The translations under genes were made by a program, and so were the position numbers. The notes beneath the pieces were generated by a model that worked only from the letters and a program-made list of their open reading frames with translations, was not told the DNA's origin and searched no databases. This document shows, in pieces, positions 1 to 64,000 of a DNA stretch of 64,000 bases; position 1 is the stretch's first letter, and each line of letters opens with the position of its first letter. Source of the stretch: Xestospongia bergquistia (Eukaryota; Porifera; Demospongiae; Haplosclerida; Petrosiidae). The stretch lies in contig OZ014422.1 in assembly GCA_963965975.1 (NCBI GenBank), forward strand, positions 1,736,001-1,800,000. Reading direction: 5' to 3'.

Positions 1-737
1 CAAAAGGGGTACACACACTATGTTCTTCTTGCTCTGGAGTGCCTTTCAGTAACAGTTTCTTGAGTAGTTTTTGTCTTTCTTTGATAGACATTGGTTTGTT
101 GTAGATTTTACTAGTTGATCCTACAATCACTCTAGGAGATATAACAGGAATAGCTTCCTTTAAAAGAGGTTCTAGACTTAGACTAACAGAATCATCTGAA
201 CTAGCAATACAAAGTGCTACACGAAAACATTGTCTTATGTCAACAACATTTTGCAGAGGTTTAGGAAGACCGCACACAGAGAAATCTGTTGTGAGAGAGT
301 CCAGATAAAAGTGGTCCCAGCCACTTAAAAATAAAGCTGGGTAGCAGCGAGTGAAAAGTTGTTGTCCTTGAGGAAATTGAAGAAGAAATACAATGAGCTT
401 GTCATCATTTAATGATTCATTCTCTTTCTGTTCAACAAGAATTCGAAGATGATTTATCATCTTAAGAGTTACATCCTGCATATTAGCTATGATAAGAAAA
501 ATAGTGTGATCCATGCTTTCTGAAAATGTTTGCACTTGTTTTTCGATTTCCCCATGTAGTGTGTCTGGAGTGATTTTGTAGATTTTCAAAACCCCTAGAT
601 CATCATGAACAATACTCTTTAATAGTGCTAATGTATCATCCTTCACTCCTTCTGATGGATAGCTTGATGGCAAAAATCCAAATAAATGAGATTGTCGAGT
701 ATAAACAAGAACTTTCATTGCACACAATCTAGGATTC
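1..737 (-). CDS. Copy A: first exon of the region after AAA6 (partial)
   Basis: This exon begins after a TATAG acceptor at 738-740 and runs off the window. It is closely similar to the long exons 24641-25910 in copy B and 59553-60822 in copy C. It encodes a helical region after the last AAA module, equivalent in position to the E3-back/shell of RNF213. No zinc-binding cysteine pattern is seen in the visible part. Confidence 0.85.
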
Positions 738-3700
738 CTATAAAACAATATTTGTATGTGAACAGTGGTAATTTAACTTACCAATGATTTTTTTCCAGCT
801 TTTCTAGTTGTGAATTAACCAAGATTTTCAAATTAAAGTGCTCTTGAAACTCAAAGTAAGATTTAATTAAAACACTAGGTATATGCTTAGCATTGACAAT
901 TAATGCTTCAGGAGTTAGAAGATGCATTAAATGTTTTGCTACATATCGTACAAGCCATTGTACAGCAACTGTAATAATGAGACATGAGTCTTCATCCATA
1001 AACCGAACTATTCCAGTGGAACTATGTAGAGCATCAAGTGCTTCACCTATAGCACCTTTGAAATCAAACTCGGGTTTTTCAAGAGCCCCCCAAAAACCTG
1101 CATCTTTCAAGAGCATATCAAATATAATCTTACTCTCTGCCTTTAATTCATATTCTGAAATCTGTTAAGAGATATAATTTGTGATCTAACAAATTAAACA
1201 ATACCTGAGGTATGTTCCATCCAGCTTTAGTCTGTAAAGCATTTAAAGTAGTAGTAAGAATTGTCCGGTGCTTATCATGAGTGAAACGTTTTTCTTCTAT
1301 TTCACAACCAATTTCATATTTATGATCAAGTGAAGGCAGTAAAGACAGAAGAAGAGAATAAAGAGTCTCATGATTAAACTTATCATTATTAACACTGACA
1401 TCAGAAGGCATATCAAGATAAGCTTTACTATGTCTGTCAGCTGCAATAACTTCTTGTAGTTGAGGTGTGTAACCATAAAAGCTTCTTGAACAGCCTAACA
1501 AATTTATCAATGAGGAAACCTATAACAATATAGATGTCATTATTATTGCTACTTAACAAATACATTACCTTCTCAAAGACAGTTTGAATGATAATTTGAA
1601 TATTGGGAGGTTGAGTTTCACACACACTGGAGTAAATAGTAGAGTAAGAGAATAAAAACTTTTCGAATCGGTTCAGAAAAGGTTGAGGAGTTTTAAGTAA
1701 CTCAGATTTCTTCACAACTACAATACATTGAAATTCTGGATGAACTCTGCATGGTTTAGTGTGAGCTCCAATTGAGACATTAGTGAATAATCTCAATCCT
1801 TTCTTTGGATCATCTAAAATTCTAAAACGTTGATTGAATAATTCATAAAAACTTTCATGAATTTCATCTGTCTGGAACATGAGGATAGTATGACCTTGTT
1901 CAACTGAGTGAATAATACCAGCAATAGTGTTAATCTAATATAGAATAAACTATAACAAAACATACTAAACAAATAACTTACATGTATATGACTTTCATCT
2001 ACAAACTCACTACAAGAAAACATATGAGTCTTTCCTTTATTAAGAACTCCACAGGCAAAAAGATATCTAACAGCTGAGTCATCTTCACTTCCATCTATGA
2101 TAAGTTTGTATCGCACACCATGTTCAGTAGTGTATGCTAGTTGATCTGGTCTACTTTCACTTTCTGCTGTCTGAATGCGACTGGAAAGTAAATCCTTTAA
2201 ACTAAGATCAACAATCTCAAGAACATTCTTATGATACATGTCATCATAATTTGCACCAATCTAAGTAAAGAAATAATTTTGAATACTGACTTATAAACCA
2301 ACACTCACTTCTTTCAGAAAGTAGTTGCAAACTTCTGAAAAATCTTCATGACCATTGAGATTGCGTTCTAAAGCCTCAAGTACTATGTCTTCATTAAGGA
2401 ATCCACTGCCTCGTTTCCTTCTTAAGAAACTTATAAAATGAAGAAAATCTCTCTGTCCATAAAAATGTTTAAATTTATCCAACTTCATTACTGAGCTAAA
2501 AGCTGTACAAAATTTTACAATCATATGATTATTTCTTTCCAATGGAATCGTTGAATATAGCAGATCTTTGGCTAAAATCTCAAGGTCATTAGTAGATGTT
2601 TCTGGACGATAAAGACTGATTGCTCTATTGGTCTTAGCAGCATCTAATGCATGATTAGTGATAGCTACAAAGGAAACCTCTCTTCTATCAAGATGATAAT
2701 GAAGAACTTTTAATGACTCATGTCGCTCTTCTGGAAGACCAGCTTCATCCATGAAAACAACACAGTATGTAGGGACAGATGAGCTCTGATATATTTTTTG
2801 TCGTTGAATAGCTTGCTTGAAGAGATTCTGAATCTCAATTGAGCTAGTATGCTGAGAGCATTGATAGAAAAAAGGTTGAAGTCCATTGAAGAGTTTTATA
2901 ACTTTAAAGTCATCATGTTTGGATGCTCTTCCTTTGAAAGTATTTGCAACTATGTTAAAAGACAGAGTTTTTGATGTTCCTGGTTCTCCTATGATAATAA
3001 GAGGTGTATGTGTTTGACAGCAGACAATGTTAGCAAAGACATTTTCTTTCAGAGCTGTTGTTTTTGCTATTCCAGGTGGTAGGTCTACTCGTTCAATGTA
3101 CCAATCTAATTCATCATTAAAAGCTGTTGTAAAATCCACATTTCCTAAGTCCCTACTTTGGATGTTAAGAAATTCACTATAGCTCTTCCTGTCCTTATCT
3201 CCCAGTCGAAGATAATATACAAGTCCTAATGCCACTAACACTGCTCTAACTTGCTGTTCTTTAGTAGTAGAAAATCGCTGGAACTCCTTATACGAGTTAA
3301 ACAGCCATTTGTAGAAATCAAACACTCGTTGCATATCTCTTTGACTAACACAACTTCTTGCACTTTTTTTTGCTTCTTGTGGTAAATAGCCTGCTTCTGT
3401 TAATGTCCTCTTGGCATATTCCCTAATTCTGACCTGGCTTTCTCTTATTAGATAGGTTAACTCTTCAGTTTTGAAACTGGAGGCATCTTTTGTAAGCATT
3501 CTCATTTTAGCAGTGACATATTCAAGTTCTTGTACATCATTCAATGCCCCATAGTCCCATTTCAAATAATCTATTGTAGGATGAAGTTCTCGTACATAAT
3601 AACTTGGTTTGTGCCATACATTCTTCATGTTACATAGTACAGCTGTACTATCACCTCGTAATGGATTACAAGCAGCAATAATGAACACATTGTCTGGCAA

Positions 3701-6700
3701 TGGCTATATAAAAACAGATCAATGTTAATAATATTACTGTTACACATATTTCTAACCTTTCCATCAATAGTTCTGTCTACAACAATTTCTTTAAACAGAC
3801 CCATACAAGATGATGTATTGATCTCATCAAGATATACCTGTAGTTTTATAATGCAAAGTGTATTATCTAACATCAGTGTAACTTACAGTGACTTGAGGTG
3901 TATAATGAGATGTGCTAAATGACTTCTTAATCCGTTCTACTTGTCTATTGACTTCGTCAAAGAAAGTTATTACATCAAAAGGTTTAAGCCCTTTATGAAT
4001 ATGACACAATAATAGATCAATATTAATGTCGTAATACCTGAATGTACATCCAATTTATGAAAGGTGGATACATCTGCTGAGAAAAGGGCTCTTAGAAATT
4101 TAAACATACTCTGTCGTATAACAAAATTGATCATTGAATAGGTAACTCAAACATAACTCACATCTTGAATAATGGGTTCATCTATAAACTTCCAGAAATC
4201 ATGATCTTTAATACGCTTTGGTTGAAGAATAGATACTAAAGGACTTTCTTTCAATTTCACTACAGCTTCCAATATAACTTCCACATCACTACATTGTCCA
4301 GCAACTAGACCCTCCTCATTAATACTACTAGCATTGATAGATTTTTCCAAAGAAGTTAATTGATGTTGTAAGGATGACTCTACTTTTAAATTTTTCTCTA
4401 AAACACAGAAAAATATTAATGGTTTAATCAGTTCAATTTACTTTTCTGTATATCCACAAGTAATTTTTGTAGTTCCTCTTTCTGTTTAGACCATTGAACT
4501 TCCCAGGAGTAGTTCCAAAGTTTAGATAACATCTTCAACAATTCTGTTTTTCCGACTCCAGTTTCTCCCTCAATGATAACAGGCATACCACACTCACGTC
4601 TCTCATGAATATTGAACATTTTCAGAGCATAATCCAATGTGAGGACATAGTTATTGTCATCAATAATCTTCAACCTCTTATAGTGTGTTTCTTCAATTGG
4701 CTTACCCTTTTTGTCAATTCCTACTTGTACAACTTCAGTTACTTCTGGCAAAGGTAAACTGAGAGCTTTTGCTAAGTATTCATCCAAGGTACTCCGTTCA
4801 TAAAGTTTTCTATAGTACAGCAAAATTCATTATTTGAGAGAAGTCAACCAACTCACTCCATTGTTGGAATTGTTAAGCCAAGATTTCCAAAAGCTCTTTT
4901 ATCTTCAATAGGTATTGTATCAGGATACAATGTAATCAAATCAATACTACCACCACCTCCATGTTGTTCATAAATCAACTGCACATAAATGAATGATAAA
5001 CTATCCATTCTTCCATAAACAATATTACTTGTTGATGTGCCTGTAATGACCAATCTTCTTTTGAAGATGGATCACAAAATTGGCAGACTTCTCTCAACAT
5101 AGCCTTTAGTAGAGTTGATCCCAATTTGCTAGTATCTTTTCCATTTGGACCAATTCCTTCATTGTAATTGTATCCTGGAAAATTATCTAGAAACTGGCAA
5201 CGTCTTTTCATATATCTATATCACCAGTTGTATCATTACTAACAAGTAAAATGTCATATCTTACTTGATGAACAGCCTCTGACTAATTTTACGCTCCTTC
5301 ATAAGATCAGGCATGTATTGTTTTAACAATTTCCAACATTCAATAACTTCAAGATCACTCTTATCTCCAAATTTTATTGGATCAGCTAAAAAATAAATTG
5401 AACAACTTATATCTGTAACCTTCTCTTACAATAAAATTTGAAAAGCTTATCAATTCCCCTTCCTGGATTGACTTCTTCTTCATTAAGAGCTCTCAAATAC
5501 TTACACACTAGTTGTACATCATCATCAACTACATAAGGTATACTGGAATCAATGTGTCTCTCAGTACCAATAAAACAAAATGTTGGGATTAGTTTTTGGA
5601 ATATAGAGAGATTTGCTTGAGGATCATTACTAATTGATGGAACCTATTGTGAAATATGCTTATAAAATTCATATAGCCTTCATCCCTCAGACCTCAATGT
5701 AGACTTTCCAATTAAGTCTTTTAGGAACAGTAAAAGACATTCCAGTGTGTGAATCATGTACATATCCCAGTATGAACAGATCAAACATAAACCATCCAAT
5801 TTTGTCCATCAGTTGAGTGAACTGTTTTCTTTCTTCATCAGAAACACTGTTCTATAATAATAATTGTTAATATAAACAACTGAACAATATGTATCATGGC
5901 TAACCCCTGGAGGTAAAAGTGTGAAATTAAAGTGAATGGAACACTTATTTGCATCATTTAAAGAGTTTAGTTTGGTGAGAATACGACTGACAGAAAATGA
6001 CTCATTAATAGCCAAGACCACAGAGAACTGACCAAGCTGATTGTTAATGTAATGTGTCTTTCCATCACCTAACAATGTAAGAAGAGCACAAATATTTATC
6101 CTAAATGAAATAGAATCCCCTACATAGTATCAGTTCAGAAATAAAAATGCTTCATTGTATTCTGCCAACACAACTTTCATGATCATCCTCATAAAATTAA
6201 TTACAATTTGAGACATGTAACAGAAAGGTTCTTTCAGTTTGTATTGAATTTCACAATTGGTATTGACAAATATCAATAACACTTATTTTAGAATCTTGAT
6301 ACATTCTACTTCAAATGACTGTTCATTTGAATAAAGATAACAACATGATCTTTAATTCCCTACGTCTCTGCCATGCAAAATTATTACACAGTAATAGTAA
6401 TAATAGTTGTAATAGCAATAATAGTAGGAAAAATCTCAATATGAAAAAAAGGATTGCAATGAGGATGTTGAGATATTTAGTGTTTTCTGCCGATACATTT
6501 CAATTACCCTACATAGGCAGTATTATTTAACAGTGTCAATAATTACTTTGTGGTTCTTATTGTCACTCTTATCTTATTCTATCATGTCACTATTATTGAT
6601 CAATTTAGTATTATAAACCAGTAGATACAACTGGTAAAGCATACGGCACTTGGAAATTTGATATCTGTTTGAGCAAGCAATTTCATATACATAATTTCCA

Positions 6701-9700
6701 TAGACATTAGTTATCCTTTGCCTGCCCACTTCAGTACTTATAGAAGTAAGTTTAGTAATGAGAGCAATACGTTTTTATATAGTCAATTACTCCTTACCTT
6801 GTAAACCATATACTAACTCAACAGCACAAAAATAGTCATTTCTGAGAATTTTTTCCACATCATCATTTGTTTGAAGTGTCTACACATAAAAGACTATAAT
6901 ACTACAATTACTATAATATAATTATTACTTACAGTAGTGTTAATATAAGGAGCATCATATAAAAGTGAAGAGGAAGTTTCAATAAAATGAATAGTACAAC
7001 AATTCCCAGACTTCAACATTCTTTCATAAATATCCATGTATTTTTGTAACAAGTTCTAATAAATATATATATAAACTCTTTCATGTCATTAGGTATCATA
7101 CCTCTTGTAATTTTGTGGGTAACTTATTTACTTCAAGAAAATAGTAATGTCGAGGAAAAAACTTCATTCGCTGAAAAAAGAATTTAACATCACTTTCTGT
7201 TGTGCCAGAATGACATTGTAAAATCTCATAAGGTTGTGGTATCTGTTCATTAATGGAGACAAGATATACAATAAGTTGTTTGGGAGAGAACTTGTGACAC
7301 TGATGAAGAACAGCATGACTACGAAATATTGAGCTGTGAGGAGGTGGAGACGGTAACTCTAACTGGAATAATTTATCAAGAAATGAGCCAACTATTTCTG
7401 TTGGGGCTCTAACAAGATCCACAGAATTCAACAAAGTCTCCTATTTATATTTAGTTCAATATTTGCAGACTAGTCTAGACAAAATAACTTACACAATCTT
7501 TCATAATACCATCCTTGTAGTGAAATGGTACAAGAAAATGAAGTTGTCTGAAAATTTTTTTAGCAATCAATTCTTTGCTAGAGTGGTCAGTAGAGTGCAT
7601 CAATTTATATAATTCTAGTATACCACCATTAGTTAGAAATGAGAGCCATTTAAAATTTTCTCTATCTTTTGAAGCTTTATCTGACCATTCTTTTTCATCT
7701 TCCTTTGACTTTGATACCTATAACATATAGCCACTATGACATAAATAATATTATTATAACTTACTAGTTTCTTTAGTTCAAAAATATCAGTAGAACAATC
7801 ACATTCATAAGGGAAAATAGTATCAGAGTAATCAGGGTGTCCCATCTCATGAAGAGATTCCATCACATTTTGTATCTTGTTCATTGTCTGGAAGAAGAAA
7901 ATTATATTGAATATAAAAAAGGACACATTATTATAATATACTTCAAATAACTCCATAAATGATTTCATGTTGGCACTTTGATCACTAGAGTCAGAGAATC
8001 CAAGTCGACGAACAAAGTCTTTAATCTCATTTACGTTCCAAATAATCATAAGTACATCATCTCTCTCGTTAGAATTTGAAAGACTGGTGAGATCTGAGCT
8101 TGATTCATTCTGTTTTGGTTGAAACTTTAGAATAATTCTGTCTTCACTGTTTGCAACCAATGATGAGACTTTAATCTGAAAAGTGCCATTAGCAATAATG
8201 CTATGTAGTTCAGCAGCAGTGTTAGCAACTGTGTCTCCCTAAACAAAAGAACATTCATAATGTTGAAATTACCACCTTAATTTTACCTCTGCTCTTGAAA
8301 ACCACATTGTAATTAAGTCAATATTACTATCAACTGTTCGTAACTGAGACAAACAAGTGGATGGTTCTAACTGGGACACTGTCTCAAGAAGTTCATGAAT
8401 TGAGAGATCTGGATTATTTAATGGTACTAGAAGATAATACACAGCATATAACTTTGTTAGAATTTCAGCATTGTACTCCTCATGTTGAAGTCGTTGAGTT
8501 ACAAGAGCCAGCAATTGCTCAAATCGTATTTGTCCTTTCCCTCGAAAGTTGTTTTCATTAAGAAACCGTCGAAGCTCCTTAGTATTTGTGTTGAGAGGTT
8601 CAAAAAGAGTCAGAAACATGAATCTCTCTGATCTGTTCTCGGTGCTTTTTCCAAACCTGCTTTCCTTGAATTTAATGCCTAAAAGATCTTGAATTTCTGT
8701 TACTATGGCAGTGATATTTTTTAAGTTTTTTTCATTCCATGATTTCCCACTCTTGTATCCGCTTACAACATCTTTCAATCTACCCACCTCATCACTCTTA
8801 AGACATTCTTGAAGTCCAAATTCTTCACAAAATGTGAACAATGAGTTAATGTGATTGAGAATTTGATGAAGAATTATCACACTTTCAAAGTGAATGACAG
8901 CATCAGTACTTCTATACTTCTGAAAGTCTGGGAAATCAGTCATAATTTTAACTTCTCTTTTAATTAAGTTCAAATTCATTGCAGCTCCAGCTATAGGCTC
9001 AAAATCCGAAAATGTCACAACACCTGTCAAAATCTTACACATTTTATCTTTCACTCTTTTCAAGGCCTCTGCTAACTGTTCAGTTGTAACACTCTTTTCA
9101 TTTGGTAACTCACTTTTAACAAAGGTCTTAAAAATACAACTCTCATTTAAGTGAAAATGATCAAGCATTGGCATCATTTCAAGGAGAGAACCAAGAAACG
9201 TTTTTATGTCACTGACTAGATCAATCAATTTCTTTAGAGTGACACTTATCTTGACTTCAAGAGTTGTTGAGTTATCAGGTAGTGCTTGAACATTAATTTC
9301 ATTAGGTGGTTTCTCACCAGGAAAGTACACAGATTCGTGAATTTGTTTTAAAATTTGTTCAGAAAATTGGACTTTGTAAGTTGACAAAATATCATGGCGA
9401 CTAGACCTATATACAAGTACAAAGTCACATGATAATTCACTTCAAAATTACCAATTTTTCTTTAAAAACTGGACTAACAACACTGAAAGGACTTTATGAA
9501 ATTGCTGGAATTCTTTTCTTTTAAATTCCACAATTGATTTCTGTACTACTATATTTGTCTTCATTCCAAACCTGTTAGCAACTTCAGAAACTATCTCATG
9601 ATAGCTTAAGTAATATTCCAATTGATCATAGTTGATTTCGTTTCTCTCAATTTGCTTTGCAAGATTAGCTAGTAATTGTGTTAATGTATCTGCCATGGAG

Positions 9701-12700
9701 AGATAAATGCTTATCTCCTGAAAAACGTATCTTTGTTGATGATCAGGTTTTCTGACCTCACGAAACATGGGACCAAGTCTGCAAAGGATGCCATAATGTT
9801 CATAAATTTCACTAAGTCTACATTCTGGTGTTATCTTTATTCTCTCACAAATTCCACTAATGATCTTCCAATAAAAGTGTAAAGCATGCTGATCCCCTTC
9901 TATGATCACTGATTCAGTGACAGTAGTTAGCATACATAACCACTTTGGTTCTTTAGAATTTCCAACCACTAATTTCTACATTGAACATTATTATATACAA
10001 CATATCAATAAAGTAGATCTATTTACTTCAGCTATGATGTCTAGTACAATTTTCTTGAATCTGTTAATTGACTTTAATTGTGCCTATTATGAACACATTA
10101 AAATCACAACATATCTAGATAAATAGATTAAAAACTTACCTTAATATCCGAAAAGTGTTCAGGAAGTTTTAGACCAATTTTATTCTTGTTCATATAACAT
10201 TGCAAATATGCTTCAAAGTCCTGAATGACTTTGGAATCATCTTCTTTATTTTCAGAAACTACTAAAAGAGATCCAGCATTAATTCTAATAAGATCTAATA
10301 TGAATCTTGTAGGCTCCTTTCTTGCTTCATAACATTTAGATAATGGCTTCAAGAGATGATCAATTAAGAATTTGTGATCAAAAGCACCTTTAAATCTGTA
10401 GGTCAGATTTTATTGTCATGTGAATGATGAAATATTATACTAACATATCTGAGAATAGTCGCAATGCTTTGACATGTTGGTCACTAAGACTCTCTTTGGA
10501 TTTGGAAAGTTTTCCAGCATATACTTTAAAAAAGTTTGTAATAAGCTGAGATGTGAAAAAATTAATAAACAAATCTTTTGAAGAATGTTTACTTGTGCAC
10601 TCCACAGCTTTTGATTAGATAACTCAATAAATTGCTCTAGAGTAAAATTATGAAGATTTGCTTTTCCTTTTTCCTGCATCTAGTGATGTATTCATACATA
10701 TATAAAAGTGAACTATGCAAGCATCTATCTCACCTCCTTTAAGAAATGAATATGTAGCTCTTCCTTGCTGAGTAAATATTTAGAGACATTTTTAAGCTGT
10801 CTGATGATTTCGACATTAGTTATTTCTAAAAATTTCATTAAAAATGTCATCCAGTTTTGCAATGCATTTTTGATTGTCTCATTGTAAAATTTTTTAGAAT
10901 ATTCACACACACAGTCAAGATATTGAAATCCCTAAAGTATTCAGTTACTGTGAAGTTCTAATCAAATACATGAAGTACATACTTGTATTATAACATTAGC
11001 AATGTTTTTTCCACCAGCAATTGTCATGTAGGCTGCATGATTCTTATGTTTACGTTCCTCATCGTGTAAAGCTTGTTCATGGACTGTCAGTGTTTGTTGA
11101 CAAAAATAATCACAAAACTCATCAGATGTCTTTACCCACTTGTACATGTGTAAAGTGACATTACTGTTGTAAAATAACCAATGTATATCGAGTAAAAAAG
11201 TTAAAGTAGAATCTATACCTCATTTCATGAAAAGTACGTGGTTTTCCATTCTTCTTTAGCAACAATTCAAGACCACCACAACCAACAAATGTTTTACTAT
11301 ATTCTAATTTAAGAACATCTCCATGTGCGCTACACATGGCAAGTGTTGCCAGCACTTCAGTGGTCAAAGCAATGGGAGTTAACAACTATAATTATATGTG
11401 CTAAAGTTTAATATACAATTTTAGGATAAACATTTTATACCTTTGAAAGATGTTTCCATATATCATACGGAATGATCATACAACTACTTAGAGAGCAATC
11501 AGTAAACTTAAATGCTATACTAACTACACAACATAAAGAAGCATCAAGTCAAACAGAGTCAATAAGTCCACTTACTCCATTTCATTAACACTCTTACATG
11601 CAAGCATAAGAGTTCTTCTGTAATATCTTTTAGCTTTATTCTATTAAGATACTCCATCATCAAATTAAGTATAGCACTATGAACTTTATGATAGACTGGA
11701 ACAGTTATATTAGTACTTTCCATGACTTCAAAGTTTCCCCTGTTAATGAACAAATTTTATAAAAATTCAAATTTTAGATAAGTTACCTTTTGTAAAAATG
11801 TCTCACATTTGGAGCAATTTGTCCAAAGTCAAGATGAACCATGTAGTTTACAATATTGTCACTTAATGCCTGAATAGCTTCCCTTGATTTTTTAAAAGAT
11901 TTTGGCACATTTTTAAGACTGAAAATTATATAATTCAATCACACTGAGTGATTAGACACTACCTACTTTTGTAACAGAACTACAAAATGAATAAGAAAAA
12001 TAAAGTCTTTCATATAAACTTTATGAATATGAGGTGATAATTCAGTTACTGCATCAGATAAATTTTGATCCTATTGAGCAGAGAAACAAAGTAAGCAACA
12101 ATAGCTCAGAGTACTTACCTTCAGTAGCTCCTTATTCACAAAGGTACATGTTATTAGCTGAAAAATTTCTGGCTTCTCACTAACAACAACTGAGCTTTCT
12201 TCATTTGGAAAAATGTGGATTCTCAAGCATTCCAGCAAAGGGTTCTTGTTTGGTGTTTGGCCACCACTATCTGTAACCGAGTTAGAATATCTTAGTATAT
12301 GCAAACAAATCCCTTACACATTGCTTGTGGAATATGGCGATGTTCATCTGGTTCAATATCATTCTGCTGAAATAAAAACTTACATTTGCACAAATCCTTA
12401 GCATCAGTAAGGTGAGCTATCTTTTGACCATTTGTACATGAAGTAACATATACTGGAATGTTAACAACAAAATCAGGATCAGAGATATAAAACTGTGGCT
12501 CCAGCATTAATTCCACTGATGGGTTGATAAATAGAACAGCCACTGTGGATAGTATCTCCTCATACAAATCCAAAAATCCTTCTAACTTTCCTTGGTCATC
12601 TTGAGTAAGGAAATGACATCTTACATGTTCAATTGATGATTTGTCATTAAAAGATATAACAAAACTTCCTTTCAAAGACTTCAGTCTATCACTTTGACGT

Positions 12701-15437
12701 AGTGTAAATGGTGCTTCAACAATGTCAATATAAATTTTTTCTGATTGACCCCGCCAAACACATAAACCTAAAATGTTATTTTAATATCACACACAAAGTC
12801 TATCATTAGATTTAATTACCTTCATGAAATGATTGAGGTGATTGTCCACCTATAAAGTTCACATTTTCTATATGTTCTGGTGGTGAAATTATGTTGATAT
12901 ATTCATCTGCAAAGACTAGAGTTTATATACAAATATGCTAAAAATAATAGCATTACCTTGTTCTTGTCCAACATCATTATTTACCAAAACAAAAGATGCC
13001 TGGTCACCAATAGATAAATGTGAATGATCAAGGTTTTTTCCTGGAGATGGCAGATCAAGGTTCCTCTTTAAAGGTGGTTGCTCCCCTAAAGGTGATTGAT
13101 TCATTGAAGGTGGAGATGGCTGCTCCTCTGCATGTGGTTGTTCCATTGGAAGTGGTTGATTAAAGTTGTCTTCTGGAGGCACTGGGTCCTCTGGAGGTAG
13201 TTGGCTCTCTGAACATGGCTGATCAAGTTTGTCTTCTGGAGGTGGCTGGATTACTGGAGGTGATTGGTTTTCTGGTGGTGGTTGATCAAGATTGTACTCT
13301 GGAAGTGGTTGGTTCGCTGGAGGAGGTACACATGGTTGATCATAATTGTCCTCTGGAGGTGGTTGGCTCTCTGGAAGTGGATTGTTCTCTGGTGGTGGCT
13401 GCTCCTCTGGAGGTACTTGGTTCACTGGAGGTGGTTGATTGAATTTGTCTTCTGGAGGTGGTTTGTTCATTATAGGTGATTGGTTCTCTGGAGGTGGTTG
13501 ACTCTCTGAAAGTGGTTGCCCTTCTGGAGGTACTTGGTTCACTGGAGGTGGTTGATTGAGTTTGTCTTCTGGAGGTGGTTTGTTCACTACAGGTGATTGG
13601 TTCTCTGAAGGTGGCTGCCCTTCTGGAGGTACTTGGTTCATTGGAGGCAGTTGGTTCTCTGGAGGTGGTTGATCATAGCTGCTCTCTGGAGACATTGGCA
13701 GCTGATCAAGATTGCCTTCCAGAGGTGCTTGCCCCTTAGGAGGTGATTGGCTCTCTGGATATGACTGGTTGAGTTTGTCTTCAGGGGGTAGTTTGCTTAC
13801 TGGATGTAGCTGTTTAAGGTTGTCCTCTGGAGATGATTGATTCTCTGAAGGTGTCTGCTGCCCCTCTAGAGGTGGTTGGCTATCTGGAGATATATAATCA
13901 AGGTTGTCCTCTAGAGGTGGCTGAACAACATTTTCTAACAAATTTGGAGGTGACCGGTTATTAATGTTGTCCTCTGAAGATGGCTGGTCAAGTATGCCCT
14001 CTGGTAAATTTGAAGCCATTGACTGATCAAGGTTACCCTCTAGAGGTGGCTGGTCAATAACATTATCTGATAAGATTAAAGACAGCTTATCAAAACTATC
14101 ATTAGTTATTAGTGGATTGTGCTGATCAACAGAGAGAGAAGGCTCATTACTACAGACATTTGATGAAGGAGGCGGCTGACCAACACTGTCATTCAATACA
14201 GGAACTTTTTCATTTTCATTTAGAAATGAAAAACCATAAGAAGCACTGTCTCCTAGTAAGTTTGAAGATGAATGGTTAATGACATTTTCTGGCTGATTTG
14301 TTTGGACAAGGTTGTCTTCTGGTAAGTTCAAAGGTGAGTTGTCATTGACATTCTCTGATTGAACATTGCCACTTGTTTGGACAAGGCCATCCCCTATTAA
14401 ATATTATTAATATTATCATCAGGTAAAGTTTAACTAACCAACACAACTACTGTCATTAGATGAATGAGGAGGTGGCTGACCAACACTGTCACTAAATATA
14501 GGAGGGGCTTCATTTGGAACTGAGAAGCCATAGGAATCGGGCTGACTATAAGATTAAAAGTATACTATTATCAACTGATAGTTATATATCTTATGCATAT
14601 GTATTTAAAATTGGATTCCATTATAGTTGTCTATTATGTCCTTTCCAGAACACATATTCAAGGTTCACATGATTTTGTGGCAAAAATGGTTTTCAATATT
14701 CCACTATGAATATAGTTATAAAACTAAAAGAATGTTATAATCCAAACTTTCCCTTAAAGTTTTTATAGCTTGTATGATGTTAATATTCATAACCAATTAA
14801 ATATAACCATTTTGAGTTCAGCATCATATTCAGCAAATATTACTATTACTAGCCCTAACTCTCTAGTAAAGTTCTTACTTAGGCATACAATACTCAGAAA
14901 AGCGTCCTCAAATTAAGTTAATAGACTAAATTGAATCCAAAGATATACTTAAATGTAATGTCACCATGACATTTCAATCAATAATTATTTATTAAGGGTA
15001 GTAGCAGTACAACTTAATGCATAAGTCTTGTCAATTAAACTCTTAAATATATACTGATTGAGAAAACTAATTAATGCTTCTACAATTTAAAGTTTCAATG
15101 AGGCAACCTCATGATCATACAAAACACATGATCATAAGCTTTGAAGGCTAAACACTTTCCACTTTAAGTCAATCTTACAAGAGTACCTTAGAGTAGCACC
15201 AGTAACAAATTGTGGGGAAAATTACTTACCACATTTGCTTTCATCAACAGTTATATAATTCATCTAACTTTCTATAGTGGGTAATTACATGTATAGTTGA
15301 CATATATCCTAGAATCAATAGCAGACTACATTTTCCTAATGCAAAAAATCATGTCGTCAGAAAACCAGCATACATAGTAGGCCAGCTTCAGTATTAGCAG
15401 TTAGCTTAACTTACATATCAGGATTTTCGTCTTCCAT
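1..15437 (-). CDS. RNF213-like giant AAA+ ATPase, copy A (3' end outside window)
   Basis: Multi-exon gene read right to left. The start is the ATG at 15435-15437, in a small exon (15415-15437) whose phase fits 14439-14545, then 12957-14393, 12820-12906, 12384-12767 and 12119-12270 without a break. The protein order is acidic start, Pro/Gln-rich repeat, N-terminal and arm-like helical region, then the AAA core. AAA2 has a P-loop GLQGDGKT split by an intron. AAA3 has GETGVGKT and LDEINTS, and AAA4 has GEPGTSKT and VVFMDEAG. AAA5/6 follows (GAHTKPCRVH, FLNRFEK), then the start of the E3-shell region at 1-737, where the window ends. RNF213 proteins are cytosolic, dynein-like six-AAA machines; human RNF213 acts in lipid-droplet biology and antimicrobial ubiquitylation. 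Whether copy A ends in a SAM domain like B and C cannot be seen. I noticed no stop or frameshift in the exons I followed. The family is certain; the exact exon set is partly inferred from splice signals and phase. Confidence 0.88.
778..2280 (-). CDS. Copy A: AAA5/AAA6 exons
   Basis: Four or so exons with short introns carry the later AAA modules. The signature GAHTKPCRVHPEF followed by IVVVKKSELL and PFLNRFEKFL matches the conserved RNF213 region in which a degenerate AAA unit follows AAA4. The segment RYKLIIDGSEDDSAVRYLF lies just upstream. Equivalent exons are at 25956-27440 in copy B and 60868-62350 in copy C. No Walker A motif is visible here, in line with the inactive late AAA units of the family. 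Confidence 0.8.
2309..3703 (-). CDS. Copy A: AAA4 exon (end of AAA3 plus Walker A and B of AAA4)
   Basis: Long exon with acceptor TATATAG at its upstream end and donor GTGAGT at 2303-2308. It starts with PDNVFIIAACNPLRG, the conserved RNF213 motif at the end of AAA3. It then carries the AAA4 Walker A GEPGTSKT and Walker B VVFMDEAG; the catalytic Asp-Glu pair is intact, so ATP hydrolysis is expected. A later arginine-rich stretch (YGQRDFLHFISFLRRKRG) may supply sensor or arginine-finger residues. The end of this exon differs from B and C more than the start does, which suggests patchwork exchange between copies. Confidence 0.9.
3757..3837 (-). CDS. Copy A: AAA3 Walker B exon
   Basis: An 81-base, 27-residue exon bounded by CAG and GTTAGA. 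It encodes VYLDEINTSSCMGLFKEI, the RNF213 AAA3 Walker B region, with the acidic pair D-E present. The same exon is at about 28933-29013 in copy B and 63843-63923 in copy C. Confidence 0.88.
4442..4809 (-). CDS. Copy A: AAA3 Walker A exon
   Basis: Exon with acceptor TATAG and donor GTAAAT. It contains the canonical P-loop VIIEGETGVGKTELLKML of the RNF213 AAA3 module, preceded by a segment ending NYVLTLDYALKMFNIHERRECGMP. The exon upstream (about 4855-4990) carries the Gly-rich EQHGGGGSIDL segment. The copy B equivalent is 29622-29989. Confidence 0.88.
4990..7440 (-). CDS. Copy A: AAA1-AAA2 exons
   Basis: About ten small exons. Recognisable pieces are QFLDNFPGYNYN, SSIPYVVDDDVQLVCKYL, KIGWFMFDLFILGYVHD, a P-loop formed across the intron 6069-6797 (VYGLQ then GDGKTHYI, i.e. 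G-x4-G-K-T), and RSHAVLHQCHKFSPKQLIVYL. By position these are the first AAA modules of RNF213. The exons correspond one to one with 34600-37270 in copy B. Confidence 0.75.
6069..6797 (-). other. Intron splitting the AAA2 P-loop (copy A)
   Basis: A 729-bp intron, much longer than the usual 50 bp, between the codons for VYGLQ and GDGKTHYI. It holds a short AATAGT-like run near 6393-6423 and otherwise only AT-rich sequence. I see no gene in it. The matching intron in copy B is 35740-36613. Confidence 0.6.
7490..8286 (-). CDS. Copy A: exons between arm and AAA1
   Basis: Three or four short-intron exons encoding LKFQPKQNESSSDLTSL, WNVNEIKDFVRRLGF and MNKIQNVMESLHEMGHPDY. They match 37330-38090 in copy B in order and sequence. 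No named motif is present; the segment corresponds to the region of RNF213 leading into the AAA ring. Confidence 0.7.
8287..9406 (-). CDS. Copy A: long helical arm-like exon
   Basis: Exon of about 373 codons with acceptor ATATAG at 9407-9409 and donor GTAAAA at 8281-8286. The product is predicted helical and Leu/Glu-rich (RFEQLLALVTQRLQHEEY, YAVYYLLVPLNNPDL). This is typical of the stalk or dynein-like arm before the ATPase core of RNF213. The last 110 residues are almost identical to copy B (38116-39211), whereas the first 250 are much more diverged. Confidence 0.8.
9440..12270 (-). CDS. Copy A: N-terminal helical exons
   Basis: About a dozen small exons run from 12119-12270 (SGGQTPNKNPLLECLRIHIF) through 11559-11753, 10725-10910 and 10128-10352 to 9448-9969. 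They encode alpha-helical sequence without a motif I can name. Order and content parallel copy B 39240-42083, for example NKNPLLECL against CKNPLLMYL. Homology with the other copies and splice-phase continuity assign them to the RNF213-like N-terminal arm. Confidence 0.72.
12384..12906 (-). CDS. Copy A: two N-terminal exons with no counterpart found in copy B
   Basis: Exons 12820-12906 and 12384-12767 join in phase (codon G split G|GT). They encode a beta-rich segment beginning about YINIISPPEHIENVNF and LCVWRGQSEKIYIDIVEAPF. Copy B passes directly from a short linker (44390-44466) to the homologue of the next exon, so this about 155-residue segment appears specific to copy A. I do not recognise a domain. 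The downstream junction uses GTAAGT at 12378-12383 and splices in phase to 12119-12270. Confidence 0.68.
12957..14393 (-). CDS. Copy A: Pro/Gln/Asn/Glu-rich repeat exon
   Basis: A single exon of about 479 codons. The middle (about 13050-13900) is made of degenerate 12-14 residue units with cores such as QPPPEDNLDQ, PPPENQSP and VNQVPPEGQ; two or three are organised in a longer repeat near 13380-13640. The flanks hold acidic Ser/Asn-rich sequence with DSVGQPPPSS, which is echoed in the preceding exon (14439-14545), so that exon looks duplicated. The product should be disordered and may bind SH3, WW or similar modules, or act as a spacer. The frame is open from acceptor to donor (GTAATG at 12951-12956). 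Confidence 0.82.
14439..14545 (-). CDS. Copy A: second coding exon
   Basis: Encodes DSYGFSVPNEAPPIFSDSVG and QPPPHSSNDSSCVG. It joins the first exon by phase 2 (AT|T) and the repeat exon by phase 1 (G|GG). Its motif order (YGFS, NE, DSVGQPPP) repeats at the start of the next exon, evidence of local exon duplication. Confidence 0.72.
14546..15414 (-). other. First intron of copy A
   Basis: 869 bp of AT-rich sequence between the first two coding exons. I see no coding similarity, RNA gene or repeat of note. Confidence 0.55.
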
Positions 15438-16019
15438 TTCTCTCAGACAAACGTCTATATGAAATTGCAGTTATTATTAATTTATAACTAGTCGAGATTA
15501 CATCACTTAAATCCTAAAATAGAATGATACTATTTTAAGACAATACTTTTTAGTGCACTAATTGACGAAAACAACGTTTACATAACAAATACAACACAGA
15601 AACAATGAGAACTGTAGGTCTTGTGACAAGTAAGTCAGCTGGTATTAAGCAAATGGATCAATACACTGGATCAATACACTATTAATATTATATATATACT
15701 TTAAGTTCTTGGTGAGTATATCATTATTACAATGACAAATATTACATGTCTATACTATAAAATGTTCATCTGTTAGTTTACATTGTAATTGAACAATTAG
15801 ATCTACAACCTTAACAATATCAAGAATTTACTAAATAGAATAGACTTGTAATATTACTAAATCCTTGATTATCTTAGAAAAATAATTTAGTGTTTACATG
15901 AAGTAACAAAATTTTGAATGGTAAAAATACAAAAAGGGGGGTATAATGATGGATTACATGCATCAACAATATTAAAAGCAAGCTTTTCTTAAACAGCATC
16001 TACATTATATTAACATAGT
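15438..16019. other. Intergenic: upstream of copy A, downstream of UNC93-like tail
   Basis: About 580 bp AT-rich. It must hold the 5' UTR and promoter of copy A and the 3' UTR of the UNC93-like exons. No TATA or initiator can be assigned with confidence. A tiny tandem duplication (ATCAATACACT) is at about 15658-15682. Confidence 0.4.
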
Positions 16020-16211
16020 TTAATAAGCACTAGAGTCACTCATAAAACCTCCTTCGTCACCCAGTGTTGAAGTACTGTCTGTCTTCTTAATATTGTATTT
16101 ACTAGGTTCTTCATAACTTCTTGTAAATATCCTCTCTCTCTGCTCCTCAACTTGATGATATTGCCATTCCACTACACAAAATGTCAGAGCTCCTATAACA
16201 GCTAGAATGAC

Positions 16212-16289
16212 CTGAGAGAAAGAGCAGAGGAGAGAGTGAGAGAGAAGAGAGAAGAGAGAAGAGAAGAGAGAGAGAGAGAGAGAGGGAGT

Positions 16290-16333
<44 letters not shown>

Positions 16334-16407
16334 GACACAGACAGAGACACAGACAGAGAGACACAGAGAGAGACACACACAGAGAGAGACAGAGAGACAG
16401 AGATCGA
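16212..16407. repeat. GA/GACA microsatellite inside UNC93-like intron
   Basis: Nearly 200 bp of (GA)n passing into (GACA)n and (GAGACACA)n. On the gene strand it is a pyrimidine-rich tract directly before the last UNC93-like exon, so it doubles as an unusually long polypyrimidine tract for that acceptor. Confidence 0.9.
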
Positions 16408-16512
16408 GAGTAGCTTGTTAGTGTGATATTTCAAACTTATTACCAGAGCTAAAAGTTGCCATTGTAGGTCAAGAGCAGTTGAAATAAAGAAGCCAACCAT
16501 AGCTGTGATAGA

Positions 16513-17905
16513 CTAAAGTAATAAAAGATATAATTAGTAAAACAACAACTCTTCTATGTGTATAATTATGTATAAATTTATAAGTATATGGGGTCCTTCT
16601 TGGTGTAACTTCTATGATGATGTAACTTGTACTATGATGATGACATCACTATGTGTCACAAGGTTTGGTTTAGGGTGTAGGTGATGAATTTAGATGATGT
16701 CATCATATATGAATCAAAATAAACAAAATGTAGGCACTGTATATATAGAACGCAAATAAAAAAAGCACAAACAAGATTGTGATAACATCATCATCATCAG
16801 ACATGTTTTTGAGAGCTTTTAAATGGAATCAAGCAATTTCAGTAGTTTACTATTAAGAACTATTCTTAAGAAGCCATTTTTTATGAATAATTAACATTAA
16901 CAGAAGAATGATGCAAACAGAAAATATTACTCTCCTACTTCTGGCAGTAAGTATAAACAATTTCCTGTTTTGATGTTCAGCTAAAAGAAGATCCAGGATA
17001 ATTATTGTATGACTGATAATCTAATGACTGTAATCCTAGCTATGATATAATGAATTAAATATCATTACAACTTCCTAGCTGTATTCAGAAGAACCTCCCT
17101 GTTAATGGTACCATTCCAAGTTCCCAACTAATTTCCTGCAATCACTGTATGTAATTATAATAATTATTATTTCTTAATCACAATATTTAAGGACACTTTT
17201 ATGTGAGCTGGTTTAACATGAAACCTCACTGCCTTCCAACATACTACAGCTTTCTCTATTGGCTATCAAAACACTTGTATTTAAAAAGATTAAACAAACA
17301 AGTAAAAACATTTTATAAGAAATGAAGTAAATGTAGAGATAAGTAATATCCAAAGAATGGAAAGATGATAGTAGTGATGGCAATTGCATCATCCCTACAT
17401 AATAGCACAGGCATAGAATACAAAAATATGTCATTGATATTATATAAATGATTTATATATAGTTGTGAATGTCCTAAATTATTTGTACCACATGTGCTAT
17501 TAGAGGGATGATATAATTGGCATTCCTACTATCTTGTTCACATTCTTTGCAAAGGAGTGTGATATTAGCCATCATTACATTTACTTCATTTTTATAAAAT
17601 ACTTTCATTTACTTGTACATAGTTAGAACAATGACAATGTGCATTTAACTAGCATCATAGAAGAGGCAAATCATGACTCTATAGTCAATTATAACAATGA
17701 CTTATTAATACATCAAGTTTTAGACATCATACAATATGACATCTAGAAATATTGCCTTATCCAGTATCTCAGTCATACATCTAGGACATTGTTAAAGACA
17801 TATTGAGAGGTTATGATTAGTTTTGAGTAAGTCATTTTCACATTGCCATTGCTATATAGGTACAAGCTGTTATAGTGTACCTAACTACATGAATGGATTT
17901 AATAC
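16513..17905 (-). other. Intron of UNC93-like tail
   Basis: 1.39 kb AT-rich intron. No exon-like or repeat-like content recognised. Confidence 0.45.
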
Positions 17906-18061
17906 CTGAAAGAATTTATAGAGAGCCATAGCGGGAGCACTCAAGTCATCAGAGGGATAAAGAACACCAATAAGAGAATAGATCTGTTATGAAGGAGAAA
18001 AGGAGACATTCATTCTAATACAATACATTCAAAGTTGGTGATATTGAATATTTTCAGCACC

Positions 18062-18220
18062 TAAGTCTGCAGCATCATAGATAGCCATTTCATTAGTTTG
18101 TTTCTTAGTAATAACATAAGAAATATCAGTATGCACCATTGACAGCACAAGTTATTTTTAAAGCCATTTTCCACCACTGGAATTTAATTTTGTCCTAAGC
18201 CCAAGCTAACTGGCAAGCAC
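18062..18220 (-). pseudogene. Relic fragments of RNF213-like exons downstream of copy B
   Basis: 18062-18150 is clearly similar to part of the copy B exon at 20936-21030 (antisense of DAVDLAAGKY and its surroundings). 18160-18215 resembles the end of the SAM exon. Neither is open across its length. A longer version of the same relic lies at 52690-53110 downstream of copy C, so the relic was present before the B/C duplication. Confidence 0.65.
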
Positions 18221-18555
18221 ATGACATTTACCTCAACATTTTTAGAAAATTATTGGCTAATTAGGCATATTTTTAAATGAAGAGGTTTCTAATTCACAAG
18301 ATTTCCAACCATTTCTGTTGTATTAGATTGTAAAAATAAATTAAACTAAGAATGTCACTAGTTGCCATTTTATTTTTAATGTCATAGTTAACAAATTATT
18401 AATAATTATCATAGTTAACAAAATCATTATCAGCAAAATTAGGGGATTTTAATAAGTATCACTCCATTTAAATTAGAGAACAAAGAGATACAAATACATT
18501 ACTAGTTGCTTTATTTGTTAATAGGTAAATAATAGCACACACTAATTTGGTCAAG
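18160..18555. repeat. 3' flank cassette, copy 1
   Basis: AT-rich sequence just beyond the copy B stop, repeated almost base for base at 53080-53468 (copy C) and, more diverged, at 51045-51345. It contains an internal short repeat of the CATAGTTAACAAA type. Confidence 0.75.
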
Positions 18556-18785
18556 CTAGTTTTTTTCCCGTAGCCACTGCTTGAATTTTGTCTTAATTTT
18601 TAATCTATCCTTCTTTGTGTCCACACCTAGTACTGTTTCCAGGGTATCATAATCAATGTCAAACATCATATCACCATCCACTTCATTATCCATGAACATC
18701 TCAATGTACTCATCCAATTTCAAATAACGTAGATAATCTGCAATGTCTTCTGATGTGAGTTTCTTAGCCGCTTTACTCAAATCAT
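18556..18785 (-). CDS. Copy B: C-terminal SAM domain exon
   Basis: Last exon, about 76 codons. It encodes LTSEDIADYLRYLKLDEYIE, then FMDNEVDGDMMFDIDYDTLE and GVDTKKDRLKIKTKFKQWLR. The pattern W/Y-L..L.L..Y...F....VDG..L..L....L...GV....R.KI is that of a sterile alpha motif. SAM domains form dimers, polymers or bind RNA. The preceding exon (18830-19137) carries an acidic, Gln-rich linker. Confidence 0.88.
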
Positions 18786-21700
18786 CTGTATGCAAAGGAA
18801 AACAAATTCCTAAGACACAATGTCTTTAACTAACCTTCATTGGAAGTTACTTCATCTTGTACTGGAAGTTGTTGTTGTGATGAACTTGTATTAACAGGTT
18901 GTTTCTCTTCTATGAGCTCTTCATTGGATTCATCATCCACTGGTGCTTCATGATCTGCTACTTGGAATCCATAAAGACCTGTAGTTGGATCAAAGATGTC
19001 TTCTAGAGGCTGGGGAGCAGAAACATCACGTAGATGTTGAAGTTTATGTTCAGACCACAAATCATGAACATATTCAAACCACTTTGACTTCTCCAATTCT
19101 CCTTGCGATTTATCTTCTTCTAATTTATTCATTAACCTGAGATGATAAATTTACTTAAAATTGATTTGGTGAACAATTAGATTACTAACTTCCTCAAACA
19201 TATTCTCAATTCCATATAATTCTCTAGTAGTATCTGTCTTGGAAAATATTCAATGATTTTGTCATCTTCTTCACCAAGAATATCGAGATCACTTCTCAGA
19301 TATTCAAAGATGTTTTTCTAAGAGAAGATAAAATTTAATTCAATACAAGAAACCTAACCTCTTTGATTTTGTCAATATTGTTAACAAAATGTTGCTGACT
19401 GTCTACAAGAACTTCAACAATGACTTTAAGTCTATCAAGGAGCTCATTAGGATATGCTATAAAATGATGATGACTATACTAATAATATATATTAGTTAAA
19501 TATCTACCCTGATCATATGATTTATGCATTTCCAGTATCTTTTGCTTATCTCTCTCTCTCAAAGGCTTTTTCATAGCTTTAGGTAAAGTGTAAAAGTCAT
19601 ATATTCCATCTTTGATCCATTTCACAATGAGTTCAAGTGTTGAGAATAAATTCTTCATTGGTATGGCACCAATACGTACTCGATGAGAATCTTGAAGACT
19701 ATAAATTATAAACACTGTATCATAAACTATTTTGTAACCTACTTGTCATTCCAAGATCATCAAAAATTTTCAACGAATCATTAGGGTGACCCTCCTGCTT
19801 GTCATACACAAGTTTTGGTAGTGCTTCTCTAACTGTATCATTTATAATATCTTCTTTGTGTACTTGTCCCTGGTCCAATCTCTGAAATAATTAACAGTTA
19901 ATAAATATATGTATTAAAAACATTACCTGTTTCACATGTTCAGTAATAGTTTTTAAACCTTGAGCTACTTCTATTAATTTCTCATAATCCATTGACAACA
20001 CTTCATATTGTAATGCTCCTAAGAAATCATCTTCTTTGGATACTGGGACCTACAAAATATAATCAGTTACTTTTTAATGCTACAAAATTAATTACTTTAA
20101 AGTCATCATCTATGTTATCAGCTATGTGCAGTGTCAGCATTAATCTTGTATTAGAGATAATAATATCTTTGGTATATTCTTATCTATAAGCTCTTACTCT
20201 GTAGGATGTTCCAGTTTAATTGGCTTCTTTTCTGTGTCACTCTTATAGTGAAATACTTTTCTTAATTTCATTTGACAGTCAGCAATCTTTAATTTTCCAG
20301 CAATATAAGTGACTACAATATCTTCTTGTATCTTGTCTAAATCATAACCTTGTTCATTTTGGTGTTTACAGACCAGTTGTAACAGAGATCTAGTATGTGT
20401 ACAGTTATAAGCTATAAGGATCTCAATAAATTTAACCTGCTATGTTCGGATACAACAGATGAATATTCATTAATTGCTGCTGGATGAAGATCTGTTGAGG
20501 ATGTATCACAAATATACTTTTGAAGAACTGGATAATTTTCAGCTAAAGATCTCATTTCATCTAAGAACTGATTATGAAAACTGACCTGTCACAGAATAAA
20601 ATAATCATGTCAATTGCAAATCAAGACCCTACTTACAATATCTTCAATAACTAAGAATATAAAGTCTCTTTGTTCTTCTTTCTCAGCACTAGTTTCTCCA
20701 GGTAGAAAACGAAATAAAGGTGTTTTTCTTGTAATACGAGGTGTAGCATTCTCTCTTCTAACATTAACACAAGCTCCAGCACCAATAGAATGACCCATAG
20801 TTTCTAAATAATGATTGTAGCTCTCTGTGAAATAGAGAAAATAAACTGACTTGTTATACTATATAACAATACACTTACCAGTAACTCTCTCAAATAGTTT
20901 TGTGTAGTGTTTTTCAAGTTCTTTTGAATATTTTCCAGCAGCTAAATCTACAGCATCATAGATAGTCATTTCAATTGCTTGTTTCTTAGTAATAACATAA
21001 GAGAGATCAGTATGTATCCATTGATAGAACTCAATAAGAGAAGGAAGAAGAGCACCTCCAGCTTGAAGACGAGGGTAACGGTTTATAAACCTAACAAGTA
21101 GTTCATGTGGCCCTCTCTTTTGATTGGACAAACAATGTTCTTGGACATAATGTGAGAAATCTTGCAATGTTGGAGGGAAAGGATAGATACTCTTTAAATC
21201 CCTGTATGTGTAAAACAATTTAAATCAAAACATAAAGACAATTACTATAATTACACCTTAAATCCTTTAGTAATTGATTAGTTTGTAATACTTGAGAATA
21301 CTGGTCAATCTATAAGACAATGTGAACTATAATTATATCATGTAATATTATTAACCTTAGTTCTGACTTCATCTAATGAAGGAACAAACACTTCTTTATG
21401 CCACATTTCTTCATAATCATCTCTTTCTTTTGAAGTGTTTAACAAACCACTCTTTGGATTTTCACAGCATATCTATAAAATTAATGTGATGATTATAACT
21501 CTCTTAATATTAACATAATACCTGTATCATTCTTTGCATAGACCGTACTATTAATAGTGATAGTTGTTCATCAGTTAGTCCAAGATTAGTACTCATATGT
21601 AACCACATTACATTCATTTGTGATTTACAATAGTGACGAACAGCTTGATAGTCAGAAATAACAGTTCTTTTAATAATTGATCCTCTTTGAGTCAGTAAAC

Positions 21701-24700
21701 TGACACAAAATGCTCCAAAATTACACCACAAAAGTAAATAGAGAGAATGTAAATTTAAAATTCCTTTTTCAGCTCGTTGTAAATATTCTGGTCTGCTATA
21801 TTCTCCTCGTTCATTTAAAACAACACCACAGTCATAAAGTCTTCCTTCTTTGATCTCTGAATCCAACTAATTTATTCATGAGAAAGATGCATCCACAACA
21901 AATATAGATAACACATACCAAGAATCCAGTGATGTAAGTTCCTAAAAGTTCATCAGGAGAAAAAATATGATACCACAAATGTGCGGTTTGTTTTGGACAA
22001 ACTAAAGTGACAGCTACCACACTAGCTAATGCATTACAAATTTGTCTGTCATGAGTGTCTAATATGGAGTAATGCAAAAAGTAATAACACAAGGAGACAC
22101 TTATTACCTGGTTTGTCAGGAAAAAAGAGTTTGTAAATTGGATCTACTCGTCCACCTTGACGTTGTTGTACTGGTCTGACCTGTAAACTCTCTGTAACAT
22201 TAAATAGAGGAGCATTAAGATCTGAAGGTGTGTCCAACTCAGGATGTTTCTGAACTAGATCTTTGTTCAAGAAACAGATGATTAGTTTGATAACTTGGTC
22301 AGAAAAATGTTTCTCAAGTTGCTCATTAATAGCTTTTCTAAGAGACTCTGATTTTACCTGAACACATACAATCTTAACATTAATTTTATACAAACAGCAC
22401 CAAACTTACATTCTTCTGATAATATTCATAATAAGTACATAACCAAATACACATAAGAACTGCATTTATCTTCTGTATCTTGAATATTCCTGTTGAGAAG
22501 TCCACTTCTAGAACCTCTTCTTTACTATTATAATATTTAATGGAGTAACAGTACATACATACAGTCAATAATACTAACCAAGAATCAGACAATGTTTTCA
22601 ACTCCACTGGTTCACAATCTTTTTTATGTATTTTCTTCATTAATTCACAAATTTCTACATAAAGTTTTTGTAATGCACTGTCTTCTTTCAAAAGACTTGG
22701 GAGAGAGAACTGCAAATTGTTATGATCTTGAGATTCCTAATAATGTGTTCATTAATAGTTCATTGGTTTATTACTTACTCTCAGTTGATTACTATATTTG
22801 TTTAAACAAACTATTTTATCAGGAGGTCGCTCTGTCATTATTCTGATCAGTTTTTCAGTGCTCTTTAACTTTTTCCACAAATGCATAGTAAGGATTAGTC
22901 CTCTCTTATCCTCAAAACCCTCTTTTTCTAAGAGAGCATCAATTTTTAAAGGAAGTCGACCTAATATCATCTACATCAATGATAATAAAAAGAGTTATTA
23001 AAATAATTATTATACTTCTTGTGAACCAGCTGTCTCAGATAAATTTACTGCCACAAGATACAAACATCTTTGCATGAATGCTTCTCTTTCTAAAATCAAC
23101 AATTTCTTTTTTGTGTCATTAGTAGAGCTCTTTGCCTATTGATGTATGGAGGAGTATTTGAAATGATATATTCTTTACCTTTTCAAAGAGAGTCTCTAAT
23201 TTTGTAATGGCAACAAGTAGATTCATGTCAGTTGTAGTATTGCAGATTTGTTCATAAGCTGCCCATAAGTACATCTTGGCTAATACACACTGTATAACAA
23301 AGATCATTACAGTCTTCATTTATAACAGCTGTTTATACCATTTCATTACTGGACATTGATTCATCTGTTATAAATGTCTGAGCACATTCTACAGGATCAA
23401 CTGTTGATATCATCTCTCCTATTGCCATACGTAACTGTAGAAATAATAAATTAACAAATAACTTCCTCAGTAAATAATAATGCTTACATTTGGTTGGAAC
23501 AAGCTGAGTACATCATCTGAGTCTTTCTGGTCCATGTTAGGCTGGTCATCTTTTGTTAGTATATGAAGCAGGTAATATTTATATTGAGCAGGTGATACGT
23601 AGTCCATTAGTGAAACTGAATCAGGACTACTAGGAAAAGTTGCTTGAAAAAACCACTGGCATGATGACAGTGCACTTGGTAGACTGACTGTGTGAAATAT
23701 AAAACTCAGAAGTTTATCAACTACAGAATATATGAAAGGTTTGCTTTGATTTGCAAGGGCAGAAATACATTTTGAAAAAGAGCTCTCTATGTTCGTACCA
23801 GATATCTATAGGTAGAAGTCATTAATATTGATTGATGTAAAATTATAGCTTAAAATTATATGCTTTGTATACCTTGGCAATATGTCTCAGGTAAATGTCA
23901 GCAGCAAATTTCACACTGTCTGTTGTCAGGCCCTCACAAGAAGTGATCAATATGTACATCATGTGAGTCTTTAAAAAATTCAAAGTTAGGTGACCATCTT
24001 CAACATCATGAAGAGAATTATAAAGTGATGTTATTTGAACCTATAAATATCAATAAGTACACAATATTTAAATATATCAATAATAGTACTTACAATATCT
24101 CGATATGCTAAATACCATTGTCTTAAATCTTCTGTTTTTTCATCACTCCATTGAAATACAATGTTATTCAGTGAATCAAAGCTTCTTTGGATAATAAAAC
24201 TACCCAAATCTTTTTTTTTTGGACTGAGAAGACTCTCAGCAGCTCCAGAAAGTGTATCTTGTGGCTGATTACGGAGAAAAGGTTCTAATCTCTGCATTTG
24301 GTTAATAGTTTGAGTTAAGTCCATTTTGTGAACTTCAGAGCGAACATGGACCCAGACCAAACGAGACATGGGGTCTTTTGATTTCACATGATGATTGAAA
24401 TCAAAGTAAGCTTCAATAACAGGACTTAAAATGATCTTGAAAGTAGCTTCAGGTAGAGATTGTGTTATGGCAGTAGTCTGACTGTCAGACATACACTTGT
24501 GTTTTATGAAATCTACCAAATATTTCTGCCAAAGATTTTCATCTCTTAATGCTTTTATAACTGGAGACAAGATATGGTCATCCCATGTGGTTTCCTGCAT
24601 AAATAAAAATAAATATGCATAGAGGTTCTATAGTACTCACATCAATTACTTGCTGTAGTTTTTCTTTCATCAATTCAAACAGCATGTTTTCTTCAAATTG

Positions 24701-27700
24701 TTTAGTTGCTTTAAAACTGATACTAAATTGTGGATTGAATGCTTTGGGACTCTTCTTTTTGTTCACAATTTCTTGACAGCAATCCAGCATTTCCTCTAGA
24801 CAATGATAGACCATACCAAAGAAAGGAAACTTGAAACCTTTGTTCTCAGGAGGAGGAAGAGCATGGCAAGCATGTGGAAGAAATGACAAATTTGGTATTA
24901 ATAGACTTTTTGTTATACTACCAAAAAGCTCTTCCACGGTGATAGTACTGCTAGAATCTGAAAATTCATAACAATCCAAGTTGCAGTCTTCATATATTTT
25001 CCATAGCATGTAAACAACAAACTCAAAAAACAAAGCTTTTATTCTTGTCTGAATATAACTGGTAATACTGAGAGTGGACTGATGATGAAATAAAAAGCTT
25101 GCAGCAGCTTGAAGTAATTTGGTAACTGTTACATTATCCCAGTATTGAGTGAAAAGAGAGCAAAGAGCTTTTCCAAAAAGAGTACACACAATATGTTCTT
25201 CTTTCCCTAGAGTGTCTTTCAGTAACAGTTTCTTGAGTAGTTTTTGTCTTTCTATGATAGACATTGGTTTGTTGTAGATTTTATTAGTTGATCCTACAAT
25301 CACTCTAGGAGATATAACAGGAATAGCTTCTTTTAGAAGAGGTTCTAGACTTAGACTAACAGAATCATCTGAACTAGCAATACAAAGTGCTACTCGAAAG
25401 CATTGTCTTATGTCGACAACATTTTGTAGAGGTCTAGGAAGACCAGTCACAGAGAAATCTGTTGTGAGAGAGTCCAAATAAAAGTGATCCCACCCACTTA
25501 AAAATAAAGCTGGATAGCAGCGAGTGAAAAGTTGTTGTCCTTGAGGAAATTGAAGAAGAAATACAATGAGCTTGTCATCATTTAATGATTCATTCTCTTT
25601 CTGTTCAACAAGAATTCGAAGATGATTAATCATTTTAAGAGTTACATCCTGCATATTAGCTATGATAAGAAAAATAGTATGATCCATGCTTTCTGAAAAT
25701 GTTTGCACTTGTTTTTCGATTTCTCCATGTAGTGTGTCAGGAGTGATTTTGTGGATTTTCAAAACCCCTAGATCATCATGAACAATACTCTTTAATAGTG
25801 CTAATATATCATCCTTCACTCCTTCTGATGGATAACTTGATGGTAAAAATCCAAACAAATGTGATTGTCGAGTGTAAACAAGAAGTTTTGTTGCACAGAA
25901 TCTAGGATTCCTATATCATAAAACAATATTTGTATGTGAACAACAGTAATTTAACTTACCATTGATTTTTTTCCAGCTTTTCTAGATGTGAATTGATCAA
26001 GATTTTTAAATTAAAATGTTCTTGAAACTCAAAGTAAGACTTAATTAAAACATTGGGTATATGCTTAGCATTAATAATTAATGCTTCAGGAGTTAGAAGA
26101 TGCATCAAATGTTTAGTTACATATCGTACAAGCCATTGTACAGCAACTGCAATAATGAGACATGAGTCTTCATCCATAAACCGAACTATTCCAGTGGAAC
26201 TATGTAGAGCATCAAGTGCTTCACCAACCAAACCTTTGAAGTCAAAATTAGTTTTTTCAAGAGCTCCAGAAAATCCTGTGTCTTTCAAAAGCATATTGAA
26301 TATAATCTTACTCTCTGCCTTTAATTCATACTCAGGAATCTGTTAAAAGATGAATTTTTGTGGTTTAACAAACAAATCAAACAATACCTGAGGTATGTTC
26401 CATCCAGCTTTAGTCCGTAAAGCATTTAAAGTTGTAGTAAGAATTGTCAGGTGCTTATCATGATTGAAACTTATTTCTTCTATTTCACAACCAATTTCAT
26501 ATTTATAATCTTGTGAAGGCAGTAAAGATAGAAGAAGAGAATAAAGAGTCTCATGACTAAACTTATCATCATTAACACTGACATCAGAAGGCATATCAAG
26601 ATAAGCTTTATCATGTCTGTCAGCTGCAATAAGCTGAGGTGTGTAACCATAAAGACTTCTTGAATAGCCTAACAAATTTATCAATGAGGAAACCTATAAC
26701 AACATAATAGGTGTCATTATATTGTTGATCATTAACAAATCCATTACCTTCTCAAAGACACTGTGAATGCTAATTTGAATATTGGGAGGTTGAGTTTCAC
26801 ATACACTGGAGTAAATAGAAGAGTAAGAGAACAAGAACTTTTCAAATCTGTTAAGAAAAGGTTGAGGAGTTTTAAGTAACTCAGATTTCTTCACAACTAC
26901 AATACATTGAAATTCTGGATGAACTTTGCATGGTTTAGTGTGAGCTCCAATTGAGATATTAGTGAATAATCTCAATCCTTTCTTTGGATCATCTAAAATT
27001 CTAAAACGTTGATTGAATAATTCATAAAAACTCTCATGAATTTCATCTGTCTGGAACATAAGGATAGTATGACCTTGTTCAACTGAGTGAATGATCCCAG
27101 CAATAGTGTTAATCTAATATAGAATAAATTATAACAAAACATACTAAACAAATAACTTACATGTATATGACTTTCATCTACAAACTCACTACATGCAAAC
27201 ATATGAGTCTTTCCTTTATTAAGAACTCCACAGGCAAACAGATATCTAACTGCTGAGTCATCTTCACTTCCATCTATGATAAGTTTGTATCGTACACCAT
27301 GTTCAGTGTATGCTAGTTGATCTGGTCTAGTTACAGTTTCTGCTGTCTGACAGTGACTGGAAGGTAAATCCTTTAAACTAAGATCAACAATCTCAAGGAC
27401 ATTCTTATGATACATGTCATCATAACTTGCACCAATCTACACAATGAGATAACATTAATAATAGTTAAGTAATACCAGTTACCTCTTTCAGAAAGTAGTT
27501 ACAAACTTCTGGAAAGTCTTCATGACCATTGAGATTGCGTTCTAAAGCCTCAAGCACTATTTCTTCATTAAGAAATCCATTGCCTCGTTTCCTTCTTAAG
27601 AAACTAACAAAATGAAGAAAATCTCTCTGTCCATAAAAGCATCTAAATTTTTCTTCTTTCATTACTGAACTAAAAGCTACACAGAATTTCACAATCATGT

Positions 27701-30700
27701 TTTCTTCCAGTTGAGTTATAGAATCTGTTGAATACAGCAAGTCCTTAGCTAAAATCTCAAGGTCCTCAGTAGATGTTTCTGGACGATAAAGACTGATTGC
27801 TCGATTGGTCTTAGCAGCATCTAGTGCATGATTAGTGATAGCTACAAAGGAAACCTCTCTTTTATCAAGATGATAATGAAGAACTTTTAATGACTCGTGT
27901 CGCTCTTCAGGAAGACCAGCTTCATCCATAAAAACAACACAATATGTAGGGACAGATGAGCTCTGATATATCTTTTGTCGTTGGATAGCTTGCTTGAAGA
28001 GATTCTTAATTTCAGTAGAATTTGTATGTTGAGAACATTGATAGAAAAAGGGTTGAAGTCCTTTAAAGAGCTTTATAGCTTTAAGGTCATCATGCTTAGA
28101 AGCTCCTCCCTTGAAAGTATTTGCAACTATGTTAAAAGACAGAGTTTTTGATGTCCCTGGTTCTCCTATGATAATAAGAGGAGTATGTGTTTGACAGCAG
28201 ACAATGTTTGCAAAAACATTCTCTTTCAGAGCTGTTGTTTTTGCTATTCCAGGTGGCAGGTCTACTCGTTCCATGTACCAATCTAGTTCCTCATTAAAAG
28301 CTGTTGTAAAATCCACATTTCCCAAATCCCTACTTTGAATGTTAAGGAATTCACTATAACTTTTCCTGTCCTTATCTCCCAGTCGAAGATAATATACAAG
28401 TCCTAATGCCACTAACACTGCTCTAACTTGCTGTTCTTTAGTAGTAGAGAATCGCTGGAATTCTTTGTATGTGTTAAACAGCCACTTGTAGAAATCAAAC
28501 ACTCGTTGCATATCTCTTTGACTAACACAACTTCTTGCACTTTTTTTTGCTTCATGTGGTAAATAGCCTGCTTCTGTTAATGTCTTCTCAGCATATTTCC
28601 TAATTTTGATCTGGCTTTCTCTTATTAGATAGGTTAACTCTTCAGTTTTGAAACTGGAGGCATCTTTTGTAAGCATTCTCATTTTAGCAGTGACATATTC
28701 AAGTTCTTGGACATCATTCAATGCTCCAGAGTCCCATTTCAAATAATCTATTGTAGGATGAAGTTCTCGTACATAATAACTTGGTTTGTGCCATACATTC
28801 TTCATATTACATAGTACAGCTGTACTGTCACCTCGTAATGGATTACAAGCAGCAATAATAAACACATTGTCTGGTAATGGCTATATAAAACAGATTAATG
28901 TTAATAATATTACTGTTACACATAATTCAAACCTTTCCATCAATAGTTCTATCTACAACAATTTCTTTAAACAGACCCATACAAGATGATGTATCGATCT
29001 GATCAAGATATACCTGTAGTTTTATAATACAAAGTGTATTATCTAACAATCAGTGTAACTTACAGTGACTTGAGGTGGATAATGAGATGATTTCTTAATC
29101 CGTTCTACTTGTCTATTGACTTCATCAAAGAAGCTAATTACATCAGAAGGTTTAAGTCCTTTAAAGAATAAACAGAATTAATAGAAAGGACTATTAGTAC
29201 CTGCATGTACATCCAATTTATGAAAAGTAGATATCACTGCTGTAAGAATGGCTCTTAAAAATTTGAACATAGTCTGTGATATAACATTTGGTTACCATAA
29301 ATAGTTAACATAAATATAACTCACATCAGGTTGAATGACAGACTCATCTACAAATATCCAGAAATCATGTCTCATATACTTTGGTTGAAGAATAGATACC
29401 AATGGATTCTCTTTCAATTTCATCATAGCATCTATTATATCCCCTCTATGACTACATTCTCCGGTTACTAAACTTTCCTCATCTGCAGTATTGATAGATT
29501 TCTCCAGAGCTGTTATTTGATGTTGTATAGATGACTCTAATTTTAACTTTCTCTCTAAATCAAGGTAATAACAGAAAACAATAATTAATAATGACTTTTA
29601 TTAATCTATATTTTATTATACTTTTCTGTATATCCACAAGTAATGTTTGTAGTTCCTCTTTCTGTTTAGACCATTGAACTTCCCAGGAGTAGTTCCAAAG
29701 TTTAGACAACATCTTTAATAATTCTGTTTTTCCAACTCCAGTTTCTCCCTCAATGATAACAGGCATACCACACTCACGTCTCTCATGAATATTGATCATT
29801 TTCAGAGCATAATCCAATGTGAGGACATAGTTATTGTCATCAATAATCTTTAACCTTTTATATTGTCTTTCTTTAATTGGTTTACCCATTTTGTCAGTTC
29901 CTACTTGTACAACTTCAGTTACTTCTGATAAAGGTAAACTGAGAGCTTTTGCTAAGTATTTATCCAAAGTACACCGTTCATAAAGTTTTCTATAATACAA
30001 TGATTAAGCAGTGTTAATTCAGGGAAGCTAATAAACTTACTCCATTGTTGGAATTTCTAAATCAAGAACTTGAAAAGATTCTTTTTCTTTGGAAGGTATA
30101 TCATCAGGATATAGTGTAATTAAATCAATACTACCACCACCACCATGTTGCTCATATATCAACTAAATATATATATATATATATATACATATGTCATATC
30201 CTGCCTTCGTAACTTATAAATATTCATAACATATTTTGTATTTAAGCCTTTGTTTTTGCATTTTCAGTCAGTGAGGGAGTTTTGTTAGCCCCATTTTTGT
30301 ACAATTCTTATACTGTTTTTTTTGAGTCATTGTGTTGTCATTTAATGTTATTCAGTAGTTCCTTGTGGACTGTGATTGGGTGCGTCTCGGTTATTTCAGT
30401 TGGTGACGAGGGTCAAAGAGTTGAAGACACATTTACTTACTAGATGGCCCATGGGAAACTTTCCACCTTTGACCAGCACAGCGAATCGTGGACTTCATAT
30501 TCCGAAAGATTGGGATACTACTTTACGGCTAACGATATTACAGACGAAACAAAAAAGAAATCAATTCTGCTGTCGTGCAGTGGAGCAGCTGTCTATGATT
30601 TATTGAAGAATCTTCTGCAACCTACCTGTCCGAATGATAAATCTTACGATGAACTAGTCAAAGTCCTGTCCGACTACTTCAATCCTAAACCAAGCACTAT

Positions 30701-33700
30701 TGTGCAGCGTTATAAATTCAATACTCGTGTTAAAGAGTCAGGAGAATCTGTTGCAAGTTACGTGGCTGCTTTAAAATCACTAGCTGAATATTGCGATTAT
30801 GGTCCTAAGTTAGACGAAATGGTATGAGACCGTATTGTATGCGGTATTAATAACTCAAGAATACAAAGTCGGTTACTACAAGAAAGGAACCTAACTTATC
30901 AAAATGCGCTGGACACAGCTCAGGCTATGGAATTAGCTGCCAAGGATATCGCAGATATGCAAAAAAAGAACCTCTTCAACCATGGTACCTCATCAACTAG
31001 TTCATCAGCTAAATCCGCCTAAAGAGAGGAAACAAAGAACAGTTCCAACAACCATTGAGTGCTATAGATGTGGAGGGAATCATTATGCAACGAAATGCAA
31101 ATTCATCAATGCAGATTGTAGATCATGTGGCAAGAAAGGTCATCTAGCAAGAGTTTGCAGAGCTCACTCCAAATCATCAAAGTCTGCCACAACCACATCA
31201 ACTGTTAGAGGTCAGCCAACACACACTTTAGAACACTCTAAAACCTTACTAGACCAGTCCCCTTTTGCCTCAAACCAGACTAATCAACCCAACAATGCCT
31301 ACCCAATGTTTACCTTTCCTGGGGAGGGCAAACCCATTGTGGTTACTGTAAAAATCAATGGGTCAGAGTTGCCAATGGAGGTGGACACTGGGGCCTCCCT
31401 TTCCATTATTAGTGAAAGTACCTACCTTTCGTTAATTGCTCCCCCAGAGCTTAAATCAACTGATCTCACTTTACACACTTACACAGGTGAGAGTATTATA
31501 GTGTTAGGTTCATTAGAGGTAGATGTTTCATATGAAGATAACATGTTTACATTGCCTTTACTTGTTGTTCAAGGCAGTGGTCCGAGTTTATTAGGACGTA
31601 ATTGGTTAGAGCAGATTAAACTAAATTGGACCAAAATTCATGTCGTATCACCTAAGATATCATTGAACAATTTATTAGAGAAATATGCACCCCTTTTTAA
31701 ACCTGAGTTAGGATGTTTAAATACTTCCACTGCCATAGACCCACAAGTGAAACCACGATTTTTCAAACCTCGCCCAGTCCCATATTTACTTAGAGAAAAA
31801 GTTGAAAAGGAAATTCAACGCCTTCAAGCACTAAATATTGTGACTCCAGTTACCTCTTCAGAATGGGCAACCCCTATTGTTCCTATCCTTAAAACAAACG
31901 GAACATTACGATTATGTGGTGACTACAAAGTTACAGTGAACAAAGCCCTACAACCAGATTCATATCCACTACCTAGGGTGGAAGACCTTTTGCAGCTCTC
32001 ACAGGAGGAGTTGTTTTCTCAAAACTAGACCTTAGTCATGCGTATCAGCAAATTCGGTTATATGAAGACTCCTAGAAATTTACGACCATTTCAACTCAAC
32101 ACGGATTGTTTCAGTACGAGAGATTGCCTTTTGGAATTAAAACAGCACCTGCATTATTTCAAAGAACCATGGAAACTCTTCTCAGAGACTTACCATACGT
32201 TTGTGTTTACATCGACGATATTCTTGTCACTGGCACAGATGAACAAAATCACCTAAATAACCTCGAACTTGTTTTACAAAGATTGGAATCAGCTGGATTG
32301 ACACTAAAGAAGTCAAAATGTATTTTCACAGCAACATCCGTTGAATATCTAGGACATGTAATCAACAAAAATGGGTTACACCCATCTCCTTCGAAAGTAC
32401 AAGCAATAAAGCAAGCTCCACAACCTACTAATGTTACTGAATTAAAATCTTTTCTTGGTTTAGTGAATTATTACCACAAGTTCTTCCCTAACCTGTCTAC
32501 GTCACTGGCCCCATTACATTCATTGCTACGTAAGAATAGTCATTGGAATTGGTCTACTGAACATTCAGAAGCATTTACAAAGGTAAAAAGTTTATTACAA
32601 TCCTCTTCTCTTTTAGTTCACTATGATGACAAGAAACCATTACTGCTGGCTTGTGATGCTTCTCCGTACGGCATTGGTGTTGTACTCTCTCATCGTATGA
32701 ATGATGGTAGTGACAAACCAATAACTTTCATTTCTCGCACTTTAGCTCATGCTGAAAAGAATTATTCACAATTAGAAAAAGAAGCCTTAGCAATAGTTTT
32801 TGCAGTCGAGATTGCACCACTACCTCTATGGTTGTCACTTCACCATATACTCAGATCACCAACCATTGAAATACATACTGAATGAATCTAAACCAATACC
32901 AGTCATGTCATCATCAAGAGTCCAGCGCTGGGCATTAACATTATCAGCTTATGATTACAGTATCCATTACAAACCAGGAACACAGATGAGTAACGCTGAT
33001 GCTCTCAGCAGATTACCACTCTCAAGCACTATTGATTATGTACCTACACCAGGAAATTTACTTCTTCTATTTAGTCAGTTATCAGAACGAATCATATCAG
33101 CTAAACATATCAAGCTATGGACAGAGAAAGATCCTATGTTATCTAGAGTTAGAAAATTGATTCAAAGTGATGGTGAAATTCCTGAAACTGAAGCTGAGTT
33201 AAGACCTTACTCTCAGAAGGCATCAGAATTAAGTGTTGTTGATGGTATTCTTCTTTGGGGATCACGAGTCATTGTTCCACATCCTGGACGCGATATCATT
33301 TTACAACAACTTCACGAAACTAATCCAGGAGTGTCTAAGATGAAAAACCTAGCAAGATCATACATTTGGTGGCCTGGAATAGATAAGGATATTGAAAATA
33401 CTGTTGCACATTGTAACACCTGTCAAATTCACCAACCTGCCCCAGCTCAAGCTCCTATACATCCATGGGAATATCCAAATAGACCTTGGTCAAGAGTCCA
33501 TATTGATCATGCTGGACCATTTCATGGAAAACAATTTTTACTTCTAATAGATGCACATTCTAAGTGGTTAGAAGTACACATAGTTGGATCAACCGCCTCT
33601 TCAGTGACCATTAATAAATTACGTGACATTTTCGCTATCCACGGTATACCAGAACAACTAGTGTCTGATAATGGATCAGCATTTACCAGTAATGAATTTA

Positions 33701-36700
33701 GCCAATTTATGGAACAAAACGGTATCAATCATACATTAACATCACTATATCATCCTCGATCCAATGGATTAGTTGAACGTGCAGTGCAGACATTTAAGCA
33801 AGCAATTAGAAAAATGGATGGCAATTTAGAGTCACAAATTTCTAAATTTTTATTTAATTATAGGATTACTCCTCAGTCAACTACTGGGCTAGCCCCAGCA
33901 GAGATTTTATTGGGCAGACGACCACGTTCCAGATTTGATTTACTACATTCTGATATTTACAAGAAAATTCGAGATAAACAAGACAAAGTAGTTCAAACTA
34001 ATCATCGTACTGTTAGAAAATTTTCGATTGGTGATGCTGTTTTTGCTAGAAATTATTCAGGAACACAGAAATGGATACCAGTTACAGTAGTCAAAATTAC
34101 TGGCCCAGTATCATATCAAGTTAAAACTCAAGCAGGCAATGTTATTAAAAGACATGTTGATCAGTTATGTTCTCGTCATACTGAAGATGCATTTGACAAT
34201 TCAGAAGATTTTGAAGATTTATTTGATGATTGGAAAATTCATCCATCCTTACCTCTAGTGCCAAATCAAATGCCTGTTGCTACTCCTACAAGTACAGGTG
34301 AAACACTGCATCGCTCGAGTAGGGTACGTCGACCAGTTACTACGTATGCTCCACTGGTTTCAAACTAGAGGGGGAGGAGTGTCATATCCTGCCTTCGTAG
34401 CTTATAAATATTCATAACATATTTTGTATTTAAGCCTTTGTTTTTGCATTTTCAGTCAGTGAGTGAGTTTTGTTAGCCCCATTTTTGTACAATTCTTATA
34501 CTGTTTTTTTTTGAGTCAATGTGTTGTCATTTAATGTTATTCAGTAGTTCCTTGTGGACTGTGATTGCGTGCGTCTCGGTTATTTCAACATACTTGATAA
34601 ATTATCAGTTCTTTAATAATATTACCTGTTGACGTGCTTCAATTGACCAATCTTCTTTTGTAGATGGATCACAAAATTGTAAAACTTCCTTCAACATAGC
34701 TTTCAGCAGAGTTGAGCCTAATTTTTTTGTATTTCCTCCTTTTGGACCCCTTCCTTGATTGTACTTATAAGCTGGAAAATTATCTAGAAACTGGCAACGT
34801 CTTTTCATATACCTATTTTGTTAATCAGTAATAGTAACATTGTTAAAGGACCTCTTACTTGATGAACAGCCTCTGACTGATTTTACGCTCTTTCATAAGA
34901 TCAGGCATATGTTCATTTAATAATCTTAGACATTCAATATCACTCATGTCTCCAAATTTAATTGGTTTAGCTAAAAAAATAAAATGAATAATTTATATCT
35001 GTAAGCTTCTCTTACAAAACACTTTCACATCAGTCTTGTCTCCAAATTTGAGTGGGTCAGCTAGTAAATAAATTTTAACAACTTACATAAACATCTTTTA
35101 CTTACAATGAAACAATTTATCAATTCCCCATTCTGGTCTCCTTTTCTCTTCATTAAGAGCCCACAAATATTTACACACTAGTTGTACATCATCATCAACT
35201 ACATAAGGTATACTGGAATCAATATGTCTCTCAGTACCAATGAAACAAAATGTGGGTATTAGTTTTCGGAATATGGAGAGATTTCTTTCGGGTTCATTGC
35301 TAATTGATGGAACCTGCAACAAAAAATATGAATAATAAAATATTGTTTTCGTCTGTCAGACCTCAATGTAAACTTTCCAGTTAAGTCCTTTAGGAACAGT
35401 AAAGGACATTCCAGTATGTGTGTCATGTACATATCCTAGTATGAACAGGTCAAACATAAACCATCCAATTTTATCCATCAGTTGAGTGAACTGTTTTCTT
35501 TCTTCATCTGCTACATTGCTCTGAAATAATTGCAATGCAATCAAATTTATGACCATGCATATTTATGAGACATACCCCTGGTGGAAATAGTGTAAAATTA
35601 AAGTGAATTGTACACTCATTAGTATCATCTAAGGAATTCAATTTAGTGAGAATACGACAGATAGAAAATGACTCATTAATAGCTAAAACCACAGAGGACT
35701 GATGAAACTGGTTTTTAATGTAATGTGTCTTTCCATCACCTAGATGATATAGGAAAATAATTATAAGGTCTAAAATATATGACTCATTGAAATTATAATT
35801 ATAAACAAGACTAAAATCATAAAAATAAAACGACTTTGAAAATGTTATGGTCACAGTGAAACACTGATGTTTTCAGATTGGAAAGCTGGTAGATTTTGTG
35901 GAGATAAAGTTAGTGGACAGAAAAGCAAGCTATAACCATCATTTAGAAGAAAAAATTCAATTGCTCTCAATTATCAATTGTATCTGCAATTAAAGTATGT
36001 GGTTTCTTTTGTTTGCTGATTTCTAATTGCAGTTGTTGCATACAACAATAGAATAAAACAATGCAAATGGACATAATCATATAGAGACATGGTTAACTAT
36101 AAAACAATTATAAGACTGCTTGGTATCCAAAGTATGCTGTGCAGTATAAATATGTTTATTCTAATCTCTCTCTCTATATATGAAGATCAAGCTATTATAT
36201 AAATAAAATTGTTGCATTAAATCTTATAATGCATATATACACATTCATAGTGATCTTTCAATAACAAACTGCATTCAAAGTCACAATTGGTTTTGCCATG
36301 TGTCAATGAATGAAATCCCTTATTCCTTTTGTTATTAAAACAGTTGCTTGTTTGAAGAAGGATAGCCAAACTTAAATCTCATTACTATTTAAACAGTTGC
36401 TTCTTACCATATGTATCTAATATTGTGTAGACTCAACTGACATAATGCTTCTTTGAAACTACTTGGCCTTTGGTAATGTGATTTCTTTGCTATGTCACAT
36501 CAATACTTTCTCATAGATATTTCATGCTTTTTTATCCATCCATTTCTTTTGATCTAATTATACATATAGTCTTTGTATTGAGGGAATTCATGCTTTTTAT
36601 AATTGATCCTTACCTTGTAAACCATACACTAGTTCTACAGCACAAAAATTATCATTTCTGAGAATTTTTTCTACATCTTTTTTTGGCTGAAGTGTCTACA

Positions 36701-39700
36701 TATAGAAGGTTAAAATATTGCAATTATTATAACATATTTATTACTTACAGTAGTGTTAATATAAGGAGCATTATATAACAGTGAAGAGGAAGTCTCAATA
36801 AAGTGAATAGTGGAACAATTTCCAGACTTGAACATTCTTTCATAAATATCCATGTATTGTTGTAACAAGGTCTAAACAATATAAAACATTTTCTTCCTGT
36901 CATTTTAGCATTATTATACCTCTTGTAACTTTGAAGATAACTTATTTACTTCAAGAAAATAGTAATGTCGTGGAAAAAACTCCATTGGCTGAAAAAACAG
37001 CTTAATATCATTTTCTGATATGCCAGAATGACATCGTAAAATCTCATAAGGTTGTGGTATCTGTTCAATAATGGAGACAAGATACACAATAAGTTGTTTA
37101 GGAGAGAACTTGTGACACTGATGAAGAACAGCATGACTACGAAATGTTGAGCTGTGAGAAGGGGGAGTTGGCAACTGTGATTCAGGAAATTGGAATAACT
37201 AATCAAGAAATGACCCAACTATTTCTGTTGGGGCTCCTCTAACAAGGTCCACAGATTTCAACAAAGTATCCTATTCATATTTAAAGTGAATTAATATTTA
37301 CAAACTAGTCTAGAGAAATAACTTACAAAATGTTTCATGATATCATCACTATAGTGGACTGGTATGAGAAAACGAAGTTGTCTGAAAATCTTTTTAGCAA
37401 TCAATTCTTTGCTAGAATGGTCACTAGAGCACATCACTTTATATAATTCTAGTACACCACCATTAGTTAGAAATGAGAGCCATTTAAAATTCTCTCTGTC
37501 TTTTGAAGCTTTATCTGACCATTCTTTTTCATCTTCCTTTGACTTTATTACCTAGTAAGACACTAGTCATTAGCTATTAATAATATTTTATAGCTTACTA
37601 GCTCTTTTAACTCTGAAATATTAGTAGAACATTTAAGTTCATAAGGAAAAACAACATCAGAATAATCAGGATGTCCCATCTGATGAAGAGATTCCACCAT
37701 ACTCTGAATCTTATTCACCATCTGCAAGAAAAAATATATTGAATTCAATAAAAGACACAGGAAGACATACTTCAAACAGCTGCAAAAATGCTTTCATGTT
37801 ATCATTTTCATCACCAGAATCACAGAATCCAAGACGACGAACAAAGTCTTGGATCTCAGTTATATTCCAAATAATTATAGGTATGTCTTCTCTCTCATTA
37901 GAATTTGAAAGACTGATAAAATCTGAGTTTGATTCATTCTGTTTTGGTTGGAACTTCAGAATAATTCTGTCTTCACTGCTTTCAACCAATGATGACACTC
38001 TAATATGGAAAGTGCCATTAGCAATAATACTATGTAGTTCAGCAGCAGTGTTAGCAACTGTATCTCCCTAAACAAAAGAACATTCATAACGTTGAAATTA
38101 CCACCTTAATTTTACCTCTGCTCTTGAAAACCACATTGTAATTAAGTTAATATTACTATCAACTGTTCGCAACTGAGACAAACAAGTTGATGGTTCTAAC
38201 TGAGAGACAGTTTCAAGAAGTTCGTGAATTGAGAGATCTGGATTATTTAATGGTACAAGAAGGTAATACACAGCATATAACTTTGTTAGGATTTCAGCAT
38301 TGTACTCTTCATGTTGAAGTCGTTGAGTTACAAGAGCCAGCAATTGTTCAAATCGTATTTGTTCTTTCCCTCGAAAGTTGTTTTCATTAAGAAACCGTCG
38401 GAGCTCCTTAGTATTCTTGTTGAGAGGTTCAAAAAGAGTCAGAAACATAAATTTCTCAGATCTATTCTCCTTAGTGGATTTAATACTTAAAATATTTTGT
38501 ATTTCTGTTACAATGGCAGTTATATTTTTTAAATCCTGTTGTTTCCATGATTCCCCTCTGAGATATCCACTTATGATTTCTTTCAATCTAGCTATTTCAT
38601 TACTCTTAAGACATTCTTGAAGTTCAAACTCTTCACAAAATGTGCACAGTGAGTTTATGTGTTCAAGAATACGATAGAGAATTATCAAATTTTCAAAGTG
38701 AGTGACAGCATCAGTACTTCTATACTTCTGAAAATCCATAATATCAGTCATAATTCTAACTTCTCTTCTAAGTAAGTTCAAATTCATTGTAGCTCCAGCT
38801 ATAAGCTCAAAATCTGAAAATGTCACAACTCCTGTCAAAATCTTAAACAATTTTTCTTTCACTCTCTTCAAAATCTCTGCTAACTGTTCAGTTGTAATAC
38901 TTCCATCATTTGGTAATTCACTTTTAACAAAAGCCTTGAAGATTAAACTTTCATTTAAGTGGAAATGATCAAGCATAGGTATCATCTCCAAAAGAGAACC
39001 GAGAAACCTTTTTATGTCACTGACTAGATCATCTAGTTTTCTTAGAGTGACACTTGCTTTAATTTCAAGAGAACACGAGGCACAAGGCAATTTTTGAACA
39101 GTAATACCAAAAGATGCTTCATCAGGGAAGTACACAGAATTATGAATGTCTTTTAAAAGCTTTTCGGAGAATTGAACCTTGTAGGCTCCCAATATGTCAT
39201 GGCGACTAATCCTATAAAAATATCAAATATAATGTTAATACTTATAAATAATGTTATTACCAATTGGTGTTATTCTTTAATGGTTGAGACTTGAAAGGAT
39301 TTCATGACACTGTAGGAAGCCTCTCCGCTTGTGTTCTATAACTGACTTCACCACTACAGCATCTTTCACTCCAAATACCTTAGCAATTTCAAAAATGGTG
39401 TCATAACTATCTAAATAGTCTTTCAATTGATCATAGTTTACATTCCCTTCATCAATCTGTTCTTGAAGATTCTTTAGAACTTTTATTAGTGTATTTGACA
39501 AGAAGAGAAAAGTTTCAATCTCTTGAATATTAGGAGTATTTCTTTTTGTAGAATCTATTTTTCTGGATTCACAATATACGGGACCAAGTCTACACAAGAC
39601 ATCACGATATTGATAAATAGTGCTGATACTACTCTCTGGAGTTATCTTAACTTTCCTGCATACTCCACTAACAATTTTCCAATAAAAATTCAGAGAATGT

Positions 39701-42129
39701 TGATCTTCTGTGCCTTCATTAACCAAACAGAGAGATTCAGTTATATTAGACAACATTCTTAGCCACTCTTGGTCTTTCAGATTTCCAGTTATTATAATCT
39801 ACAGATAAAATATTAAACTAATTATATAATATTAAAAGGAGCACTTTACTTCAGCTATGACATCTAGCACAATTTTCTTGAACTTGTTTACTGATTTTAA
39901 TTGTGCCTATCGTTTCATTTAAAAGTATGTATACTTTAATAATATAGTGCAGCATGCAGACTTACTTGAATTATTTTCTGAAAATGTTGAGGAATTTTAG
40001 CTCCTATATTATGCTTGGAACTATAAATATGTAGGAATTCTTTAAAGTCTTTAACAACTCTCAAGTCATCTTTATCATTTTCACAAATGATTAAAAGAGA
40101 TCTAATGTTAAATTGAACAAGATCTAATATGAATCTTGTAGGCTCATTTCTTTTTTCATAACATTCAGATAATGGCTTTAAGAGATATCCTATTAAGAAT
40201 TTGTGGGCAAAAGCACCTCTAAATCTGTAGGTTAAGTTTTATTATATGTGAGGTAATATAGGTTAATTGCATTGACCTCTCTGAAAGTAGTTGCAATGCC
40301 TTGACATGTAGTTCAGTAAGAATTTTTCCAGACCCAGGAAGTTCTCTTGTTTCATATAGTTTTAAATATTCAGTTATTATCTAAGATGGGAATGAATTTT
40401 GTTCACTAAAGAATTTTTATAACCTCTGCACTCCATAGCCCTTTATGAGAGAAATCAATAAATTGCTTAAAAGAGAATCTACTTAGATTTTCTTTTATTT
40501 TCCACTGCACCTAAACATTATTCATACAGAATGATACTATATGAAATAGTCAGTGATCTAACTTTATTTTCAAAATGAGAGGAGAGATTTCTCTTGCTGA
40601 GCAAATTTGTAGAGACCTTTTTGAGCCCTTCAATAATATCAAAGCTCTCTGGTTCAGTTATCTCTACGAATTGCAATAAAAATGTTATCCATTTCAGCAA
40701 CCCAGTTTCAATTTCCTCATTGTAAAACTTTGCAGAACATTTGCATATACAATCAAGATATTGAAATCCCTGAAAATAAGCATAAAAATAGTTCTAAGAC
40801 AATCAAAAAGCTTACTTGCACTATAAAATCAGTGTCATTTGCACCAACAGATGGAATGTATTTATGCATAGCTTGTCTATAAATTGACAAGGTTTGTTGA
40901 CAGAAAAGATCATAAAATTCATGAGCTGTCTCTATCCACTGGTGCATATTTACAGCAATCTTACTATTGTGATAAAGTAAATAGAAAATCAAATAAACAG
41001 AGCAAACAAATAGATTACCTCAATTCAGAAAAAGGTCGCAGATATTCATTTTTGTGAAGCAATAATGAAAGACTGCCACAACCAATGAATGTTTGATCGT
41101 ATTCTAATTCAAGCTCATCTCCATATGTACAACATGCAACAAGCTTTTCTAGTAATTCAGATGTCAGTGTAATAGGTGTTAAAAACTACAGGTAAATTAT
41201 CATAAATAACTCACTTTAGGAATGCACATAAAATACCTGTGGAACATGACCCCATACATCCCTTGGAGCAACAGTACAACTACTTAAGGAACAGTTCATA
41301 AACTTTTGTGCAACACTAACTATATAACATAGAGAACATAAGGCTAATTAGTCAAAGTCAAACTTACTCCACTTCATTAATAACACTAAATGTATCAATA
41401 AACCATCTTCAGTCATACTTTCAACCTTAGTTAAATCATTTAGATATTTGCTCATCAATCTAACTATACCACTGTGAAGTTGATGATAGACTGGCACGCT
41501 ATTGGAGCTATTTTCCATGACTGAAAAGCTCCCTCTGTTTGCATGTATATATTATATAGTTTGTCATTTAAAAACTTAAATATTGTACCTTTGACAAAAT
41601 TTTTTCACAGTCAGAAAAATATTCTTAATATCAAATACATCCAGGAGGTCCCAACAACGTTCACTTAATTGATTAATAGCAATATTCACATTTATAGAAA
41701 ATGTTCGTGCTGTTTGTGAGCTACAACAACAAAACTCAATGACATTCCTGTAACATAGGTTATCCTCTTTTACTTTAATAGTAGATAAACAAAATGAATA
41801 AGAAATATGATATCCTTCTCAAAAACTTCATGAAGATGATCCAACAGCTCAATTAAAGCTTTGCTTATATTTTGATCCTGTTGAACCAAAGAATAAATAT
41901 TTTTTAACATTATTTGCTGCAAAATTCAATTTATTACCTCCTCGTTCACAAGGATACTTGTTATCAACTGGAACACTTCTGGATTATCACTGATACTCAA
42001 TTCATGAGGAAATAAATACTTTCTTAAGTACATTAACAAGGGATTCTTGCAAAACTTTTCATCATCTACATGAACACATACCACTAAAATAAAACAAATT
42101 GATAAACACAATTTTCTAACACTGTATAC

Positions 42130-42182
<53 letters not shown>

Positions 42183-44031
42183 CATATGTGTAAAATATAT
42201 ATTAGAGCATTTCACGTTAAAAGTAAACAAAAATTAATAAGTCGTACATGATAAGTAATTCCAGTCACAATATACAGTTATCATCATATTCAGTAGTCAC
42301 AAGGTACAATCAAACAAGTTAATGAGATTTAAATGTTACTATAAAACACATTGTCAGAATGATCTAACAGCCATCTAAATATACACCTTGTAAATGCAAT
42401 CTGTGATATTGTAATATGTTTGCAAAATTAAACACTGAAAGTTAAGAGTCATGCAAATGGTTGTGGAGTATATCATGTAAATATAGTTTAACATGCATTG
42501 GTTTACTTATTATCATCAATGACAAAATGACACAACTAATATTCATTTGGTTCAAAGCCATTTGTTGGCATTGATGAATTAATTACCACATAATTATTAT
42601 TATTATGTTATTACTACGTGATATTAACCTCATAGCACATATGAATAGGTGAGCTTACAGTAGGTTGGATATGTGTTACCAATTAAAGCACTTTAACAAA
42701 TCATAATTTGCATGCGAGCATTGGATTGATTCCAAACTTATGTAACAAAAGCCAAAATTAGACTTCAATAATGTTGTTTGCTTTGAAACCATGTTATCAA
42801 AAACAAAGCTTAACAATTCAAAAAACAGGTTAAAAACAAAAATTAAATGCAAACACTCAATCTAAGGTATGCATATGCATCAACTTATTGGGAACGTCTT
42901 GACACAAAGTGTGTTTAAAAGCTATGACAACTTTACTTAGTAATCTTGATAACCTCTTATAATTTGCAAAATAAAATTTGTAGCACACAAATATATTAGC
43001 AATAACTATTACCAATATGAAGCAATTCCAACATAGCACTTTACTTATGGCTAAGTCTATCAAAGGAGCACAGGGACAGAAAAGGGGGGGTGGTTAAGGC
43101 CTTCACCCCCCTCCAACTTCTGACAAGTAGTACAACACAATAACCCTTATTGATAACAAAGTCCCAATCTATATTCTTTTTTCAACTAGTTGGTAAAGGT
43201 TTTGGTTATGTCAGGTATATTAGTGAATATAACAAAATTCACTAAATTATATCCAACTCCTCCCCTTAACTGGAGTTGACCATGCAAGACTAGATTAGTC
43301 TTCACCCATTTGATAACATTCCTACTCCTATGCACAGAAGATACTTGAGGTTAAGGCCTTCCAAATACTTATACTACATCCTATCTCTTGCCATTTCTAT
43401 ATCTGAATTTTACTTGCTACTTCTCTCCAGTGGTATTGAAATAACTCTGTGTCCTGATGATGTTGTTAAATGTGTTTGTGATTCTACTGAGGAGTCTAGT
43501 CACATGGTTGCTTGTGACAACTGTTCAGGCTAGTCTCACAGCACTCATGTAAATCTTTTTCCAAGTATGGTACATAAATATCCTTTTCTTTGTGTATAAA
43601 CATTGTAACTTGTATAACCATATAATGCTTAAATCAACCAATTGATTTTTACAGTGGAAAAAAACTATTGTCTAATTGTAGCCAGCAAGTTCTTACAGAT
43701 GGTTTCTGCTCTTCTATACATACAGTCCTCTCGGATATGCCTCATGGATCTATACTAAGTCCAATAGTCTTTGCCTTATATATAAATGACATACTGATAT
43801 CACCTTTCTATCAGATATACTCTTACAATAATTATATGTGAATGATAATTTACAATCTTCTTATGAGTTTTCCTCCAATCAGTCTAACAATTAATTTGTT
43901 ATATTCTTGGTTGCAATATAGGCCCCTCAAAATTAATAAATCTAATACTAAAGTTATGATAGCATCAAAAAACAGTTTTCTATTTCTGATATACCTAATC
44001 TTGTCAGCAAACAGATAGACAGACAGGCGCA

Positions 44032-44070
<39 letters not shown>

Positions 44071-47000
44071 CAACCAAGTACTGCAACCCTCGTCCATGCA
44101 GTGAGCAGTGATTTATTAATTATTAACCACTAAATAAAATTATACTGCTCTTATTATTTGACACATTTCTCTTCACACTAGCTATGGCTATTAAGGATCC
44201 ATGCATCTTTTGTTTATCCAAAAAAGGAGAGTAGTAGTGAGTAGAAATACAACCAAGCAGTCTATATCTTGTTGAAATGACCACATCTACTTGTTGTACG
44301 AGCAGTTAATATTAAATATCAACTACACTAGTCTTTTTCAAATTGATGCTGTACTTTGGTTTCAGAAAATACTTGTATTAACTACTTACCTTGTAGATGT
44401 TCATCTTGTTCCTTTCTAGATTGTCCAACATTGTCCACTGATGGCTTGCAACCACCATCACTAGGTCTATATAGATCAAATAAATTTAACTTTTACAAAC
44501 ACATGTGCACATAAATACAACTGTATAAAGGTTACTTATACATAATATGTATAACCTTTATACAGTTTTTATGATCATTGATCATAAAAACTGTATAAAG
44601 GTTTAAAGTTTTTAGTGACAAGAAAGCTATTACTAAAATAGTTTAAAAATCAAAGCACTATGCATGTTTGTTCATTAAAATGACAATGCAAATTTTCCAA
44701 GCTAGGATATCTCATAGCAACTTTAGAAAGATGTAAGTCGTGTTTGCTGATTAAAAGAGCTTGCTAGGCTGGGAATACACAAATGTAATAATTAGAATAA
44801 AGTTATAATTATCGAATGCATTGGATTTGAAATAAATTTATAATACATAATAAACATTAAAAATAATAAAACTCACAAAATACTAGCGAAATCAGCAGTG
44901 ATCTGGTAAATTGCTCTAGAAGATTTCCAATCCAAAAAGCTATTAAATTGTAGTGGATCAAATGCTGCATTGTTGACTGCAAAAAACAATTCAAAACATC
45001 TACCTTGATACGAAAGAAAATGGAAGTTAACTATGTCAAGATCCAACAATTTTGCGAGATTCCTTCGAATATCTTCAACTTTTCTGCCACTTAATAAAGA
45101 CTGATCAATCCCTCTGAGAATAAGACTAATCCTGCATGATTGAGAACTGCTATATACATAACTAGGAGAAAATGATTGAGAAGGTATCTCAAAAATACAA
45201 CGTTCAAGGTAAGGAAGAAGGGTCATTTCTTGATATTGCTTTAACAACTTCTTCTCAGTTTGATTGCCTTTTCTTTCAACAATAGCTAAGAACAATTGAT
45301 AGTTAAACCATGAACTATGCTTTGAAAGTGCCAAAAATACAGCAAGTGTATCAGTAGATCTATCTTCTTTCACTTCAAGAATACCATACTTCTTTTTAGC
45401 AATCAATAACACATCTACCAAATTGACATTCCGACTTGCAAATGAATTACACAATTGGTAAATAAGTGATGCAAATGTTATCCGAACACATTCATTTTCT
45501 TCAGCAAGATTGTTTATCACTTTTTCTTTATCACTGTCTGATAACTTATTCCAGTTAGGAAAGCATTTTGCAGGAGTGATCTGTGAAGGTTTTCTTTGAG
45601 ATGATTCTAAGGCATATTTAGCATATTCAATAATACATTCTGCTATTGATGGACAGTTCATATCTAAGAAAGCTCTTACAAGTACAAAATATGTTGCCTC
45701 ACTACCTAAATTTCTTTTCCAAGCCCACAAAACACCAATCTTTTGTTCTGAATCAGTACGTTTTTTTGAAATGGACTTCAACCTCCAGTCAGGAACTTTC
45801 AAATGATGACCAACATTTTTGTAGTTACAAATTTTCATTGCGACTTCAATAAAAAAATCATCATCATCTGTGCACTCTCTTTTAACATCTTTAATACTCA
45901 TATTACATTTCCTTAATAGTAGCAACAGTTCTAAGTAAAAAAAAAAGAATACGAAACTTTCTTATGCTATCTAGGAAGTATTCTATATTAATCTTATAGT
46001 AAACAAGACGGCACCAACCATAATGGCAACAGTACATAGGCATTCATAATGACAGTGCATCTAGGTATTGTTAATGTCCTTTTTATTACTAAATTTGTCA
46101 TTTTAACCAAAAAATAATTGTAGTTATATTAAACCTCAACAAATTTCTTGTCATAGCTGCTATGAGTAAAATTATGATAGTGTTACAAACAAACTAAAGT
46201 TTGTAACAACTGTACACTCCCACATATATACGTATATGTGTGTGTGTGTGTGTGTGTGTTACTCTGAAATAAAGTTCAATATATTGGCTATGTATATATA
46301 TATATGGGTTATGTACCAAGGTTTAGGTAGCTACATGATTTAAACACCATTGGTTTGCAGGTCAGAGGTGTATAAATGTATAACCACTGAGGCTAAGGTA
46401 TATATAACTGAATGGTATATGGTGGTACCATATTAACCAATCAGATTGCTTGATATCAATTGCTCCATTAGATCTACTGTAGATGTGTCTGCTGCTTTGG
46501 ATAAGTGTGCATCAAGTTCTGCCTATAAGCTTTAGCTGACATAAGAACGCTTACAATCTGCTTGTATGCAGTAGAAGAGGTGGGCTTTTTATCTATACTT
46601 TTGTCTACAATACACACAACAGCTTATAGAAATTGGATGGGGTGAAACATTGGAAAGTACATTTGCTAGCCTTATATACCCCTAATTACTTTGATGTTCC
46701 ACAGAGTATTGTACTGGTTAGCTCTTAGCTTCACAGTGATGGTCATTACTTAGTCTGATCTAAACAGAGATTTATACTTCACAATCAATGATGTTATCTC
46801 AGCTATGAGAAAATTTACCAAAAAAATTGCCATTATATTAGCCTCATCATTCATGCCATTCCTTCAACTATAGTATTAATTGGACATTACTCAAGGCCAG
46901 AAGTGACTTTATTTATTAAATGATTGAAGCTTTTGTACTGCAATACAGATATACCAGCATTTATACAACCAAGGACATTCACCACATGGCAATGTGCATG

Positions 47001-50000
47001 CTTATGCAGTTATATATCTAATTCTGATGAATATATATTGATGTATACAGACAAGAAAATATTATTTGGTAAACATTTTGAGCTATGAGGAAGTTAAGTA
47101 ACCTGTTCCCAAGCACTGTTAGAATGTTTTCTTATATGCTAACCACACTAACTGTTCATATATATAGTGTTGTTTTGCTTCTTCTTATTACTTCTCATCA
47201 CAGATATGAAAATCATAGTTTTCTATGATCCTTACATATTTTAATCAGTTAAATATAAAAATGTATGATCTTTAGCAGTGATATACCATTACTATTGCTG
47301 CTATCTTGGTAAGATTCTGAGTTAATATAGCACTATCCCCATATAGTACATCTTTTTATGAGCAAGACTTATATATAAACTTTATGAATATGCAACAACA
47401 TGATATGCCATAAAATATAACAATCATATTTAACCTCGCTGTGTGTGGGCGCATAGTGAGGGTTACTGTAGTCTGACAGTGTGTGTCTGTGTGTCTGTTA
47501 CCCAGGCAAATGGCTTTGAACTGCTTTAACTTGGCAAACAAGGCACTGGTAGCCTCCAAACTATAGTAGACGGTAGCAAAAGTTCTGTACTTCTTAAAAA
47601 TATTGCCAAAAGGAGCGTCAAACGAACAAAAAGCTTTAAAAGTCTGAAAAACATTTGAAAAAAAGCACAGCTTTCAGTGAAGACTCGAAAATTCAATAAA
47701 ACCTAGTGCATACAGCTTATCACATTTTCCAACTTTTTAAAGTGAGAATTTTTGCAAAAACACTTTTTTGGAAAGTTATGACAGTCTTACTAACTTTTGG
47801 CAGTTATCTTTGTCAATACATTGAGCGCGAACTAAAAATACTAGCACCATAGCTGTCATTGGAGAATCACTAACTTTTACTAAGTAGTTGGAAAGTATTG
47901 GACCTTTTGTCAATTAGAGTGCAAAGTACCCAGTAGACACACTAAAATTAAGGCAAAGCTTTTTTCCCTTTGATTGAAGAGAAATGCTGAGCCATCAATA
48001 ACCATCTTGCGCATCACGTGAGATTACGTCACTTGAGGAGGATAAGGAAGTCTCTGGATAAGACTGCAGCGAGGTTAAGCACTTTAGTGCATTTCATTTA
48101 ATTTGGAATTCACAAGTACAAAGTTAACTATATCAATGACAAAAGAAAAGTATGCTCACTAATCAGAATAACAAGACAAATATGTCATCGCAAGGATAAT
48201 AAAATGGTCCTAATTAAGGTAACTAACAACTATACTGTTCACATAAAGAATGACTGTGGTTTAGTGGAATCCAATAACATCAACCTAACTTGGGCATGGT
48301 GTTATAGTAGTCTAGCGAGTTATTCCTACTCCTTTTTGATAAGGATTATGGATTATGTGGAATGTGGGGCAGTACCTCAATGTTTATATAATGGTTATAA
48401 ACAGTTTTTAAAATTGCTATGTTATAGAGTTATATTTGGAGGAAAAGAAGGTACTGCATAACAACTATGTAAACAATGCAGTATTGGCACACATTCCAAT
48501 GGGGCAGTAAGCCTAGTATGTTTCCAGACCCTCCTCCACTTATCAGCCTTCAAAAAGGAGGAGGGATTAGCATGCTAGACCAGGTGCTACAATTACAAAG
48601 CTTTTCATATGGTTCTTCGTTACTGTCTCTTCTTAACCTAGGCTACTTTTACTACTAAAGGCATTTTCATAGTTTTTGACCTTATCTGCACTGTTAAAGC
48701 TAGAGAATGTGTGCTGTTGTGCATTAATTCATTAATAATATGCAAATTATGCATGACATCAGACAACTGAAATATAAAGAATGCCATTCACTTTATATGG
48801 ATTTCTAGTTTGTGACTTTTCTAAATAGCTATATTGCTCTAGATTTTGATAAAACTTGCAGACTTACAATGCTTTTTAAACCATTTCTCTCTAGCACATT
48901 CTTATCTAGAGTTATATAACACTGAGTTAGTGGTCAATCTCAATGTCAACAAAGTATATAGCATCACAACCACTTGAACACAAACAAGTATTCAATGCTC
49001 CATCTTGCATACATAAATGTAACTCCATTCTATAGTTATGGTATTAATGGAGATCATATAAGTATTATTGCATACTAAATCACTGCTTTCTTCTCTTAAA
49101 CTTATAATTACAAAAGCAAAACACTCATTTTATTTTCAATTATTAACTTTTCAAAATAGCTGTAAAGATTGCTTCGTTATTGATTTATTTAAAAGAAAAA
49201 GATATTCTATATTTGAAAATCTTTTATTGTGACTTACAAAGCCTATCTCATGCAAGTAATAAACTAAGTCAACATTACTTTTAAAAGAAACACTACAAAG
49301 TATTCTAATTAGTTTTTGGCGAGATATATATTATAGTGCTTTCTGCTAATATTTTCAATAAACAATTTGCATGGGATATCCCTACAGTGTGACACCTATT
49401 GGTCAAGCATAATGAAAAAACATATATTATGTAACCATATGCATTAAACCATACAGCAAACATTCTCAGTGATCCAAGTCTAGTTTATAGGAAGTTGAAT
49501 GGATAACAAGTCAAATATATTTGCTATAATAGCTAGTCTCATCCCCAGACTATCACATCCTATGACAAAAAGGTAGTATCACATTTTTTGTCTTTGGACA
49601 GAAATTTTTAAATATTGCAATAACAATGTTATCCACATGCATCTTGTTAACTTCCCATCAAGTCTAAAAGTAATTCTAGTAATGTGATAATATATAATAG
49701 CCAAATTTTAATTGAGTATACATTACAGTTGTCCCAAGAATATCAAGCAAAGATACTAGACAACCTTTTACTATGAGGCAGGTGAGGTAGTCTGGGAATG
49801 AGACTACACCATAGCATGCAACTTCACTATAAAAAATGAATAATTATAATTGAAATTTGGTAATGGTGATTTTATTACATTAATCAATTATCGTACCTTT
49901 AGAACATTTCCTTTTCAACTGGCCACATATTCCTGATAGTGCAGGATCTTTCTCTAGGACTTCAATAAATACATAAAGGTTGTCAGCACTCCATTCTATC

Positions 50001-50647
50001 TGAGCTTGTACACACAGCAACAGTTGAGTGACTCGATAAGTATGTTGTAGACCAGGAGTTGACACATTTTGGAGAAGTTCAGGGCTAATTAATTGTGCCG
50101 AAAGTAACTCTCCAGCAAATTTGATAGGATCCTGTACTTTACTACTGATTTCAGCAAAATGATCATTAAAGATTTTGTACTCGTCAGTGCGGCGAGTACA
50201 TTGAGAATGGTGCCAATCCTACCATATGTAGATATAAATAAAATAATATCAAAGTCCTAGTAGAAAATGCCATACTTCACTGGTAACTAAATTTAAATAC
50301 TATACCCTACTGAGATCATAGAGTTCTAAAATTAAAGCCTTAGAATCAGTAGTAACTTGGACTGGAGTCACAATAAGAGCCTGACCATTTTCTTCACTGA
50401 CTACATACACCTTAATATTTTTAGGTTCAAAGACTTAGGATATATATGTACATTTAGTTCATTGAATAAAATTCACTATTGCTTGCAGTCATGGAGCAGT
50501 CACTATCGGACTGCAGTTTTCATCACTAAAGTCATGACGACAACTCATAGGTCAATCGTAATCTGTTATATAAATCTTACAACAACGCATTTATATGCTT
50601 TCTAGCTCTAATATTTCGCTCACCTCTTTCTTATTTTTGGCAGCCAT
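18556..50647 (-). CDS. RNF213-like ATPase with N-terminal Death-fold domains and C-terminal SAM, copy B
   Basis: Complete gene. ATG at 50645-50647; exons 50624-50647, 50306-50410, 49897-50218, 44877-45930, 44390-44466 and 41938-42083 join in phase, then many small exons follow to the TAA at 18556-18558. Order: short lead, CARD/Death-like domain, Death domain, companion region, helical arm, six-AAA core (AAA3 and AAA4 motifs intact), helical E3-shell-like region, SAM. I see no RING or RZ zinc pattern. RNF213 relatives are cytosolic ATPases; Death and SAM domains are homotypic assembly modules, so a signalling or scaffold role is inferred. A Gypsy element sits antisense in one intron (30165-34625). 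An in-frame TAG occurs at 37199-37201; it could lie inside a 45-bp intron or be inactivating. The roughly 4-kb intron between the first two death-fold exons rests on matching phase only. Confidence 0.8.
18830..24094 (-). CDS. Copy B: C-terminal helical region (RNF213 E3-shell/CTD-like)
   Basis: About twenty exons with short introns. Landmarks: QICNALASVVAVTL and LWYHIFSPDELLGTYITGFL (about 21900-22060), MWLHMSTNLGLTDEQLSLL (21510-21866), YPRLQAGGALLPSLIEFYQW (20880-21200), GHSIGAGACVNVRRENATP (20640-20800), and an acidic tail before SAM. These match the C-terminal part of the RNF213 family. No C-x2-C pairs spaced as in RING or RZ fingers are found in the exons I translated. Nearly identical to 53743-59020 in copy C. 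Confidence 0.72.
24094..25910 (-). CDS. Copy B: post-AAA6 exons (position of E3 module)
   Basis: Exons 24641-25910 and 24094-24594. The first begins after TATAG and encodes a 423-residue helical stretch (LFGFLPSSYPSEGV, FLIIANMQDVTLKMINHLRI, FPQGQQLFTRCYPALFLSGW). The second encodes DDHILSPVIKALRDENLWQK. In human RNF213 the RING lies after the comparable E3-back region. Here the sequence passes from one helical exon to the next without a zinc-finger pattern. Confidence 0.78.
27483..28880 (-). CDS. Copy B: AAA4 exon
   Basis: Same architecture as 2309-3703: NVFIIAACNPLRG, Walker A GEPGTSKT, Walker B VVFMDEAG. Acceptor TATATAG at the upstream end and donor GTAACT at 27477-27482. The first third shares some substitutions with neither A nor C, while the last third is nearly identical to C and different from A. 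Confidence 0.88.
28933..29013 (-). CDS. Copy B: AAA3 Walker B exon
   Basis: Short exon equivalent to 3757-3837 and 63843-63923. It encodes VYLDQIDTSSCMGLFKEI. The Glu of the usual D-E pair appears as Gln, because the codon reads CAG where A and C read GAG. The substitution at the catalytic glutamate position could weaken AAA3 hydrolysis in copy B. Confidence 0.7.
29622..29989 (-). CDS. Copy B: AAA3 Walker A exon
   Basis: P-loop VIIEGETGVGKTELLKML is identical to copy A. Acceptor TTATAG and donor GTATAA. The next exon upstream (about 30040-30164) carries EQHGGGGSIDL and follows the Gypsy-bearing intron. Confidence 0.86.
30192..30398 (+). repeat. 5' LTR of Gypsy element
   Basis: 207 bp, TGTCATATCC at the start and TTATTTCA at the end. 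By eye it differs from the 3' LTR by four substitutions and one T-run indel, about 98% identity. Confidence 0.93.
30444..31200 (+). pseudogene. Gypsy gag-like region, broken
   Basis: Starts at an ATG at 30444. An in-frame TGA interrupts it at 30825-30827, and a frameshift lies between about 30980 and 31040. The 3' part, in the new frame, carries two CCHC zinc knuckles, CYRCGGNHYATKC and CRSCGKKGHLARVC (about 31060-31155), typical of nucleocapsid. A frameshift before the knuckles, rather than after them, points to damage and not to programmed recoding. Confidence 0.8.
31300..34368 (+). pseudogene. Gypsy pol (protease, RT, RNase H, integrase), broken
   Basis: Protease with the DTGA active site at about 31384-31395. 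Reverse transcriptase from about 31740, with catalytic YIDD near 32207-32218. RNase H from about 32640 (LACDASPYG). Integrase from about 33250: a zinc-binding region, D and D in HIDHAGPF and VSDNGSAF, and E in NGLVERAVQ. A GPY/F-like module (GPVSYQV) is near 34100. Breaks: one-base frameshifts at about 32010 and 32805, and a TAG near 32073. In the integrase zinc domain the second His is Asn (LHETNPG). The last frame is open from 32800 to 34368. Confidence 0.85.
34380..34587 (+). repeat. 3' LTR of Gypsy element
   Basis: 208 bp, matching 30192-30398. It follows a purine tract that would prime plus-strand synthesis. Confidence 0.93.
34600..37270 (-). CDS. Copy B: AAA1-AAA2 exons
   Basis: Counterpart of 4990-7440 in copy A, including the P-loop split by intron 35740-36613 (VYGLQ then GDGKTHYI). 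Two oddities: a 45-bp exon-like duplicate at 35016-35060 next to the normal exon start at 34970, and an in-frame TAG at 37199-37201 in the exon equivalent to the copy A segment GSFLDKLFQLELP. Confidence 0.72.
35740..36613 (-). other. Intron splitting the AAA2 P-loop (copy B)
   Basis: 874 bp AT-rich intron in the same place as 6069-6797 in copy A, but largely diverged in sequence. No gene seen. Confidence 0.55.
38116..39211 (-). CDS. Copy B: long helical arm-like exon
   Basis: Acceptor TATAG and donor GTAAAA at the same positions as copy A 8287-9406. The final 110 residues (RFEQLLALVTQRLQHEEY onward) differ from A by only a few residues; the first part is substantially diverged. Confidence 0.8.
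39240..42083 (-). CDS. Copy B: N-terminal helical exons
   Basis: Small exons from 41938-42083 (VVCVHVDDEKFCKNPLLMYL) down to 39277-39756. They are homologous in order to 9440-12270 of copy A but only moderately similar. The 42083 boundary (ATTTTAG) takes a phase-1 codon from the linker exon 44390-44466. Confidence 0.7.
42135..42180. repeat. TA microsatellite
   Basis: Uninterrupted (TA)n with CATA edges. Confidence 0.85.
43330..43990 (+). mobile_element. Degenerate non-LTR retrotransposon (LINE, CR1-like) fragment
   Basis: 43440-43600 encodes a PHD-like zinc pattern (CVCDSTEESSHMVACDNC), interrupted by a TAG before a Ser-His pair. 43730-43800 reads SDMPHGSILSPIVFALYIND, the RT motif usually written SGVPQGS..GPLLF..YIND. 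43910-43975 gives LKINKSNTKVMI, the later RT motif. All are on the plus strand in different frames, so the element is dead and shortened. A PHD finger upstream of the enzyme region is known from CR1-like LINEs. The (CA)n tract after it may be its tail. Confidence 0.62.
44034..44068. repeat. CA microsatellite
   Basis: (CA)n of about 17 units just downstream of the LINE fragment. Confidence 0.85.
44390..44466 (-). CDS. Copy B: linker exon after the Death-domain exon
   Basis: 77-bp exon bounded by CTATATAG and GTAAGT. It encodes PSDGGCKPSVDNVGQSRKEQ. It takes phase 2 from 44877 and gives phase 1 to 42083. DNVGQ is reminiscent of DSVGQ in the N-terminal repeat region of copy A. Confidence 0.65.
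44519..44603. repeat. Overlapping AT-rich palindromes
   Basis: Arms 44553-44577 and 44579-44603 are perfect 25-bp inverted repeats around one base. The left arm also pairs with an earlier 16-bp inverted copy (44519-44534 against 44552-44567). Alternative hairpins are therefore possible in this intron. Confidence 0.88.
44877..45930 (-). CDS. Copy B: Death domain plus companion region exon
   Basis: Exon of 1054 bp, acceptor with a T10 tract then ACTTAG, donor GTGAGT at 44871-44876. Near its start it encodes a textbook Death domain: FFIEVAMKICNYKNVGHHLK, VPDWRLKSISKKRTDSEQK and VLWAWKRNLGSEATYFVLV, with the conserved W and the DSEQK..LW.W motif. A region of about 200 residues follows (WNKLSDSDKEKVINNL, SSWFNYQLFLAIVERKGN, KQYQEMTLLPYLERCIFEIP) that I cannot name with confidence. 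If the gene began here, the first ATG would be at 45905-45907. I prefer joining to the upstream exon because phase 1 (G|AA) fits exactly. Confidence 0.83.
45931..49896 (-). other. 4-kb intron of copy B with repeat debris
   Basis: Holds a (GT)n tract at about 46237-46260, a tRNA-derived SINE-like sequence at about 46300-46405 on the minus strand, and otherwise AT-rich sequence. Short open frames at 48204-48661 (plus) show no family resemblance and are not called. Confidence 0.5.
46300..46405 (-). mobile_element. tRNA-derived SINE-like head
   Basis: On the minus strand it reads TAGCCTCAGTGGTTA (close to a pol III A box), then about 30 bases with CTGACCTGCAAACC, then a weak B box (GGTGTTTAAATC). 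Spacing resembles a tRNA-derived SINE head. No body or tail was delimited. Confidence 0.4.
49897..50218 (-). CDS. Copy B: CARD/Death-like domain exon
   Basis: 322-bp exon encoding an amphipathic six-helix-type sequence: YKIFNDHFAEISSKV, FAGELLSAQLISPELLQNV, YRVTQLLLCVQAQIEW and LYVFIEVLEKDPALSGICGQ. Hydrophobic spacing and length (about 90 residues) suggest a CARD or Death-fold member. It lies directly upstream of the Death domain in phase. Which Death-fold subfamily it belongs to needs profile comparison. Confidence 0.6.
50306..50647 (-). CDS. Copy B: first two coding exons and start codon
   Basis: Exon 50624-50647 gives MAAKNKKE from the ATG at 50645-50647, with donor GTGAGC. Exon 50306-50410 gives 35 residues starting VYVVSEENGQALIVTPVQV. 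Both end in phase 0 and join 49897-50218 cleanly. The basic start and beta-like second exon have no recognised motif. Confidence 0.62.
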
Positions 50648-51044
50648 TTGCTAAAGGGTCACATGCTTACTTATGACGTCATTTGTACCCTAAAGATGAA
50701 GTATGTGGCCATGTGTTTATACACGAATCTATATATTGTTGAAGAGTATATGGAATTTAAAAGAGCAGGGATAATAACATATTCAGTATCAAATACATAT
50801 ATAAATTATGCAATAAAAATTATTTAGCTAGAGAACATTTAATTTGCTTGATTTCTAAATCTTTCAAATTCCTTGTACTTGCATGGATACAACAATACCG
50901 AAAACATGATTTTGGCTAAGAGATGTAGATATTGTTTCTTGTCTGTATAACAATCAATAGCTAGTTATGGGTATGGAAAGTTATAATTATTTTGACAACT
51001 GGCCCATTTCATCAGTGTAAGCACTAAGCTTATATCATGTAGCA
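50648..51044. other. Upstream region of copy B
   Basis: About 400 bp AT-rich, expected to contain the promoter of copy B. No motif assigned. Confidence 0.35.
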
Positions 51045-51345
51045 CACATTATTTTAAAAGCCATTTTCTTCTGTAGCCACAACTTGAGTTTTGTCCTAAT
51101 CTCAAGCTATATACAGTATATAACTTGGATTGTAAAAATAAATCAAATTAAGAATGTCACTAGTTGCCATTTATTTGCATTATCACAGTTAACAAAATTA
51201 TTAATAATTATCATAGTTAACAAAATCATTATCAGCAAAATTAAGGGATGTTTAATAAGTATCACTCCGTCTAAATTATAGAACAAAGAAATACAAATAC
51301 ATTACTAGTTGCTCTGTTTGTTAATAGGTAAAAAATAGGTTTGAA
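51045..51345 (-). repeat. 3' flank cassette, copy 2 (diverged)
   Basis: Similar to 18160-18540 and 53080-53450 in the same orientation, including the CATAGTTAACAAA repeat and a SAM-exon-like remnant at 51060-51105. It stops abruptly near 51345, where the plus-strand gene tail begins, so this looks like an inversion or rearrangement junction. Confidence 0.7.
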
Positions 51346-51393
51346 AGTGCCTTATATTAATTGTGTCATATATATAAATGATATTGACTTATA

Positions 51394-52283
51394 GGGTCTA
51401 AACAACAATTAAAGGAACAGCTTGATGGTTTTAAGGAGATATTAAAAGATGCTGGAGAGAATATGAGAGTAAACATTGATGCATTATCTCAGGTAATATA
51501 AACCTAAAACATCCTATAACTAATTCCTTAATTTGATCTATAGATGTCTATAGTTGCACTGTTGAGAGAATATAGTTTGCTAGATGATGAAGATGAAAAA
51601 TTGTTGAATTCATTAATCCTTCTGTTTTAATTGAAAATTATGTCTCATCTCGAATTGTTTTAAGAAGGTGCAGATACAATCATTATTATTATTAGCACAA
51701 TAGATATACTTTATTTATACAGAATAACTACTCGACTTGAAAGGAAAATTAGTCCAAATACAAGACAATGGAGCTCATTTGTGGATGATCTATGGACATC
51801 AGAGGACAAACTACTTCACTTAGGTGAAAATATTATAGAGGATGTGCACAAAATTGAAGAAGGGAATTATGGATTAGAGAGAGAATATTCAGATGAAGAC
51901 AGTGATTTCGAGGATGAGATTGATGAAGTGGTACGACCAGGTTCAATGCGAACAACAACTATTACTGCCAATAATGTAACCTTGCCATCACAACCAGCTA
52001 TTTATACTTCAAGCATATAATTTTTTTACTAAATTAACAAATAGATCTAAATTGGCAGACTAAAGCAAAAGCACTCACTCCTGGTGACATAGTGGACTAC
52101 CTCAAAAGTATTAAGCTTGAGAGATATGCAGATACTTTTGAGAGTAATGATGTTGATGGAGAGCTTATGGTTCAAATAGTTAACAATAAAAGCATCTTGG
52201 AACAACTGGAAGTTAATAATGACTTCCATTGTACCAAAATAACTACCAAGTTCAAGTCATTTGTAGAGGAAAGAATGAAGTAG
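51394..52283 (+). pseudogene. Inverted RNF213-like gene tail with its own SAM domain
   Basis: Plus-strand exons are homologous to the last exons of copies B and C. 51396-51492 encodes LKEQLDGFKEILKDAGENM. 51543-51668 begins MSIVALLREYSLLDDEDEK and then loses frame near 51600, although the other frame continues the family pattern (LIENYVSSRIVLR). 51722-52020 encodes WSSFVDDLWTSEDKLLHL and an acidic linker. 52051-52283 encodes a SAM domain (LTPGDIVDYLKSIKLERYAD and NDVDGELMVQIV) ending in TAG. The usual GT donor before the SAM exon is replaced by GC. Everything upstream of this tail is missing. It is diverged from B and C and probably dead, though the SAM exon itself is open. Confidence 0.75.
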
Positions 52284-52689
52284 ACAGAAAGACTGATGTA
52301 ACTCAATTTTTATATATTTTTATATACTTTGCTTGTGTAAGTTAGTAGTAATTATTTGATTAAAGAATTGTTATAATTATTTAATTGAATCTGTAGCAAT
52401 AAGTGATATCTTACCAATATGCTGTATATATATTTATTATCCTTTATATTTTCCTGCTTAATTGTCAATGTTAAATATTTTGTTATATATAGTTTATTGT
52501 AAATTTAACACATGTTGAGTTCAGTCTTCATAATGGGAGGTGTACATCCAACTTTGATCACCAGCTGTATATTTCATATTTATAAAGCATTCCTCATTAT
52601 ATATAACATATACTCACTGCTCTCTTGTCTTGACCACTACCTAGCTAGATAACATCTCAGCATTCTTTAAATTCAATTAACATATTGGA
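52284..52689. other. AT-rich spacer
   Basis: About 400 bp, very AT-rich, after the plus-strand SAM exon. No feature seen. Confidence 0.4.
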
Positions 52690-53110
52690 TTTGTACATAA
52701 AGAATATAAAGTCCCTTTGTTCTTCTTTCTCATCACTGTTTCTCCAAGTAAATAATGGTGTTTTCTTGTAATGAGACTAGAGGTGAAGTATTTTCTCTTC
52801 TAACATTAGCACAAGCTCCAGAACCAATAGAATGACCTACAGTTTCTAAATAATGATTGTAGCTGAAATAGAGAAAATAAACTGCTTTGTTATACAATAT
52901 AACCATACACCTATCAGTAACTCTCTCATGTAGTTTTTGTAGTCGTTTTCAAGTTCTTTGAATACTTTTAGTAGCTAAATCTGCAGCATCATAGATAGCC
53001 ATTTCATTAGTTTGTTTCTTAGTAATAACATGAGAAATATCAGTATGCACCATTGACAGCACAAATTATTTTTAAAGCCATTTTCCACCACTGGAATTTA
53101 ATTTTGTCCT
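52690..53110 (-). pseudogene. Relic of two RNF213-like exons downstream of copy C
   Basis: 52690-52862 matches 55572-55740 of copy C (antisense of VNVRRENTTPRITRK and its surroundings), and 52916-53070 matches 55796-55945, with small deletions that break both frames. Around 53085-53115 a piece like the SAM exon end follows. A shorter copy is at 18062-18220. Confidence 0.75.
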
Positions 53111-53468
53111 AAGCCCAAGCTAACTGGCAAGCACATGACATTTACCTCAACATTTTTAGAAAATTAATGGCTAATAAGGCATATTTATAAATGAAGAGGT
53201 TTCTAATTCACAGGATTTCTAACCATTTCTGTTGTATTAGAGTGTAAAAATAAATTAAACTAAGAATGTCACTAGTTGCCATTTTATTTGTATTATTATA
53301 GTTAACAAATTATTAATAATTATCATAGTTAACAAAATCATTATCAGCAAAATTAGGGGATTTTAATAAGTATCACTCCATTTAAATTAGAGAACAAAGA
53401 ATACAAATACATTACTAGTTGGTCTATTTGTTAATAGGTAAATAATAGCACACACTAATTTGGTTGAG
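53080..53468. repeat. 3' flank cassette, copy 3
   Basis: Nearly identical to 18170-18555, extending the B/C duplication past the stop codon. Confidence 0.78.
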
Positions 53469-53698
53469 CTAGTTTTTTTCCCGTAGCCACTGCTTGAATT
53501 TTGTCTTAATTTTGACTCTATCCTTCATTGTATCCACTCCAAGTGCTATTTTCAGTGTCTCATCATCAATGTCAAACATCATATCACCATCCACATCAAT
53601 TTCTTTGAAATTTTCAATGTAATCATCAAATTTCAAATAATGTAGATAATCTGCAATGTCTTCTGATGTAAGTTTTTTAGCCACTTTACTCAAATCAT
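53469..53698 (-). CDS. Copy C: C-terminal SAM domain exon
   Basis: Open to the stop, encodes LTSEDIADYLHYLKFDDYIE, EIDVDGDMMFDIDDETLK and GVDTMKDRVKIKTKFKQWLR. Differences from copy B cluster in the middle helices, while the flanks are nearly identical. Confidence 0.87.
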
Positions 53699-56600
53699 CT
53701 GCATGCAAAGGAAGACAAATTCCTAAGACACAATGTCTTTAACTAACCTTCATTATAAGTTACTTCATCTTGTACTAGAAGTTGTTGTTGTGATGAACTT
53801 GTATTAACAGGTTGTTTCTCTTCTATGATCTCTTCATTGGATTCATCATCTACTGGTGCCTCATGATCTGCTACTTGGAATCCATAAAGACCTGTAGTTG
53901 GATCAAAGATGTCTTCTAGAGGCTGGGGAGCAGAAACATCTCGTAGATGTTGGAGTTTATGTTCAGACCACAAATCATGAACATATTCAAACCACTTTGA
54001 CTCCTCCCCTTCTCCTTGCGATTTATCTTCTTCTAATTTATTCATTAACCTAAATTTACTTACAATTGATTTGGTGAACAATTAGATTACTAACTTCCTT
54101 AAACATATTCTCAATTCCATATAATTCTCCAGTAGTATCTGTCTTGGAAAATGTTCAATGATTTTGTCATCTTCTACACCAAGAATATTGAGATCACTTT
54201 TCAGATATTGAAATATGTTTCTCTAAGAGAAGATCAAATTTAATTCAATACAAGAAATCTAACCTCTTTGATTTTGTCAATACTGTTAACAAAATGTTGC
54301 TGACTGTCTACAAGAACTTCAACAATGACTTTAAGTCTATCAAGGAGCTCATTAGGATATGCTATAAAATGATGAGGATTATATACTATTAATATATATT
54401 AGTTAAAGTATATACCTTGATCATATGATTTATGCATTTCCACTATCTTTTGCTTATCTCTCTCTCTCAAAGGCTTTTTCATAGCTTTAGGTAAAGTGTA
54501 AAAGTCATATATTCCATCTTTGATCCATTCTATAACAAGTTCAAGAGTTGAGAATAAATTCTTCATTGGTATGGTACCAATACGTATTCGATGAGAATCT
54601 TGAAGTCTATAGATATATAAATACATTTACAACACTACATCAGAAAGTAATTTAAACATACTTTGTCATTCCAAGATCATCAAAAATTTTCAACGAATCA
54701 TCAGGGAGACCCTCCTTCTTGTCATACACAAGTTTTGGTAGTGCTTCTCTAACTGTATCATTTATAATATCTTCTTTGTGTACTTGTTTTTGATCCAATC
54801 TCTGAAATAATTAACAGTTAATAAATATATGTATTAAAAACATTACCTGTTTTACATGTTCAGTAATAGTTTTTAAACCTTGAGCTACTTCAATTAATTT
54901 CTCATAATCCATTGACAATACTTCATATTCTAGTGCTACTAAGAAATCATCTTCTTTAGATACTGGAACCTACAAATATAATCAATGATCTCTGTTAAAT
55001 TATTGATAAAATTACCTTAAAATTATCATCTATGTCATCAGCTATGTGCAATGTCAGCATTAACCTTGTATTAGAAATAATAACATCTTTGATATATTCA
55101 ATAAGCTCTTACTCTGTAGGATGTTCCAGTTTAATTGGCTTATTTTCTGTATCACTCTTACAGTGAAATACTTTTCTTAATTTCATTTGACAGTCAGCAA
55201 TCTTTAATTTTCCAGCAATATAAGTGACTACAATATCTTCTTGTATCTTGTCTAAATCATAACCTTGTTTATTTTGGTGCTTACAGACCAGTTGTAACAG
55301 AGATCTAGTATGTGTACAGTTATAAGCTATAAGGATCTCAATTAAGTTAACCTGCTGTGTTCAGATACAATAGATGAATATTCATTAATTGCTGCTGGAT
55401 GTAGATCTGGTAAGGATGTATCACAAATATACTTTTGAAGAGCTGGATAATTTTCAGCTAAAAATCTCATCTCATCTAAGAACTGATTATGAAAGCTGAC
55501 CTGTTACAGAATAAATAATCATGTCAATTGCAAATCAAGACCCTACTTACAATATCTTCAATAACTAAGAATATAAAGTCTCTTTGTTCTTCTTTCTCAT
55601 CACTAGTCTCTCCAGGTAGAAAACGAAATAAAGGTGTTTTTCTTGTAATACGAGGTGTAGTATTCTCTCTTCTAACATTAACACAAGCTCCAGCACCAAT
55701 AGAATGACCTATACTTTCCAAATAATGATTGTAGCTCTCTGTGAAATAGAGGAAATAAATTTCTTTGCTATATTATATAACAATACACTTACCAGTAACT
55801 CTCTCAAATAGTTTTGTGTAGTGTTTTTCAAGTTCTTTTGAATATTTTCCAGCAGCTAAATCTACAGCATCATAGATAGTCATTTCAATGGCTTGTTTCT
55901 TAGTAATAACATAAGAGAGATCAGTATGTATCCATTGATAGAACTCAATAAGAGAGGGAAGAAGAGCACCTCCAGCTTGAAGACGAGGGTAACGATTAAT
56001 AAACCTAACAAGCAGTTCATGTGGCCCTCTCTTTTGCTTGGATAAACAATGTTCTTGGACATAATGTGAGAAATCTTGCAATGTTGGAGGAAAAGGATAG
56101 ACACTCTTTAAATCCCTGCATGTGGAAAACAATTTAAATCAAAACATAAAAACAATCATTATAATTATACCTTAAATCCTTTAATAATTGATTAGTTTGT
56201 AATACTTGAGAATACTGGTCAATCTACAATACAATGTGAACTAAAATTATATTATCTAATATTATTAACCTTAGTTCTGACTTCATCTAATGAAGGAACA
56301 AACACTTCTTTATGCCACATTTCTTCATAATCATCTCTTTCTTTTGAAGTGTTTAACAAACCACTCTTTGGATTTTCACAGCATATCTTCAAAAATGAAT
56401 GTAATGATTACAACTCTGTTAATATTAACATAATACCTGTATCATTCTTTGCATAGACCGTACTATTAGTAGTGATAGTTGTTCATCAGTTAGTCCAAGA
56501 TTAGTACTCATATGTAACCACATTACATTCATTTGTGATTTACAATAGTGACGAACAGCTTGATAGTCAGAAATAACAGTTCCTTTTATAATTGATCCTC

Positions 56601-59600
56601 TTTGAGTCAGTAAACTGACACAAAATGCTCCAAAATTACACCAGAGAAGTAAATAGAGAGAATGTAAATTTAAAATTCCTTTTTCAGCTTGCTGTAAATA
56701 TTCTGGTCTGCCATATTCTCCTTGTTCATTTAAAACAACACCACAGTCATAAAGTCTTCCTTCTTTGATCTCTGAATCCAACTAATTTATTCATGAGAAA
56801 GATGTATGACAAATATAGATAACACATACCAAGAATCCAGTGATATAAGTTCCTAGAAGTTCATCAGGAGAGAAAATATGATACCACAAATGTGTGGTTC
56901 GTTCAGGACAAGCTAAAGTCACAGCTACCACACTAGCTAATGCATTACAAATTTGTCTGTCATGAGTGTCTAATATGGAGTAATGCAAAAAAATAATAAA
57001 AGGAGACACTTATTACCTGGTTTGTCAGGAAAAAAGAGTTTATAAATTGGATCTACTCTTCCACCTTGACGTTGTTGTACTGGTCTGACCTGCAAACTCT
57101 CTGTAACATTAAATAGAGGAGCATTAAGATCTGAAGGTGTGTCCAACTCAGGATGTTTCTGAACTAGATCTTTGTTCAAGAAACAGATGATTAGTTTGAT
57201 AACTTGGTCAGAAAAATATTCCTCAAGTTGCTCATTAATAGCTTTTCTAAGAGACTCTGATTTTACCTACACACATACAATCTTAACATTAATTTGATAC
57301 CAACAGCATCAAACTCACATTCTTCTGATAATATTCATAATAAGTACATAACCAAATACACATAAGAACTGCATTTATCTTTGTTATCTGGAATACTCCT
57401 GTTGAGAAGTCCACTTCTAGAACCTCTTCTTTACTATTATAATAGTTAATAGTGTAACTACACATACATACACTCAATAATACTAACCAAGCATCAGATA
57501 ATGTTTTCAACTCCACTGGTTTACATTCTTTTCTATGTATTTTTTTCATTAACTCACAAATTTCTAAATAAAGTTTTTGTAATGCACTGTCATCTTTCAA
57601 AAGACTTGGGAGAGAGAACTGTAAATTGTTATGATCTTGACATTCCTAATAATGTGTTCATTAATAGTTCATTGGTTTATTACTTACTCTTAGTTGATTA
57701 CTGTATTTGTTTAAACAAACTATTTTATCTGGAGGTCGCTCTGTCATTATTCTGATCAGTTTTTCAGTGCTTTTTAACTTTTTCCACAAATGCATAGTAA
57801 GGATTAGTCCTCTCTTATTTTCAAAACCCTCTTTTTGTAAGAGAGCATCAATTTTTAAAGGAAGTCGACCTAATATCATCTACACCAATGATAATAAAAA
57901 ACAGTTACTAAAATCATTATTATACTTCTTGTGAACCAGCTGTCTCAGATAAATTTACTGCCACAAGATACAAGCATCTTTGCATGAATGCCTCTCTTTC
58001 TAAAATCAACAATTTCTTTTTTGTGCCATTAGTAGAGCTCTCCACCTATTGATGTATGCAGGAATACTATTAACAATTTGAAATAATATATTATTTACCT
58101 TTTCAAAGAGAGTCTCTAGTTTTGTAATGGCAACAAGTAGATTCATGTCATTTGTAGTATTGCAGATATGTTCATAAGCTGCCAGTAAGTATATCTTGGC
58201 TAATACACACTGTATAACAAAGATCATTACAGTCTTAATTTATAACAGATATTTATACCATTTCAGTACTGGACATTGATAAATCTGTTATAAATACCTG
58301 AGCACATTCTACAGGATCAACTGTTGATATCATCTCTCCTATTGCCATGCGTAACTGAAGAAATTAATAAATCAAAAAATAATTCCCTCAGTAAATAATA
58401 ATGGTTACATTTGATTGGAATAAGTTAAGTACATCATCTGAATCTTTCTGGTCTGTGTTAAGCTGGTCATCTTTTGCTAATATATGAAGCAGGTAATATT
58501 TATATTGAGCAGGTGATATGTAGTGCATTAGTGAAACTGAATCAGGACTACTGGGAAAAGCTGCTCGAAGAAACCACTGGCATGATGATAGTGCACTTGG
58601 TAGACTGACTGTGTGAAATATAAAACTCAGAAGTTTATCAACTACAGAGTATATGAAAGGTTTGTTTTGATTTTCAAGGGCAGAAATACATTTTGAAAAA
58701 GAACTCTCTATGTTCACATCAGATATCTATAGGTAGAAGTCATTAATATTGATTGATGTAAAATTATAACATCATTTGTATACCTTGGCAATATGTCTCT
58801 TGTAAATATCAGCAGCAAATTTCACACTGTCTGTTGTCAGGCCCTCACTTGAAGTGATTAATATGTACATCAAATGAGTCTTAAAAAAATTCAATGTTAG
58901 GTGACCATCTTCAACATCATGAAGAGAATTATAAAGTGATGTTATTTGAACCTATAAATATCAAATAAGTACACAATATTTAAATATATCAATAATAATA
59001 CTTACAATATCTCGATATGCTAAATACCATTGTCTTAAATCTTCTGTTTTCTCATCACTCCATTGAAATACAATGTTATTCAGTGAATCAAAGCTTCTTT
59101 GGATAACAAAACTACCTAAATCTTTCTTTGTTGGACTGAGAAGACTCTCAGCAGCTCCAGAAAGTGTACTTTGTGGCTGATTACGTAGAAAAGGTTCTAA
59201 TCTCTGCATTTGGTTAATAGTTTGAGTTAAGTCCATTTTGTGAACTTCAGAGCGAACATGGACCCAGACCAAACAAGACATGGGGTCTTTTGATTTCACA
59301 TGATGATTGAAATCAAAGTAAGCTTCAATAACAGGACTTAAAATGATCTTGAAAGTAGCTTCAGGTAAAGATTGTGTTATGGCAGTAGTCTGACTATCAG
59401 ACATACACTTGTGTTTTATGAAGTCTACCAAATATTTCTGCCAAAGATTTTCATCTCTTAATGCTTTTATAACTGGAGACAAGATATGGTCATCCCCTGT
59501 GGTTTCCTGCATAAATAAAAATATATATGCATAGAGGTTCAATAGTACTCACATCAATTACTTGGTGTAGTTTTTCTTTCATCAATTCAAACAGCATGTT

Positions 59601-62600
59601 TTCTTCAAATTGTTTAGTTCCTTTAGAACTGATACTAGATTGTGGATTGATTGTTTTGGAACTCATTTTTTTGTTAACAATTTCTTGACAGCAATCTAAC
59701 ATTTCCTCTAGACAATGATAGACCATACCAAAGAAAGGAAACTTGAATCCTTTGTTCTCAGGAGGAGGAAGAGCATGGCAAGCATGTGGAAGAAATGACA
59801 AACTTGGTACTAATAGACTTTTTGTAATACTACCAAAAAGCTCTTCCACAATGATGGTACTGCTAGAATCTGAAAATTCATAACAATCCAAGTTGCAATT
59901 TTCATTAATTTTCCATAGCATGTAAACAATGAACTCAAAAAATAAAGCTTTTATTCTTGTCTGAATATAACTGGTAATACTGAGAGTGGACTGATAACGA
60001 TATGAAAAGCTTGCAGCAGCTTGAAGAAATTTGGTAACAGTCACATTATCCCAGTATTGAGCGAAGAGAAAGCAGAGAGATTTTCCTAAATAAGTACACT
60101 CCCACTGTTCTTCTTCTTCTAGAGTGTCTTTCAGTAACAGTTTCTTGAGTAGCTTTTGCCTTTCTTTGACAGACATTGGTTTGTTGTAGATTTTATTAGT
60201 TGATCCTACAATCACTCTAGGAGATATAACAGGAATAGCTTCTTTTAGAAGAGGTTCTAGACTTAGACTAACAGAATCATCTGAACTAGCAATACAAAGT
60301 GCTACTCGAAAGCATTGTCTTATGTCGACAACATTTTGTAGAGGTCTAGGAAGACCATGCACAGAGAAATCTGTTGTGAGAGAGTCCAAATAAAAGTGAT
60401 CCCACCCACTTAAAAATAAAGCTGGATAGCAGCGAGTGAAAAATTGTTGTCCTTGAGGAAATTGAAGAAGAAATACAATGAGCTTGTCATCATTTAATGA
60501 TTCATTCTCTTTCTGTTCAACAAGAATTCGAAGATGATTAATCATCTTAAGAGTTACATCCTGCATATTAGCTATGATAAGAAAAATAGTATGATCCATG
60601 CTTTCTGAAAATGTTTGCACTTGTTTTTCGATTTCCCCATGTAGTGTGTCTGGAGTGATTTTGTGGATTTTCAAAACTCCTAGATCATCATGAACAATAC
60701 TCTTTAATAGTGCTAATGTATCATCCTTCACTCCTTCTGATGGATAACTTGATGGTAAAAATCCAAACAAATGTGATTGTCGAGTGTAAACAAGAAGTTT
60801 TGTTGCACAGAATCTAGGATTCCTATATTATAAAACAATATTTGTATGTGAACAATAGTAATTCAACTTACCATTGATTTTTTTCCAGCTTTTCTAGATG
60901 TGAATTGATCAAGATTTTTAAATTAAAATGTTCTTGAAACTCAAAGTAAGACTTAATTAAAACATTGGGTATATGCTTAGCATTAATAATTAATGCTTCA
61001 GGAGTTAGAAGATGCATCAAATGTTTAGTTACATATTGTACAAGCCATTGTACAGCAACTGCAATAATGAGACATGAGTCTTCATCCATAAACCGAACTA
61101 TTCCAGTGGAACTATTTAGAGCATCGAGTGCTTCACCAACTGAACCTTTGAAGTCAAAATTAGTTTTTTCAAGAGCTCCAGAAAATCCTGTGTCTTTCAA
61201 AAGCATATTGAATATAATCTTACTCTCTGCCTTTAATTCATACTCAGGAATCTGTTAAAAGATGAATTTTTGTGATTTAACAAATAAATTAAACAATACC
61301 TGAGGTATGTTCCATCCAGCTCTAGTCCGTAAAGCATTTAAAGTAGTAGTAAGAATTGTCAGGTGCTTATCATGATTGAAACTTATTTCTTCTATTTCAC
61401 AACCAATTTCATATTTATAATCTTGTGAAGGCAGTAAAGATAGAAGAAGAGAATAAAGAGTCTCATGACTAAACTTATCATCATTAACACTGACATCAGA
61501 AGGCATATCAAGATAAGCTTTATCATGTCTGTCAGCTGCAATAAGCTGAGGTGTGTAACCATAAAGACTTCTTGAATAGCCTAACAAATTTATCAATGAG
61601 GAAACCTATAACAACATAATAGGTGTCATTATTGTTGATCATTAAAAAATCCATTACCTTCTCAAAGACACTGTGAATGCTAATTTGAATATTGGGAGGT
61701 TGAGTTTCACATACACTGGAGTAAATAGTAGAATAAGAGAACAAGAACTTTTCAAATCTGTTAAGAAAAGGTTGAGGAGTTTTAAGTAACTCAGATTTCT
61801 TCACAACCACAATACATTGAAATCTTGAATGAACTCTGCATGGTTTAGTGTGAGCTCCAATTGAGATATTAGTGAATAATCTCAATCCTTTCTTTGGATC
61901 ATCTAAAATTCTAAAACGTTGATTGAATAATTCATAAAAACTCTCATGAATTTCATCTGTCTGGAACATAAGGATAGTATGACCTTGTTCTACAGAGTGA
62001 ATAATACCAGCAATAGTGTTAATCTAATATAGAATAAACCATAACAAAACATACTAAACAAATAACTTACATGTATATGACTTTCATCTACAAACTCACT
62101 ACAAGAAAACATACGAGTCTTTTCTTTATTAAGAACTCCACAGGAAAACAGATATCTAACTGCTGAGTCATCTTCACTTCCATCTATGATAAGTTTGTAT
62201 CGTACACCATGTTCAGTGTATGCTAGTTGATCTGGTCTAGTTACAGTTTCTGCTGTCTCACTGTGACTGGAAGGTAAATCCTTTAAACTAAGATCAACAA
62301 TCTCAAGAATATTCTTATGATACATCTCATCATAACTTGCACCAATCTACACATCGAAATAATATTAACAATAATTACATAATAATACTTACCTCTTTCA
62401 GAAAGTAGTCAGAAACTTCTGGAAAGTCTTGATGACCATTGAGATTGCGTTCTAAAGCCTCAAGCACTATTTCTTCATTAAGAAATCCATTGCCTCGTTT
62501 CCTTCTTAAGAAACTAACAAAATGAAGAAAATCTCTCTGTCCATAAAAGCATCTAAATTTTTCTTCTTTCATTACTGAACTAAAAGCTACACAGAATTTC

Positions 62601-64000
62601 ACAATCATGTTTTCTTCCAGTTGAGTTATAGAATCTGTTGAATACAGCAAGTCCTTAGCTAAAATCTCAAGGTCCTCAGTAGATGTTTCTGGACGATAAA
62701 GACTGATTGCTCTATTGGTCTTAGCAGCATCTAGTGCATGATTAGTGATAGCTACAAAAGAAACATCTCTTTTATCAAGATGATAATGGAGAACTTTTAA
62801 TGATTCATGTCGCTCTTCAGGAAGACCAGCTTCATCCATAAAAACAACACAGTACGTAGGGACAGATGAGCTCTCATATATCTTTTGTCGTTGAATAGCT
62901 TGCTTAAAGAGATTCTTAATTTCAATTGAATTTGTATGTTGAGAACATTGATAGAAAAAAGGTTGAAGTCCTTTCAAGAGCTTTATAGCTTTAAAGTCAT
63001 CATGTTTAGTAGCTCTTCCTTTGAAAGTATTTGCAACTATGTTAAAAGACAGTGTTTTTGATGTCCCTGGTTCTCCTATGATAATAAGAGGAGTATGTGT
63101 TTGACAGCAGACAATGTTTGCAAAAACATTCTCTTTCAGAGCTGTTGTTTTTGCTATTCCAGGTGGCAGGTCTACTCTTTTTATGTACCAATCTAGTTCC
63201 TCATTAAAAGCTGTTGTAAAATCCACATTTCCTAAGTCCCTACTTTGGATGTTAAGAAATTCACTATAGCTCTTCCTGTCCTTATCTCCCAGTCGAAGAT
63301 AATATACAAGACCTAATGACACTAACACTGCTCTAACTTGCTGTTCTTTAGTAGTAGTGAATCGCTGGAATTCTTTGTATGTGTTAAACAGCCACTTGTA
63401 GAAATCAAACACTCGTTGCATATCTCTTTGACTAACACAACTTCTTGCACTTTTTTTTGCTTCTTGTGATGAATAGCCTGCTTCTGTTAATGTCCTCTCA
63501 GCATATTCCCTAATTCTGACCTGGCTTTCTCTTATTAGATAGGTTAACTCTTCAGTTTTGAAACTGGAGGCATCTTTTGTAAGCATTCTCATTTTAGCAG
63601 TGACGTATTCAAGTTCTTGGACATCATTCAATGCCCCATAGTCCCATTTCAAATAATCTATTGTAGGATGAAGTTCTCGTACATAATAACTTGGTTTGTG
63701 CCACACATTTTTCATGTTACGTAGTACAGCTGTACTATCACCTCGTAATGGATTACAAGCAGCAATAATAAACACATTGTCTGGCAATGGCTATATAAAA
63801 CAGATTGATGTTAATAATATTACTGTTACACATAATTCTAACCTTTCCATCAATAGTTCTGTCTACAACAATTTCTTTAAATAGACCCATACAAGATGAT
63901 GTATTGATCTCATCAAGATATACCTGTAGTTTTGTAATGCAAAGTGTATTATCTAACAATCAGTGTAACTTACAGTGACTTGAGGTGCACAATGAGATGT
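53469..64000 (-). CDS. RNF213-like ATPase with C-terminal SAM, copy C (5' part outside window)
   Basis: Enters from the right edge at the exon just before the AAA3 Walker B exon (63843-63923) and reads to the stop codon at 53469-53471. It contains AAA4 (62393-63790; GEPGTSKT, VVFMDEAG), AAA5/6 (60868-62350), the post-AAA6 helical exon (59553-60822), the C-terminal helical region and the SAM exon (53469-53698). It is almost identical to copy B over this range, so the duplication is recent or kept similar by gene conversion. I see no stop or frameshift in the major exons. As in B, no RING or RZ pattern is seen. Whether it starts with Death-fold domains cannot be told here. Confidence 0.87.
59553..60822 (-). 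CDS. Copy C: post-AAA6 helical exon
   Basis: Equivalent of 24641-25910. Acceptor TATAG and donor GTGAGT. About 97% identical in protein by eye, with the main differences in a 30-residue stretch near 60060-60120. Confidence 0.83.
62393..63790 (-). CDS. Copy C: AAA4 exon
   Basis: PDNVFIIAACNPLRG, Walker A GEPGTSKT and Walker B VVFMDEAG are intact. It shares KWDYGALND and VRIREYA with copy A in its first part but CVAFSSVMKEEKFRCFYG with copy B in its last part. Confidence 0.9.
63843..63923 (-). CDS. Copy C: AAA3 Walker B exon
   Basis: 27-residue exon, VYLDEINTSSCMGLFKEI, with the D-E pair intact. Confidence 0.88.

Follow-up and report, generated by a model that had tools for sequence, protein, structure and literature searches.

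Gene organization of the locus

The window, by which we mean the whole 64,000-nucleotide stretch of Xestospongia bergquistia DNA that was analyzed, contains a long gene on the minus strand (gene A, 50647–18556) and parts of two sister genes on the same strand. Gene B is present as its 3' part (53469–64000) and extends past the window; gene C is present as its 5' part (1–15437), starting with a candidate first exon at 15437–15415, and extends below the window. Both are of the SAM type, and in neither did we find the Death-domain exon described below. Two more sister genes, D and F, were included in the comparisons.

An automatic model resolves gene A into an open chain of approximately 69 exon pieces that encodes 5409 amino acids followed by a stop codon. 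The order is a short first exon, an HSR/CARD-like exon, a Death exon, a linker, an RNF213-like arm, an AAA core and a SAM domain, and the exon ends given in the original prediction (50647–50624, 50218–49897, 45930–44877 and so on to 18785–18556) were reproduced. The model contains a few doubtful pieces, including one of 2 bases, and skips the stretch around the AAA3 Walker A motif although this is open. The starts of the linker (44466) and the arm (42083) were chosen by hand, the automatic model placing them later at 44415 and 42065. The candidate first coding exon (50624–50647), taken from the sequence and the automatic model, encodes MAAKNKKE and ends in a phase-0 donor.

The head exons

The second exon (49897–50218) is entered at phase 0, left at phase 1 and encodes 107 amino acids that are recognizable by similarity between copies, with 22 matches across the genome and a frame in gene D that is 57% identical to that of A. 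The window copy has no relevant Pfam match. Similarity to HSR was detected in two of eight aligned members, the window copy not among them, and no HSR or CARD profile scored above its cut-off, the best value being 21.9 bits in a paralog against a cut-off of 24.9. Single-sequence AF2 modeling gave six helices with a pLDDT of just 51.6, and a profile search of the PDB gave E-values of 1 or worse throughout. A search of NCBIfam returned no match of weight. This exon had been predicted to be CARD/Death-like, an assignment that is plausible but unproven.

The Death exon (44877–45930, phase 1 in and phase 2 out) encodes a Death domain followed by a tail of approximately 230 amino acids of unassigned fold, together termed Death-X. 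The window copy scores 21.8 bits against PF00531, 0.8 bit short of the 22.6 cut-off, and a homolog with 59% identity to it, P0131, scores 36.9 bits for Death. AF2 on 13 sequences gave a mean pLDDT of 77.8, with 84–93 across most of the Death part. When this model was compared with the PDB using Foldseek the best matches were the death domains of FADD, TRADD and TNFR1, with a probability of 1.00 and a TM-score by target of up to 0.80, but with E-values of 0.09 or worse. The tail has no convincing relative in the PDB. Judged by the profile matches and the six-helix fold of the model, Death-X is a member of the Death domain superfamily, and the clear Death domain that had been predicted is supported. 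Between genes A and D dN/dS is below 1 for both head exons (0.31/0.79 for the HSR/CARD-like exon and 0.29/0.73 for Death-X). A Death-X sequence 93% identical to the window copy exists in another source.

The ATPase core and C-terminus

The RNF213-like arm follows a candidate linker exon (44390–44466), which is entered at phase 2 and left at phase 1 as in the sister linkers. The first arm exon (41938–42083, phase 1 in) has similar counterparts in B, C, D and F, and the arm and stalk exons at 34626–41877 were also assigned through similarity between copies. The intron 34626–30162 contains gypsy-like ORFs. Both Walker A motifs are retained, that of AAA3 (GETGVGKT) being read directly in the window sequence at 29671–29808. 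The AAA3 Walker B codon (28999–29001) is CAG, so that Gln replaces the Glu encoded by GAG in B, C, D and F. AAA4 lies on a 466-amino acid exon (27483–28880) containing GEPGTSKT and VVFMDEAG, which in the PDB matches RNF213 chains alone (best E-value 6e-36), in agreement with the RNF213-like core proposed originally; for the AAA exon dN/dS between A and B is 0.021/0.105.

In place of the RNF213 E3 module are C-terminal exons (18835–27436) that show neither a RING pattern nor an RZ match. The last exon (18556–18785) holds the stop codon and the expected SAM domain, with 39.9 bits against PF07647. Of the 37 AAA loci in the genome, 18 are followed downstream by a SAM match. RZ has nine matches in the genome, seven of them near AAA loci (7/37) and none at a SAM-bearing locus, so that SAM and RZ occur together at 0/37. 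No RING pattern was found in the models of A, B, C and F, and no Pfam RING in the homolog P0009 at an E-value of 0.01. Since RING was not found in these four models and RZ is confined to other loci, the E3 function associated with RNF213 does not carry over to this gene. Gene A has a sub-threshold P-loop match to NACHT (19.5 against 26.7 bits) and no LRR in the ten exons scanned; the combination of NACHT and LRR that marks an NLR was not seen there.

Probable splicing of the Death exons to the RNF213-like gene

Read by eye in gene A, the HSR/CARD-like donor and the Death acceptor are both at phase 1, the Death donor and the linker acceptor at phase 2, and the linker donor and the arm acceptor at phase 1. 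Phases agree at all junctions read in A and in D, the chain of D also being read by eye as this gene resisted end-to-end modeling. In D a longer phase-1 frame directly after Death-X (YDIHTV) was rejected because its phases clash, and an acceptor at −13160 fits. The unspliced Death-X exon of A runs straight into a stop, which is explained by a conserved phase-2 splice donor: of the 91 matches 20 paralogs were examined, and in 18 of them Death-X closes with a GTRAGT donor. For this reason we also rejected the reading in which a separate gene terminates with the Death exon, although many paralogs stop there.

In the 2793-base interval between Death-X and the arm, a single exon of at least 60 nt with a donor score of at least 2 bridges phase 2 to phase 1. 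It ends at 44390, with acceptors at 44466 or 44460, and an exon with equally good donor and acceptor was found in 0/300 dinucleotide shuffles. By eye, a linker exon with a phase-2 acceptor could be recognized in each of A, B, C, D and F, as well as in two copies on C2. A resemblance of the A linker to its sisters was dropped on re-check; similarity to the linkers of B, C, D and F is undetectable, and it is tied to them only by position and by phase, of which the latter would agree by chance in one case of three. The tandem sister genes B, C and F, which have no Death exon, begin with a candidate exon ME(SE)D(K/E)NPD that has a phase-2 donor, chosen by eye for mutual similarity from 4, 3 and 8 candidates. 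With these starts forced, automatic modeling adds further pieces ahead of the linker in all three genes, and in C and F it chooses other linker starts. No such exon was found in the Death-bearing genes A and D.

From these comparisons it is likely that the Death exons are joined to the RNF213-like gene by splicing as a candidate fusion. The Death exon had been proposed to lie in phase between a helical exon and the RNF213-like arm of a gene ending in SAM, and phases and profiles bear this out. The comparison of phases with sisters and paralogs makes a separate Death gene ending before 42083 less likely. Such a pair of neighboring genes, the first ending in the intron after 44877 and an RNF213-SAM gene starting below it, is improbable: it would suit the immediate stop, the dissimilar A linker, the ATG in the C2 linkers and the many Death-X copies on contigs that have no RNF213-like match (see below), but it is opposed by the GTRAGT donor of the paralogs, by the lack of a visible in-frame ATG in the A linker or of an ME..NPD exon upstream in A or D, and by the matching phases. 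Its first gene would end in that intron, either on reading TGA or at an intronic poly(A) site.

Somewhat less probable still is that both forms are made, splicing giving the fusion, and intron retention with early polyadenylation giving a short HSR/CARD-like and Death-X protein that acts as partner or decoy. In A, in D and in the paralogs an in-frame stop does overlap the donor, but the overlap is inherent in G|TAA or G|TGA at phase 2 and does not require that the stop is used. The least convincing alternative is that copy A is decaying toward a pseudogene. In its favor are the loss of domain Y, which B, C, D and F carry and to which A (41900–53469) gives no credible match, the change of Glu to Gln in the Walker B of AAA3, and the retroelement that has entered the gene, but the chain is open to the SAM stop, the AAA exon has the low dN/dS given above, a Death-X 93% identical persists in another source and the retroelement sits in an intron.

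Death-X elsewhere in the genome

Death-X appears to be a mobile module, since 48 of its 54 copies are on contigs without an RNF213-like match. Some members carry the HSR/CARD-like exon upstream, and the family shares the exon and donor phase of the window gene. In four Death-X genes on C1, C3 and C8 the exon is followed at phase 2 by different exons, suggesting that the exon is internal by habit; unlike in the window gene, these next exons are coiled-coil-like and in two cases also LRR-like, as judged by eye. Three of the 54 loci lie at most 22 kb 5' of a same-strand AAA locus, against 0.15 expected at random, but as A and D are tandem relatives a fairer statistic is P(≥2) of about 0.01. In a tree the Death-X exons of C12 and C2 fall in different clades, those of C2 grouping with C1_24823k (98/91), which suggests that the association with RNF213-SAM genes on C2 arose independently of that on C12. 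The two Death-X exons on C2 seem to be damaged, the one through an apparent frameshift and the other through decay, and the C2 linkers contain an in-frame ATG whether or not Death-X is upstream; Death-X may therefore be dispensable or unlinked on C2. Homology between the "domain Y" of C2 and that of C12 was dropped on re-check, there being no match in either test.

Comparison with known systems

RNF213 (mysterin; mouse and human; PDB 6tax, 7oim, 8s24) shares its dynein-like AAA core with gene A by sequence, and its giant size and both Walker A motifs are likewise found in gene A. Gene A differs in that RING and RZ were not found, in the added HSR/CARD-like and Death-X heads and C-terminal SAM, and in the AAA3 Walker B Gln. 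The RNF213-like protein P0019 of Oscarella lobularis (4928 amino acids, "uncharacterized protein") also combines the AAA core with a C-terminal SAM but in contrast to gene A has no Death domain by Pfam at an E-value of 0.01. P0009 (2941 amino acids) has AAA4 and SAM in one frame and, as it comes from a 9129-base JGI contig, is probably transcript-derived.

No Death, CARD or DED was present in the precomputed Pfam annotation of the 120 AAA homologs listed of 495. In a set of 128 proteins, whose N-terminal completeness may vary, Death and X queries found no match and a CARD query found one 23-residue stretch (E-value 0.35). A word search for long homologs, based on the first 500 residues, yielded eight proteins, all through the ATPase part (Pfam) and none known to be fused.

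According to PMC5445408 the SAMD9 family are NTPase immune proteins with N-terminal SAM or DEATH-superfamily domains, their NTPase being STAND-like and accompanied by AlbA and Sir2 parts, whereas gene A has an RNF213-like ring with a head and a SAM tail. The NLRs of the sponge Dysidea avara, as described in PMC12909245, are greatly expanded and carry an N-terminal CARD or Death domain, giving a death-fold head on an ATPase as in gene A, but with NACHT and LRR instead of the RNF213-like ring. The literature covered also included PMC12075652, PMC7311170, PMC11549300 and PMC4548144. Among the matches listed in the open-licence PMC literature no paper described RNF213 carrying Death or SAM heads, or RNF213 of a sponge.

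Proposed function and significance

We consider it probable that gene A is one gene, encoding the HSR/CARD-like domain, the Death domain with its novel tail, a linker, an RNF213-like stalk and AAA ring, a C-terminus without RING or RZ, and SAM. A mobile pair of HSR/CARD-like and Death-X exons probably entered a SAM-type RNF213-like gene at a phase-2 intron and replaced its short first coding exon. The product is best read as a scaffold, gated by ATP, that brings death-fold heads together in clusters. ATP binding would reshape the AAA ring, and a ligand or membrane that attaches to the stalk or C-terminus would modulate this step; the SAM tails and death-fold heads would then cluster, and the Death domains would nucleate assemblies that include other Death-X or adaptor proteins, leading to a death or inflammatory response. 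As Gln replaces the Walker B Glu, ATP is expected to be bound but poorly hydrolyzed at AAA3 of A, whose product may favor the ATP-bound state. We give this assembly and function an even chance. An ATP-driven immune or cell-death scaffold had been proposed for this locus; profiles and phases support its ATPase and death-fold architecture, and we infer the immune or cell-death role.

More tentatively, and with the odds against it, the SAM-type RNF213-like ATPases of sponges could be a receptor-like superfamily parallel to the NLRs and SAMD9, in which a fixed ring repeatedly takes on parts. Death-fold heads would have been acquired at a phase-2 intron twice, once on C12 and once independently on C2, and a protein kinase at the opposite end of one C2 copy. 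In this reading headed copies such as A, biased to the ATP state by the AAA3 Gln, would use SAM to pair with tandem sisters that have no head, the partners serving as sensor and executor.

RNF213 in mammals restricts very different pathogens. The RNF213-like ATPase looks like a chassis that accepts different signaling parts, and copy A, through its AAA3 Gln, is a naturally occurring equivalent of the AAA3 Walker B mutant made in the laboratory. If true, a sponge lineage that is SAM-tailed, twice death-headed and without the ubiquitin-transfer fingers would point to the ATP-sensing ring as the old immune core and to E3 activity as one output among several, a view that it would also make testable.

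Gene A and its domains

The RNF213-like genes stand as a tandem array, A–F, in 264 kb joined around the window, with gene A in the window, B and C partly in it and D, E and F outside; gene E lies on the strand opposite to the others. The automatic model of gene A, which draws on codon bias, splice sites and similarity between the copies, runs from 50647 to 18556 (minus strand) in 69 pieces encoding 5409 amino acids, and matches the exon ends of the original prediction. The model contains doubtful small pieces, such as those at 36.4 kb and a 2-base piece at 30625, omits the AAA3 Walker A stretch, though the frame is open there in the window, and shifts slightly in length under other settings. 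Homologs of the AAA part include several from the sponges Oscarella, Amphimedon and Oopsacas, as well as ‘Em’ entries, which we take to be Ephydatia.

Gene A has a head, a ring and a SAM tail; a RING pattern was looked for in the models of A, B, C and F and not found, no RZ match fell at a locus with SAM, and the “E3” of the original prediction is dropped from the interpretation. Every PDB match of the AAA part is RNF213, and the SAM domain scores 39.9 bits. The Death domain in the exon at 45930–44877 (Death-X) scores 21.8 bits, rising to 36.9 in the homolog P0131. A Death fold is seen in an AF2 model built from 13 sequences, for which the death domains of FADD, TRADD and TNFR1 head the PDB list at E 0.09 or worse. 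The remaining ~230 residues of Death-X are helical, then alpha/beta, and gave no convincing relative in PDB or Pfam. In the other head exon, which is HSR/CARD-like, HSR similarity appears in two of eight members, both under the cut-off; HSR is described as resembling CARD (PMC4548144).

The AAA3 Walker B of gene A is LDQID, against LDEIN in its sisters B, C, D and F (from codons) and in E. It was read in six of the nine SAM-type loci on contig C12, which holds the window (C12:1736001–1800000). The same change in mouse RNF213, E2449Q (human E2488Q), is reported as used for blocking hydrolysis; autoubiquitination did not change with it but was reduced by changes in Walker A (PMC12075652). RNF213 coats on pathogens are reported to require ATP hydrolysis (PMC11549300).

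Several other features accompany the array. The gene A intron 34626–30162 contains a gypsy-like LTR element, whose ORFs for protease, reverse transcriptase/RNase H and integrase lie at 30937–34365 (plus strand). The interval separating genes B and A carries an extra SAM exon of 40.6 bits on the other strand (52038–52280, plus strand), and a flank piece from downstream of SAM is repeated at 51338–51041. A short frame that is conserved, includes a transmembrane-like segment and gave no match in a Pfam search lies 5′ of genes C, B and F (16023–16430, minus strand; 76104–76475; −65564 to −65367). The N-terminal part of gene C includes a 495-residue low-complexity proline/glutamine-rich frame (12919–14403, minus strand).

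Probable connection of the head to the RNF213-like part

Most long paralog matches of Death-X have a stop at the same position in the frame. Of 20 paralogs fetched from 91 matches, 18 read xT|GTRAGT at this point in the DNA, in phase 2; one more has GTAAGG and the last is damaged. Coiled-coil-like exons follow Death-X in all four loci read further, and two of them, L050 and L051, also have a long exon 3′ of it, LRR-like on visual inspection, for which Pfam gave no LRR call. In gene A the exon at 44466–44390 fits next after Death-X, before the first RNF213-like (arm) exon at 42083; in gene D the fitting exon is at −13160 to −13290, after which come another three phase-1 exons and then the arm.

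On our own reading, genes B, C and F have a phase-2 acceptor at the linker, the exon before the arm region. These three genes also hold a candidate first exon, ME(SE)D(K/E)NPD, which has a phase-2 donor and varies in length by multiples of three; a search between the linker and the previous gene in A and D found none, so the head exons seem to occupy the place of a former first exon. The predicted fusion of Death and RNF213 is thus favored by splice phases and sister-gene comparison; however, the gene A linker has no detectable similarity to the sister linkers. Automatic models of B, C and F with ME..NPD starts insert further pieces, and the linker starts of C and F differ. That one transcript carries both parts is still likely, at odds slightly lowered on these grounds. 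Directly before the arm, B, C, D and F share domain Y (~150 residues, mutual identity 55–79%), which was not found in gene A.

Genome-wide distribution and a probable second capture

Searching 146 Mb (21 contigs) with the AAA exon gave 53 matches, or 37 loci after removal of 16 second pieces. These were compared with 26 of 76 SAM matches (those on other contigs were set aside, as were three on C4 and C7 at a distance from any AAA locus), all nine RZ matches, 54 of 91 Death-X matches (omitting weaker or fragmentary ones) and all 11 matches of the C2 ‘Y’ exon. SAM lies 3–22 kb downstream of 18 of the 37 loci and RZ at seven; none has both and 12 have neither, absences that are soft because they come from single-exon matches in a limited first look. 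The seven loci with RZ and without a SAM match look like canonical RNF213 (C12:852–975 kb, C12:2.44 Mb and C15:0.80 Mb).

Death-X lies within 22 kb upstream of three loci, two of the nine C12 SAM-type loci and one on contig C2; a fourth copy, at L058, is decayed. At random 0.15 would be expected, and counting two independent events only gives P(≥2) ~0.01, ignoring the clustering of Death-X copies. On C2, Death-X of L053 lies 1–2 kb past the SAM of one gene; ~0.1 kb further on is a linker whose acceptor is phase 2, and at 0.3 kb the ‘Y’ exon, which stands before the AAA exon at 10 of 11 C2-array loci and has no BLAST similarity to domain Y of B, C, D and F. Six C2 5′ regions were read (L053–L058); in the four that gave a clear result, Death-X is present in L053 and L058 and absent from L054 and L055. 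In a midpoint-rooted tree of 23 Death-X sequences, one of them long, the copies of A and D fall near C1_11217k and C4_590k, and C2 pairs with C1_24823k (98/91). Both C2 Death-X exons show signs of damage, with an apparent frameshift in the L053 copy and several lesions in that of L058, and translation there may start after Death-X, since the linkers of L053, L054, L055 and L058 contain an in-frame ATG. The fusion of Death-X to RNF213 is likely, with one independent parallel on C2. Another C2 copy, L057, has a 545-residue frame (L057:1927–3561) with a protein kinase domain at its end (residues 300–533; Pkinase, 112.8 bits), which also speaks for swapping of parts; no SAM match was seen at the locus.

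Proposed working

The ring would sense ATP or a ligand and change shape, the SAM domains and heads would then cluster, and the Death domains would seed signalling. The open-licence PMC literature, among the matches listed, holds no account of a head, an RNF213-like ring and SAM combined. Each half of the proposed mechanism nevertheless has a precedent: mammalian RNF213 is reported to form cooperative coats (PMC11549300), and SAM or DEATH-superfamily domains are described in SAMD9 proteins (PMC5445408).
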